A program made the translations under genes and the position numbers. A DNA stretch of 45,474 bases from an uncultured Oscillospiraceae bacterium (lineage in GTDB: Bacteria > Bacillota > Clostridia > Oscillospirales > Oscillospiraceae). How positions within the stretch are numbered: position 1 is the first letter of the stretch; every line of letters starts with the position of its first letter. Positions 1 through 45,474 of the stretch are shown here, piece after piece. The stretch spans positions 1-45,474 of the forward strand of contig CANQCS010000014.1 in assembly GCA_947589745.1 (NCBI GenBank), written 5' to 3'. The notes beneath the pieces are model-generated. The model searched no databases, was not told the origin of the DNA, and saw nothing but the letters and a program-made list of their open reading frames with translations.

Positions 1-30
1 CGCTCACGCCCCGTTCCGGACAGCTCGCTT

Positions 31-59
31 AATATAGCACGCCACCTCAGCTTTGTCAA
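31..59 (-). promoter_or_regulatory. Sigma-A-type promoter reading leftward out of the window
   Basis: On the minus strand the sequence reads TTGACA (54-59), a 17-bp spacer, then TATATT (31-36). Spacing is ideal and both hexamers are near consensus. It would start a transcript near position 24 for a gene left of the window, divergent from the ATPase gene at 173. The target cannot be seen. Confidence 0.6.
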
Positions 60-172
60 CTCCTTTTTTCAAAATTTTTGAAACTTTTTTCTGACGAAAC
101 CACAGACATTTCCCTTGATCCGTGATATAGTATATCCATCAAAATCAACCACAAGATATAGGAGAGCCCCCT

Positions 173-2356
173 ATGCGCATCAACCGTCTTGCCGCCACCT
201 ACGGGCGGCTGGAAAACGCCTCTCTGGACCTGGCCCCCGGCCTCAACGTCATCCAGGCCCCCAACGAGGGCGGCAAATCCACCTGGACCTCTCTTCTCCG
301 GGTGGTGCTCTACGGCCTCAATACCCGCGACCGCTCAGAGACGGCGGACAAGCGCCGCTATCTCCCCTGGTCCGGCAGCCCCATGGAGGGCGCCATGGAC
401 CTCACGGACGGCCCGGACGCCGTCACCGTCATCCGCCGCACCGCCCGGACCAACTCCCCCATGGGCGCTTTCTCCGCCGTCTACACCGGCACAGCCACCC
501 CGGTGCCCGGCCTGACCGCCGCTAACTGTGGCGAGGTCCTGCTGGGCGTCCCCCAGGAGGTCTTTGTCCGCAGCGCCTTTATCTCCCAGTCGGGCATGTC
601 CCTGGACCAGAACAGCGCCCTGGAGCGCCGCATCACCTCCCTGATCTCCACCGGCGAGGAGGACACCTCCTACACCGACGCCGACGCCCGCCTGCGAAAG
701 CTCCTCAACGCCCGCCGGAGCAACCGCTCCACCGGCCAGCTCCCCCAGCTGGAGCGGGAGATCCGCGAGCTCCAGGACACCCTCTCCGCCATGGATGACC
801 TCTCCGATTCCCTGGAGCGCGGCCAGACCGGCCTGCTCTCCCTCCAGTCCGCCGCCAATACGCTCCGCCTCCAGCTGTCCCGGCACGACGAGGCGGACCG
901 CTACGACCAGCTCCTGGCGGCCCGGACCGCCCAGCAGCGCTACACGGCGGCCCGGGCCCAGACCGACGACCTGGAGCGCGCCGCCGCCCGCTACCCCTCC
1001 AAAAGCGACCTGCTCACCTGCCAGGCTGACCTCCGCAGCCTGGAGCACCAGACCCGCGCTGCCGCCGAGGCCAGGCGCGCCGCAGAAGCGGCAGCCGCTC
1101 AGCTCTCCGCCGCCGAAGAACCGCTGCGGGCGCACCCCCTGGCGGGCAAGACCCCGGAGGAGGCCGCCCGCCTTGCCCCGGAGACGGAGCCCCGCCCCAG
1201 GCTGTCCCCCCTCATCCCCGTTCTGGCGCTGCTGTCCGCCATCCTCCTGGCCGGTATCCTCACCATACTGAATCTGCCCCCCGTGGTCGCGGTAATCGCC
1301 GGCCTCGCCGCGCTGGTCCTGGTGCTGGCCGGGGGACTGCTGTCCCTCCGCGCCCGCCAAGGCCGCTGGGACGCCCGCCTGGCCCAGGAAAAGGAGGCCC
1401 GTGCCGCCGGACTGGCCGCATATACTATATTATACGAAAAGGCCGAGGCCGCCCGGGACGCCGCCCGCGCTGCGGAGGCCGGCAACCGCGCCGCCGGCAC
1501 CGCCTGCCGCGCCGCCCTGTCGGAGCTGCTGGCCAAGGTCCGCGCCTTCCAGCCCTCGGCCTCCGATCCCCCCAGTATCGACCGGGCCATCACCGGCGCC
1601 CTGGCCGTCCATGACCGCCTGGAGGCCGCCCGCGCCGCCGAGGCCGCCGCCCGCCTGGAGTGGGAGCACCTGCCCAAGCCCGACGGGGACCTGCCCCCAT
1701 CGCCGCCGGTCCGCCCCCCTGTGGACCGGGACACCCTCCGGACCCGCCTCGCCAACACCCAGGACCAGCTCCGGGAGCTGGACCGCACGGTCCACACCGC
1801 CCAGGGCCGCCTGGAGGCCATGGGGGACCGGGCCGAGCTGTCCGCCGCCCTGGCGGAGAAGACCGCCCGCCGGGATGCCCTCCAGACGGAGTACGACGCC
1901 ATCGCCCTGGCCATGGAGGTCCTGGCCTCCGCCAACGCCTCTCTCCAGACCCGATTTTCCCCCGCTCTGGGAAAACGTGCCGCCGAGGTCTTTACAAAGC
2001 TCACCTCCGGGAAGTATAATAAGGTCCTGCTGGACCGGGATATGATCCCCTCCGCCCAGTCTGCGGATCAGCTCCTCCCCCACAGCGCGGCCTTTCTCAG
2101 CCAGGGCACGGCGGACCAGCTCTACCTGGCGGTGCGCCTGGCCATCTGCGACCTGGTGCTGCCGCCGGAGAAAGCGGTGCCCATCGTCCTGGACGATGCC
2201 CTGGTCACCTTTGACGACCGGCGTCTGGCCGCCGCCCTGGACTGCCTGACGGAGCTGTCCCGGACCCGGCAGATCCTTCTCTTCACCTGCCAGCGCCGGG
2301 AGGCGGACTATCTCCGCGCCGCCCACCCGGACCAATTCCACCTGCAAACACTGTGA
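173..2356 (+). CDS. SbcC/YhaN-like AAA family ATPase with central membrane hairpin
   Basis: A 727-residue SMC/RecN-like ATPase of the type often annotated as a YhaN-like or DNA-repair ATPase. The Walker A loop APNEGGKST lies at residues 29-37 and a Walker B-like VLDDALVTFDD near residue 672. The middle is Ala/Glu/Arg-rich, predicted coiled coil (about 190-320 and 410-600), broken by a hydrophobic hairpin at about 345-395 that looks like two membrane segments. The ABC-like head is thus split between the ends, as in SbcC/Rad50. Family knowledge suggests a role with DNA ends or the membrane, but the substrate is unknown. ATG at 173 follows AGGAGAG. The next gene starts 10 bases after the stop, so the two are probably co-transcribed. 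The SbcD-like nuclease partner often found beside such genes is not visible. Confidence 0.8.
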   Translation: MRINRLAATYGRLENASLDLAPGLNVIQAPNEGGKSTWTSLLRVVLYGLNTRDRSETADKRRYLPWSGSPMEGAMDLTDGPDAVTVIRRTARTNSPMGAFSAVYTGTATPVPGLTAANCGEVLLGVPQEVFVRSAFISQSGMSLDQNSALERRITSLISTGEEDTSYTDADARLRKLLNARRSNRSTGQLPQLEREIRELQDTLSAMDDLSDSLERGQTGLLSLQSAANTLRLQLSRHDEADRYDQLLAARTAQQRYTAARAQTDDLERAAARYPSKSDLLTCQADLRSLEHQTRAAAEARRAAEAAAAQLSAAEEPLRAHPLAGKTPEEAARLAPETEPRPRLSPLIPVLALLSAILLAGILTILNLPPVVAVIAGLAALVLVLAGGLLSLRARQGRWDARLAQEKEARAAGLAAYTILYEKAEAARDAARAAEAGNRAAGTACRAALSELLAKVRAFQPSASDPPSIDRAITGALAVHDRLEAARAAEAAARLEWEHLPKPDGDLPPSPPVRPPVDRDTLRTRLANTQDQLRELDRTVHTAQGRLEAMGDRAELSAALAEKTARRDALQTEYDAIALAMEVLASANASLQTRFSPALGKRAAEVFTKLTSGKYNKVLLDRDMIPSAQSADQLLPHSAAFLSQGTADQLYLAVRLAICDLVLPPEKAVPIVLDDALVTFDDRRLAAALDCLTELSRTRQILLFTCQRREADYLRAAHPDQFHLQTL

Positions 2357-2366
2357 GGCGATGCCC

Positions 2367-3296
2367 ATGCCCGGTTTTGACCTGCTCCTGCTCTCCTACG
2401 GTTTTCTCCTGCTCCTGCTCTACAGCTTCATCGGCTGGTGCGGCGAGATGGTCTACTGCTCCCTCTGCCAGCGCCGCCTCTGCGAGAAGCGGGGCTTCCT
2501 CAACGGCCCCCTCTGTCCTATCTACGGCCACGGCGCCCTGCTGGTCCTCTGGGCCCTCCACGGCGGCTGCCGGAGCCCGGCGCTGACCTTCCTGCTGGGC
2601 CTGCTCCTGACCTCCGCCGTGGAGTACGTCACCAGCTTCGTCATGGAGAAGCTGTTCCACATGCGCTGGTGGGACTACTCCCAGCACCGCTTCAACCTCA
2701 ACGGCCGGGTCTGCCTGTTGAACTCCACCCTCTTTGGCCTGGCCTGTGTCGTCCTCTGCCATGTGGCCCACCCGCCCCTGTCGGAGCTGACCCACGATCT
2801 TCTCTCCACCCGCGCCGGCCTGCCTCTGACCGCCGCCCTGCTCCTGCTCTACCTGGCCGACATCGTCCTCTCCGTCCGCTCCGCCATCCGCGTCAGCGCC
2901 AGCCTGCAGAAGCTCCACGCCCTCCAGACCGAGCTGGAGGCCCGGCTGGACCAGCTCCGGGAGGAGCACCGTGAGGCCGAGGCCGCCCGCCGCGCCCACA
3001 TGGAGGAGGCGGTGTCCGCCGCCGTGGAGTTGGCCGGGGAGCGCCGCGCCGAGGCCGCCCAGGCCCTCCGGGAGAAGCTGGAGCCCCTGGCCGGTGCCGG
3101 CGAGGAGCTGGCCCAGCGGCTGGAATCCGCCCGGGCCGAGGCCCGTCAGCGCATCCAGGCCCACTACGGCAAGCTGGACTTCTTCGACCGCCGCCTGATC
3201 CGCTCCTTCCCCACCCTCCGCTCCACCCGGCACAACGAGGCCCTGGAGCAGCTCCGGGCCTACTGGGAAGAGGTAAAACACCTTCATCAACACTAA
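2367..3296 (+). CDS. DUF1113 / putative ABC-transporter type IV membrane protein with coiled-coil tail
   Basis: The N-terminal half (about 1-185) has several hydrophobic segments and the pattern YSFIGWCGEMVYCS...KRGFLNGPLCPIYGHGA, recognised as the DUF1113 family (Pfam name: putative ABC-transporter type IV). Function is not established. Residues about 185-295 form a charged, Ala/Glu/Arg-rich helix, probably coiled coil and cytoplasmic, ending in a basic segment. An ATG at 2361 is also possible, but GAGG at 2355-2358 is only 2 bases from it and 8 from the ATG at 2367, which I prefer (309 aa). It follows the ATPase by about 10 bases, and mrp follows after about 20, so a three-gene operon is likely. 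Confidence 0.75.
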   Translation: MPGFDLLLLSYGFLLLLLYSFIGWCGEMVYCSLCQRRLCEKRGFLNGPLCPIYGHGALLVLWALHGGCRSPALTFLLGLLLTSAVEYVTSFVMEKLFHMRWWDYSQHRFNLNGRVCLLNSTLFGLACVVLCHVAHPPLSELTHDLLSTRAGLPLTAALLLLYLADIVLSVRSAIRVSASLQKLHALQTELEARLDQLREEHREAEAARRAHMEEAVSAAVELAGERRAEAAQALREKLEPLAGAGEELAQRLESARAEARQRIQAHYGKLDFFDRRLIRSFPTLRSTRHNEALEQLRAYWEEVKHLHQH

Positions 3297-3315
3297 AAAT
3301 GAGGAGATACAACCA

Positions 3316-4134
3316 ATGTCTGAAGAATGCACCCATGATTGCAGCACCTGCTCCGCCAATTGCGGAGACCGCACCGAGCCCCAGTCCCTTCTCAAGTCCC
3401 TGAATCCCGCCGCCCGCGTTGGAAAAGTCTACGGCGTGGTGTCCGGCAAGGGCGGCGTGGGCAAGTCCATGGTGACCAGCCAGCTGGCGGTCCTGGCCCG
3501 CCGCCGGGCCCTGGACGTGGGCATCCTGGACGCCGACATCACCGGCCCCTCCATCCCCAAGGCCTTCGGCGTCCACGAGCGGGCCGTGGGCGACGACCGG
3601 GGCATCCTCCCCGCCGTCACCGACGGCGGCATCCAGCTCATGAGCGTGAACCTGATGCTGGACGACGAGACGGACCCGGTCCTCTGGCGGGGCCCCATCA
3701 TCGGCGGCGTGGTCACCCAGTTCTGGACCGACGTCATCTGGGACGTGGACTGCCTCTTTGTGGACATGCCTCCGGGAACCGGTGACGTGGCCCTCAGCGT
3801 GTTCCAGTCCCTGCCCCTGGACGGCATCATCGTCGTGGCCTCCCCCCAGGAACTGGTGAGCATGGTGGTGGAGAAGGCCGTCAAGATGGCGGAGATGATG
3901 GACGTCCCCATCGTGGGCGTGGTGGAGAACATGAGCTACCTGGTCTGCCCCGACTGCGGCAAGCAGATCCCCCTCTTCGGCGAGAGCCGCACCCAGGCCG
4001 CCGCCGAGGCCCACGGCCTGCGCCTCCTGGCCCGTATGCCCATCGACCCCAAGCTGGCTGCCCTGGCCGACGAGGGCCGCATCGAGGACTTCGACGGCGA
4101 CTGGCTGTCCCCCGTCCTGGATGAAATCCTGTAA
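3316..4134 (+). CDS. mrp: Mrp/NBP35-family P-loop ATPase, Fe-S cluster carrier
   Basis: A 272-residue Mrp/ApbC/NBP35-type ATPase. The deviant Walker A GKGGVGKS is at 44-51. The conserved DADITGPSIPK and DMPPGTGDVALSV blocks follow, and CPDC (C211, C214) is the usual cluster-binding pair at the C-terminal dimer interface. The N-terminus has an extra Cys cluster (C5, C9, C12, C16), as in NBP35-like forms. Homologues bind a [4Fe-4S] cluster and pass it to apo-proteins in the cytosol. The start follows GGAGATAC. It is the last gene of the three-gene plus-strand group and ends before a strong terminator. Family assignment is very secure; client proteins are unknown. Confidence 0.92.
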   Translation: MSEECTHDCSTCSANCGDRTEPQSLLKSLNPAARVGKVYGVVSGKGGVGKSMVTSQLAVLARRRALDVGILDADITGPSIPKAFGVHERAVGDDRGILPAVTDGGIQLMSVNLMLDDETDPVLWRGPIIGGVVTQFWTDVIWDVDCLFVDMPPGTGDVALSVFQSLPLDGIIVVASPQELVSMVVEKAVKMAEMMDVPIVGVVENMSYLVCPDCGKQIPLFGESRTQAAAEAHGLRLLARMPIDPKLAALADEGRIEDFDGDWLSPVLDEIL

Positions 4135-4154
4135 ACAATCAGTATAACCCGGCG

Positions 4155-4196
4155 CAAAAAATACGGGCTGTTTCCAAAAACAGCCCGTATTTTTAT
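4155..4196. terminator. Bidirectional rho-independent terminator
   Basis: A perfect hairpin with arms ATACGGGCTGTTT and AAACAGCCCGTAT, A-rich on the left and T-rich on the right. It lies between the convergent mrp gene and the minus-strand exported protein, so it can serve both strands. Confidence 0.9.
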
Positions 4197-4207
4197 TTTT
4201 CTGCTGT

Positions 4208-5260
4208 TTATGACGCCGTCCCGTCCGCCCGGCTGGGGGCACGCCCCGCCAGCACGTCGGTCACATCGGAGGCAAAGAGCAGGTCTCCGGGGGCGCAGTC
4301 ATTGCTCCAATATGCCAGCTTCTTCTCCACGGGCCCGCCGTTCTGGGTGGCGATGAGGTAGAGGTCGCTGCTCTCCTTCAGCCAGCCGTTCTTGATGGCC
4401 TCCCCACCGGTCGGGGACACGTTCTCCTCCTGCCCCGCCTTGATCTCATAGGCCACCTGGGAGCCGAACACGTCCGTGAGCTGGTTCTCTCCCAGCTGCA
4501 CGTAGCTGCCCCGCCACTCCAGTTCAAAGTCATATTTCCCGGTAACAGCGGCCTTTCTCTCGGGGGACCAGCCCAGCATCCTGGCCCGGATGGCCTCCTC
4601 CGCCGTGTCGCTGACGGGCACGCCGTCCTTGTCCGTAAAGATGAGGGTGTCCCCGTCGATATTCTGCCAGTCCGGCTCCTCCGGCATGGGCGTCCACGCG
4701 TCAAAGGGCTTCTCCCCGTCCAGCTCCCCGGTCCGGGCGATGGCCCGGAACAGATGGTCGAAGTCCTCCCACCGGTCAACCGGCGCGGAGAAAGTGAGGT
4801 GCCAGCCGTTCTGCCCGTCCCCCGTGTAGAACTCCCGGTTCATCGTCCCCTCTCCCGGATAGAGGGAGGCGTATGTATCCGCCAGTCCATTCGTCTCCCG
4901 GAGCCGCGCCACGTAGGCGCTGGCCCCCTCCGGGGAGGTGAACCGGGCCGCCGCCTCGCCGTCCTTCTCCGCCGTCCAATCCTCGGGCACATAGACGCTC
5001 CAGCCGTCCCCCTCATAGATCACACAGGGGATCTCCTTGTTCCCCACCCGGAGGGTGACGGGCTTCTCCTCATTTTCCTGGGCGCCGCCGGGCTTCTGGA
5101 CCTGGTCCGTCACCCCCTGCTGATCGTCGTCCGGCGGGGCCTCCTCCTGCTTCCAGGGCTGCCAAACGGCCATCACCGCCAGCAGCACCGCCAGCACGCC
5201 CGCCCCGGCGCCGATCCCGATTTTCTTCGCCTTGCTTAAATTTTTCAAGCTTTGCAGCAT
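4208..5260 (-). CDS. Membrane-anchored exported protein of unknown function
   Basis: I do not recognise this 350-residue protein. A basic N-terminus (KNLSKAKK) precedes one hydrophobic segment (about 14-33), then an acidic, Gln/Pro-rich linker (to about 70), so it is probably anchored with its bulk outside. The stretch VIYEGDGWSVYVPEDW (about 79-94) resembles the entry of small beta-rich exported domains. The C-terminal half (about 200-340) looks like a second globular domain. There is no lipobox Cys and no catalytic motif I can name. ATG follows AAGGAGG with good spacing. The gene stands alone between terminators, and an inverted repeat lies in its upstream region. Secretion is inferred from the N-terminus only. 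Confidence 0.65.
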   Translation of the reverse strand: MLQSLKNLSKAKKIGIGAGAGVLAVLLAVMAVWQPWKQEEAPPDDDQQGVTDQVQKPGGAQENEEKPVTLRVGNKEIPCVIYEGDGWSVYVPEDWTAEKDGEAAARFTSPEGASAYVARLRETNGLADTYASLYPGEGTMNREFYTGDGQNGWHLTFSAPVDRWEDFDHLFRAIARTGELDGEKPFDAWTPMPEEPDWQNIDGDTLIFTDKDGVPVSDTAEEAIRARMLGWSPERKAAVTGKYDFELEWRGSYVQLGENQLTDVFGSQVAYEIKAGQEENVSPTGGEAIKNGWLKESSDLYLIATQNGGPVEKKLAYWSNDCAPGDLLFASDVTDVLAGRAPSRADGTAS

Positions 5261-5412
5261 ATCCCAGCCTCCTTATTTCTCTCTGCGTACATTCTTCCCT
5301 TGAACAGAAAACTCCAAAGGAACGCTTTCCTCGGACACCCTTATTGTACCGCAGAAGCTCCGGGAAATCATGTCGTTTCTTTTACGATTTTATGACAAAC
5401 CGCTGTCAAACT

Positions 5413-5439
5413 GTTACAAAATCGTCAATGTTTTGTAAC
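5413..5439. promoter_or_regulatory. Inverted repeat, possible operator
   Basis: Nine-base arms GTTACAAAA (5413-5421) and TTTTGTAAC (5431-5439) with a 9-base gap, in the AT-richer gap upstream of the exported-protein gene. The half-site TGTTACAAAAT recurs upstream of the VanW gene at 9792. No T-run follows, so an operator is more likely than a terminator. Confidence 0.35.
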
Positions 5440-5489
5440 GCCCCTCCATCCGGTCCCGCCGGAAAAAGCGCGAAAAGAGCGCCCCGGTC

Positions 5490-6044
5490 CTATTCTTCCC
5501 GGAGCGCCTCATAAAAGGAGTAATCCACCAGGCCGTTTATCCGCTCCAGCGCGCCCGCCTCCAGCTCTCTCACCATCAGGCAGTCCGGGTGGGGCAGCCT
5601 GATATTGGGTCCCGCGCAGATCCCGAACAGATAGCTGGGCCGGAACCCTCGGGAGCGGTAGTTTTGTGGATTCCCCTCCACCAATACCGCCTTGAACCCC
5701 ATCTTCCCGGCCTTTTCAAGTCCAAATTCCAGCAGGTCCCGCGAGATGTGCCGCCTCTGCAGCTCCGTCTTCACCGCCACCGGCGTCAGCAGCAGCAACT
5801 CGCCGTCATACCTTCCCTCAATGTGGAATCGGGAAAACATGGCGTATCCGATGACCTCGTCCCGCTCATCCACCGTGACCAGCTCCAGCTCCGGGACGTA
5901 GTATTTCTTGGCCCGTATCTCCTCCACCAGCCGCCGGACCATTTTGCCCTCGGCCGGATCTCTCCATTCGGTAAAGACCTTCTCCACCATATCCAGCGAT
6001 GGAAGAAGATACCGCTCTTCCATGGTCCTGATCGTTCGCTCCAT
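5490..6044 (-). CDS. GNAT-family N-acetyltransferase
   Basis: An 184-residue acetyltransferase. The core VDERDEVIGYAMFSRFHIEG is followed by LLLLTPVAVKTELQRRHISRDLLEFGLEKA, where the VAV strand and QRRHIS loop take the place of the acetyl-CoA pyrophosphate-binding motif. Then come VLVEGNPQNYRSRGF and a C-terminal strand. The pattern resembles YhbS-like GNAT proteins, whose acceptor substrates are mostly unknown. I start at the ATG at 6044 because GGGAGGAG lies 6 bases upstream. An in-frame ATG at 6074 has a poorer site. It is divergent from coaX, with a back-to-back promoter region, and otherwise a single gene. Confidence 0.8.
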   Translation of the reverse strand: MERTIRTMEERYLLPSLDMVEKVFTEWRDPAEGKMVRRLVEEIRAKKYYVPELELVTVDERDEVIGYAMFSRFHIEGRYDGELLLLTPVAVKTELQRRHISRDLLEFGLEKAGKMGFKAVLVEGNPQNYRSRGFRPSYLFGICAGPNIRLPHPDCLMVRELEAGALERINGLVDYSFYEALREE

Positions 6045-6092
6045 CTTTCTCCTCCCAATTTCTCTCGCGTTCATTCTCGCTCATCTCCCCCC

Positions 6093-6121
6093 ATTATACG
6101 CACCCCTCCCGCCAATTTCAA
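6093..6121 (-). promoter_or_regulatory. Promoter of the GNAT gene
   Basis: On the minus strand TTGAAA (6116-6121), 17-bp spacer, TATAAT (6093-6098). It would initiate about 40 bases before the chosen start at 6044, which agrees with that start rather than the one at 6074. Confidence 0.75.
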
Positions 6122-6143
6122 GCGAAACGCCCCCAAATTCAGC

Positions 6144-6172
6144 TTGCCAACTCTGCCGCCCTGTGCTATATT
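6144..6172 (+). promoter_or_regulatory. Promoter of coaX
   Basis: TTGCCA (6144-6149), 17-bp spacer, TATATT (6167-6172), ending 35 bases before the coaX start. It lies back-to-back with the GNAT promoter, only about 23 bases away. Confidence 0.7.
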
Positions 6173-6207
6173 GTTCGGTGAAATGAGACCGCGAAGGAGA
6201 CGCCGCC

Positions 6208-6996
6208 ATGCTGCTTGCCATCGACATTGGAAACTCCAACATCTCCCTGGGCGTGTTCCAGGGCCCCGTCCTGCGGATGCGCTCCAAGCTCTCCGCCCGC
6301 ACGGAGCGCAGCGCCGACGAGTACGCCGCCGTGCTCTACGACCTGCTCCATCTCCACGGCCTGCCCCGGGAGGGCTTTGACGCCTGCATCCTGTCCTCGG
6401 TGGTCCCCGGCCTCACGGGCCTGGTGGAGGAGGCCGCCCGCACGGTGACGGGCCGGGAGGTAAAGCGGGTAGGCCCCGGCATCCGCACGGGCTTCCGCAT
6501 CCACATCGACGACCCGTCCCAGCTAGGCGGCGACCTGGTGGCGGACACCCTGGCGATCCTCACCGAGTACGGCGCCCCGGCCGTCCTCATCGACGCCGGC
6601 ACCGTCACCACCATCGCGGCCATCGACTCGGAGAACACCTACCTGGGCGGCTGCATCCTGCCGGGCATCCGCCGCAGCGCGGAGCAGCTGGAGGCCACGG
6701 CGGCCCTGCTGCCCTCCATCGACCTGGGCGGCAGCGACGCGGACTGTCTGGGCCGCAACAGCGCCGACGCCATGCGCTGCGGCCTGCTGCTGGGCAGCGC
6801 CATGATGGTGGACGGCTTCCTGGGCCGGTATCTGGCCCTCCCCAGGATGGCGGGGGCCACGGTGGTGGCCACCGGGGGCTCCTGCGCGCTGGTGACCGCC
6901 CGCTGCACCCACCGAATCGTCCGCGACCCTGACCTGACTCTGAAGGGCCTGCGGTATCTCTACGAGAACAACCAGCCCAAGTTAAAGCGGATATAG
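6208..6996 (+). CDS. coaX: Type III pantothenate kinase
   Basis: CoaX phosphorylates pantothenate, the first committed step of coenzyme A synthesis, in the cytosol. The 262-residue length fits the family (about 255-265). The N-terminal phosphate loop AIDIGNSNIS, the GGDLVADTLAI block and DAGTVTTI are the diagnostic ASKHA-fold motifs, and the C-terminal ATGGSC block is the adenosine motif. Type III enzymes typically need a monovalent cation and escape CoA feedback (family knowledge). ATG follows AAGGAGA. It is a monocistronic unit with its own promoter and a terminator directly after the stop. A biotin-repressor/birA gene, often linked to coaX in Firmicutes, is not present here. Confidence 0.95.
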   Translation: MLLAIDIGNSNISLGVFQGPVLRMRSKLSARTERSADEYAAVLYDLLHLHGLPREGFDACILSSVVPGLTGLVEEAARTVTGREVKRVGPGIRTGFRIHIDDPSQLGGDLVADTLAILTEYGAPAVLIDAGTVTTIAAIDSENTYLGGCILPGIRRSAEQLEATAALLPSIDLGGSDADCLGRNSADAMRCGLLLGSAMMVDGFLGRYLALPRMAGATVVATGGSCALVTARCTHRIVRDPDLTLKGLRYLYENNQPKLKRI

Positions 6997-7000
6997 CCGC

Positions 7001-7035
7001 AAAAAAGTCCCCGGATCACCGATCCGGGGACTTTC
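7001..7035 (+). terminator. Rho-independent terminator after coaX
   Basis: Stem AGTCCCCGGATC / GATCCGGGGACT with a short loop, preceded by A6 and followed by TTC. Very stable; starts within 5 bases of the coaX stop. The T-tract is short, so efficiency is uncertain. Confidence 0.8.
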
Positions 7036-7081
7036 AACGGACCACCCATACGCCGCCATCACCCCTCTGGAGGACCCACCC

Positions 7082-7918
7082 ATGCTCAAGCGGGCCTATG
7101 TCGAGATCACCAACATCTGCAATCTGCGCTGCTCCTTCTGTCCCGGCACCCGCCGGGAAAAGCGGTACATGTCGCCTACCACCTTCCGCCTCCTGGCGGA
7201 GAAGCTCCGCCCCTATGTGAGCTATCTGTACCTCCACGTCATGGGCGAGCCCCTGCTCCACCCCCAGTTAAGCGAGCTGCTGGACATCGCCAATGCCTTG
7301 GACTTCAAGGTCTGTCTCACCACCAACGGCACCCTGCTGGCGAAACGGCGGGACCTGCTGCTGTCCAAGCCCCCCTACAAGGTCAGCGTCTCCCTCCACG
7401 CCATGGAGGGCAACGGCGCGGGGGACCTGCTGCCCTACCTCACCTCCGTGTGGGACTACGTCCGCCCGGCGGCGTCCGGCGGCACCATCTGTGCCCTCCG
7501 CCTCTGGAACATCGGCGGGGCCGACCAGCGAAACGGCGAAATTTTAGGATTCCTGTCGGAAAAGCTGGGCGCGTGGCCTTTGGACCTGCCCCAGCCCCGC
7601 GCCGGGAGCTGGCGCTTAAGGGAGCGCCTCTATCTGGAGCAGGCGGAAAAATTCGACTGGCCGGACCTGAGCGCCCCGGAGGAACACACCCGCTTCTGTC
7701 TTGCTCTGCGGGACCAAGTCGCTGTCCTGGCGGACGGCGCCGTGGTCCCCTGCTGTCTGGACCATGAGGGGGATGTCCCCCTGGGGGACCTGCTGCACCA
7801 GGATCTACGGGAGGTCCTGGCCTCCCCCCGGGCCAGGGCACTCTATGAAGGGTTTTCCCAGGGGAAACCCAGCGAGGAGCTATGCCGCAGGTGCGGCTTC
7901 GCCCGCCGGTTCGGATAA
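7082..7918 (+). CDS. Radical SAM/SPASM domain protein
   Basis: A 278-residue radical SAM enzyme. The cluster motif CX3CX2C is C13, C17, C20 (CNLRCSFC), followed by the SAM-binding GEP motif (HVMGEPLLHP) and the TTNGTLL strand. The C-terminal part has further cysteines in SPASM-like order (RFCLAL, PCCLDHEG with the usual GDV/LGDLL continuation, then CRRC), so a second Fe-S cluster is likely. Such proteins modify peptides or act in cofactor assembly; no substrate peptide or partner gene lies nearby. ATG follows GGAGG at 9 bases. The gene has no clear terminator of its own: repeat copy 1 begins 38 bases after the stop. Confidence 0.85.
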   Translation: MLKRAYVEITNICNLRCSFCPGTRREKRYMSPTTFRLLAEKLRPYVSYLYLHVMGEPLLHPQLSELLDIANALDFKVCLTTNGTLLAKRRDLLLSKPPYKVSVSLHAMEGNGAGDLLPYLTSVWDYVRPAASGGTICALRLWNIGGADQRNGEILGFLSEKLGAWPLDLPQPRAGSWRLRERLYLEQAEKFDWPDLSAPEEHTRFCLALRDQVAVLADGAVVPCCLDHEGDVPLGDLLHQDLREVLASPRARALYEGFSQGKPSEELCRRCGFARRFG

Positions 7919-7956
7919 TGCCCTTTCCCTTTTTGGGGAAAAAGCCGGCTTTGGCG

Positions 7957-8594
7957 GTGGGGGCTCCGCCCCCAACAGGGCTGATTGGCACCCCCAGGCG
8001 GGGTGCGCCCCTGGGTTACTTTTCCCTTGCAGGAAAAGTAACCAAAAGTGCACTCAAGAAAACCAGGAATGGTTTTCTTGAGAATCTTTCCTTATTTTTT
8101 TGTTTAGTTTTGCGCTCCCCCTGTGGTTGGTTTTGTCTAAACTGTTCTTGCTCCCGTGTATGGGGCGAAGCGGCTATTTCAGTATGTCCCCCAAGGAGAT
8201 CCTTCTGCGGCGCAAGTTTCGCCGCTTGGGGCGGCGAAACCGGACATTGGGTGTGCTGGTCGTTTTTACGTATTCCGACTGCGTCCTGCTCCGTTCCACT
8301 ACGCACAGGACAGATTTCCGTATACGGCCCGAATAGAACCGCGCCCTCAATTGCGTAGTGGAACGGAGCAACCGGCAGTAAGACTAAGGAAAAACAAAAC
8401 AGCAGTACCGATGAAAGCTTTCTCTGGCCTCTAGTTCCACCATCCATCTGCCCTTAACAAAAATTAGTTAGAGGTCCAGCCCTACGGGCTGGCGCCCTTT
8501 TGGGTACTTTTCCCGCGTGGGAAAAGTACCCCAGGGTGCCGGCAGGCACTGAAAGATAGAATAAGAGGTGGTAGGGGCCGGAGGCCCCTACTGA
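7957..8594 (+). repeat. Composite intergenic repeat, copy 1 (full, variants E1/H1)
   Basis: Fills the gap between the radical SAM gene and mutY. Parts in order: GC hairpin (GGGGGCTCCGCCCCC); hairpin B (GGTTACTTTTCC / GGAAAAGTAACC, 8014-8043); hairpin C (CTCAAGAAAACC / GGTTTTCTTGAG, 8053-8082) followed by a T-rich run; a conserved spacer with a GTTTCGCCGC / GCGGCGAAAC hairpin (type E1); core inverted repeat (arms 8287-8305 and 8352-8370, 46 bp apart); right arm with a GGGTACTTTTCCC / GGGAAAAGTACCC hairpin (type H1) and GGGGCCGGAGGCCCC. The right end stops about 24 bases before the mutY ribosome site. No gene seen. Confidence 0.9.
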
Positions 8595-8632
8595 TTAGCA
8601 CCAAATTGTTATGTAGGAAAAGGAGCCCCCCT

Positions 8633-9688
8633 GTGACCGAAAACCAAGATCTTCTCTATTCCATACCAGTCCCCCTGTTGGACTGGTATAATATCCACAA
8701 ACGAGTTCTCCCCTGGCGCGGGACCAGGGACCCCTATCAGGTCTGGGTGTCGGAGATCATGCTCCAGCAGACCCGCGTGGCGGCGGTAATGTCATATTAC
8801 CTCCGCTGGATGGAGGAACTCCCCACCGTGGCGGACCTGGCGGCAGTAAATGAGGAAAAGCTGATGAAGCTCTGGCAGGGCCTGGGCTACTACAGCCGGG
8901 CCCGGAACCTGCGCCGCGCCGCCCAAGCGATCATGGCCGATTTCGGCGGCGTCTTCCCGGACCGCTGGGAGGATATCCTGACCCTTCCCGGCGTGGGCGA
9001 CTACACCGCCGGGGCCGTCGCCTCCATCGCCTTCGGCCAGCCCGTCCCGGCGGTGGACGGCAACGTGCTGCGGGTGGCGGCCCGGGTGGCCGGGATCAGC
9101 GGCAACATCCTGGACCCGGCCGTCCGAAAGGACATCCGCGCCCGCATATCCGCCGCCATGCCCCCGGACCGCCCCGGCGAGTTCAACCAGGCCCTCATGG
9201 ACCTGGGGGCCACGGTCTGCCTGCCAAACGGCGCGCCCCTGTGCGAAGACTGCCCCCTCGCCCCTCTCTGCGAGGCCAACCGCCTCCACCTCCAGGACAA
9301 GCTGCCCGTCCGCGAAAAAAAGAAATCCCGCCGGGTCGAGGACCTGACTGTCTACCTCCTGCTCCGCGACGGGACCGTCGCCCTCCGCAAGCGCCCGGAC
9401 ACCGGCCTGCTGGCCGGGCTGTGGGAGTTCCCCCACACACCGGGCGCCCTCGCCGAGGACGCCGCGGGCTCCGCGGTAACGGCCTGGGGCCTGACGCCCC
9501 TGGACTGGCAAAAAAAGCTGACCGCCCGCCATGTGTTCACTCACGTGGAGTGGCACATGACCGGCTACGTGCTGTCCGTGCGGGGCGAGAACCGGGACCT
9601 CTTCTGGGCAAACCGGGCGGAGCTGGAGCAGCTGGCGGTCCCCAGCGCGTTCAAAAAATTTCTGGAAGAGGCCAAGGCCCTGCTCTGA
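8633..9688 (+). CDS. mutY: A/G-specific adenine DNA glycosylase
   Basis: MutY removes adenine mispaired with 8-oxoguanine. With a GTG start the protein has 351 residues. E41 in SEIMLQQT and D142 in VDGNV are the family's catalytic residues, and LPGVGDYTAGAV (118-129) is the helix-hairpin-helix. The [4Fe-4S] ligands are C196, C204, C207, C213, spaced CX7CX2CX5C, one residue longer in the first gap than in many MutY proteins. The C-terminal third (about 230-350) is the NUDIX-like 8-oxoG recognition domain. GTG at 8633 is chosen because AAAAGGAG lies 7-8 bases upstream. No promoter is visible between repeat copy 1 and the gene, so transcription must start in the repeat or read through it. Confidence 0.93.
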   Translation: MTENQDLLYSIPVPLLDWYNIHKRVLPWRGTRDPYQVWVSEIMLQQTRVAAVMSYYLRWMEELPTVADLAAVNEEKLMKLWQGLGYYSRARNLRRAAQAIMADFGGVFPDRWEDILTLPGVGDYTAGAVASIAFGQPVPAVDGNVLRVAARVAGISGNILDPAVRKDIRARISAAMPPDRPGEFNQALMDLGATVCLPNGAPLCEDCPLAPLCEANRLHLQDKLPVREKKKSRRVEDLTVYLLLRDGTVALRKRPDTGLLAGLWEFPHTPGALAEDAAGSAVTAWGLTPLDWQKKLTARHVFTHVEWHMTGYVLSVRGENRDLFWANRAELEQLAVPSAFKKFLEEAKALL

Positions 9689-9689
9689 C

Positions 9690-9740
9690 CCCCATTCCCT
9701 GTCCCGCACGGGACAGCGCGGCGGGGACTTTGGTTTTTTT
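9690..9740 (+). terminator. Probable terminator after mutY
   Basis: Nested stem around CTGTCCCG / CGGGACAG with outer CCCC / GGGG pairing, then a T7 run after a short gap. The T-run is displaced, so confidence is moderate. Confidence 0.55.
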
Positions 9741-9791
9741 CGTCAATCTTATGCCGCCGCCTTCCGCAGATTTCAAAAATTTCTCCTTTCT

Positions 9792-9835
9792 TGTTACAAA
9801 ATTGTAAAGCTTTTTTGAATTTAACGTGGTACACT
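9792..9835 (+). promoter_or_regulatory. WalR-like direct repeat plus -10 box upstream of the VanW gene
   Basis: TGTTAC (9792-9797), 5 bases, TGTAAA (9803-9808) fits the published WalR/YycF consensus TGTWAH-N5-TGTWAH exactly. A -10-like TACACT sits at 9830-9835 with no good -35, as expected for an activated promoter. The same segment contains TTACAA-AA-TTGTAA, a short palindrome, so another regulator is possible. Confidence 0.45.
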
Positions 9836-9885
9836 ATTGGCAACTGCGCAAAACACATTCCCCGATGGGATAGGAGGAGATCACC

Positions 9886-11718
9886 ATGGGTGGAAAAAGG
9901 GTAGCAAAGCCGGCCACTTCCGCTGCTGTGGCGGCGGAACCGGCGGAGAAGAAGAGCCATAAGGCGGTCTGGATCGTCCTTCTGGTACTGGTCCTGCTGC
10001 TGGCCGGCGCCGTCGCGGGCGTCTGCGTGTACGCCAACGGATATGACACGGTCTTCCCCGGCGTCAAGCTGGGCGGGGAGCCGCTGGAGGGCCTGACCAA
10101 GAGCGAGCTGGCCCAGCGCGTCTCCGCCGACGAGCTGCTCCAGGGCACCGTCACCATCACCGCCAACGGCCTGGAGCTGGGCAAATACACCCAGGAACAG
10201 CTGGGCGCCAAGGTGGAGACCGAGGCGCTGACCGAGGCCGCCTGGGGCGTGGGCCGCGAGACGGGCATCCTGGGCTGGCTGAAAAACGGCCTGACCCTGG
10301 TCAAGGGCTATCTCGGCAGCGAGAACGTGGTCACGGTGGCTGTCGGCGGCTACGACGAGGCCGTGCTGCGCCAGACCGCGGCGGCCCTGGCGGCGGAATT
10401 TGACCGCGAACCGGTGAACAGCAGCTATGAGCTCCGGGAGGACGGCTTCTTTGTGGTCAAGCCCTCCGACGGACAGGCCCTGGACCAGGAGGGACTGGTG
10501 GAGGCTCTGTCGGCCATGGACGGCTCCCCCGGCGACGTGGAGGCCCCCTGGAAGACGGTGGAGGCCCAGCCCCTGGACCTGAAAGCCATCAGCGAGGAGC
10601 TGAACGTGGAGGCCCTTCCCGCCCGCTACGATATCGAGAGCGGCAAGGTGGTGGACGGCCAGGTGGGCGTGTCCATTGACCCGGACGCCGCCGCCCTGGT
10701 GCTGGAGTCCGCCGTCCCCGGCGAGACGGTGCAGCTCCCGGCGGACATCATCTACCCGGAGATGACCGCGGAGCAGCTGCAGGCGGTCCTCTTCCGTGAC
10801 GTGCTGGGCACCGCCACCACCAGCGTCAGCGGCACCACCGCCCGGAAAGGCAACGTGCGCCTGGCCGGCGAGTGCGTCAACGGCACCATCCTCAACGACG
10901 GGGACGTGTTCGACTATAACCAGGTGGTGGGCGAACGCACCACGGCCCGTGGCTTCGGCGCGGCGGCCACCTATGTGAACGGCGAGACCGTGGACACCGT
11001 GGGCGGCGGCATCTGCCAGGTGTCCAGCACCGTCTATCTGGCCTGCCTCAACTCCAACCTGGAGATCGTGGAGCGGCACAACCACCGGTTCTTCCCCGGC
11101 TACATCACCCTGGGCATGGACGCCACGGTGAGCTGGGGCGGCCCGGAATTCCGCTTCAAGAACAACACCGGCTATCCCGTCCGCATCGACGTGACCTATG
11201 AGGGCGGCAAGCTGACGGTGAAGTTCGTGGGCACCAACGTGGACGGCACCTACGTAAAGATGACCTACAAGGAGCTCAGCTCCACCCCCTACGAGACGGT
11301 CTACGAGAACACGGACTCCCTGCCCTACGGCACCCAGCAGCAGAAGCAGAGCGGCTACACGGGTCACAAGGTGGAGACCTACCGCAACGTGTACAGCGCC
11401 GATGGCAAGCTGATCTCCAGCGACCTGGAGGCGGTGAGCAACTACAGCAAGCGCGACCGGATCATCCTGGTGGGCACCAACGGCCAGCCCGCCGCGCCCA
11501 CCGGCGGCGACGCCACAGTCCCCAGCGGCGGAGAGACCGCCACTCCGGGCGGTGAGACTGCCTCTCCCGGCACAGAGACTCCCTCCGGCGGCGAGACCAC
11601 ATCCCCCGGCACGGAGGCTCCCTCCGGCGGTGAGACAACAGATCCCGGCGCGGACACCACAGAGCCCGATACGGACGACGGCTCCATCCCCGACGACGTC
11701 CCCGACTGGCTGTTCTAA
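9886..11718 (+). CDS. VanW-family protein with peptidoglycan-binding domain, membrane anchored
   Basis: A 610-residue protein. A basic cytoplasmic start (to about 26) precedes one membrane helix (about 27-48). Residues about 50-280 form the region that usually carries one or two PG_binding_4 repeats (DTVFPGVKLGGEPLEGLTKSEL is the typical entry). The VanW domain follows (about 310-430: GDVFDYNQVVGERTTARGF, VGGGICQVSSTVY, the diagnostic core). A G5-like beta segment lies at about 450-525. The tail (about 530-605) is Gly/Glu/Thr/Pro low complexity. VanW function is unknown; context and domains suggest the outer membrane face and cell wall. ATG follows GGAGGAG. It has its own regulated-looking promoter. 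Confidence 0.88.
   Translation: MGGKRVAKPATSAAVAAEPAEKKSHKAVWIVLLVLVLLLAGAVAGVCVYANGYDTVFPGVKLGGEPLEGLTKSELAQRVSADELLQGTVTITANGLELGKYTQEQLGAKVETEALTEAAWGVGRETGILGWLKNGLTLVKGYLGSENVVTVAVGGYDEAVLRQTAAALAAEFDREPVNSSYELREDGFFVVKPSDGQALDQEGLVEALSAMDGSPGDVEAPWKTVEAQPLDLKAISEELNVEALPARYDIESGKVVDGQVGVSIDPDAAALVLESAVPGETVQLPADIIYPEMTAEQLQAVLFRDVLGTATTSVSGTTARKGNVRLAGECVNGTILNDGDVFDYNQVVGERTTARGFGAAATYVNGETVDTVGGGICQVSSTVYLACLNSNLEIVERHNHRFFPGYITLGMDATVSWGGPEFRFKNNTGYPVRIDVTYEGGKLTVKFVGTNVDGTYVKMTYKELSSTPYETVYENTDSLPYGTQQQKQSGYTGHKVETYRNVYSADGKLISSDLEAVSNYSKRDRIILVGTNGQPAAPTGGDATVPSGGETATPGGETASPGTETPSGGETTSPGTEAPSGGETTDPGADTTEPDTDDGSIPDDVPDWLF
11520..11665 (+). repeat. In-gene tandem repeat coding a Ser/Gly/Glu/Thr-rich tail
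   Basis: The end of the VanW gene encodes repeated units of the form SGGETTSPGTEAP (13 residues, 39 bases), about three units with degeneration. Such tails are usually wall-spanning spacers and often vary in unit number between strains. Confidence 0.7.
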
Positions 11719-11774
11719 TGCTTTCCTTCAACGATGTATGGATCTCACCAAAAATCGCATAACCACTGTACCAA

Positions 11775-11806
11775 GAGCGGGGCGGAACACGCCCCGCTCC
11801 CTTTAT
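11775..11806 (+). terminator. Rho-independent terminator after the VanW gene
   Basis: Perfect 10-bp stem GAGCGGGGCG / CGCCCCGCTC, 5-base loop, then CCTTTATT. It overlaps the stop of the convergent TSUP gene. Confidence 0.8.
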
Positions 11807-12174
11807 TCCCTCTTTTTCCTCGCGCTCAACAGCATAGACGCCCCGCTGTAGATCAGGAACGCTCCGAACGGCTTTCGCAGCAGCGACACGTCCACCGCCG
11901 TGGCCAGCAGCGCCCCGGCCAGGGAGGCCGCCGCGCCGGGGACGGCGGCCTGCCGCCAGGTGTCCTTATCCAGCAGTCCGTTCTTCCGGTGGAAGAACAG
12001 GCTGATGGCGGCGGTAGGCAGGAAGAACAGCAGATTGATGGCCTGGGCCGTCCGGTGGTCCACCCCCAGCAGCAGGGTCATGCACACCAGCAGCAGCGTC
12101 CCGCCGCCCACGCCCCAACCCGACAGCACCCCGGTACCCAGGGCGCACAGAAACGGCAGCACCCACTCTACCAC
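11803..12174 (-). CDS. Half-size TauE/SafE (TSUP) permease, second of a pair
   Basis: A 123-residue membrane protein of the sulfite-exporter TauE/SafE family. It starts with VLPFLCALGTGVLSGWGVGGGTLLL, the family's glycine-rich first repeat, has about four hydrophobic segments, and ends RKPFGAFLIYSGASMLLS. Usual TSUP proteins have about 250 residues made of two such halves. The GTG start (12174) lies inside the last codons of the upstream gene, a 7-base overlap, so translation is probably coupled. A longer reading frame upstream lies wholly within the neighbouring gene and is not used. Substrate is unknown; organosulfur or sulfite anions are typical. Confidence 0.8.
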   Translation of the reverse strand: MVEWVLPFLCALGTGVLSGWGVGGGTLLLVCMTLLLGVDHRTAQAINLLFFLPTAAISLFFHRKNGLLDKDTWRQAAVPGAAASLAGALLATAVDVSLLRKPFGAFLIYSGASMLLSARKKRE

Positions 12175-12524
12175 AGCAGATACCTCACCCCGGCATACAG
12201 CAGGAACGCCCCGAAAAGCAGCTTCAAGATACGCACCGGCACCTTCTCGAAAGTGAGCCCGCTGATGACGCCCCCCACGACGCCCCCCGCCAGATAGGGC
12301 AGCACCTGCCCCACATCCGGCCTCACCCGGAACAGGTATACCGCCGTAGACACGCAGCACATAGGCAAAATGATGGCCACGCAGGTGGCGAAGGCGTTTT
12401 TGGCCTCCAGCCCGCTCCACTTGGTCAGCAGCGGCAGCAGCACCATCCCGCCCCCGCCGCCGAAGGCGCCGTTCACCAGTCCCCCGGCGGTTCCGGCGAT
12501 CCGGTTTTTGGTCTTGTCAGTCAT
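12168..12524 (-). CDS. Half-size TauE/SafE (TSUP) permease, first of a pair
   Basis: A 118-residue TSUP half with about four hydrophobic segments. Residues about 9-25 (AGTAGGLVNGAFGGGGGM) are the glycine-rich repeat motif, and the C-terminus FGAFLLYAGVRYLLW parallels that of the next gene. The two halves probably form one heterodimeric transporter equivalent to a full-length protein. ATG at 12524 follows GGAGGGG. It lies 50 bases after the DUF1540 gene with no terminator between, so a three-gene transcript is likely. Confidence 0.8.
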   Translation of the reverse strand: MTDKTKNRIAGTAGGLVNGAFGGGGGMVLLPLLTKWSGLEAKNAFATCVAIILPMCCVSTAVYLFRVRPDVGQVLPYLAGGVVGGVISGLTFEKVPVRILKLLFGAFLLYAGVRYLLW

Positions 12525-12574
12525 CCCAAATCCCCCTCCGGTGGTATGTACGCCGGCCGAGGGCCGGCGGCCGT

Positions 12575-12766
12575 TCACTGGACAGGGGCGAAGCTCTGGC
12601 AGTCGGTGCAGCGGTCCCTGCTGGGGTCGCACTCATGGGTACCCACCTGGATAGAATCCAGGCCGCAGTACTGCTGGCCCTGGCAGTGGTGGGCGCAGCT
12701 CTCCACGGTGCAGCGGATCGACTGGTTGGGGGTGCAGGAGCACCCGTCCTTGGTGCATTCAGACAT
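12575..12766 (-). CDS. Small Cys-rich DUF1540 protein
   Basis: A 63-residue protein with 11 cysteines. The central IRCTVESCAHHCQGQQYC, followed by HECDPSRDRCTDCQSF, is the DUF1540 pattern, presumably a metal-binding knot. Function is unknown. ATG at 12766 follows GAAGGAGGG. On the minus strand a strong -10 TATAAT sits at 12833-12838, but no convincing -35 is seen. The promoter region borders the right end of repeat copy 2. It heads the presumed operon with the TSUP pair. Confidence 0.75.
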   Translation of the reverse strand: MSECTKDGCSCTPNQSIRCTVESCAHHCQGQQYCGLDSIQVGTHECDPSRDRCTDCQSFAPVQ

Positions 12767-12874
12767 AACGAGGTCCCTCCTTCTCTCATCGTTGGGGTGT
12801 TGCCGTATGATAGTTTGCGCAGGCGCCAAAATATTATACGGGGGATTTGGTTTTCAAAACCTCAAAACGGGGCG

Positions 12875-13490
12875 CAGGGGCCTCCGGCCCCTGGGAGGGA
12901 CTGGTAGGGACCTGCCGGTCCCTGCACACCCTGGGTTACTTTTTGTGCAAACAAAAAGTAACCAAAAAGTTGCTTAAGGGGCTGCGCCCCTTAAGAATCC
13001 TCGGGGATAACGGTTAAGGACACTTTCCCGGTAGGAAGTACCCAGAGAAAGCTTTCATCGGTACTGCCTCCTTGTTTTTCCGTAGTCCAACTGCTGGTTG
13101 CTCCGTTCCACTACGCAATTGATGGCGCAGTTCTATACGGGCCGTAAACGGAAATCTGTCCTGTGCGTAGTGGAACGGAGCAGGACGCAGTCGGACAACG
13201 TCAAAACGACCAACGCACCCAATGAGCCCCTGCACCAGCGCTTCTATCTCCTTGAGGACATTCTCACCCTAGCCGCAAAATCTCATACACGGACCCCGGC
13301 CCGGTTTAGACCAAACCAGCCACAGGGCGAGCGCAAAACTAAACAAAAAAATAAGGAAAGATTCTCAAGAAAACCATTCCTGGTTTTCTTGAGCGCGCTT
13401 TTGGTTACTTTTCTCGCGAGAGAAAAGTAACCAGGGGCCGCACCCCGCCTGGGGGTGCCTATCAGCCCTGGTGGGGGCGGAGCCCCCACG
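12875..13490 (-). repeat. Composite intergenic repeat, copy 2 (full, variants E2/H2, minus)
   Basis: Lies between the thrS 3' end and the DUF1540 gene in the same orientation as those genes. The H2 right end comes first on the plus strand: CAGGGGCCTCCGGCCCCTG, then the GGTTACTTTTT / AAAAAGTAACC hairpin and CTTAAGGGGC / GCCCCTTAAG. Core arms are 13099-13117 and 13164-13182, 46 bp apart. The spacer is type E2. The left-arm hairpins (CTCAAGAAAACC stem and GGTTACTTTTCTC / GAGAAAAGTAACC) follow, and GTGGGGGCGGAGCCCCCAC closes it. Confidence 0.9.
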
Positions 13491-13508
13491 CACTGCCCAT
13501 CGTATCGC

Positions 13509-13560
13509 GGCAAACGAAAAAGGGCCCGGCGCACCGCGCCGGACCCCTTTTTCCGTTTGC
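13509..13560 (-). terminator. Rho-independent terminator after thrS
   Basis: Stem around GGTCCGGCGC / GCGCCGGGCC with flanking A-rich and T-rich arms, directly at the thrS stop. On the minus strand it ends in CCCTTTTTCG. Repeat copy 2 begins 18 bases beyond it. Confidence 0.85.
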
Positions 13561-15354
13561 TTATTTGATGGCTTTGGTGGATACTTCCTCCGCCAGCATG
13601 GCGGCGAAAGAATCTAAGGCCATGGCCCCCAGGTCGGTGCCGGAGCGGTGCCGCACCGACACCGTCTGTGCCTCCATATCCCGGTCGCCGACGACCAGCA
13701 TATAGGGGATCTTCTCCAGCTGCGCCTCCCGGATCTTCTTGCCGATCTTCTCGCTGCGGGCGTCGGTGTCCACCCGGTAGCCACGGGCGGTGAGCTTCGC
13801 GGCCACGTCCTTGGCGTAGTCCAGCGCGCGGTCCGTCACAGGCAGCACCCGGACCTGCTCCGGGCTCATCCAGCAGGGCAGCGCCCCGGCGTACTTCTCG
13901 ATCAGATAGGCCAGCGTCCGCTCATAGCAGCCCATGGACGTGCGGTGGATGATATAGGGCAGCGCCTTGTTGCCGTTCTCGTCGATATAGTACATGCCGA
14001 ACCGCTGGGCCAGCAGCATATCGATCTGGATGGTGACCAGGGTGTCCTCCTTGCCGAACACGTTGTGGTACTGGATATCCAGCTTGGGCCCGTAGAAAGC
14101 GGCCTCGTCGATGCCCACGGTGTACTCCACACCCAGGTCGTCCAGGATCTGGCCCATGACCCGCTGGGCCTCCTCCCACTGCTCCGCGGTACCCTCGTAC
14201 TTGTTGTTGGGGTTGGCGGGGTCCCACTGGGAGAAGCGGAAGGTGCAGTCCTCCAGCAGGCCCAGCGTGCCCAGGCAGTACTTGGCCAGCTCCAGGCAGC
14301 CCTTGAACTCCTCCTCCAGCTGGTCAGGACGGAGGATCAGATGGCCCTCGGAGATGGTGAACTGCCGCACGCGGATAAGGCCGTGCATCTCGCCGGAGTC
14401 CTCATTGCGGAACAGCGTGGACGTCTCGCCCAGGCGCATGGGCAGGTCGCGGTAGGACCGCTGCCGGTTCAGATACACCTGATACTGGAACGGGCAGGTC
14501 ATGGGCCGCAGGGCGAAGCACTCCTTGCTCTCGTCCGTGGGGTCGCCCAGCACGAACATGCCATCCAGATAGTGGTCCCAGTGGCCGGAGATCTTGTACA
14601 GGTCGCTCTTGGCCATCAGCGGGGTCTTGGTCAGCAGATAGCCCTTGGACTGCTCCAGGTCCTCGATCCACCGCTGCATCAGCTGGACCACCCGCGCGCC
14701 CTTGGGCAGCAGCACCGGCAGGCCCTGGCCGATCACATCCACGGTGGTGAAATACTCCAGCTCCCGGCCCAGCTTGTTGTGGTCCCGCTTCAGGGCCTCG
14801 GCCCGCTTGGCCAGGTACTCGTCCAGCTCCTCCTTCTTGGGGAAGGCCACGCCGTAGATGCGCTGGAGGGTCTGGCGGTTGCTGTCGCCCCGCCAGTAGG
14901 CGGCGTTGCAGGCGGTCAGCTTGATGGCGTTGCCCTTGATCCGCCCGGTGCTGTCCACGTGGGGGCCGGCGCACAGGTCGGTGAACTCGCCCTGCTTGTA
15001 GAAGCTGATGACCGCGTCCTCGGGGAGATCGTGGATGAGTTCCACTTTATAGGGCTCACCCTTCTCCTCCATGAACTTCACGGCCTCCTCCCGGGGCAGC
15101 TCGAACCGCTCCAGCTTCAGCTTCTCCTTGCAGATCTTCCGCATCTCCGCCTCCAGCTCGGCCAGCTGGTCCTCGGTGAAGGGCTTGGGGGCGTCGAAGT
15201 CGTAGTAAAAGCCGTTGTCGATGCTGGGGCCGATGGCCAGCTTGACCTCGGGGTGCAGGCGCTTCATGGCCTGGGCCAGCACGTGGGAGCAGGTGTGCCA
15301 GTAGGTGCGGCGGTACTGCTCGTTTGCAAAGGTGTACAGGTTCTCTTCAGACAT
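13561..15354 (-). CDS. thrS: Threonine-tRNA ligase lacking the TGS domain
   Basis: Charges tRNA-Thr in the cytosol. All downstream ThrS parts are present: editing-domain motif H20-T-C-S-H24 with CAGPHVD later, class II core (MTCPFQYQVY zinc-ligand Cys, MRLGETSTLFRNEDSGEMHGL motif 2, GCYERTLAYLIEKYAG motif 3) and an anticodon-binding end. At 597 residues it is shorter than the usual 640 because it begins directly at the editing domain; the about 60-residue N-terminal TGS domain is absent. This is not a start error: the T-box terminator ends about 30 bases upstream. ATG at 15354 follows AAAGGAG; an in-frame start at 15384 lacks a site. Controlled by the T-box leader. Confidence 0.95.
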   Translation of the reverse strand: MSEENLYTFANEQYRRTYWHTCSHVLAQAMKRLHPEVKLAIGPSIDNGFYYDFDAPKPFTEDQLAELEAEMRKICKEKLKLERFELPREEAVKFMEEKGEPYKVELIHDLPEDAVISFYKQGEFTDLCAGPHVDSTGRIKGNAIKLTACNAAYWRGDSNRQTLQRIYGVAFPKKEELDEYLAKRAEALKRDHNKLGRELEYFTTVDVIGQGLPVLLPKGARVVQLMQRWIEDLEQSKGYLLTKTPLMAKSDLYKISGHWDHYLDGMFVLGDPTDESKECFALRPMTCPFQYQVYLNRQRSYRDLPMRLGETSTLFRNEDSGEMHGLIRVRQFTISEGHLILRPDQLEEEFKGCLELAKYCLGTLGLLEDCTFRFSQWDPANPNNKYEGTAEQWEEAQRVMGQILDDLGVEYTVGIDEAAFYGPKLDIQYHNVFGKEDTLVTIQIDMLLAQRFGMYYIDENGNKALPYIIHRTSMGCYERTLAYLIEKYAGALPCWMSPEQVRVLPVTDRALDYAKDVAAKLTARGYRVDTDARSEKIGKKIREAQLEKIPYMLVVGDRDMEAQTVSVRHRSGTDLGAMALDSFAAMLAEEVSTKAIK

Positions 15355-15381
15355 AATGATCGCTCCTTTTCGTATTTGGGG

Positions 15382-15615
15382 CAAAGAAAAACTTCACCCC
15401 TGAGATTTCAGGGGTGAAGTAAACTACTCCACGGTTCCACCCTGCTTACAGCAAAACGCTGTCGCTCGTGTCCCCTGTAACGGGAGGGCCCGGTCCGGTC
15501 GTCCCGGACAGCTCAGGAGTGGTACAGCCGCCGCGTCACGCAGGGCGCTCGCACCGTATGCGCCCCTCTCTGACCGCCGCCGCGCGGTTTCTTCTCCGTC
15601 ATCGCCGATTTGAAT
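15382..15615 (-). promoter_or_regulatory. T-box riboswitch leader of thrS
   Basis: The minus strand contains the T-box sequence AGGGTGGAACCGTGG (15429-15443). It is followed by a strong terminator with arms ACTTCACCCCTGA / TCAGGGGTGAAGT (15391-15420) and TTTTTCTTTG. Upstream is a long GC-rich Stem I region beginning GATGACGGAGAAG. Uncharged tRNA-Thr should pair with the T-box bulge and block the terminator. A Thr codon, ACC, in the 3' part of the Stem I region is a candidate specifier, but I could not fold it. Confidence 0.88.
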
Positions 15616-15621
15616 GGTCCC

Positions 15622-15650
15622 AGTTTAGCACCTGCCGGTAAAAATGTCAA
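15622..15650 (-). promoter_or_regulatory. Promoter of the thrS T-box transcript
   Basis: Minus strand TTGACA (15645-15650), 17-bp spacer, TAAACT (15622-15627). Predicted start near 15615 gives a leader of about 260 bases. Confidence 0.7.
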
Positions 15651-15698
15651 CTATTAAGTTTTGACAACTATTCTATTGAAATCTTTACCGTATATACA

Positions 15699-15731
15699 TA
15701 AAACCATCACCCGCCCGGCGTGTGATGGTTT
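15699..15731 (-). terminator. Terminator after the 68-aa gene
   Basis: Stem AAACCATCAC / GTGATGGTTT with a 11-base GC-rich loop. On the minus strand it is followed by TATGTATA, so the T-tract is weak. Confidence 0.6.
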
Positions 15732-15746
15732 TGCCGCTCATTCCGA

Positions 15747-15762
15747 TGTTTCACGTGAAGCA
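15747..15762. promoter_or_regulatory. parS-like site with one mismatch
   Basis: TGTTTCACGTGAAGCA differs at one base from the perfect 16-bp parS palindrome TGTTTCACGTGAAACA seen three times near parB. It lies about 20.6 kb from the nearest of those, in a short gap between thrS and the 68-aa gene. Confidence 0.7.
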
Positions 15763-15782
15763 ATCCGCCGCGGCGGTCACGA

Positions 15783-15989
15783 CTAGCCGCCCGCTCCGCT
15801 CTCCGCCTCCCCGGCGGCCAGATACCGCTCCTCGCACTCGTTCAGCGCCGCGTGGAGCCGCTCCGCCGCGACACGCATATGGTCATAGTCCGCCGCCTGC
15901 TCCACGGTCATGGCGTTGAGCATATAGGTGATCACATCATCCACCTGGCTCACCAGATAGTGGTAGAGCTGGTCATATGGAATTGGCAC
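15783..15989 (-). CDS. Small protein of unknown function (68 aa)
   Basis: Not recognised. Mostly alpha-helical by composition (PYDQLYHYLVSQVDDVITYML then VEQAADYDHMRVAAERLHAALNECEERYL), with a Gly/Ala/Ser tail and one Cys. The start is GTG at 15989, 6 bases after AGGAGGG; an ATG at 16007 would overlap that site. It is transcribed divergently from the XRE regulator with a shared upstream region, so it is the regulator's most likely target. Confidence 0.6.
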   Translation of the reverse strand: MPIPYDQLYHYLVSQVDDVITYMLNAMTVEQAADYDHMRVAAERLHAALNECEERYLAAGEAESGAGG

Positions 15990-16028
15990 AGATATCCCTC
16001 CTATCATCTATCCATAGTTGATAAATAC

Positions 16029-16057
16029 ACTATAAATCTCAGAAATATAAATGTCAA
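16029..16057 (-). promoter_or_regulatory. Promoter of the 68-aa gene
   Basis: Minus strand TTGACA (16052-16057), 17-bp spacer, TATAGT (16029-16034). Its -35 lies within the left arm of the inverted repeat at 16051-16078. Confidence 0.75.
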
Positions 16058-16078
16058 GATATTTTTAATTTTTGACAT
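16051..16078. promoter_or_regulatory. Inverted repeat, probable operator of the XRE regulator
   Basis: ATGTCAA (16051-16057) and TTGACAT (16072-16078), 14 bases apart, in the divergent AT-rich region. The left arm covers the -35 box of the 68-aa gene. Binding there would repress that gene and possibly the regulator itself. Confidence 0.45.
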
Positions 16079-16134
16079 ATGTTAATTTTCAACCTCTTTT
16101 TGCTTATGATACATATTGCAAGGAGGGGAGGCCG

Positions 16135-16461
16135 ATGAAGTTAGACTATACCCTGATCGGTAAGCGCATATCCCGCCGGAGAAATGCGCTGGGCCTGACT
16201 CAGGAGCGGGTCGGTGAATTAGTGGGAATCAGCACACCATATATGTCCAACATCGAGCGCGCCGTCTCCATCCCCTCCACCGAGGTCATCATGCGCTTAG
16301 CCATCGCCCTGGACACCACGCCGGACGAGTTTCTGGTAGGCACGGCCCGCCAGGAGGGCGAGGAGTGGAAGAACGTGGCGGAGCTGTTGCGCGGCATGGA
16401 CGAAAAGCAGCTAACCCTTGCCAGGAGCTTCCTCACCTGGCTGTCGGAGCAAACATTATAA
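16135..16461 (+). CDS. XRE-family transcriptional regulator
   Basis: A 108-residue DNA-binding protein. The helix-turn-helix of the Xre/Cro type lies at about 8-62 (IGKRISRRRNALGLTQERVGELVGI, then YMSNIERAVSIPSTEVIMRLAIAL). A short C-terminal helical part (about 75-108) probably dimerises. ATG at 16135 follows CAAGGAGGGG; the frame is open further upstream without a site. It is divergent from the 68-aa gene, with an inverted repeat in between, so autoregulation is likely. Followed by a strong terminator. Confidence 0.85.
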   Translation: MKLDYTLIGKRISRRRNALGLTQERVGELVGISTPYMSNIERAVSIPSTEVIMRLAIALDTTPDEFLVGTARQEGEEWKNVAELLRGMDEKQLTLARSFLTWLSEQTL

Positions 16462-16470
16462 ATAATGGTA

Positions 16471-16502
16471 AATGAGCCGCCCCCGCCGGGCGGCTCATTT
16501 TC
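16471..16502 (+). terminator. Rho-independent terminator after the XRE gene
   Basis: Perfect stem AATGAGCCGCCC / GGGCGGCTCATT, 5-base loop, then TTTC. Confidence 0.85.
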
Positions 16503-16589
16503 TCCATATGCGCTCCCCTCACATTTCCCCAGGACGATCCCTGTTCTAACTTGTCCACCTTTCTCATACAGATATCCTGGGTGATATGT

Positions 16590-17489
16590 ATGAAAAAACT
16601 GACGCTCTCCGCAGTCCTGGCCGCGGGACTTCTTCTGCTGCTCCGGCCCGAGACCGTGTCCGCCGCCGTCCGTGATGGCCTGTCCCTCTGCGGTCGGACG
16701 GTGATCCCGTCCCTGTTCCCCTTTTTCGTGGTCACGTCCCTGCTGCTCCAGCTGGGCCTGGCGGACGGCCTCCAGGGCCTCTGCGCCCCCTTCATGGGTC
16801 CTCTGTTCCGCCTCCGTGGCGTCTGCGCGATGCCGCTGCTGGCGGGGCTGGTGGGCGGCTACCCCTCCGGGGCCAGAACGGCGGTAGAGCTGTACCAGCA
16901 GGGCCGCCTCAGCCGCCAGGAGGCGGAGCTGCTTCTGGGCTTCTGCGACAACTGCGGCCCGGCGTTTCTGCTGGGCTACGTGGGCGTCACCGTCCTGGAC
17001 AGCGCCCGCGCCGGCCTCTGGCTGTATCTTATCCACGTGTCCGCGGCGCTGACCACGGGGCTGATCCTCTGCCGGCTCGTGAAGGACCGGGGCCCCGCCC
17101 TGCTGCCCAGCCGCCTCCCGGCGAAAACAGTCTCCTTTGCCCAGGCGCTGACCAGCTCTGTCTCCTCCGCCCTGACGTCCTCCCTGAACATCTGCGCATT
17201 CGTGGTAGCCTTCGCCGTCCTGACGGCGCTGCTGCCCACGGGGCTGCCTCCGGCGGTGTCCGGCGTCCTGGAGATGGTCAGCGGCACGGCCGGCCTGGCC
17301 CCAGGCCGGGCGGGGTTCATCGCGGCTGCCGCCATCGTGGGCTGGGGCGGCCTGTCGGTCCACTGTCAGGCGCTGTCCGCCGCCGCCCCGGCGGAGGTCA
17401 GCTTTCGCTGGCACTGGACCGGGAAAGCCCTCCAGGCGGGGATATCGGCCGCCGTGGCGGCCGTGGCTGCGGGGATGATATATCCGTAG
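16590..17489 (+). CDS. Short YlbJ-like sporulation/nucleoside-recognition membrane protein
   Basis: A 299-residue polytopic protein with about eight hydrophobic segments. The block VIPSLFPFFVVTSLLLQLGL...LAGLVGGYPSGARTAVELYQQGRLS...LLGFCDNCGPAFLLGYVG is characteristic of YlbJ and the Gate (nucleoside-recognition) domain family. B. subtilis YlbJ has about 400 residues and is needed for spore formation; this form is about 100 shorter. The start is uncertain: ATG at 16590 has only a weak GGGTG upstream, and the frame is open 39 bases further. No operon partner is present, and repeat copy 3 begins 16 bases after the stop. Confidence 0.75.
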   Translation: MKKLTLSAVLAAGLLLLLRPETVSAAVRDGLSLCGRTVIPSLFPFFVVTSLLLQLGLADGLQGLCAPFMGPLFRLRGVCAMPLLAGLVGGYPSGARTAVELYQQGRLSRQEAELLLGFCDNCGPAFLLGYVGVTVLDSARAGLWLYLIHVSAALTTGLILCRLVKDRGPALLPSRLPAKTVSFAQALTSSVSSALTSSLNICAFVVAFAVLTALLPTGLPPAVSGVLEMVSGTAGLAPGRAGFIAAAAIVGWGGLSVHCQALSAAAPAEVSFRWHWTGKALQAGISAAVAAVAAGMIYP

Positions 17490-17505
17490 TCGGCGGACAG
17501 GCTGA

Positions 17506-18132
17506 TGGGGGCTCCGCCCCCACCGGGTCTGATTCGCCCCCCAGTGGGGCGCACCCTGGGGTTACTTTTCCCTTGCAGGAAAAGTAACCAAAAGTGCACT
17601 CAAGAAAACCAGGAATGGTTTTCTTGAGAATCTTTCCTTAATTTTTTGTTTTGTTTTTGCGCTCCCCCTTTGGCTGGTTTGGTCTAAACCGAACTGGGTC
17701 CCGTGTATGAGGCGCTGCGGCTACAGTGAGTATGTCCCCAAGGAGAGTGAAGCGCTGGTGCAGGGACTCATTGGGTGCGTTGGTCGTTTTTGTGCTTGAC
17801 CGACTGCTGGTTGCTCCGTTCCACTACGCACAGGACAGATTCCCGTATACGGACTCGACAAGAAACATCCATCAATTGCGTAGTGGAACGGAGCAACCAG
17901 CAGTAAGAATACGGCAAAACAAACCAGCACCCCCGATGAAAGCTTTCCCTGACCCCTAGTTCCACCATCCATCTGCCCTTAACGCCCTTCCCCACGGAGG
18001 GGATTCTCAAGGGGGCCAAAGGCCCCCTTGAGCAATTTTTTGGTTACTTTTTGTTTGCACAAAAAGTAACCGAGGGTGTGCCTCCGGCACAAAAGGAAGA
18101 AAAAATCCTGGGTCAGGGGGCGGAGCCCCCTG
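17506..18132 (+). repeat. Composite intergenic repeat, copy 3 (full, variants E2/H2)
   Basis: Fills the gap between the YlbJ-like gene and pepF. Left hairpins match copies 1, 6 and 7. The spacer is type E2 (AAGCGCTGGTGCAGGGACTC). Core arms are 17812-17830 and 17877-17895, 46 bp apart. The right arm has the H2 hairpin GGTTACTTTTTG / CAAAAAGTAACC and closes with CAGGGGGCGGAGCCCCCTG. The left outer flank of the core carries CTGCTGGT, which elsewhere flanks the other side, a sign of exchange. No gene seen. Confidence 0.9.
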
Positions 18133-18159
18133 TACAACCCATCCAAATCGTGGTATAAT
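18131..18159 (+). promoter_or_regulatory. Promoter of pepF at the right edge of repeat copy 3
   Basis: TGTACA (18131-18136), 17-bp spacer, TATAAT (18154-18159). The -35 overlaps the last bases of the repeat. Confidence 0.6.
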
Positions 18160-18212
18160 CCTATCACATTCATAAGGTTATATTTTGATTTGGAATGGAG
18201 GATAGAAAATCA

Positions 18213-20015
18213 ATGTCCGTTGATGTGAAGATCATGAAGCGCTGTGAACAGGCTCCCGCCGACTGCTGGAGCGTGGAGGACCTCTTCCCCAGCGACGAGG
18301 CCTGGGAAAAGGCCCTGGAGGACTGCCAGGCCCTGCCGGCCCAGGTGTCCGCCTACCGGGGCCGCCTGGGCGGGTCCGCCCGCACCCTCCTGGAGTACCT
18401 GGACTGGAGCGAACAGGTGGACGCCCGTCTCAGCAATTTACATATCTACTCCATGCTCCGCCTGGACGAGGACACCGCCGACCCGGACCACCAGGCCATG
18501 CAGGGCCGCTGCCGCAGCTTTGCCGTCAAAATGTCCGCCGCCGCCGCCTTCGAGCGGCCGGAGCTCATCGCCATCCCCGACGAGACTTTGGAGCAGTTCT
18601 ATCGGGACGAGCCCGGCCTGGAGAAGTACCGCCGGTATCTGGCCCGCGTCCGGCGGGGCCGGGACCACGTGCTGTCCCAGGCTGAGGAGGACCTCTTGGC
18701 CGCCTCCGGACAGGTGGCCCATGGCCCCAGCGCCATCTTCAACACTTTCAACAACGCCGACCTGAAATTCCCCCCTGTCCCGGACAGCCAGGGCAGGGAG
18801 CACCCCCTGACCCACGCCTCCTACATCGTCCTCATGCACAGCACGGACCGCACCCTCCGGGAGAACGCCTTCAAGGCGTACTACCACGCCTACGGCGCCT
18901 ACCGCAACAGCCTGGCCGCCATGCTGGAATCCGAGATCCAGAAAAACGTCTTCTACGCCAGGGCCCGGGGCTATGACAGCGTCCTCCAGTCCGCCCTCTT
19001 CCCCTCCGAGATCCCCGAGGCGGTCTACCACAACCTCATTGAGGCCGTCCACCAGAACATGGACAAGCTGCACCGCTACATGGCCCTGCGGAAGAAGGTC
19101 ATGGGCCTGGACCGGCTCCACATGTACGACATCTACGCCCCCATGCTGCCGGAGGCGGACCAGGTCATCCCCTTCGCCCAGGCCAAGGAGTACGTCCTGG
19201 AGGCCACCAAGGTCATGGGCGGGGAGTACAGCCGGGTCATCGCCAGCGCCTTTGATCAGCGGTGGATGGACATTTACGAGAACGAGGGCAAGCGCTCCGG
19301 CGCCTACTCCTGCGGCTGCCGGGTCCACCCCTTCGTGCTCCTCAACCACACTGACGACCTGAAGAGCGCCTTCACCCTGGCCCACGAGCTGGGCCACGCC
19401 ATGCACTCCTATCTGAGCAACAAGAACCAGCCCCCGGTCTACGCCAGCTACGTCCTCTTTGTGGCCGAGGTGGCCTCCACCTGCAACGAGGCCCTGCTGA
19501 TGCAGTACCTCCTGGGCCAGACCACGGACAAGCGGCAGCGGGCGGTGCTCCTGAACCACTTCCTGGAGCAGTTCCGCTCCACCCTCTACCGCCAGACCAT
19601 GTTCGCGGAGTTCGAGCTGAAGACCCACGCCCTGGCCGAGCAGGGCGAGGCCCTCACCGCACAGAAGCTGTGTCAGGTCTACCACGACCTCAACAAGCTC
19701 TACTACGGCCCGGACGTGGTGTCCGACGACGAGATCGCCCTGGAGTGGTCCCGCATTCCCCACTTCTACCGCCGGTTCTACGTCTACCAGTACGCCACCG
19801 GCTTCTCCGCCGCCATGGCGCTGTCCCGCCGCATCCTCACCGGCGGCGAGGCGGCGGTGCAGGACTATCTGCGCTTCCTCTCCGGCGGCTGCTCCACCGA
19901 CCCAGTGTCCCTCCTGAAGATCGCCGGCGTGGACGTGAGCACCCCGGCCCCGGTGAATGATGCGCTCGCCCTCTTCGGCGAGCTCATCGGCGAGATGGAA
20001 ACGCTGTTGGCATAA
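18213..20015 (+). CDS. pepF: M3-family oligoendopeptidase F
   Basis: A cytosolic zinc metallopeptidase that cuts short peptides. With the start at 18213 the protein has 600 residues, normal for PepF. The zinc motif HELGH is at 391-395 (FTLAHELGHAMHSYL), with the third ligand expected in the following EVASTCNEALL helix. The N-terminal half matches the PepF lid domain (CWSVEDLFPSDEAWEKAL is the usual opening). ATG at 18213 is chosen because GGAGG lies about 9 bases upstream; an ATG at 18195 has no site. It has its own promoter and terminator and is a single-gene unit between repeat copies 3 and 4. Confidence 0.93.
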   Translation: MSVDVKIMKRCEQAPADCWSVEDLFPSDEAWEKALEDCQALPAQVSAYRGRLGGSARTLLEYLDWSEQVDARLSNLHIYSMLRLDEDTADPDHQAMQGRCRSFAVKMSAAAAFERPELIAIPDETLEQFYRDEPGLEKYRRYLARVRRGRDHVLSQAEEDLLAASGQVAHGPSAIFNTFNNADLKFPPVPDSQGREHPLTHASYIVLMHSTDRTLRENAFKAYYHAYGAYRNSLAAMLESEIQKNVFYARARGYDSVLQSALFPSEIPEAVYHNLIEAVHQNMDKLHRYMALRKKVMGLDRLHMYDIYAPMLPEADQVIPFAQAKEYVLEATKVMGGEYSRVIASAFDQRWMDIYENEGKRSGAYSCGCRVHPFVLLNHTDDLKSAFTLAHELGHAMHSYLSNKNQPPVYASYVLFVAEVASTCNEALLMQYLLGQTTDKRQRAVLLNHFLEQFRSTLYRQTMFAEFELKTHALAEQGEALTAQKLCQVYHDLNKLYYGPDVVSDDEIALEWSRIPHFYRRFYVYQYATGFSAAMALSRRILTGGEAAVQDYLRFLSGGCSTDPVSLLKIAGVDVSTPAPVNDALALFGELIGEMETLLA

Positions 20016-20018
20016 TTT

Positions 20019-20053
20019 AAGGCTGGTATGACTTCGGTCATACCAGCCTTTCT
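20019..20053 (+). terminator. Rho-independent terminator after pepF
   Basis: Perfect stem AAGGCTGGTATGAC / GTCATACCAGCCTT with a stable TTCG loop, then TCT. Repeat copy 4 begins about 10 bases later. Confidence 0.9.
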
Positions 20054-20063
20054 GCTCGAAGCG

Positions 20064-20678
20064 CAGGGGCCTCCGGCCCCTGGGTGGGTCCTGGTAGGGA
20101 CCTTCGGTCCCTGCTGACCCTGGGTTACTTTTTGTGCAAACAAAAAGTAACCAAAAAATTGCTTAAGGGGCTACGCCCCTTAAGAATCCCCGGGGATAAC
20201 GGTTAAGGACAGATGGATGTTGGGACTAGGGGCCAGGGAAAGCTTTCATCGATACTGCGTTTTTGTTTTTCCATATTCCTACTGCTGGTTGCTCCGTTCC
20301 ACTACGCAATTGATAGATGTTTCGTTTCGGACCGTATACGGAAATCTGTCTTTTGCGTAGTGGAACGGAGCAGAACGCAGTCGGACAACGTAAAAAACGA
20401 CCAACGCACCCAATGCGCCCCCGCCCCAGCGCTTCACTCCCCTTGGGGACATACTAAAACAGCCGCAACGCCCCCATACACGGGAGCAAGAACAGTTTAG
20501 ACCAAACCAACCAAAGGTGGAGCGCAAACCTAAACAAAAAATAAGGAAAGATTCTCAAGAAAACCATTCCTGGTTTTCTTGAGCACGCTTTTGCATACTT
20601 TTCCCGTGGGGGAAAAGTAGGCCAGGGCCGCACCCATCGGGGGTGCGCATCAGACCCCGTGGGGGCGGAGCCCCCACA
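20064..20678 (-). repeat. Composite intergenic repeat, copy 4 (full, variants E2/H2, minus)
   Basis: Lies between the convergent pepF and HAD genes. On the plus strand it opens with the H2 right end (CAGGGGCCTCCGGCCCCTG, GGTTACTTTTT hairpin, CTTAAGGGGC hairpin). Core arms are 20290-20308 and 20354-20372, 45 bp apart. A type E2 spacer and the left-arm hairpins follow; hairpin B is slightly mismatched here. It closes with GTGGGGGCGGAGCCCCCAC, 20 bases from the HAD stop. Confidence 0.9.
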
Positions 20679-20698
20679 CCCCCCGGTATGCCGGAGCA

Positions 20699-21382
20699 TC
20701 ACAGCACCCGGCATACCTCCTCCAGTCTTTCCACGATATGATCGGGCCCCGGCCGTGGCACGGCCGCGGTCCGATGAATGTCGAACCAGCAGGTCCTCAT
20801 TCCGTAGTCCGCCGCGCCGCGGATATCCGCCGTCATGGAGTCCCCGATCATCATGACCTCCTCCGGCCGCAGGGGCGCCAGCGCCTGAAAGCACACGTCA
20901 AAGAACGCCGCCGAAGGCTTCACCGCCCCTACCCGCTCCGAGATAAAAAGGTGGTCGAAGTACGCCAGCATCCCGGCGCTGTCCAGCCGCCGCACCTGCT
21001 GGCCGTAGGGCCCGTTGCTGGCGGCGGTCAGGATGTAGCCCCTGCCCTGCAGGTACCGCAGCAGGTCCAGCGCCCCCTCCACCGGCTCGGCGCTGAGATT
21101 TAAGTTGGCCTTGAACCGGTCCTCGAACACCCTGCCGTCGAAGTCCACGCCGTACTCCCGGAAGATGGCCTGCCAGCGAACGTCCCGCAGCCCCTCCACG
21201 GTGAGCTTTCCCGCCTCGATCTCCAGCCACAGCCCGTTGTTGATCCGCCGGAAAATGTCGTAGTAGTCCTCCGGAAACGCCAGGGAGAACTCCTTGGCCG
21301 CCTCCAGCATGGCGTACCGGGAACAGGCCCCAAAATCCAGCAGGGTGTCGTCGATATCCAGCATCACCGCTTTGACGCTCAT
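20699..21382 (-). CDS. HAD-family hydrolase, YjjG-like (probable nucleotidase)
   Basis: A 227-residue haloacid-dehalogenase-fold phosphatase. Motif I DIDDTL carries the nucleophile D9 and acid D11. Motif II is TAASNG, motif III the Lys in GAVKPSAAFF, motif IV MIGDSMTADIRGA. The helical cap lies between about 15 and 95. The layout resembles YjjG/pyrimidine 5'-nucleotidases, but the substrate is inferred only. ATG at 21382 follows GGAGGA and overlaps the upstream stop by 4 bases (ATGA), so translation is coupled with the radical SAM gene. Upstream frame extension has no site and is ignored. Confidence 0.85.
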   Translation of the reverse strand: MSVKAVMLDIDDTLLDFGACSRYAMLEAAKEFSLAFPEDYYDIFRRINNGLWLEIEAGKLTVEGLRDVRWQAIFREYGVDFDGRVFEDRFKANLNLSAEPVEGALDLLRYLQGRGYILTAASNGPYGQQVRRLDSAGMLAYFDHLFISERVGAVKPSAAFFDVCFQALAPLRPEEVMMIGDSMTADIRGAADYGMRTCWFDIHRTAAVPRPGPDHIVERLEEVCRVL

Positions 21383-22425
21383 GATGCTCCTCCTTCCCAG
21401 TGTTCCCGGCAGTACCGGGCCAGCATCAGCTCGATATAGTCGTCCCGTCCGAAGAGCCTCCGGCTCTCCGGGTCGCCATAGGCCCGCACCAGTTCCCCCA
21501 CCGGCACCGTCAGCCGCGCCCTCTGGGCGAAGCTCCGGCTCTCCCGGTAGTTCTCCAGCACCGCCTCCGCGCCGTCCCGCTTCCAATTGCCCAGACGCCA
21601 CCAGGGGCTGGGCGCGGTGACGTTGGGGTACACGTCGAAGCTCCCGTCCACATAGAAGACCGGCTCACTCTCCACATAGGAGGCCGTCTCCCCGCTGTCC
21701 GCAAGGGCCTCATACAGGGCCGACTCCGTCTGGCCGAACACATCCTCCAGGCGCTCCGCGCCGAAATGCCGCAGCGTCTCCTCCGCCAGCAGCGGCGGGA
21801 TCTTCTCCAGCTCCTCCGGCGTGGGCCAGATGGGATAGTTCTTCTCGTTCTCCCCGTCGCAGCTCCCCTGGTGGACGAAGCAGGCGGGCCTCCCGCCGGT
21901 CCTGCTCTCCAGCTCCCGGACCAGTGCCTCCACCTGGGGCAGCCCCTCTGCGGTCTCCCGGTTCAGGAAGGTCTGGATGCGGGGGGCGATGCCGTTCTCC
22001 AGCAGCACGTCGATGCTCCGCAGGATATCCCGGTACGCGCCCCGCCGGCCGGTCCAGCGGTCGGTCATCGCCTCCCCGCCGAACACCGTCAGCTGCACCG
22101 TCTCCACCCCCAGCTCCCTGAGCCAGGGGGCGTAGCTCCCGTCCCGGGCCAGCCGCCACACGCTGGCCAAATCGAAGTGGGGCGTCACGTGCCCGGACAG
22201 CGCGCACCGCAGGTCCCACAGCTCCCGGTAGCTGTCGGAGAAGTCCGGCTCCCGGTACCAGTCGAAGACCTCCAGGCTCTCCGCGAAGGGCCGGAACTCC
22301 TCCGCCGCCCAGACCAGCTCCTCCCGCTCCATCCGCCCGTTGGGCCTGCTGCCCAGCCAGCAGTGCCGGCACCGCTCCGGGCAGCCGCGCATATCCAGGC
22401 AGACCGTCATCCGTTTGAACCGCAT
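21379..22425 (-). CDS. Radical SAM protein of unknown function
   Basis: A 348-residue protein. C15, C19 and C22 in GCPERCRHCWLG form the CX3CX2C radical SAM motif near the N-terminus. Later blocks LGVETVQLTVFGGEAMTDRWTGRRGAY and the strand APRIQTFLN fit the barrel. A C-terminal region with no Cys cluster (about 240-348) is not recognised. There is thus one Fe-S cluster and no SPASM domain. The TAA of the preceding gene lies in its ribosome site (TAAGGAGG). Position between an inositol-phosphatase-like gene and a HAD phosphatase in a tight operon suggests work on a phosphorylated small molecule, but that is a guess. Confidence 0.78.
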   Translation of the reverse strand: MRFKRMTVCLDMRGCPERCRHCWLGSRPNGRMEREELVWAAEEFRPFAESLEVFDWYREPDFSDSYRELWDLRCALSGHVTPHFDLASVWRLARDGSYAPWLRELGVETVQLTVFGGEAMTDRWTGRRGAYRDILRSIDVLLENGIAPRIQTFLNRETAEGLPQVEALVRELESRTGGRPACFVHQGSCDGENEKNYPIWPTPEELEKIPPLLAEETLRHFGAERLEDVFGQTESALYEALADSGETASYVESEPVFYVDGSFDVYPNVTAPSPWWRLGNWKRDGAEAVLENYRESRSFAQRARLTVPVGELVRAYGDPESRRLFGRDDYIELMLARYCREHWEGGAS

Positions 22426-22435
22426 CCCGTCCTCC

Positions 22436-23206
22436 TTACACCGTCACATCCAGCTCCTTCAGGATGTCCTTATTCACGTCGTTGCTGGCCCAGGCGCTGC
22501 CCCGCCGGGTGACGGAGAGGGGCGACCCGTCCATCCGGCAGATGAACCCGCCCGCCTCCGTGACCACCAGGCTGGCCGCCGCGTAGTCCCAGGGGCTCAG
22601 GATGTACTCAAAGAACGCGTCGTACCGCCCGCAGGCCACATAGCACAGGTCCAGCGCCGCCGCGCCCATGCGCCGGAAATCGCAGCTCCGCCGGAACAGC
22701 TGCTCCGTGACCCGCATGGTGGCGCCGATGTACTCCCGGTCATAGATGGCGGTGCCCATGCCGAAGATGCCCTCCGCCAGGGGCCGGGCGCTGACGCGGA
22801 TGGGCCTCCCGTTGAGGAACGCGCCCCCGCCCCGCTCCGCGGTGAACATCTCGTCCCGGTAGGGGTCATACACCACGCCGTACTCCACCCGGCCGTCACA
22901 GGCCAGGGCCACGGAGATGGCGCTCTGGCGCAGGTGCCGGACAAAGTTGGTGGTCCCGTCGATGGGGTCCACGATAAAGGCCCAGCCGTGGTCCGGGCCG
23001 GCGTTCTCCGCCTCCTCCTCGCCGAAGAAGATGGACCCCGGCATCAGCGGCGGCAGCTTCTCCTTCAGGAACTTCTCCACCGCCAAATCGTACTCCGTCA
23101 CCAGGTCGGCGGCGGAGGTCTTCTCATGGGTCTGTGAAGCCACATCGTGGGCGGACAGTACGATCCGGCCCGCCTCCCGCACGATGGGCACGATCTTCTC
23201 GACCAT
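22436..23206 (-). CDS. Inositol-monophosphatase family protein
   Basis: A 256-residue member of the IMPase/SuhB family of Mg- or Li-sensitive phosphatases. The metal site is visible: E63-E64 in FFGEEEA, D80 and D83 in VDPIDGTTNFV, and the C-terminal SPWDYAAASLVVTEAGG with the third Asp. Members cleave inositol phosphates, fructose bisphosphate or PAP; sequence alone does not decide. ATG at 23206 follows GGGGGAG; the frame is open upstream (to 23248) but that part overlaps the 53-aa gene. Second gene of a four-gene operon. Confidence 0.88.
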   Translation of the reverse strand: MVEKIVPIVREAGRIVLSAHDVASQTHEKTSAADLVTEYDLAVEKFLKEKLPPLMPGSIFFGEEEAENAGPDHGWAFIVDPIDGTTNFVRHLRQSAISVALACDGRVEYGVVYDPYRDEMFTAERGGGAFLNGRPIRVSARPLAEGIFGMGTAIYDREYIGATMRVTEQLFRRSCDFRRMGAAALDLCYVACGRYDAFFEYILSPWDYAAASLVVTEAGGFICRMDGSPLSVTRRGSAWASNDVNKDILKELDVTV

Positions 23207-23232
23207 GCCGGTCTCCCCCTTTCCGCGCCGCC

Positions 23233-23394
23233 TCACAGCAGCGTCCACTCAAAATTTTCAAACAGCAGCCTGCTGTCCACGTCGGTGCCGTCGGGCAGCA
23301 GGAACATGGCCACCTGGATCTCCACGCCCGCGTCGGAGATCAGATAGGCGTAATCCCCGTTGATGGTCTGAACGGTATAATATGCCGGTTCCAT
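23233..23394 (-). CDS. Small protein of unknown function (53 aa)
   Basis: Short open frame beginning MEPAYYTVQTINGDYAYLI and ending NFEWTLL. It is strand-rich in pattern, like a single small beta barrel: alternating hydrophobic residues, YTVQTINGDYAYLISDAGV, then EIQVAMFLLPDGTDV. It has no Cys, no membrane segment and no motif I can name. ATG at 23394 follows GGGAGGT at 6 bases, and codon use matches the neighbours, which supports it being real. It leads the operon, 26 bases ahead of the phosphatase gene. Confidence 0.65.
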   Translation of the reverse strand: MEPAYYTVQTINGDYAYLISDAGVEIQVAMFLLPDGTDVDSRLLFENFEWTLL

Positions 23395-23470
23395 GCCAGT
23401 ACCTCCCTGTTAAGTATCGGTTTTCATTTTACCATACCCGCAAAAAATTTACAACCCCGCGCCGCCCCTC

Positions 23471-23510
23471 TTGACAACGGCGCAAGTTCGTGATATTGTT
23501 TATTAACAAT
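23471..23510 (+). promoter_or_regulatory. Promoter and probable Fur/PerR operator
   Basis: TTGACA (23471-23476), 17-bp spacer, TATTGT (23494-23499). An inverted repeat ATTGTT-TATT-AACAAT (23495-23510) covers the -10 and start region. An AT-rich operator there fits autorepression by the Fur/PerR-type protein encoded just downstream. Confidence 0.65.
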
Positions 23511-23537
23511 AATCATTCCTAATAAGGGGCGAGAAAT

Positions 23538-23924
23538 ATGCCGGACCGGAACACCATGCAGAAGGCCGCCGTCCACAAGGCGCTCTGCGAGATGAAGACC
23601 CACCCCACCGCCGCCATGGTGTACGACCAGGTCCACCAGGACCACCCCGGCATCAGCCGTTCCACGGTCTACCGCATCCTGGCCCGGATGGCGGAGGAGG
23701 GCAAGATCCTCCGCCTGGAGCTGGGCGGCAGCGACAGCCGGTACGACGGCACAATGCGCCCCCACAGCCACATCCACTGCCGCATCTGCGGCGCGGTGGC
23801 GGACCTGCCGGCCACGGCGGTGACGCCGCCGGAGGACACGGCGGGCTTTCTGCTGGAGGACTGGGCGGTGGTCTACCGCGGCCTCTGTCCCGCCTGCCGG
23901 AGGGCCGCGGAACACATCGGGTAG
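23538..23924 (+). CDS. Fur-family regulator, PerR-like
   Basis: A 128-residue metalloregulator. The winged helix is N-terminal (about 8-65: HPTAAMVYDQVHQDHPGISRSTVYRILARM). The regulatory metal region has H76, H78, H80 (RPHSHIHCRICG), and two CX2C pairs (C81/C84, C117/C120) form the structural zinc site. Clustering with rubrerythrin and rubredoxin points to a PerR-like peroxide sensor rather than an iron sensor. The Asp and His details that separate PerR from Fur cannot be settled by eye. ATG follows AAGGGGCGAG. It sits under an inverted repeat that is probably its own operator. A GC-rich inverted repeat follows (near 23951-23975) without a T-run. Confidence 0.88.
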   Translation: MPDRNTMQKAAVHKALCEMKTHPTAAMVYDQVHQDHPGISRSTVYRILARMAEEGKILRLELGGSDSRYDGTMRPHSHIHCRICGAVADLPATAVTPPEDTAGFLLEDWAVVYRGLCPACRRAAEHIG

Positions 23925-24012
23925 CCACGCCGGAAGGCGTCTATCAAATAGGGCCTGGGTCCCCAGGTCCCGGATTCAGGTATGCAAAACATTTTGAAAA
24001 GGAGAAACGACT

Positions 24013-24600
24013 ATGAAGAAATGGGTCTGCCCCGTCTGCGGTTATGTCCATGAGGGCGACACGCCCCCCGAGTTCTGCCCCACCTGCAAGGTCCCCGGCA
24101 GCAAGTTCAAGCTGATGGAAGAGGACGCCAAGCTGGCCGCCGAGCACGAGTACGGCATCTATGCCAAGACCGTGAAGAACAACCCCGACATCAGCGACGA
24201 GGACAAGAAGTACATCTTCGACCAGCTCATGGCCAACTTCAACGGTGAGTGCGGCGAGGTCGGTATGTATCTGTGCATGGCCCGTATCGCCCACCGGGAG
24301 GGCTACCCTGAGATCGGCCTGTACTGGGAGAAGGCCGCCTATGAGGAGGCCGAGCACGCCGCCAAGTTCGCGGAGCTGCTGGGCAGCGAGCTGGAGCCCA
24401 ACATGAAGGCCGACACCAAGGCCAACCTGGCCTGGCGTGTGGACTGCGAGTTCGGCGCCACCCAGGGCAAGTTCGACCTGGCCCTCTGCGCCAAGAAGAA
24501 CGGCCTGGACGCCATCCACGACACCGTCCACGAGATGGCCCGTGACGAGGCCCGCCACGGCAAGGCGCTGAAGGGCCTGCTGGAGCGCTACTTCAAGTAA
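24013..24600 (+). CDS. Reverse rubrerythrin (N-terminal rubredoxin domain)
   Basis: A 195-residue non-heme iron peroxidase. The order is reversed from classic rubrerythrin: the rubredoxin Fe(Cys)4 centre comes first (CPVCGYVHEGDTPPEFCPTC, residues 6-25), then the four-helix diiron domain with the Glu/His ligands in FNGECGEVGMYLCMARIAHREGYPEIG, AAYEEAEHAAKF and HEMARDEARHGKA. In anaerobic clostridia reverse rubrerythrins act as terminal NADH-dependent H2O2 and O2 reductases, fed by rubredoxin (family knowledge). A rubredoxin lies two genes on. ATG follows AAAAGGAG. Very likely controlled by the upstream PerR-like protein. Confidence 0.93.
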   Translation: MKKWVCPVCGYVHEGDTPPEFCPTCKVPGSKFKLMEEDAKLAAEHEYGIYAKTVKNNPDISDEDKKYIFDQLMANFNGECGEVGMYLCMARIAHREGYPEIGLYWEKAAYEEAEHAAKFAELLGSELEPNMKADTKANLAWRVDCEFGATQGKFDLALCAKKNGLDAIHDTVHEMARDEARHGKALKGLLERYFK

Positions 24601-24621
24601 GCCATCCTCTGCAAACCGGCG

Positions 24622-24652
24622 GGGACGCCGCGCCGAAGCGGGGCGGCGTCCC
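24622..24652 (+). other. Intercistronic hairpin
   Basis: GGGACGCCGC / GCGGCGTCCC with an 11-base loop and no T-run, between the rubrerythrin and the next gene. It is better read as an mRNA stability or processing element, or a partial attenuator, than as a terminator. Confidence 0.5.
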
Positions 24653-24680
24653 GTCTCAAACGTGAAAGGGAGTAATCAGT

Positions 24681-25010
24681 ATGAAGATCCGCATCAATAA
24701 GGACATCGTGGAGTTCACCCCCGAGCACGCCGCCGAGGCGGCGGAGCTGGAGGCGCTCTGGGTCAAGATGGGCAACTGCGTGGGCGAGACCAAGCGTCTG
24801 GAGCCCATGGGCGTGTATGTCCCCACGGAGAGCAAGACCGCCAAGTTCCACATCGAGGGCCTGAGCAAGGAGGAGACGGACGCCGTCCCCGTGATCCGGG
24901 CCCCCTATGATACCGACGTGTACTGCGTCACCTGCAACAAGACACTGCACGTGAAGGCCGGCGAGCCGATCCCCTTCTGCTGCGGCCGTCTGATGGAGAT
25001 TCTGGACTGA
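24681..25010 (+). CDS. Cys-rich protein with C-terminal desulforedoxin-like metal site
   Basis: A 109-residue protein. The C-terminal YCVTCNKTLHVKAGEPIPFCCGRLMEIL has a CX2C pair and a CC pair spaced as in desulforedoxin and the N-terminal domain of desulfoferrodoxin, so an Fe(Cys)4 or Zn centre is likely. The N-terminal 75 residues are helical/mixed with one Cys and are not recognised; the superoxide reductase His/Cys site is not seen. Position between rubrerythrin and rubredoxin suggests an electron carrier or accessory factor in peroxide or oxygen reduction. ATG follows GGGAG. Confident gene, uncertain function. Confidence 0.75.
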   Translation: MKIRINKDIVEFTPEHAAEAAELEALWVKMGNCVGETKRLEPMGVYVPTESKTAKFHIEGLSKEETDAVPVIRAPYDTDVYCVTCNKTLHVKAGEPIPFCCGRLMEILD

Positions 25011-25048
25011 CCCGGCTGACAGCGATCAGAAAATAGGAGGATATGACA

Positions 25049-25186
25049 ATGAAGTACGTCTGCAATATGTGCGGCTGGACCTATGACGAGGACGAGAAGG
25101 GCGTAAAGTGGGAAGACCTGCCCGAGGACTTCGTCTGCGAGCTCTGCGGCGTGGGCAAGGAGGAGTTCACTCCTCAGGAGGATTGA
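25049..25186 (+). CDS. Rubredoxin, short form (45 aa)
   Basis: Single Fe(Cys)4 electron carrier: CNMC at 5-8 and CELC at 30-33, with the conserved aromatic and acidic residues (GWTYDEDE, WEDLPEDFVC, GVGKEEF). It has 45 residues against about 52 for typical rubredoxins; the loop between the two Cys pairs is shortened and the usual Pro after the third Cys is Glu. Probably supplies electrons to the rubrerythrin two genes upstream. ATG at 25049 is preceded by AGGAGG; an ATG two codons earlier is too close to that site. Last gene of the Fur-rubrerythrin cluster, followed by a terminator. Confidence 0.93.
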   Translation: MKYVCNMCGWTYDEDEKGVKWEDLPEDFVCELCGVGKEEFTPQED

Positions 25187-25204
25187 CCCGCCATTTCGCC
25201 AAAA

Positions 25205-25248
25205 AAAGAACCCGGGGGACAGGGAGACCTGTCCCCCGCTTCTTTTTC
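25205..25248 (+). terminator. Rho-independent terminator after the rubredoxin gene
   Basis: Stem CGGGGGACAGG / CCTGTCCCCCG with a 4-base loop, A-rich left flank and CTTCTTTTT on the right. Confidence 0.9.
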
Positions 25249-25296
25249 CCCGCCCCCGCCAATTTCCCCGGAAATCCCGCCAATCCATCCACCATA

Positions 25297-25665
25297 GTTT
25301 CGTGCCGTATACGGAGATCTGTCCTACGCGTAGTGGAACGGAGCAGACCGCAGCCGGACGAGCACCAAACGACCAGCGCACCCAATGTCCGGTTTCGCCG
25401 CCCCAAGCGGCGAAACTTGCGCCGCAGCAGGATCTCCTTGGGGACATACTCACCGTAGACGCAGAATCCCATACACGGACCCCGGTCCGGTTTAGACCAA
25501 ACCAGCCAAAGGTGGAGCGCAAACCAAAAAATGAGGAAAGATTTTTAAGAAAACCTCGGTTTTCTTAAACGCGCTTTTGGTGACTTTTCCCGCGGGGGAA
25601 AAGTCACCGGGGGTACGCAGGGACCGGAGGTCCCTACCAGGACCCGCCCGGGGGTGGAGCCCCCA
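25297..25665 (-). repeat. Composite intergenic repeat, copy 5 (truncated, E1)
   Basis: Only the left arm and part of the core remain. It begins inside the core (GTTTCGTGCCGTATACGG) and holds one core arm (25327-25345, first base changed). It continues through the type E1 spacer with the GTTTCGCCGC hairpin, then stem C (TTTAAGAAAACC / GGTTTTCTTAAA) and hairpin B (GGTGACTTTTCC / GGAAAAGTCACC), to a GC hairpin. The right arm is missing. It points its left end toward zapA, unlike the other copies. Confidence 0.88.
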
Positions 25666-25696
25666 GAAATTTCTCGAGAGCTTCTCATAATTCCGA

Positions 25697-25724
25697 TTGC
25701 AATTCCTCCAAAACCTGATATAAT
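25697..25724 (+). promoter_or_regulatory. Promoter of zapA, with a leader hairpin
   Basis: TTGCAA (25697-25702), 16-bp spacer, TATAAT (25719-25724), just right of repeat copy 5. The transcript leader would contain GTACTCCC / GGGAGTAC (near 25743-25763), a small hairpin of unknown role. Confidence 0.55.
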
Positions 25725-25802
25725 TAACCTGTTATGTTATGTGTACTCCCGCCAAGGGAGTACCCCGACCCCTGGAAAAAGAGAAAAAAGGAGGCCCCCG
25801 CA

Positions 25803-26135
25803 ATGGAGAACCGGATCACAGTCAGCATTTGCGGCTCAGAATATACCCTGATGGCCGAGGAGACTCCCTCCTATATGCAGAAAGTGGCGTCCCTGGTGGA
25901 CGCGAAGATGAGCGGCATCATGGCCTCTGGCCGGGTCAGCCGCATGGACGCGGCGGTGCTGGCGGCCACCAACCTGGCCGACGACCTGCTGAAGCAGCAG
26001 GCCGCCGCGGAGAATCTCCGGGGCCAGCTCAAGGGCTACCTGGACGAGGCCAACAAGGCCAAGAGCGAGCTCAGCGAGAGCAAGCGGGAGATCTTCAAGC
26101 TCCAGCAGCAGATCGAGAAGCTGCAGAAGCGCTGA
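25803..26135 (+). CDS. zapA: Cell division protein ZapA
   Basis: A 110-residue FtsZ-bundling protein. The N-terminal part (MENRITVSICGSEYTLMAEETPSYMQKVASLVDAKM) is the family's head domain, and the C-terminal half (about 60-110) is a long coiled coil (LKQQAAAENLRGQLKG, then KREIFKLQQQIEKLQKR). ZapA crosslinks FtsZ filaments at midcell. ATG at 25803 follows AAAAAGGAGG; the frame is open upstream but lacks a site. The next gene starts 4 bases after the stop, which is a recurrent zapA-U32 pairing in Firmicutes. Confidence 0.9.
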   Translation: MENRITVSICGSEYTLMAEETPSYMQKVASLVDAKMSGIMASGRVSRMDAAVLAATNLADDLLKQQAAAENLRGQLKGYLDEANKAKSELSESKREIFKLQQQIEKLQKR

Positions 26136-26139
26136 CCCC

Positions 26140-28233
26140 ATGGAGCTGCTCTCCCCCGCCGGCCACTGGGAGGCCATGGTGGCCGCGGTCCAGAACGGCG
26201 CGGACGCCGTCTACCTGGGCTGCGGCGACTTCAACGCCCGCCGGGGCGCGAAAAATTTCACCGATGACGAGCTCCCCGCCGCCGTGGCCTACTGCCACCT
26301 CCGGGGCGTCAAGGTCTACCTGACCCTGAACACCCTCCTGACCGACCGGGAGCTGCCCCAGGCGGAGGCCGCCCTCCGCTGCGCCAGCCGCTGCGGCGTG
26401 GACGCGGTGATCGTCCAGGACTGGGGCCTGGCCGCCCTGGCCCGGGAGACCGTCCCGGACCTGCCCCTCCACGGCAGCACCCAGATGACGGTCCACAGCC
26501 TGGCGGGTGTGGAGCACGCCGCCAAATTGGGCCTCCGCTGCGTGGTTCTGGGCCGGGAGCTGTCCGCCGCCGATCTCCGCGCCATCTGCGCGAAGAGCCC
26601 CATCTCCATCGAGGTTTTCGCCCACGGCGCCCTCTGCATGTGCTGGTCCGGCCAGTGCGCTATGAGCGCCCTCATCGGCGAGCGCAGCGGCAACCGGGGC
26701 CTCTGCGCCCAGCCCTGCCGCCTGCCCTACCGCCTGGATGGCGGCAAACCGGGCCGCCCCCTCAGCCTGAAGGACGCCTGTCTCGCCTCCCACCTCACGG
26801 AGCTGGAGGACATGGGCGTGTCCATCCTCAAGCTGGAGGGCCGCATGAAGCGCCCGGAGTACGTGGCCGTGATCACCCGCGTCTACGCCGCCCTCCTCCG
26901 GGAGCGCCGGGCCCCCACCCGGGAAGAGCTGGACCAGCTCACCCTGGCCTTCTCCCGCCAGGGCTTCACCGACGGCTACTGGCAGGGCCGCCTGGGCCCC
27001 CATATGTTCGGCTCCCGCCCGGAGAACGCCCCGGACCCCACTGAACTCTTCCAGGCGGCCAAGGCCGCCTACCAGCGTGAGGACCTGCGCACGGTCCCGG
27101 TCACCTTCTCCGCCCGGATCCGCGCCGGACGGCCCGCCGTCCTCACGGCCTCCGACCCGGACGGCAACGCTTCCCAGGCCGAGGGCCCCGTTCCCGAGCC
27201 CGCCCGCACCCGTCTCCTCACCGCCGGGGACCTGACTGCCCGCCTCTCCAAGACCGGCGGCACGGCGTTCCGCGCGGAACAGGTGGATGTCACCCTGGAT
27301 GAGGGCCTCTCCCTCTCCGCCGGAGCGGTGAACGCCCTCCGCCGGGAGGCCCTGGAGCGCCTGACCGTCCTGCGCACCACCCCGCCCCAGCGCCGGGAGT
27401 CCCCGGCGCCCCCCATTCCAAGACCGGCAGCGCCGTCCCCCGCCCTCTCCTTCACCGTGTCCCTGTCCCGCGGGGACCAGCTCACCGGCGGCCTCCTGTC
27501 CCTGTCCCCCGCCATCGTCTATCTCCCGGCGGAGCGCATCGGGGACTTCGACCTGTCCCCCTGGACCGGCGGCCCCACCGAGTTCTGCGTCTCTCTCCCC
27601 CGTATCTGCAAGGACAGCGAGCTGCCCGCCCTCCGCTCCCTGCTGGAGCAGGCCAAGGCCAAGGGCTGCGCCTCCGCCTCTATCGAAAATATCGGCCAGA
27701 TCGCTCTGGCCCGGGACCTGGGCTTCCCTCTCCGGGGCGGCCTGGGGCTGAACATCTTCAACAGCCGCTCCCTGCTGGAGCTCCAGTGCTGGGGCTTTGC
27801 CAGCGCGGCCGTGTCGTTTGAGCTACGCCACGAGCAGATCCGGGACCTGAGAAAGCCCATCCCCTGCGAGGCGGTGGTCTATGGCCGTCTGCCCATGATG
27901 ACCATGGAGAACTGCGTGGTGTCCAACGCCCTGGGGTGCAGGTCCAAGGACGGACACGGCCCCTGCGGGGCTGGGCACGTCCTGACGGACCGCCGGGGAG
28001 AAAAATTCCCCATCCAGTCCGTTTTCGGCTGCCGGAATGAAATTGAAAACAGCCGGGTCATGTTCCTGGCGGATAAACCGGAGTTCCGCCGGTGCGGACT
28101 CTGCTATGCCAGGTTGCGATTCACGGATGAATCGCCCGAATCGTGCATAAATATCTTTGCCCGATACCTCGGGCGGGGGGAGGATATCCCCTCCGGGTAT
28201 ACCCGTGGGCTATTCTACCGGGGGGTGGAATAA
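26140..28233 (+). CDS. U32-family peptidase with DUF3656 (RlhA-like)
   Basis: A 697-residue protein. The N-terminal U32 domain (about 1-290) has the signature EVFAHGALCMCWSGQCAMS followed by RSGNRGLCAQPCR, with the Cys residues that bind an Fe-S cluster in related enzymes. Residues about 300-450 correspond to the DUF3656 insert, and a second U32-like part follows (about 450-680). The same layout occurs in E. coli RlhA, which hydroxylates C2501 of 23S rRNA; related U32 proteins are collagenase-like peptidases, so the activity is not settled. Start overlaps the zapA end region with no clear ribosome site, suggesting coupled translation. Repeat copy 6 follows 27 bases after the stop. Confidence 0.85.
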   Translation: MELLSPAGHWEAMVAAVQNGADAVYLGCGDFNARRGAKNFTDDELPAAVAYCHLRGVKVYLTLNTLLTDRELPQAEAALRCASRCGVDAVIVQDWGLAALARETVPDLPLHGSTQMTVHSLAGVEHAAKLGLRCVVLGRELSAADLRAICAKSPISIEVFAHGALCMCWSGQCAMSALIGERSGNRGLCAQPCRLPYRLDGGKPGRPLSLKDACLASHLTELEDMGVSILKLEGRMKRPEYVAVITRVYAALLRERRAPTREELDQLTLAFSRQGFTDGYWQGRLGPHMFGSRPENAPDPTELFQAAKAAYQREDLRTVPVTFSARIRAGRPAVLTASDPDGNASQAEGPVPEPARTRLLTAGDLTARLSKTGGTAFRAEQVDVTLDEGLSLSAGAVNALRREALERLTVLRTTPPQRRESPAPPIPRPAAPSPALSFTVSLSRGDQLTGGLLSLSPAIVYLPAERIGDFDLSPWTGGPTEFCVSLPRICKDSELPALRSLLEQAKAKGCASASIENIGQIALARDLGFPLRGGLGLNIFNSRSLLELQCWGFASAAVSFELRHEQIRDLRKPIPCEAVVYGRLPMMTMENCVVSNALGCRSKDGHGPCGAGHVLTDRRGEKFPIQSVFGCRNEIENSRVMFLADKPEFRRCGLCYARLRFTDESPESCINIFARYLGRGEDIPSGYTRGLFYRGVE

Positions 28234-28260
28234 ATATCATATGCCCTCCGGACTGGGGGT

Positions 28261-28895
28261 GTGGGGGCTCCGCCCCCACCGGGGCTGATAGGCACCCTAG
28301 GGGTGCCTGCCATCCCCTGGTTACTTTTCCCTTGCAGGAAAAGTAACCAAAAGTGCACTCAAGAAAACCAGGAATGGTTTTCTTGAGAATCTTTCCTTAT
28401 TTTTTGTTTAGTTTTGCGCTCCCCCTGTGGCTGGTCTGGCCTAAACCGGGCTTGCTCCCGTGTAGTGGGGCGAAGCGTCTGTTTCAGAGCTTTCCCAAGG
28501 AGATCCTTCTGCGGCGCAAGTTTCGCCGCTTGGGGCGGCGAAACCGGACATTGGCTGCGCTGGTCGTTTTGTGCTTGTCCGACTGCGTCCTGCTCCGTTC
28601 CACTACGCACAGGACAGATTTCCGTTTACGGACTCGACAAGAAACATCCATCAATTGCGTAGTGGAACGGAGCAACCAGCAGTAAAAATACGGAAAAACC
28701 AACACAGCAGTACCGATGAATGCTTTCTCTGAGTTCTACCCTACACCTATCTGCCCTTAACAAAAATTAGTCAGAGGTCCAGCCCTACGGGCTGGCGCCC
28801 TTTTGGGTACTTTTCCCGCGTGGGAAAAGTACCCCAGGGTGCTCATAGGCACTGAAAAAATATAAAGAGGTGGTAGGGGCCGGAGGCCCCTACTG
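28261..28895 (+). repeat. Composite intergenic repeat, copy 6 (full, variants E1/H1)
   Basis: Fills the gap between the U32 gene and dut. Nearly the same as copies 1 and 7: left GC hairpin, hairpin B, hairpin C, type E1 spacer. Core arms are 28591-28609 and 28656-28674, 46 bp apart. The right arm has the GGGTACTTTTCCC hairpin and GGGGCCGGAGGCCCC. A further hairpin (TGGGGCTGCCGCCCCCA) runs to about 28925, leaving no room for a promoter before dut. Confidence 0.9.
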
Positions 28896-28947
28896 ATATG
28901 CATTGTGGGGCTGCCGCCCCCCACCCCCCTGCAGGAGGTCCTATCCC

Positions 28948-29394
28948 ATGAAGCTCCAGATCAAGCCCTTGTCCGATCTTATTGGAAAAGATATCCCGTA
29001 TCCTTATTACGCCACCGCCGGCGCGGCGGCGCTAGACCTCCACGCCTGCCTGGAGGTGCCTGTCACCATCCCCGCCGGAGGCCGTGCCCTGATCCCCACC
29101 GGCCTGGCGGTGGCCATCCCCGACGGCTGCGTCGGCGTCGTCGCCGTCCGCAGCAGCATGGGCATCCGCAACGGCATCGCCCTCTCCAACGGCATCGGCG
29201 TCATTGACAGCGACTACCGGGGCCCCCTGGGCGTGGGCCTGCTCAATACGACCGGGGAGCCCTACACCGTGCGGCCCGGCGACCGGGTGGCACAGCTGAT
29301 GGTCCTGCCCGTCCTCTGCCCGGAGATCGAGGTGGTGGACGAACTGCCCGCCACGGAGCGGGGCCAGGGCGGCCTGGGCTCCACCGGGCGCTGA
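28948..29394 (+). CDS. dut: dUTP diphosphatase
   Basis: A 148-residue trimeric dUTPase, which hydrolyses dUTP to dUMP and keeps uracil out of DNA. All five motifs are visible: AGAAALDLHA, VRSSMGIRNGI, NGIGVIDSDYRGPLGVGLLN, RVAQLMVLP, and the C-terminal arm ERGQGGLGSTGR (P-loop-like). ATG at 28948 follows GCAGGAGG. It heads a compact operon, dut-maf-mreC-mreD-pbp2, in which two nucleotide-sanitising enzymes precede the elongasome genes. No promoter is seen between repeat copy 6 and the start. Confidence 0.95.
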   Translation: MKLQIKPLSDLIGKDIPYPYYATAGAAALDLHACLEVPVTIPAGGRALIPTGLAVAIPDGCVGVVAVRSSMGIRNGIALSNGIGVIDSDYRGPLGVGLLNTTGEPYTVRPGDRVAQLMVLPVLCPEIEVVDELPATERGQGGLGSTGR

Positions 29395-29424
29395 CCTGAC
29401 TTTTTGAAAGAAGAGGAATTTCCT

Positions 29425-30021
29425 TTGACCAAGATTATTCTCGCCTCCCAGTCCCCCCGGCGGCGGCAGCTCCTCCGCCAGATCGGACTGGAGGACTTCA
29501 CCATATTGGTCCCCCAGGCGGACGAGAGCTATGACCCCGCCCTCCCCCCGGAGGGCATCGTGGCCTCCATCTGCCGCAAAAAGGCGGAGGCCGCCCTGCG
29601 CCTGGTCTCTGACCCGGACGCGGTGGTCATCACCGCCGACACCATGGTCTTTCTGGACGGCCTGCGCCTGGGCAAGCCCCACAGCCAGGAAGAGGCATAC
29701 ACTATGCTCCGCGCCCTCTCCGGCCGGACCCACCACGTCTGCACCGGCATCACCGTCTGCCGCTGCGGCCGCCTGGACACCCGCACGGAGAACACCGCCG
29801 TCACCTTCCGCGCCCTGACGGACCGAGAGATCTGGGACTACATCCGCACCGGCGAGCCTATGGACAAGGCCGGTGCCTACGGCGTCCAGGGCAAGGCGGC
29901 CCTCTTCGTCTCCCATATCCAGGGCGACTACTTCAACGTCATGGGCCTGCCCCTGTGCCTGCTGGGCGAGATGCTCACGGACTTCGGCGTGGACCTGTAC
30001 TCCGGGGAGGCGGCGCAGTGA
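29425..30021 (+). CDS. maf: Maf-family nucleoside triphosphate pyrophosphatase
   Basis: A 198-residue Maf protein with the diagnostic IILASQSPRRRQLL N-terminus, ADTMVFLDG and KPHSQEEAYTML blocks and GAYGVQGKAALFV. Maf enzymes hydrolyse dTTP/UTP or modified nucleotides and are linked to arrested septation (B. subtilis Maf). The start is TTG at 29425, about 8 bases after AGAGGA; a TTG further up (29404) lies before that site. Its stop overlaps the GTG of mreC by 3 bases. Confidence 0.92.
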   Translation: MTKIILASQSPRRRQLLRQIGLEDFTILVPQADESYDPALPPEGIVASICRKKAEAALRLVSDPDAVVITADTMVFLDGLRLGKPHSQEEAYTMLRALSGRTHHVCTGITVCRCGRLDTRTENTAVTFRALTDREIWDYIRTGEPMDKAGAYGVQGKAALFVSHIQGDYFNVMGLPLCLLGEMLTDFGVDLYSGEAAQ

Positions 30022-30857
30022 AAAATATCTTCACCAAATACGGCTTCATGCTCCTGATCCTGGCGGTCCTGGTGGCCGTGATCCTCAGCGTGATGACCTT
30101 CTTCGCCTCCAGCTCCGCCGCTTTCCCCAATCTGGCGGGCATCATCGCCTCCCCCTTCCGGGCCGCCTCCTCCGCCATCTCCGGCAAGGTCAGCGGCTGG
30201 CTGGACTACCTCACCGAATTCGACCGCCTCAAGGAGGAGAACGAGCAGCTGAAGCTCCAGCTGGCCGAGATGGAGGCCGACATCCGCCAGGCCGAGTACG
30301 ACCGGGACGAGAACCAGCGTCTCCGGGAGCTGGCCGGGCTCCGGGAGCAGCGCCGGGAGCTGATGCTGGAGTCCGCCCGCATCGTGGAGCAGGACGTCTC
30401 CAACTGGGAGAGCCTGCTGACCGTGGACAAGGGCACCTCCTGCGGCGTGGCGGTGGGCGACTGCGTCATCACCGAGGCCGGCTATGTGGTGGGCGTGGTC
30501 ACCGAGGCCGGCTACAACTGGTCCACTGTCCGCACCATCCTGGACAGTGAGTCCTCCATCGGCGCCATGGTGTTCCGCAGCGGCGCCACCGCCCTGGCCC
30601 AGGGTGACTTCGCCCTCATGAGCGAGGGCTTTCTGACCCTCAACTACCTGGGCACGGACCCGGACGTGGTGTCCGGCGACCTGGTGGTCACCTCCGGCCT
30701 GGGGGGCTACTACCCCTCCCAGCTGGTCATCGGCTACGTGGACGAGGTCCGCACCGGCGACGACGGTCTGGCCCAGTACGCCATCGTCCGCCCGGAGGCC
30801 GACCTGTCCTCCCTGGTCCAGATCTTTATTGTCACCGATTTCGAGATCGTTGATTGA
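30018..30857 (+). CDS. mreC: Rod-shape-determining protein MreC
   Basis: A 279-residue bitopic protein: short cytoplasmic start, one membrane helix (about 8-28), coiled coil (about 65-110: FDRLKEENEQLKLQLAEMEADI), then the beta-rich extracellular MreC domain (about 115-279) with the conserved VEQDVSNWESLLTVDKGTSCGV. It links MreB to the wall synthases. The GTG start (30018) overlaps the maf stop and follows GGGGAGG, so translation is coupled. No mreB lies beside it. The gap to mreD (142 bases) is filled by a short repeat, unusual within this operon. Confidence 0.92.
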   Translation: MKNIFTKYGFMLLILAVLVAVILSVMTFFASSSAAFPNLAGIIASPFRAASSAISGKVSGWLDYLTEFDRLKEENEQLKLQLAEMEADIRQAEYDRDENQRLRELAGLREQRRELMLESARIVEQDVSNWESLLTVDKGTSCGVAVGDCVITEAGYVVGVVTEAGYNWSTVRTILDSESSIGAMVFRSGATALAQGDFALMSEGFLTLNYLGTDPDVVSGDLVVTSGLGGYYPSQLVIGYVDEVRTGDDGLAQYAIVRPEADLSSLVQIFIVTDFEIVD

Positions 30858-30868
30858 TCCTTTTTCTT

Positions 30869-30975
30869 GGTACTTTTTCTTGAAAGAAAAAGTACCCAAA
30901 AAGAACTTTACCATCGCTCTCAAGGCGCTGCGATACCCACATTCCCGCACGGTAACGAGATATACTTCTCATAGT
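30869..30975 (+). repeat. Second repeat family, copy a (between mreC and mreD)
   Basis: About 105 bp. It opens with a hairpin GGTACTTTTTCTT / AAGAAAAAGTACC, then CAAAAAGAACTTTACC, and ends with CTGCGATAC and CCGCACGGTAACGAG. The same elements in the same order and strand occur at 44155-44262. It fills the whole gap between mreC and the ribosome site of mreD. No gene seen. Confidence 0.85.
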
Positions 30976-30999
30976 AACATTGTCCAAGGGGGCGTTTCC

Positions 31000-31512
31000 T
31001 TGCTGCCCAAAAGCTATCTGATCTTCAAGTGGACGGTCTACGCCCTGGCCACCCTCCTGCTCTTCGGCCTCCAGTCCCTGGTGCTGAACCACATTCACAT
31101 CTTCGGACTGGTCCCCTTCCTCTACCCCATGCTGCCCGCCGTGGCGGCCATGTACGAGGGGTCCCACCGGGGGCCGGTGTTTGCCCTGGTGCTGGGCGTG
31201 GTCTGCGACCTGCTTCTGCCCGCCCCCTTTGAGGGCTTCTTTACCGTGATCTTCACCATCTCCGCCATTCTCTCCGCCGTGGTGGCGGAAAAGCTGATCT
31301 CCCCCGGCTTCCTCTGCGCCCTGACGGTGTCCGGCGGCTCCCTGTTGCTCACCAGCGGGGCCCGCATCCTGATCCGCTCCCTCACCGGCGGCGGCTACCT
31401 GGCCCTCATGGCCCGCATCGCCGTGGGCGAGGCCCTGATCACCCTCCCCGCCGTTCTGGTGGTCTGGCCGGTTTACCGCTTCATCCACGACCACTGCGCT
31501 TCCGACTATTAA
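31000..31512 (+). CDS. mreD: Rod-shape-determining protein MreD
   Basis: A 170-residue membrane protein of the normal MreD size, with about five hydrophobic segments (FKWTVYALATLLLFGLQ is the first, ALITLPAVLVVWPVYRFI the last) and the family's VCDLLLPAPFEGFFTVIF loop. It partners MreC and PBP2 in side-wall synthesis. The start is TTG at 31000, 7-8 bases after AAGGGGG; the frame is open further back through the repeat but has no site there. Next gene starts 12 bases after the stop. Confidence 0.85.
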   Translation: MLPKSYLIFKWTVYALATLLLFGLQSLVLNHIHIFGLVPFLYPMLPAVAAMYEGSHRGPVFALVLGVVCDLLLPAPFEGFFTVIFTISAILSAVVAEKLISPGFLCALTVSGGSLLLTSGARILIRSLTGGGYLALMARIAVGEALITLPAVLVVWPVYRFIHDHCASDY

Positions 31513-31523
31513 AGGAGAACTCC

Positions 31524-33749
31524 ATGGAGGACGAAAAACTCTTTTTTCGCAGGTCCAATATCCTTCTCGGGATATTTCTCCTCTGTCTGGCCTGCTTCGC
31601 GGCCATTCTCTACAACGCCCAAATCGTCAATCAGTCCACCTACCTGGCCCAGTCCACCACCCAGGTGACCACCACCGAGACGGTGGAGACCTCCCGGGGC
31701 ATCCTGACGGACCGCAACGGCAAGGTCCTGGTGTCCAACCAGCAGATCTACTCCGTCACCTTCGACCCCTCCCTGGTCCCCAATCCCAAGGACTCCGGCA
31801 TTTCCAATGACCGGGCGGTGGCCCTGGCGCTGCTGCGCCTGCTGCGCCTCTGCCAGGAGCAGGGCGTCACCTGGACGGACAATCTTCCCGTGACCGCCCA
31901 GGCCCCCTACACCTACACCATCTCCCAGGTCAGCGACACCCAGCGCTCCCGGTTCCAGAAGTTTCTGACCCAGATGGGCTGGTCCGACACGGAGCTGACG
32001 GCCAACACGCTCCAGCCCCTCATGTCCCGCTCTCTCCGGAACGACCTGGGCCTGGAGGCAACGGCCCTGAGCTGCAAGGCCCTGCTGGAGCAGATGCGCA
32101 AGGTCTTTGACCTGCCCGACACCTTCGCGGACCAGGAGGTCCGCCTGGTCTCCGGCGTCCTCTACGAGCTGCGCCTGCGCACCCTGAAGACCAACCCGGT
32201 GACGGAGCTCTACGTCTTTGCCCACGATGTCTCCCCGGAGTTCATCTCCCTGCTCAACGACGGCAATTTCTCCGGCGCGGTGGTCTCCAGCGAGTCCGTG
32301 CGCCTCTACAACACCGACTACGCCGCCCACATCCTGGGCCGCGTGGGCCCCATCTACGACAAGGAGGAGCGGGCCGCCCTCAACGCGCCCTACACCGCCG
32401 CCAAGGAGGCCGGTGAGAGCACCGACGGCATCCGCTGGTACTACATGGACGACAAGGTGGGCAAGTCCGGCGTGGAGAAGGCCTTTGAGACCTACCTGGC
32501 GGGCCTGGACGGCACCAAGCTCATCACCACGGACCAGTCCGGCAAGAAGACCAGCGAGCTCTACTCCATCGAGCCCCAGCCCGGCGGCACTGTGGCCCTG
32601 ACCATCGACATCGACTTCCAGGCCCAGGTGGAGGCCGCGCTGGCCAACGCGGTCCAGCAGATGAACGCGGCCAACGCCGCCGAGAGCGAGGACGGCACCG
32701 TGGACAACACCCGCGGCGGCGGCGCGGCGGTGGTCAGCGTGGCGGACAGCAGCATCCTGGCCCTGGCCACCTACCCCACCTACAGCCAGCGGACCTACGA
32801 GGAGGACCTGCCCATCCTGAACACCACCCCCGGCGGTCCCTTTGTGAACCGTGCCATTTCCGGCACCTACGCCCCCGGCTCCACCTTCAAGCCCATGATG
32901 GCGGTAGCGGCCCTGGAGGAGGGCGCCCTGTCCTCCCCCACGGAGAAAATCCGGGTCCCCGGCTACTGGACCTACCCGGAGATGATCGCTGGCTCCAAGC
33001 CTTTCACCGTCTACTGCTCGAGCCGTGTGGACCACGGCCGCCTCAACGTCTCCCAGGCCATCACCGAGTCCTGCAACGTCTTTTTCTACGAGATGGGCTA
33101 CCGCCTGGGTATCGAGACCATGAACCGCTACGCCCGGGCCTTTGGCCTGGGGGAGCCCACGGGCATTGAGATTGAGGAGAAGACGGGCATCCTGGCCGGT
33201 CCCGAGGAGCGGGAGGCCAAGGGTGAGATCTGGTACGGCGGCGACACGGTCCAGGCGGCCATCGGCCAGTCCGATAACCTGTTCACCCCCCTCCAGCTGG
33301 CCAACTACATTGCCACCCTTCTCCGTGGCGGCGACCGCCTGGACGCCCACCTTCTGGACACCGTCACCAGCTATGACGGCAGCGAGACGATCTTCACTCA
33401 CGAGCCGAAGGTCCTCTCCTCCATTGAGATCTCCGACTCCACCCTGGAGGCGGTCAAGAAGGGCATGGGCAACCTGGTGACCAGCGGCAGCGTGGCAAAA
33501 TACTTTAAAGACTGTACCGTCTCCGCCGGCGCCAAGACCGGTTCCATCCAGTTGGGCAACGACATGACCAACGGCGCGTTTGTATGCTTTGCTCCCTTCG
33601 AGAACCCGGAGATCGCCGTCGCAATCGTCATCGAACGGGGCGGCAGCGGTGCAGCCCTGGCGTCCACTGCCGTGGAGATTTTGAATTGTTACTTTGCGGA
33701 AAGTGACATTGGCACCGTGTTTGTGCCCGAAGGGCAGCTGCTGCCTTAA
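31524..33749 (+). CDS. mrdA: Penicillin-binding protein 2 (class B transpeptidase)
   Basis: A 741-residue cell-elongation transpeptidase. One membrane helix lies near the N-terminus (about 12-34). The dimerisation/pedestal region (about 55-330) starts with ETSRGILTDRNGKVL. The transpeptidase domain has all three motifs: S453-T-F-K (GSTFKP), S516-C-N, and K671-T-G. It crosslinks side-wall peptidoglycan together with RodA and MreC/D. It is longer than E. coli PBP2 (633). ATG follows AAAGGAGA. Last gene of the operon; no terminator of its own, as repeat copy 7 begins 7 bases after the stop. Confidence 0.94.
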   Translation: MEDEKLFFRRSNILLGIFLLCLACFAAILYNAQIVNQSTYLAQSTTQVTTTETVETSRGILTDRNGKVLVSNQQIYSVTFDPSLVPNPKDSGISNDRAVALALLRLLRLCQEQGVTWTDNLPVTAQAPYTYTISQVSDTQRSRFQKFLTQMGWSDTELTANTLQPLMSRSLRNDLGLEATALSCKALLEQMRKVFDLPDTFADQEVRLVSGVLYELRLRTLKTNPVTELYVFAHDVSPEFISLLNDGNFSGAVVSSESVRLYNTDYAAHILGRVGPIYDKEERAALNAPYTAAKEAGESTDGIRWYYMDDKVGKSGVEKAFETYLAGLDGTKLITTDQSGKKTSELYSIEPQPGGTVALTIDIDFQAQVEAALANAVQQMNAANAAESEDGTVDNTRGGGAAVVSVADSSILALATYPTYSQRTYEEDLPILNTTPGGPFVNRAISGTYAPGSTFKPMMAVAALEEGALSSPTEKIRVPGYWTYPEMIAGSKPFTVYCSSRVDHGRLNVSQAITESCNVFFYEMGYRLGIETMNRYARAFGLGEPTGIEIEEKTGILAGPEEREAKGEIWYGGDTVQAAIGQSDNLFTPLQLANYIATLLRGGDRLDAHLLDTVTSYDGSETIFTHEPKVLSSIEISDSTLEAVKKGMGNLVTSGSVAKYFKDCTVSAGAKTGSIQLGNDMTNGAFVCFAPFENPEIAVAIVIERGGSGAALASTAVEILNCYFAESDIGTVFVPEGQLLP

Positions 33750-33756
33750 AATCCTG

Positions 33757-34386
33757 ATGGGGGCTCCGCCCCCACCGGGTTTGATCTGCACCCCCGATGG
33801 GTGCACCCCTGGGTTACTTTTCCCTTGCAGGAAAAGTAACCAAAAGTGCACTCAAGAAAACCAGGAATGGTTTTCTTGAGAATCTTTCCTTAATTTTTTG
33901 TTTTGTTTTGCGCTCGCCCTTTGGCTGGTTTGGTCTAAACCGAACCGGGTCCCGTGTATAGGGGCGAAGCGTCTGTTTCAGTATGTCCCCAAGGAGATCC
34001 TGCTGCGGCGCAAGTTTCGCCGCTTGGGGCGGCGAAACCGGTACATTGGCTGCGCTGGTCGTTTTGACGTTGTCCGCCTGCGTTCTGCTCCGTTCCACTA
34101 CGCACAGGACAGATTTCCGTTTACGGCCCGATACGAAACATTCATCAATTGCGTAGTAGAACGGAGCAACCAGCAGTAAGACTACGGAAAACCAAACCAG
34201 CACCCCCGATGAATGCTTTCCCTGGCCCCTACCCAACACCCATCTGCCCTTAACAAAAAATGTTAGAGGTCCAGCCCTACGGGCTGGCGCCCTTTTGGGT
34301 ACTTTTCCCGCGTGGGAAAAGTACCCCGGGGTGCCCATAGGCACTGAAAGATAATATAAGAGGTGGTAGGGGCCGGAGGCCCCTAC
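33757..34386 (+). repeat. Composite intergenic repeat, copy 7 (full, variants E1/H1)
   Basis: Begins 7 bases after the PBP2 stop. Order of parts as in copies 1 and 6. Core arms are 34086-34104 and 34150-34168 (one mismatch, GTAGTAGAAC), 45 bp apart. The right end GGGGCCGGAGGCCCC is followed by another GTGGGGGCTCCGCCCCC hairpin to about 34415. The GH13 ribosome site starts about 30 bases later. No gene seen. Confidence 0.9.
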
Positions 34387-34460
34387 AGATTGGCACTGTG
34401 GGGGCTCCGCCCCCCTGACCCCCCTGGAGTCCCTACCAACCAAAAAGGAGACCTGTTTTT

Positions 34461-36326
34461 ATGATCTTCAATCCCCGTGACCAAAAATATAAGACCCCCT
34501 ACGGTGCTGTCCCCTGTGGGACAGATATCACTTTGACGCTCCGTCCCAGTGTGGAGGAACGTTTCACATCTTGTATTCTAGTCCTTTATGAGGAATTTTC
34601 CGACACCCGCCATGAAATACCCCTTTCCCCCGCCGGCGAGGAGGACGGCTGCGCCCTCTTCACCTGTACGTATGCGGCGCCGGAGGCGCCGGACCTTCTT
34701 TGGCTCTGCTTCCGCTTTCAGCGGGACAGCGGAGAAACCGTCTGGCTGGGCAAAAACGGCTTCTGCGGCGAGGGCCAGTCCGTCTGCTGGCAGCAGACCG
34801 TCTACGACGCCTCCACCTCCCATCCCGACTGGTTCGGCCGGGGCGTGACATACCAAATTTTTCCAGACCGTTTCTGCCGCCTCTCTATCCCCGATCCCAC
34901 CGGGATGCTGGGCGACCGGGTGGTACACCAGAACTGGCGGGAGCTGATGGAGTATCTGCCGGACGCCCAGGGCGAGATCCGCAACCGGGACTTCTACGGC
35001 GGCAGTTTGCGGGGCATTGAGTCAAAACTGGACTACTTACAGCGCCTGGGTGTCACCACCATCTACCTGAACCCCATCTTTGAGTCCGAGAGCAACCACC
35101 GCTACAACACCGGCAACTACAAGAAGATCGACCCCATGCTGGGGACCGAGGACGATCTGCGCAGCCTCTGCGCCAAGGCCAAGGAACTGGGGATGCACGT
35201 GATGCTGGACGGCGTCTTCAACCACACGGCGGACAACAGCCTCTACTTCAACGCCAAGGGTGCCTACCCCACCCTGGGCGCGGCCCAGAGCAAGGACAGC
35301 CCTTACTACCCCTGGTACGACTTCCAGGACTGGCCCAAGCGCTACAGCAGCTGGTGGGGCATCACCACCATGCCCGCCGTCAACGAGTGGCACCCGGACT
35401 ACATCGACTACATTATCGAGGGCCAGGACTCCGTCATCCGCCGCTGGCTCCGCTGCGGAGCGGACGCCTGGCGTCTGGACGTGGCGGACGAACTCCCCGA
35501 CAGCTTTATCGCCTCTATCCGCCGGGTCATGTTGGAGGAAAAGCCGGACAGCTTCCTCCTGGGCGAGGTCTGGGAGGACGGCAGCAATAAGATCGCGTAC
35601 AGCCAGCGCCGGAAGTATCTCCTGGGTCACGAGACTGACGGCCTGATGAACTACCCCTTCCGGGTCAGCGCTCTGGACTACCTTCGCGGCGGGGACGCCG
35701 CCAACTTCAAGGAGGCCATGGAGACTATCCGGGAGAACTATCCTCCCTTCGCTTTCTACAGCGGCATGAACATGCTGGGCACCCACGACAACCCCCGGGT
35801 CCTCACCATGCTGGGCACAGACCCCCAGGCAGTCCCCCCCACCCGCACGGAGCGGGCCAACTACCGCATGACCTCCGCGGAATACTACCGCGGCAGCCGC
35901 CTTCTCCAGACCGGGGCCATCCTGCTCTACGCTTTCCCCGGCTCCCCCACCGTCTACTACGGCGACGAGGTGGGCATGGAGGGCTTTGAGGACCCCTTCA
36001 ACCGGGGCACGTTTCCCTGGGGTGAAGAGGACTCGACGATTCAGAAACGCTTTATTCGCCTCGGCAAGCTGCGGAACACCCGCCGGTCCCTCCAGCAGGG
36101 GACGCTGCGCTGGCTCTACGCCCAGGGACACGGCCTGGCGTTTGCCCGCGACTATGAGGGCGAGACCACTGTCGCCGCCATCAACGTGGGCGACGGGGCC
36201 CTGTCGCTGACCCTCCCCTGGCCGGGGGCCCTGGCCACGGATGCCCTGACCGGACAGCAGTTTTTGCCGCTCCACGGCTGGGTCACGCTGTCGCTGCCCC
36301 CCATGGATGGGGTGCTCCTCATCTGA
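34461..36326 (+). CDS. GH13 alpha-amylase family enzyme (neopullulanase/cyclomaltodextrinase-like)
   Basis: A 621-residue glycoside hydrolase without a signal peptide, so cytosolic. Residues about 1-120 form a beta-rich N-terminal domain like CBM34. The (beta/alpha)8 barrel begins near WFGRGVTYQIFPDRF. The four GH13 regions are present: DGVFNHT, WRLDVADE (nucleophile Asp about 339), LGEVWED (acid Glu about 369) and GTHDNPR (Asp about 443). An N-terminal domain plus YQIFPDRF are typical of cyclomaltodextrinase/neopullulanase/maltogenic amylase. It would degrade imported maltodextrins. ATG follows AAAAGGAGA. It is a lone gene between repeats, with no transporter nearby. Confidence 0.88.
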   Translation: MIFNPRDQKYKTPYGAVPCGTDITLTLRPSVEERFTSCILVLYEEFSDTRHEIPLSPAGEEDGCALFTCTYAAPEAPDLLWLCFRFQRDSGETVWLGKNGFCGEGQSVCWQQTVYDASTSHPDWFGRGVTYQIFPDRFCRLSIPDPTGMLGDRVVHQNWRELMEYLPDAQGEIRNRDFYGGSLRGIESKLDYLQRLGVTTIYLNPIFESESNHRYNTGNYKKIDPMLGTEDDLRSLCAKAKELGMHVMLDGVFNHTADNSLYFNAKGAYPTLGAAQSKDSPYYPWYDFQDWPKRYSSWWGITTMPAVNEWHPDYIDYIIEGQDSVIRRWLRCGADAWRLDVADELPDSFIASIRRVMLEEKPDSFLLGEVWEDGSNKIAYSQRRKYLLGHETDGLMNYPFRVSALDYLRGGDAANFKEAMETIRENYPPFAFYSGMNMLGTHDNPRVLTMLGTDPQAVPPTRTERANYRMTSAEYYRGSRLLQTGAILLYAFPGSPTVYYGDEVGMEGFEDPFNRGTFPWGEEDSTIQKRFIRLGKLRNTRRSLQQGTLRWLYAQGHGLAFARDYEGETTVAAINVGDGALSLTLPWPGALATDALTGQQFLPLHGWVTLSLPPMDGVLLI

Positions 36327-36334
36327 AAATTGAA

Positions 36335-36350
36335 TGTTTCACGTGAAACA
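36335..36350. promoter_or_regulatory. parS site (perfect)
   Basis: TGTTTCACGTGAAACA, the 16-bp palindrome bound by ParB/Spo0J in Firmicutes, 8 bases after the GH13 stop and just before repeat copy 8. Confidence 0.93.
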
Positions 36351-36363
36351 CTGGCTTTGCTTC

Positions 36364-37071
36364 GGCGGGGTGCTCCCCGCCGGGGCTTTTTTGCACCCTG
36401 ACGGTGCACCGCGCTGTGACTTTTCTCCCGTGAGAAAAGTCACCAAAAGCACGCTCAAGAAAACCAGGAATGGTTTTCTTGAGAATCTTTCCTTATTGTT
36501 TTGTTTATGTTTGCGCTCGCCCTGCAGTTGGTCTCGCCTAAACCGCGCCGGGTCCCGTGTATGAGGCGCTGCGGCTACTTAAATATGTTCTCAAGGAGTT
36601 TGAAGCGCTGGTGCAGGGGCTCATTGGGTGCGTTGGTCGGTTTGTCCGTTGACCTACTGCTGGTTGCTCCGTTCCACTACGCAATTGATACATGTTTCGT
36701 ATCGGACCGTAAACGGAAATCCCTCCTGTGCGTAGTGGAACGGAGCAGGACGCAGTCGGTCAACAAAAACGACCAGCGCACCCAATGTTCCGGTTTCGCC
36801 GCCCCAAGCGGCGAAACTTGCGCCGCAGCAGGATCTCCTTGGGGACATACTAGGGTAGCCGCTTCGCCCCTATACACGGGACCCGGCGCGGTTTAGGAAA
36901 AACAGATTACAGGGGGAGCGCAAACATAAACAAATAATGAGGAAAGATTTTTAAGAAAACCTCGGTTTTCTTAAATGCCCTTTTGGTTACTTTTCCGGCA
37001 AGGGAAAAGTAACCCAGGGGCGCACCCCACCCGGGGGTGCCTACTGACCTGGTGGGGGCCGGAGGCCCCCT
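36364..37071. repeat. Composite intergenic repeat, copy 8 (palindromic, two left arms)
   Basis: The first half (36364-36664) is a plus-oriented left arm with a type E2 spacer. The core follows (arms 36665-36683 and 36729-36747, 45 bp apart). The second half (36748-37071) is a left arm in reverse with a type E1 spacer, stem C as TTTAAGAAAACC, and a closing GC hairpin. There is no right arm, so the whole copy is a 700-bp imperfect palindrome. Further GC hairpins fill 37072-37160. No gene seen. Confidence 0.9.
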
Positions 37072-37169
37072 AGATGTTTCTCGGGGACGTCGAGTCCCCT
37101 CGAACCATTTGACAGTTGCGCCTGTGGCGCACCTGTCGTGGGGCCAGAGGCCCCCACACCCCCAGTCTG

Positions 37170-37185
37170 TGTTTCACGTGAAACA
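37170..37185. promoter_or_regulatory. parS site (perfect)
   Basis: TGTTTCACGTGAAACA, upstream of the parA promoter and just right of repeat copy 8 and its flanking hairpins. Confidence 0.93.
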
Positions 37186-37231
37186 CCCTCTTTCGACTTG
37201 GAAAATTAACAAAGTTTTTATGTCTTTCCTG

Positions 37232-37259
37232 TTGAAAACAAAAAAAAATATGTTATACT
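37232..37259 (+). promoter_or_regulatory. Promoter of parA
   Basis: TTGAAA (37232-37237), 16-bp A-rich spacer, TATACT (37254-37259), about 47 bases upstream of the start. The nearest parS lies 46 bases upstream, so ParB binding could influence it. Confidence 0.7.
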
Positions 37260-37306
37260 AAAGAATACCATAAGATACTGGAACCATAGTGCTTTGGAGG
37301 TGGAGT

Positions 37307-38065
37307 ATGGCCAAGATCGTCGCCGTCGTCAATCAAAAGGGCGGCGTGGGCAAAACTACCACCTGCGTCAACCTGACCGCAGCACTGAAGGAAAAAGGCC
37401 AGCGGGTCCTGCTCTGTGACTTTGACCCCCAGGCCAACGCCACCTCTGGCATGGGCGTGGACAAGGGCCTCTCCCAGGGCGTCTACGACGTGCTCATCAA
37501 CGGCGTGGAGCCGGAAAAACGTGTGGTACATACCCGATACGGCGACGTGCTGCCGTCCTCTAAGGGGCTGGCCGGGGCCGGCGTGGAGATGGTGGGGATG
37601 GAAGGCCGGGAGCGGTTGCTGCGCAAGGCGTTGGAACAGCTCTCCCCCAACTACGACTACATCTTTATTGACTGTCCTCCCTCATTGGAGCTGTTGACCC
37701 TGAACGGGCTGTGCGCCGCCGACAGCGTTCTTGTGCCGGTGCAGAGCGAATACTATGCCCTGGAGGGTCTCAGCGATCTGATGTACACCATCCGGGCGGT
37801 CCGGCGGGGACTGAATCCCCGGCTGGATCTTGAGGGTGTGCTGATGACCATGTTCGACAGCCGCACCAATCTTGCCATGCAGGTGGCCGGTGAGGTGAAG
37901 CGCTTCTTTCCGGGGAAGGTGTACGCCACGGTGATCCCCAGGAACGTGCGTCTCAGCGAGGCGCCCAGCCATGGGAAACCCATCACCGCCTACGACCGCA
38001 GCTCCAGGGGCTGCGAGGCCTATACCGCCTTAGCGGAAGAATTTTTGAGAAAGAATCAACACTGA
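37307..38065 (+). CDS. parA: Chromosome-partitioning ATPase ParA/Soj
   Basis: A 252-residue deviant-Walker ATPase: KGGVGKTT at 11-18, Walker A' CDFDPQANAT, Walker B FIDCPPSLELLT. ATP-dependent binding to nonspecific DNA and release by ParB drive origin segregation; in B. subtilis Soj also controls DnaA. The short N-terminus without an HTH marks the chromosomal (type Ib-like) form. ATG at 37307 follows TTTGGAGG; the frame is open a few codons upstream. It precedes parB by 19 bases and lies between parS sites. Confidence 0.95.
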   Translation: MAKIVAVVNQKGGVGKTTTCVNLTAALKEKGQRVLLCDFDPQANATSGMGVDKGLSQGVYDVLINGVEPEKRVVHTRYGDVLPSSKGLAGAGVEMVGMEGRERLLRKALEQLSPNYDYIFIDCPPSLELLTLNGLCAADSVLVPVQSEYYALEGLSDLMYTIRAVRRGLNPRLDLEGVLMTMFDSRTNLAMQVAGEVKRFFPGKVYATVIPRNVRLSEAPSHGKPITAYDRSSRGCEAYTALAEEFLRKNQH

Positions 38066-38084
38066 CAGAAAGGAGGCGAGCGCG

Positions 38085-38951
38085 TTGGCGCCAAAAGAAA
38101 AAGGCCTGGGAAAAGGTATCAATGCCCTCCTGGGCGACGATTTCTCCGCTGATTTCTCCGCACCCGCCTCTACCCTGCCTGTCTCCCAGATCGAGAGCTG
38201 CCGGAACCAGCCCAGGCACATTTTTGACCCGGAGAAGCTGGAGGAGCTGGCTGATTCCATCCGGCAGCACGGCATCATCCAACCCCTGACCGTCCGCCGG
38301 CTGAGCTCCGGGTACTATCAGATCATCGCCGGTGAGCGGCGGTGGCGGGCCGCCAAGCTGGCGGGACTCCAGGAGGTCCCCGCTGTAGTGATCGAGGCCG
38401 ACGACCGCAAGGCCATGGAGCTGGCCATGATCGAGAACCTCCAGCGGGAGGACCTGAACCCCATCGAGGAAGCCCAGGGATTTCGCTCCCTGGTTACCAA
38501 GTTCGGACTGACCCAGGAGCAGGCCGCCCAGCGGGTGGGAAAATCCCGCAGCGCGGTGTCCAACACCATGCGGCTACTTGAGCTGGAACAGCCGGTCCTG
38601 GACTTGGTGGAAAATGGGACCCTGTCAGCGGGCCATGCCAGAGCGCTGCTGCCGCTGTCCTCCGACCAGCGGCTGACGGCCGCAAAAGAGATCATTGACA
38701 AGTCGTTGAGCGTCCGGCAGACGGAACAGCTGGTGAAGCGCCTCCTGGACCGGAAGCCTGACAAAAAGGAGCCTCCCCCCTCCCCTGCCGTCAACTACGT
38801 GGCCGCGGCGGAGCGGGAGCTGTCGGCCCGGTTAGGCCGGGCCTGCCACATTGCCCAGGGCAAGAAAAAAGGCAAGGTGGAGATCGAGTATTACGGTGTG
38901 GACGATCTGAACGAGCTTCTGGAAGCTCTGGACAAGATCGGCACCTGGTAA
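38085..38951 (+). CDS. parB: ParB/Spo0J partition protein
   Basis: A 288-residue CTP-dependent DNA clamp. The N-terminal tail KGLGKGINALLGDD is the ParA-activating peptide. The ParB/Srx domain has GERRWRAAK (CTP-binding GERRxRA box) and the ENLQREDLNPIEEA stretch. The HTH (LTQEQAAQRVGKSRSAVSNTMRLLEL) reads parS. A C-terminal dimerisation domain follows after a Pro-rich linker. The start is TTG at 38085 with AAAGGAGG upstream. A parS site begins 3 bases after the stop. The Spo0J rather than Noc identity is inferred from linkage to parA. Confidence 0.95.
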   Translation: MAPKEKGLGKGINALLGDDFSADFSAPASTLPVSQIESCRNQPRHIFDPEKLEELADSIRQHGIIQPLTVRRLSSGYYQIIAGERRWRAAKLAGLQEVPAVVIEADDRKAMELAMIENLQREDLNPIEEAQGFRSLVTKFGLTQEQAAQRVGKSRSAVSNTMRLLELEQPVLDLVENGTLSAGHARALLPLSSDQRLTAAKEIIDKSLSVRQTEQLVKRLLDRKPDKKEPPPSPAVNYVAAAERELSARLGRACHIAQGKKKGKVEIEYYGVDDLNELLEALDKIGTW

Positions 38952-38953
38952 TA

Positions 38954-38969
38954 TGTTTCACGTGAAACA
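38954..38969. promoter_or_regulatory. parS site (perfect)
   Basis: TGTTTCACGTGAAACA, 3 bases after the parB stop and directly before repeat copy 9. Confidence 0.93.
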
Positions 38970-38977
38970 GGGCCTGT

Positions 38978-39558
38978 ATGCACCCTGCAGGTGCACCGCA
39001 GTGTGACTTTTTGCCCGTGCAAAAAGTCACCAAAAACACGCTTAAGAAAACCCTTTGGTTTTCTTAAGAATCTTTCCTTAATGTTTCGTTGAGTTTTGCG
39101 CTCCCCCTTTGGTCTGGCTTGTCTAAACCGTTCTTGCTTCCGTGTATAGGAGCGAAGCGACTGTTTCAGTATGTTCCCAAGGAATTTTAAGCGCTGGTGC
39201 AGGGGCTCATTGGGTGCGCTGGTCGTTTTTGTTGACCGACTGCGCTCTGCTCCGTTCCACTACGCAATTGACAAATGTTTCGTGACGCACCCGAATAGAA
39301 CCGCGCCATCAATTGCGTAGTGGAACGGAGCAACCAGCAGTAAGACTACGGCAAAACCAACACCGCAGTACCGATGAAAGCTTTCTCTGGCCACTAGTTC
39401 AACCACCCATCTGCCCTTAACCGTCCTCCCTGGGGATTCTTAAGGGGCCCCAGCCCCTTAAGCAATTTTTTGGTTACTTTTTGTTTGCACAAAAAGTAAC
39501 CCAGGGTCAGCCTGCACCCGCAGGGTGCAAAAAGCCATCCAGGGGCTGGAAGCCCCTT
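38978..39558 (+). repeat. Composite intergenic repeat, copy 9 (full, variants E2/H2)
   Basis: Lies between parS/parB and serS. Its stems differ most: hairpin B is GTGACTTTTTGC / GCAAAAAGTCAC and C is CTTAAGAAAACC / GGTTTTCTTAAG, with pairing kept. Core arms are 39248-39266 and 39314-39332, 47 bp apart. Both core halves are of the same type, so the inverted repeat extends to TGCGCAATTGA-like 24-bp arms. The right arm is H2. It ends 3-4 bases before the serS ribosome site. No gene seen. Confidence 0.88.
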
Positions 39559-39578
39559 CGCAGGAGTGATAGAAAACA

Positions 39579-40880
39579 ATGTTAGATATCCGTTTTATCA
39601 GAGACAACCCCGACGCAGTCAAACAAAATATTATCAATAAGTTCCAGCAGGAAAAACTCCCCCTGGTGGACCAGGTCCTGGACCTGGACGCCAAAAACCG
39701 CGCGGCCATCACCGAGGCCAGCGAGCTGCGGGCCTCCCGCAACGCTCTGAGTAAAAAAATCGGTATGCTCATGGGCCAGGCCAAAAAGGATCCCTCCAAG
39801 CTGGCCGAGGCCGAAGAAGTCAAGGCCCAGGTCAAGGCGGGGGCCGACCGGCTGGCCGAGCTGGAAAAGCTGGAGGGCGAGTACGCCGCCGAGATCCATA
39901 AGATCCTGCTGGTGATCCCCAATATGATCGACCCCTCCGTGCCCATCGGGCCCGACGATTCCGCCAACGTGGAGGTGGAGCGGTTCGGTGCGCCGGCGGT
40001 GCCGGAGTTCGAGGTGCCGTATCATACCGATATCATGGAGCGGTTCGACGGCATCGACCTGGACGCCTCCGGCCGGGTAGCCGGCAGCGGGTTCTACTAC
40101 CTGATGGGCGATATCGCCCGGCTCCACGAGGCCGTGCTGGCCTACGCCAGGGACTTTATGATCGACAAGGGTTTTACCTACTGCATCCCGCCCTTTATGA
40201 TCCACGGCAGCGTGGTGGAGGGCGTCATGTCCCAGACCGACATGGATGCCATGATGTACAAGATTGAGGGCGAGGACCTGTACCTGATCGGTACCTCCGA
40301 GCACTCCATGATCGGTAAGTTCATCGACCAGATCATCCCCGAGGACAGTTTGCCCCAGACGCTGACCTCTTACTCCCCCTGTTTCCGGAAGGAAAAGGGT
40401 TCCCATGGCGTGGAGGAGCGGGGCGTGTACCGCATCCACCAGTTCGAGAAGCAGGAGATGATCGTGGTCTGCAAGCCTGAGGACTCCATGAACTGGTATG
40501 ACAAGATGTGGAAGTGGTCCGTGGAGCTGTTCCGGTCCCTGGATATCCCCGTGCGGCAGCTGGAGTGCTGCTCCGGCGACTTGGCGGACCTGAAGGTCAA
40601 GAGCTGCGACATCGAGGCCTGGAGCCCCAGGCAGAAGAAGTATTTTGAGGTCTGCTCCTGCTCCAACATGGGCGACGCCCAGGCGCGGCGGCTCAAGATG
40701 CGTGTCAAGGGCGGGAAGGGCACCTACCTGCCCCACACCCTCAACAACACCGTGGTGGCCCCGCCCCGGATGCTGATTGCCCTGCTGGAGAACAATCTGC
40801 AGGCCGACGGGTCCGTCAAGGTCCCGGAGGTGCTGCGGCCCTACATGGGCGGCAAGGACCTCCTGATGCCGAAACACTGA
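39579..40880 (+). CDS. serS: Serine-tRNA ligase
   Basis: A 433-residue class II synthetase. The N-terminal long coiled coil that holds tRNA-Ser lies at about 25-110 (ASRNALSKKIGMLMGQAKKDPSKL). The catalytic core follows with motif 2 (SPCFRKEKGSHGVEERGVYRIHQFEKQEMIV) and motif 3 near the C-terminus (the NTVVAPPRMLIALLENN block). Length and motifs are normal. ATG follows CAGGAGTG. Unlike thrS and hisS here, no T-box motif precedes it: repeat copy 9 occupies the upstream region up to the ribosome site, and no promoter is visible. Confidence 0.95.
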   Translation: MLDIRFIRDNPDAVKQNIINKFQQEKLPLVDQVLDLDAKNRAAITEASELRASRNALSKKIGMLMGQAKKDPSKLAEAEEVKAQVKAGADRLAELEKLEGEYAAEIHKILLVIPNMIDPSVPIGPDDSANVEVERFGAPAVPEFEVPYHTDIMERFDGIDLDASGRVAGSGFYYLMGDIARLHEAVLAYARDFMIDKGFTYCIPPFMIHGSVVEGVMSQTDMDAMMYKIEGEDLYLIGTSEHSMIGKFIDQIIPEDSLPQTLTSYSPCFRKEKGSHGVEERGVYRIHQFEKQEMIVVCKPEDSMNWYDKMWKWSVELFRSLDIPVRQLECCSGDLADLKVKSCDIEAWSPRQKKYFEVCSCSNMGDAQARRLKMRVKGGKGTYLPHTLNNTVVAPPRMLIALLENNLQADGSVKVPEVLRPYMGGKDLLMPKH

Positions 40881-40919
40881 GCGCTAAAAAATTTTCATAA
40901 AATCGGAAGGAGAAACAAC

Positions 40920-41435
40920 ATGAGTGCTATCTGGAAACTGCTGGGCGCCGCCGCGGCGCTGGCCGGACTGGCCCCCTACAAGGTCAACAAGGACGAGGAA
41001 ACCGGTGAGGTCAAGGTCAAGGCCCTGCTGTGGAACGCCACCTACGCCCCCGCTACCGAGGAAAAGTCAAAGACAGTGGACGTCCACTTTGGACTGAACG
41101 TCCCCGGCAAGGAGAAAGAGGACGAGACCCACATCTACACCGACGACGTGACCGTCAGCTACGCCGCTGAGGAGAAGGCCGGTGAGAACGCTGAGGCCGC
41201 TCCCGAGGCCGCTGAGGAGAAGGCCGAAGAGGCTGCCCCCGCTGCCGAAGCTGTCGAGCAGAAGGTGGAAGAAGCCGCTCAGGCTGCTGAGACTGTCGCG
41301 GAGAAGGCCGAAGAAGTCGCCGAGGCTGTTGAGGCCGTCGAGGAGAAAGTGGAAGAGGCTGCTGAGGCTGTTGAAGCCGCCGAGGAAAAGGTGGAAGAAG
41401 CTGCCGCGGAGCCGGAGAAGCCTGCGGAAGAGTAA
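40920..41435 (+). CDS. Unknown protein with Ala/Glu-rich helical repeat tail (171 aa)
   Basis: Not recognised. Residues 1-80 begin with a short hydrophobic stretch (IWKLLGAAAALAGLAPYKV) and a strand-rich segment (GEVKVKALLWNATYAP, TVDVHFGLNVPGKEKEDETHIYTDDVTVSY). Residues about 81-171 are almost only Ala, Glu, Val and Lys in degenerate units such as EAVEAVEEKVEEAAEAV, predicted as one long helix or coiled coil with strong negative charge. ATG follows GAAGGAG. It sits 28 bases ahead of mscL, so a joint transcript is likely. The unit pattern also appears at the DNA level, so unit number may vary. Confidence 0.7.
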   Translation: MSAIWKLLGAAAALAGLAPYKVNKDEETGEVKVKALLWNATYAPATEEKSKTVDVHFGLNVPGKEKEDETHIYTDDVTVSYAAEEKAGENAEAAPEAAEEKAEEAAPAAEAVEQKVEEAAQAAETVAEKAEEVAEAVEAVEEKVEEAAEAVEAAEEKVEEAAAEPEKPAEE

Positions 41436-41462
41436 GGCTGCACATACTGGAGGATAATTCCT

Positions 41463-41900
41463 GTGAAAAAGTTCTTAGAAGAATTCAAAGCGTTTATCAA
41501 CAAGGGCAATGTGCTGGGGCTGGCCGTCGGCGTCATCATCGGCGGCGCGTTCAGCACCATCACCACCTCCCTGACCAACGATGTGATCATGCCCATCGTG
41601 TCCATCTTCCTGGGCGGCGTGGACTTCTCCACCATGAGCATCAAGCTGCCCTCCATCTTCCCCGTGGCCGCCGACGCGGAGCCCAATATGCTCAACTACG
41701 GCAACTTCATCTCCGCCATCATCAACTTCCTGATTCTGGCCCTGGTGGTGTTCTTCATCGTCAAGGCGGTCAACGCCGCCATGGACAAGGCCAAGCCCAA
41801 GAAGGAAGAGGCCCCCGCCGCGCCTCCCGCGCCGCCGGAGCCCTCCGCTGAGGAGAAGCTGCTCACCGAGATCCGCGACCTGCTGAAGGCAAAGAAGTGA
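41463..41900 (+). CDS. mscL: Large-conductance mechanosensitive channel MscL
   Basis: A 145-residue pentameric channel subunit that opens under membrane tension during osmotic downshift. The N-terminal amphipathic helix KKFLEEFKAFINKGNVLGLAVGVIIGGAFSTI leads into TM1. A periplasmic loop (about 50-72) and TM2 (FISAIINFLILALVVFFIVKAV) follow, then a cytoplasmic tail with an Ala/Pro linker and final helix (SAEEKLLTEIRDLLKAKK). The start is GTG at 41463 after GGAGG. Its stop overlaps the GTG of rsmG by 4 bases (GTGA). Confidence 0.93.
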   Translation: MKKFLEEFKAFINKGNVLGLAVGVIIGGAFSTITTSLTNDVIMPIVSIFLGGVDFSTMSIKLPSIFPVAADAEPNMLNYGNFISAIINFLILALVVFFIVKAVNAAMDKAKPKKEEAPAAPPAPPEPSAEEKLLTEIRDLLKAKK

Positions 41901-42601
41901 GAGAGACCCTGACCCGGGGCCTCCCTGCCCTCGGACTGGACGAGGACCTGATTCCGGCTTTTGAATTATTTTCCAGCTTCTTGCTGGAAAGGAATCAGGT
42001 GATGAACCTGACTGCCATCACGGAACCCAGGGACGTGGCTGCCCTGCACCTGCTGGACAGCCTCGCCCTGGCGCCCCTGATGCGGGAGCTGGGGTCCACC
42101 CAGGGGTCCGTGGTGGACGTGGGCACCGGGGCCGGTTTTCCGGGGGTGCCGCTGGCGGCGGCGCTGCCGGAGGCGCAGGTCACCCTGCTGGACAGTCTGG
42201 GCAAGCGGGTGGCCTTCCTGGAGGAAGCCGCCGAAAAGCTGGGACTTCGGAATGTCACCTGTGTCCACGCCAGGGCGGAGGAATTCGCTGGAGAGGCCAG
42301 AGAGTCCTTTGACTGGGCGGTCAGCCGGGCGGTGGCCGCGCTGCCGGTGCTGTGCGAGCTGTGCCTGCCGCTGGTCAAGGTGGGCGGATGGTTTTTGGCC
42401 ATGAAGTCCACCGGGTCGGACGAGGAGATCGCCGGCGCGAAGCGCGCCATCACTGTGCTGGGCGGACGGCTGGAGCAGGTGGTGGACTACACGGTGCCCA
42501 CCACGGAAGTGGTCCACCGGGTAGTGGTCATTCGGAAAGTCAAGCCCACGCCCGGAAAATATCCCAGGCGGTTCGCGCAGATCAAGAAACAGCCGCTGTA
42601 A
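41897..42601 (+). CDS. rsmG: 16S rRNA (guanine-527-N7) methyltransferase
   Basis: A 234-residue SAM-dependent methyltransferase (formerly GidB). Motif VVDVGTGAGFPGVPLAAALP is the SAM-binding loop, preceded by the typical NLTAITEPRDVAALHLLDSLA and followed by SLGKRVAFLEEAAEKLGL and SRAVAALPVLCELCLPLVKVGG. In many bacteria rsmG adjoins parA-parB and the origin; here parAB lie 4 kb upstream. The start is GTG at 41897, overlapping the mscL stop. The C-terminus is lysine/arginine-rich. Confidence 0.95.
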   Translation: MRETLTRGLPALGLDEDLIPAFELFSSFLLERNQVMNLTAITEPRDVAALHLLDSLALAPLMRELGSTQGSVVDVGTGAGFPGVPLAAALPEAQVTLLDSLGKRVAFLEEAAEKLGLRNVTCVHARAEEFAGEARESFDWAVSRAVAALPVLCELCLPLVKVGGWFLAMKSTGSDEEIAGAKRAITVLGGRLEQVVDYTVPTTEVVHRVVVIRKVKPTPGKYPRRFAQIKKQPL

Positions 42602-42624
42602 CGATCAAAAAAGGGGGAGCATCC

Positions 42625-43365
42625 ATGGGGCAGACCATCGCCGTGGTATCCGGTAAGGGCGGCACGGGCAAGACGTCGCTGACCGCCAACGTGGGAATGG
42701 CGCTGGCGCAGATGGGGCACCCTACGCTGTGCCTGGACTGCGACGTGGGGCTGCGGAACCTGGATATCGCTCTGGCGATGACGGACCGGGCCGTGATGGA
42801 TTTCAGCGACGTGCTGGCCGGGTACTGCACCCTGGACGAGGCAATTGCGCCCCACCCTACCCAGACGAACCTGTATCTGCTGACCGCGCCGGCGCAGATC
42901 GACGCCGATATTGACCAGGAGAAGTTCCGGACGCTGTTCCCCGCCATCCGGGAGCGGTTCGACTACTGCCTCATTGACGCGGCGGCCGGGCTGGGCAGAG
43001 GCTTCCGTCTGGCCCTGGTGGAGGCGGACAGGGCCGTTGTGGTCACCACCACGGATGCCAGCAGTCTCCGGGACGCCCAGAGGACGGTCATGGAGCTGGG
43101 CGGGCTGCCCCAGGGGCAGGTCCATCTGGTGGTGAACCGGTGCCGGAAAAAGCTGTTGAAGTCCCTGCATCAGACCATAGACGACGCCATTGATATGGCC
43201 GGACTGCCGCTGCTGGGGGTCGTACCGGAGGACGAGACGATGCCCCTTTACGCAGGGCGGGGGATCCCGCTGCTGATGAGCAATAATAACTGCGCCGCGC
43301 GGGCCTATCGGAATATCGCGCGGCGGCTCAATGGGCGGCGGACGCCGCTCATGAGGATTCGTTGA
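42625..43365 (+). CDS. minD: MinD-like septum-site P-loop ATPase
   Basis: A 246-residue ParA/MinD-family ATPase: KGGTGKTS at 11-18 and CDVGLRNLDIALAM, the MinD-type switch sequence, then LIDAAAGLGRGFRLAL in place of the usual Walker B DSPAGIE. The C-terminal basic helix (RAYRNIARRLNGRR) could serve as a membrane-targeting sequence, though it is less amphipathic than in MinD. Neither minC nor minE is adjacent, so the assignment to division-site placement is likely but not certain. ATG at 42625 follows AAGGGGGAG. Lies 23 bases after rsmG and 22 before the mgsA-like gene, fitting the minD-mgsA linkage seen in clostridia. Confidence 0.8.
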   Translation: MGQTIAVVSGKGGTGKTSLTANVGMALAQMGHPTLCLDCDVGLRNLDIALAMTDRAVMDFSDVLAGYCTLDEAIAPHPTQTNLYLLTAPAQIDADIDQEKFRTLFPAIRERFDYCLIDAAAGLGRGFRLALVEADRAVVVTTTDASSLRDAQRTVMELGGLPQGQVHLVVNRCRKKLLKSLHQTIDDAIDMAGLPLLGVVPEDETMPLYAGRGIPLLMSNNNCAARAYRNIARRLNGRRTPLMRIR

Positions 43366-43387
43366 TCCTTAGGAAAGGAAATCTGCT

Positions 43388-43807
43388 ATGTATATTGCGC
43401 TAATGTCTCACGACAACAAAAAGGAACTGATGGTCCAGTTCTGTTCCGCATACGCGGGCGTACTGTCCAGGCATAACCTGATGGCCACAGCTACCACGGG
43501 CCATCTGGTGGCAGAGGCCACCGGCCTCCATGTCCACCGTTTTCTGAGCTGCCAGCACGGCGGCAGCCAGCAGATCGGCGCCCGGATTACCTACAATGAG
43601 ATCGATATGGTCCTCTTCTTTGCTGACCCGGAGGACAGCACCATGGACAAGGAGCTGCTGTATATCTCCCGGGAGTGCGCCAAGAACAACATCCCCTTCG
43701 CCTCCAATGTGGCGACCGCCGAGATGCTGGTGCTGGGCATGGACCGCGGCGACCTGGATTGGCGGAAAATCGTCAACCCCAAGTACAAGTCCACACTCCA
43801 CGCGTAG
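43388..43807 (+). CDS. Methylglyoxal-synthase-like protein with altered active site
   Basis: A 139-residue protein of the MgsA family (E. coli MgsA has 152). It keeps SHDNKKEL (His19-Asp20 equivalents), TTGHLVAEATGL, QQIGARI, the DP of FFADPE and NIPFASNVATAEMLV. The catalytic Asp71 of E. coli, in GGDQQ, is Ser here (GGSQQ), and the segment with His98 and Asp101 is shortened (DPEDSTMDKELL). It may therefore not convert DHAP to methylglyoxal at a normal rate, or not at all. ATG follows AGGAAAGGA. It follows minD and is succeeded by a hairpin without a T-run. Confidence 0.8.
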   Translation: MYIALMSHDNKKELMVQFCSAYAGVLSRHNLMATATTGHLVAEATGLHVHRFLSCQHGGSQQIGARITYNEIDMVLFFADPEDSTMDKELLYISRECAKNNIPFASNVATAEMLVLGMDRGDLDWRKIVNPKYKSTLHA

Positions 43808-43907
43808 AACCCGGTCCCACAGGCGGTTTGCGCCCCAAGACGGTTCCTGAAACAGGCAACAATATCCGCTCTCAAAACAGAGCGGTCATCATACCGACAC
43901 GGTAAAT

Positions 43908-44160
43908 GTAATGAAGGCGACAGAGTACGCCGGCTCACCGGACAGAGAGGACCGCCAAGGGTGGAAGCGGTCCACGGACAGAGCGGCGGAAGGACAGCGC
44001 CGGAGCATGGGCGGAGACGCCCGCGGCAGGTCCCACGCACCGGCAGGGACCACGAAAGGGCGGGCTGCCCCGGCGGCCCGCTGAATGTGGGTGGCACCAC
44101 GAAGTATGACAAAGACCGTCATGCTCTCGTCCCGCTAAGACAGGGGACGAGGGCTTATAC
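43908..44160 (+). promoter_or_regulatory. T-box riboswitch leader of hisS
   Basis: The T-box sequence GTGGGTGGCACCACG lies at 44087-44101. A terminator stem follows, CTCTCGTCCC (44124-44133) / GGGACGAGGG (44144-44153). Upstream is a long structured region beginning near AATGAAGGCGACAGAGTA, typical of Stem I entry. It precedes hisS, so tRNA-His should be the ligand; CAC in GGTCCACGGACAG is a candidate specifier that I could not confirm. The U-tract after the stem is interrupted: only CTT, then the second repeat family begins and supplies T5. The gap 43808-43907 holds a CCGCTCT / AGAGCGG hairpin and no clear promoter. Confidence 0.85.
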
Positions 44161-44262
44161 TTTTTCTTGAAAGAAAAAGTATCAAAAAGAACTTTACACT
44201 CGCTTCCGACATACTGCGATACGTTAGTATACCGCACGGTAACGAGGCTTTCTTCTAATCGG
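44155..44262 (+). repeat. Second repeat family, copy b (between T-box terminator and hisS)
   Basis: Matches 30869-30975: hairpin ATACTTTTTCTT / AAAGAAAAAGTAT, AAAAAGAACTTTAC, CTGCGATAC, CCGCACGGTAACGAG. The outer stem pairs are A-T here and G-C in the other copy, so pairing is kept. It abuts the T-box terminator stem and ends about 50 bases before the hisS ribosome site. Confidence 0.85.
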
Positions 44263-44326
44263 AGGGCAAACATCTTCTTTAAAAAGAAAAGCTTTTGAGC
44301 GAACACACCAAGGAGAACATGATATT

Positions 44327-45474
44327 ATGAAGACACAACCAAGGACCCTCTCCGGGTTTATGGAGCTGCTGCCCAGGCAGCAGGTGATGATGGAAAACCT
44401 GTTGAGCGTACTGCGGGAGACGTACTCGCTCTATGGGTTCACGCCGCTGGACACGCCGGTCATCGAGGCCAGCGAGGTGCTGCTGGCGAAAGCGGGCGGC
44501 GAGACAGAGAAACAGATCTATCGGTTCACCAAGGGCGACAGCGATCTTAGTTTGCGGTTCGACCTGACGGTGCCGCTGGCCAAGTACGTGGCGCTGCACT
44601 ACGGGGAGCTGGCGTTCCCGTTCCGGCGGTATCAGATCGGTAAGGTGTACCGGGGCGAGAGGGCCCAGAGAGGGCGGTTCCGGGAGTTTTATCAGGCCGA
44701 TATCGACATTATCGGGGACGGAAAGCTGGATATCGCCAATGAGGCGGAAATTCCATCAGTCATCTATAAGACCTTTACACGGCTTGGGTTGAAGCGGTTC
44801 CAGGTCCGCGTAAACAATCGAAAGCTGTTGAACGAGTTCTACGCCATGCTGGGCGTGGCGGAGAAGTCCGGCGACGTGATGCGGACGGTGGACAAGCTGG
44901 AGAAGATCGGAGCGGAGAAGGTGGCGGCGCTGCTGACCGGCGAAGAGATCGGGCTCAGCAGTGAGCAGGCACAAGAAATTCTCCGCTTTATCGGGATTAA
45001 GGGGACTAACAGCGAGGTGCTGGGCGCGCTGGAAGAGTACCGGGGCAGGAACGAGCTGTTCGACCTGGGGCTGGACGAGCTGAATACCGTGACCAAGTAT
45101 CTGGCAGCCTTCGGGGTGCCGGAGGAGAATTTCGCGGTGGACCTGACCATTGCCAGAGGGCTGGACTACTACACCGGGACGGTGTATGAGACCTTTATGC
45201 TGGACCACCCGGAAATCGGTTCGGTGTGCTCCGGCGGGCGGTATGACAACTTGGCGGAATATTATACAGATAAAATACTCCCCGGAGTCGGTATTTCTAT
45301 CGGCGTGACCCGGCTGTTCTATGTGCTCAATGAGCAGAAGCTGCTGAACGAGGAGGTCAACACCTCCGCGGCGGACGTGTTGATCCTGCCCATGACAGCG
45401 GAGCTGGGGCCGGCCATTGAATTGGCTACCAAGTTCCGGGAGGCGGGCGTCCGGGTCCAGCTCTACACAGAGCA
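44327..45474 (+). CDS. hisS: Histidine-tRNA ligase (3' end outside the window)
   Basis: Class II synthetase charging tRNA-His. The first 382 residues are seen; the frame is still open at the window end. Motif 2 is RYQIGKVYRGERAQRGRFREFYQADIDIIG. The histidine-binding block is ARGLDYYTGTVYE, the second is SGGRYDNL, and GVGISIGVTRL is motif 3. The anticodon domain begins near residue 345. ATG at 44327 follows AAGGAGA; an ATG 8 bases earlier runs into a stop. Regulated by the T-box leader upstream. The C-terminal domain is cut by the end of the window, not by mutation. Confidence 0.95.
   Translation, partial: MKTQPRTLSGFMELLPRQQVMMENLLSVLRETYSLYGFTPLDTPVIEASEVLLAKAGGETEKQIYRFTKGDSDLSLRFDLTVPLAKYVALHYGELAFPFRRYQIGKVYRGERAQRGRFREFYQADIDIIGDGKLDIANEAEIPSVIYKTFTRLGLKRFQVRVNNRKLLNEFYAMLGVAEKSGDVMRTVDKLEKIGAEKVAALLTGEEIGLSSEQAQEILRFIGIKGTNSEVLGALEEYRGRNELFDLGLDELNTVTKYLAAFGVPEENFAVDLTIARGLDYYTGTVYETFMLDHPEIGSVCSGGRYDNLAEYYTDKILPGVGISIGVTRLFYVLNEQKLLNEEVNTSAADVLILPMTAELGPAIELATKFREAGVRVQLYTE

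Follow-up and report, generated by a model that had tools for sequence, protein, structure and literature searches.

The stretch of DNA analysed here (45,474 nt, referred to as the window) carries nine copies of an intergenic element that probably belongs to a family of non-autonomous, gene-carrying, foldback-like DNA elements recognised by shape. That the element is a mobile DNA element is held with considerable confidence, while recognition by its folded shape is a plausible and distinctly more tentative part of this reading. Both ends bear one ordered series of hairpins, inverted at one end relative to the other, and small foreign genes sit at the tip between them.

The positions of the nine copies, one of which is a half, were confirmed, and their share of the window sequence (11.9%) agrees with the roughly 12% given in the preliminary description. 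Elements are generally 600–700 nt long, and the eight full window copies span 581–708 nt. Each follows a plan in which hairpins H1-H2-H3-H4 lead into an arm and then the tip, after which the same parts return in reverse order; the arms are of two types, A and B, called approximately from short markers. On the plus strand lie the copies at 7957..8594 (A arm to B arm; H3 at 8015-8042 and 8503-8530; tip arms at 8288-8305 and 8352-8369), 17505..18132 (H3 at 17561-17588 and 18043-18070; tip arms at 17813-17830 and 17877-17894), 28260..28896 (H3 at 28320-28347 and 28806-28833; tip arms at 28592-28609 and 28656-28673), 33757..34389 in the gap separating PBP2 from the gene that follows (H3 at 33813-33840 and 34298-34325; tip arms at 34087-34104 and 34150-34167), and 38970..39558 in the parB/serS gap (H3 at 39003-39030 and 39473-39500; tip arms at 39249-39266 and 39314-39331), the right arm of which was first typed A and reads as B. 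The minus strand holds 12875..13490 (H3 at 12935-12962 and 13404-13431; tip arms at 13100-13117 and 13164-13181), 20064..20678 (H3 at 20124-20151 and 20594-20621; tip arms at 20291-20308 and 20354-20371), and the half element at 25297..25665, which comprises the outer hairpins, an A arm and a single tip arm (25327-25344) and stops at the tip, its second half being absent. The copy at 36364..37071, to which no strand is assigned, is palindromic with two A-type arms (H3 at 36416-36443 and 36986-37013; tip arms at 36666-36683 and 36729-36746). By gene calls, none of the window copies contains a gene, as had been claimed, while for the family the claim fails, since genes do occur in a number of copies elsewhere in the genome. 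The mirror-image plan, the pseudoknot and the cargo genes at the tip go beyond the preliminary description.

The seven full copies other than 36364..37071 are mirror-like by hairpin order, and inverted repetition of sequence within these mixed A/B copies is confined to H3, the tip and short outer pieces: it extends over 28–63 nt at the tip in all seven and over 25–43 nt at H3 in five of the seven, being shorter or absent there in the others. The two-A copy has a 63-nt inverted repeat around H3, and its predicted fold is one long stem. Foldback elements are known for long, internally structured inverted ends and a variable middle, a layout that is matched here in general and by the two-A and sibling copies in particular, although sequence inversion is only partial in the mixed ones. 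Foldback/Galileo elements of Drosophila, however, are eukaryotic and have a P-superfamily transposase, and the portion of the source available to us names no fixed hairpin-pseudoknot end for them (PMC3573991).

A regularity of the ends lies in H3, whose loop pairs with the adjacent linker. One end of the PBP2-gap copy (33813..33853, plus strand) is an example, where a tetranucleotide of the linker pairs with the H3 loop to form a predicted pseudoknot. The three core pairs are Watson-Crick at 109 of 110 ends in cis, as against 6 of 110 when loop and linker are taken across ends, and only 3 of 55 elements have an identical loop at both ends. The loop-linker covariation score is 0.520, compared with 0.181±0.019 after shuffling (none of 500 shuffles reached 0.520), and slid registers give at most 0.17. 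Loop and linker occur as 14 different quartets, the H4 sequences are unrelated, and the H3 stem alternates between TA, GC and CG with 130–132 of 132 pairs intact. This strong covariation in the aligned ends points to a predicted fold that is conserved at each end while the letters vary. The ends may act as folded single-stranded DNA or as extruded cruciforms, in which case the shape would be kept while the letters drift.

The 18-nt tip arm occurs at 425 sites in the genome at up to two mismatches, while the reversed pattern occurs once, which excludes chance. At up to three mismatches, 156 sites fall in 77 stretches, or about two arms per stretch, and together with the 425 sites this implies roughly 200 copies per genome. 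The earlier expectation of hundreds of copies is thus borne out; a first-look listing gave 274–279 candidates, of which 40 were scored in one search and 9 in another. The 77 stretches make up 4.1% of the 1,163,413 bases of 14 contigs, and the density is uneven, as a further 372,284 bases in 10 contigs held nine stretches, with six of these contigs having none. Placement is strongly intergenic, with 2 of 77 midpoints inside called genes against 63.8 expected. The tip pattern had no match in viral contigs, nor did one copy against plasmids or another against phages.

Comparison of occupied and empty sites, which had been suggested as a check, showed that sibling species lack copies at corresponding positions. 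In the gap between PBP2 and the next gene, the H3 hairpin is missing from 17 of the 18 siblings in which both flanking genes were found. At the site syntenic to the 7957 copy, sibling G019 has no element and a 179-nt gap holding a copy of a smaller repeat, and its 291-nt gap corresponding to the 12875 copy is also without an element. Conversely, sibling G008 carries an element where the source genome has a 12-nt gap. The gap matching the 28260 site is occupied in G019 by an element whose arms, by eye, stand in the opposite order. In the gap that separates the gene at 34551 from parA, the length varies so much among siblings (196 to 1,104 nt; above 600 nt in 5 of 12, one of them with a single hairpin) that this site neither supports nor refutes absence. 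No exact empty site was obtained from G019, because its intergenic DNA is too diverged. The closest pair of copies is only 92.4% identical, so recent movement is not demonstrated, although identical copies may be hidden by assembly. Interspersed intergenic copies, their presence or absence at matching sites between species and covarying hairpin-pseudoknot ends support the earlier suggestion of a mobile element that is non-autonomous and whose ends have complex folds.

An unlikely alternative is that the repeat is a MITE of a DDE transposase or a TIME-like element derived from Tn3, with decayed target-site duplications, passengers caught between two ends and incidental hairpins. Prokaryotic MITEs and TIMEs, like the elements here, are non-coding, intergenic, high-copy and able to carry passengers, and a 611-bp MITE has mobilised a gene, according to the part of the source available (PMC10969869). 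Inverted ends around a non-coding interior are equally known for MITEs, and the lower GC content of the elements (54.5% against 63.3% in the sampled genome) would also fit. However, the same partial source puts the total length of prokaryotic MITEs at typically <500 bp, which all full window copies exceed, as the preliminary description had noted in calling the repeat far larger than a typical MITE. MITE terminal inverted repeats measure about 4–30 bp; around H3 the range here runs from 25–43 nt in five of the seven mixed copies and 63 nt in the two-A copy to shorter or absent repeats in the others. Young MITE copies are flanked by direct repeats, whereas none was found here at the automatically set and uncertain H1 boundary, several boundaries being misplaced and the copies not being young (57 elements, 27 length/offset settings, one setting at 2.5 sd). 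Moreover, the end letters vary under a constant fold, as the quartets and H4 show, and each end has several ordered hairpins. The end modules are nearly absent outside elements in 1.16 Mb (inside/outside counts of 119/3 for H1, 25/0 for H2 and 127/0 for tip arms), and hence no autonomous relative or IS with such ends was seen in this sample, which is a minority of the genome.

A repeated structured RNA, or a 3'-UTR or terminator module kept for its RNA function, is a still less probable reading. The strong predicted folds and the conserved, covarying pseudoknot would suit it, and elements prefer gaps flanked by convergent genes (23 of 67 against 91 of 578). Its difficulty is that no strand preference relative to the neighbours exists: a hand tally of 48 A-to-B copies with both neighbours gave 15 (+,+), 18 (+,-), 12 (-,-) and 3 (-,+), and the impression from the window that copies follow the strand of the upstream gene disappeared across this set. 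Among 1,176 tip stem cells, G·U (12) does not exceed A·C (10), which argues against RNA from one strand. Element positions are species-specific, and the Rfam check that had been proposed returned no match in the window at the gathering score, with weak sub-threshold hits in 33740-37110 (best E 0.1–0.14). The structured-RNA option of the preliminary description is accordingly not supported.

Returning to a mobile foldback-like element, its tip is where inserts were found. A script looking only between the tip arms detected inserts in 7 of 77 stretches, and three more with a damaged tip were recognised by eye, so that cargo is present in about 10 of 77 stretches, all outside the window. Tip inserts occur in the source genome and in sibling G012; where an orthologous element with cargo is compared with one without, only the left flank is common. 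The cargo products include three GNAT acetyltransferases, a protein with HTH and DUF6809, an XRE regulator and a methyltransferase. One GNAT exceeds the NF043067 AAC(6') cut-off (193.5 against 140 bits), and in PADLOC the methyltransferase resembles mad2 across the methyltransferase domain (E 3.5e-23), while the HTH protein weakly matches several control proteins. From these layouts, the tip appears to be a place where small foreign genes sit, and they may have been captured there.

A passive structural repeat of the REP/BIME kind, whose tips are merely insertion hotspots for unrelated DNA, is very improbable. High copy number and intergenic hairpins are in its favour, as is an apparent IS, read by eye, inside the arm of one copy (C12:12595-14188). 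In contrast, the insert lies at the tip in 10 of the 11 insert-bearing loci seen, and a Pfam scan matched no transposase family among 11 cargo proteins. A REP is a 20–50-nt palindrome preceded by GTAG, whereas GTAG opens H1 in some copies only. In REP/BIME and IS200/IS605, hairpins are recognised as folded single-stranded DNA, and tetranucleotide complementarity matters in IS200/IS605, as far as the consulted part of the source describes (PMC8266576). In the present elements the ends are inverted relative to each other, and the tetranucleotide, located 3' of the hairpin, pairs with the loop of that very hairpin; the source genome had no match to the Y1 transposase (PF01797), for which the control search matched in 5 of 14 genomes.

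Integron cassettes are single small foreign genes tied to attC sites, inverted repeats conserved in shape. The least probable account is a dispersed integron-like system with tip arms as attC and an IntI-like integrase inserting single-gene cassettes: the cargo types (GNATs, AAC(6'), XRE regulator, methyltransferase) and the inverted-repeat sites of constant shape are reminiscent of it, but none of 30 TIGR02249 matches in the genome passes the cut-off, the elements lie singly at dispersed sites rather than in arrays, and the cargo is inside a mirrored element, not beside a site.

For the foldback-like element, an enzyme supplied in trans would recognise the shape of the ends and move or copy the element, while the tip would receive or swap cargo. 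The searches made found no transposase or recombinase tied to the elements, and in the DNA read no autonomous foldback copy with its transposase was seen; together with the missing duplication at the uncertain H1 boundary, the former counts against this reading. The Y2 transposase (PF04986) of IS91-type rolling-circle elements had no match either in the source genome or in the control genomes, which leaves this search without power. There were 27 matches to PF00589, and among 12 loci inspected two adjoin elements; both were rejected as an autonomous partner, as in our reading they look like housekeeping XerC/XerD.

A strict end pattern was found in one of 157 genomes across the order, the source genome itself, and proved too strict, since a structure model found 17 of 157, the source genome included. 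The same end plan occurs in genus g19 of another family, where the ends are conserved and the interiors differ. The portions of literature covered by our search yielded no account of the repeat. A bolder proposal, possible though doubtful, is that these dispersed mirror-image elements are a class of their own, new among the mobile DNA by which bacteria carry genes. Their ends would be recognised purely by hairpin-pseudoknot shape, leaving the end sequences free to drift while loop and linker co-evolve, the tip would be an exchangeable single-gene dock, and a structure-specific enzyme would drive the system. Such elements would resemble an integron spread over the genome in about 200 docks, and at least two families of the order would share the type of end. 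In this gut bacterium the element accounts for about 4% of the DNA sampled and for 12% of the window; if mobile, it would offer a route for single genes among gut relatives, among them regulators and an acetyltransferase belonging to the aminoglycoside AAC(6') group. In addition, a DNA shape kept by covariation without wobble excess could be a test case for folded-DNA recombination beyond integrons and IS200/IS605.

DUF6809 was also considered as the core of the element and rejected. Its gene lies between L- and R-type H3 hairpins at 3 of 30 loci, against 0 of 30 controls from a PBP2 search, and long inverted repeats surround it at one of these three, so that it has the appearance of a recurrent passenger.

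The element is most likely a non-autonomous mobile DNA element, a reading drawn from sequence features, namely the dispersed, unit-like and species-specific copies, the inverted ends and the passenger genes. The nine copies in the window, which the preliminary description had taken to be one composite repeat, do form such a repeat and make up 11.9% of the window length. Turned one way, the copies have a constant order of H1, H2, H3, H4, arm and tip, after which the parts run in reverse as far as H1, where H1 is the outer GC hairpin, H2 a second GC hairpin, H3 the hairpin GGTTACTTTT...AAAAGTAACC, H4 a hairpin with several unrelated stem sequences, the arm is of type A or type B, and the tip consists of two 18-nt inverted arms, GCTCCGTTCCACTACGCA / TGCGTAGTGGAACGGAGC, flanking 45-47 nt. 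Two A arms are present in the copy at 36364-37071, whose predicted fold is one giant stem with side hairpins. In the seven other full copies of the window, the hairpin order is mirrored and the sequence inversion is limited to H3 (over 25-43 nt in five of seven), the tip (over 28-63 nt in all seven) and short outer pieces. Among 77 stretches, arm types called from short markers (wrong at least once, at copy 38970) were A+B in 53, AA in four and BB in four, and 16 had no type.

In the 4.05-Mb genome of this bacterium (G000), the tip arm was found at 425 sites at up to two mismatches, and its reversed control at one. The 77 stretches account for 4.1% of the DNA in 1,163,413 bases (14 contigs, window included), and nine more were found in ten further contigs (372,284 bases), six of which have none. 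The modules almost never occur alone, with counts inside and outside elements of 119 and 3 for H1, 25 and 0 for H2, 111 and 3 for H3 (those three being part of another repeat), 114 and 0 for the H4 variants, and 127 and 0 for the tip arms, and the composite therefore behaves as one unit. By a simple gene model made for this analysis, midpoints fell within called genes in 2 of 77 cases versus 63.8 expected, and copies were enriched in gaps between convergent genes (23/67 vs. 91/578) and rare in gaps between divergent genes (5/67 vs. 105/578). A hand tally of 48 A-to-B copies with both neighbours gave no strand preference relative to the neighbouring genes. Arm density was highly uneven along 24 contigs, from 0 to 37 arms per 100 kb. 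The GC-poor contigs C13 and C23 (GC 0.497 and 0.475), two of the six without stretches, which differ in tetranucleotide use and carry neither this element nor the smaller repeat described below in the parts read, could represent a plasmid, a prophage or contamination.

Judged from gene order and from gene names assigned by reading the proteins, the window covers a core region close to the origin. PBP2 and the next gene were both present in 18 of 20 fetched sibling species; in 17 of the 18 the gap is about 140-400 nt long and a scan showed no H3 hairpin, and in G011 it is about 730 nt long and holds one hairpin. The parB-serS gap measured 46-276 nt in the 11 siblings with both genes, G015 having a single hairpin there, and the gene at 34551 and parA flank a gap of 196-1,104 nt in 12 siblings with both genes, five of them above 600 nt and one with a single hairpin, so that this last site counts neither for nor against mobility. 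The sibling G008 has a paired element at a site where the gap in G000 is 12 nt. The closest sibling, G019, has no element at the sites of the copies from 7957 and 12875, with 179 nt and 291 nt there instead. At the 28260 site, both G000 and G019 have an element, in opposite arm order by eye, and these two are either independent or rearranged. An 8.2-kb segment of G000 (17437-25682), with an element at each border, is absent between the same flanks in G019 (C5:17971-18069), which suggests a rearrangement between copies. No target-site duplication was found at H1 in 57 elements (27 length and offset settings, one at 2.5 sd), some script-set boundaries being misplaced; as hairpins outside H1 also vary, the outer limit of the element is uncertain.

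With one copy as BLAST query and nine candidates scored per genome, 21 of the 24 other genomes compared within the genus gave matches, against none of 12 representing the family's other genera and one of 23 representing the order's other families. Beyond G000 and G019, these matches were mainly short end-hairpin pieces, and sibling species keep the ends and differ in the interior. A covariance model built on H3 and its linker found 17 of 157 genomes of the order, G000 among them. In G000, and in four of the five genomes sampled from g19, a genus of another family, all 42 scored candidates matched; the fifth g19 genome gave eight, and several of the remaining genomes had weak matches (E near 1e-4). 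Nine aligned g19 stretches, from ten fetched, have the same end order and a different interior, in either orientation. The tip pattern had no match in viral contigs, nor did single copies against plasmids and phages. In named genomes, the pattern was found in at least 25 stretches; among the matches listed, 13 lie in one uncultured Oscillospiraceae MAG (probably from rabbit, to judge by the record name), and 12 single matches in unrelated taxa are taken as chance.

In seven of the 77 stretches the two tip arms enclose an insert, and three more insert-bearing stretches, each with one tip damaged, were recognised by eye. The cargo includes three GNAT genes (C3:5632-6105, C11:4719-5426 and C11:24021-24593, the last, L157:4021-4593, reaching 193.5 bits, where the cut-off is 140, with the NF043067 model of aminoglycoside 6'-N-acetyltransferase), a DUF6199 protein together with a SAM methyltransferase on C2, an XRE/HTH_3 regulator with DUF6809 on C7 (C7:86428-86978) and a YlcI/YnfO-type protein on C3, while the cargo proteins of C7:71813, C3:97344 and C15:8199 had no match above cut-off. 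The GC of insert regions is 43-58%, versus 63.3% for the sample. In the sibling G012, whose tip arms are unlike those of G000 in sequence, HTH-type and DUF6809-like genes lie at the tip of two elements and, in a third case, next to a half element; one of the three DUF6809 matches is above cut-off, and in the C16 element the HTH gene was recognised by eye only. The pair of XRE-type regulator and DUF6809-like gene is a recurrent tip cargo (L221, L224 and L217 in G012; C7:86428-86978, L335, in G000). Of 25 genomes searched within the genus, 22 have DUF6809, and no paper naming it was found in the literature searched. It looks like a frequent passenger and not like the core of the element, since L- and R-type H3 hairpins enclose only three of 30 cut-out loci (none of 30 control loci). 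By eye, two inserts that have no clear gene share about 170 nt with each other and with two further elements, giving four elements with a related non-coding tip insert (C7:28904, C11:41847, L234 and L235). Also observed by eye was what looks like an IS, with a transposase-like gene (C12:12595-14188, ends AATGCGAATCAA/TTGATTCGCATT), which sits in an element arm, not the tip.

The ends appear to be conserved as a fold. H3 stems vary yet stay paired, with positions -2, -3 and -4 using TA, GC or CG and intact in 131, 130 and 132 of 132 hairpins, and the H3 loop is complementary, in a single fixed register, to the linker that directly follows the hairpin on its 3' side. All four loop-linker pairs formed in 40 of 57 distinct ends, with 14 different quartets (shuffled pairings: mean 5.5, maximum 13). 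Over 55 distinct ends from ten genomes, with the outer stem chosen for pairing so that the pseudoknot alone counted and with a shuffle that keeps the relatedness of ends, the covariation score was 0.520 versus 0.181±0.019 shuffled, reached by none of 500 shuffles, and slid registers gave at most 0.17. The three core pairs formed in cis at 109 of 110 ends of 55 complete G000 elements, versus 6 of 110 when the loop of one end was set against the linker of the other, and three of the 55 have identical loops at both ends. The preliminary description had proposed either a mobile element or a structured RNA. An RNA transcribed from a single strand is expected to show more G·U, and the tip arms, with elements turned alike, have 12 G·U and 10 A·C in 1,176 cells; the fold is therefore read, from base pairing, as a DNA fold or as one shared equally by both strands. 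Rfam returned no matching family at gathering score. Of the two proposals, the mobile element is supported and the structured RNA is not.

What is preserved at the ends is their shape, not their letters, and a single copy has unlike quartets at its two ends; a partner reading sequence is therefore unlikely, while one that would recognise the folded end is plausible. Such putative working resembles that of integron integrases and Y1 transposases, which recognise folded DNA, although searches of the genome gave no Y1 transposase and no integron integrase above cut-off. Against this reading stand the lack of an enzyme tied to it, the 92.4% identity of the closest copies, the inexact boundaries and a cargo capture that is inferred. 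No description of the repeat was found in the literature searched (mostly without subscription papers), and it is classed here as a non-autonomous, foldback-like element, with a real chance that it represents a new class.

A second interspersed repeat of about 125-150 nt (TGATACTTTTTCTTGAAAGAAAAAGTATCAAAAAGAACTTTA...) lies in the window at about 30866-30995 and from 44153. It has 77 copies in 1.16 Mb of G000, several beginning at a stop codon, and occurs in most of the 24 contigs, including C18 and C19, where no arms were found. Its hairpin loop and linker appear complementary by eye, so it may be a small relative. G019 has no such repeat at the 30866 site and has one (L298, 2632-2520, minus strand) in the 179-nt gap where G000 has the element of 7957.
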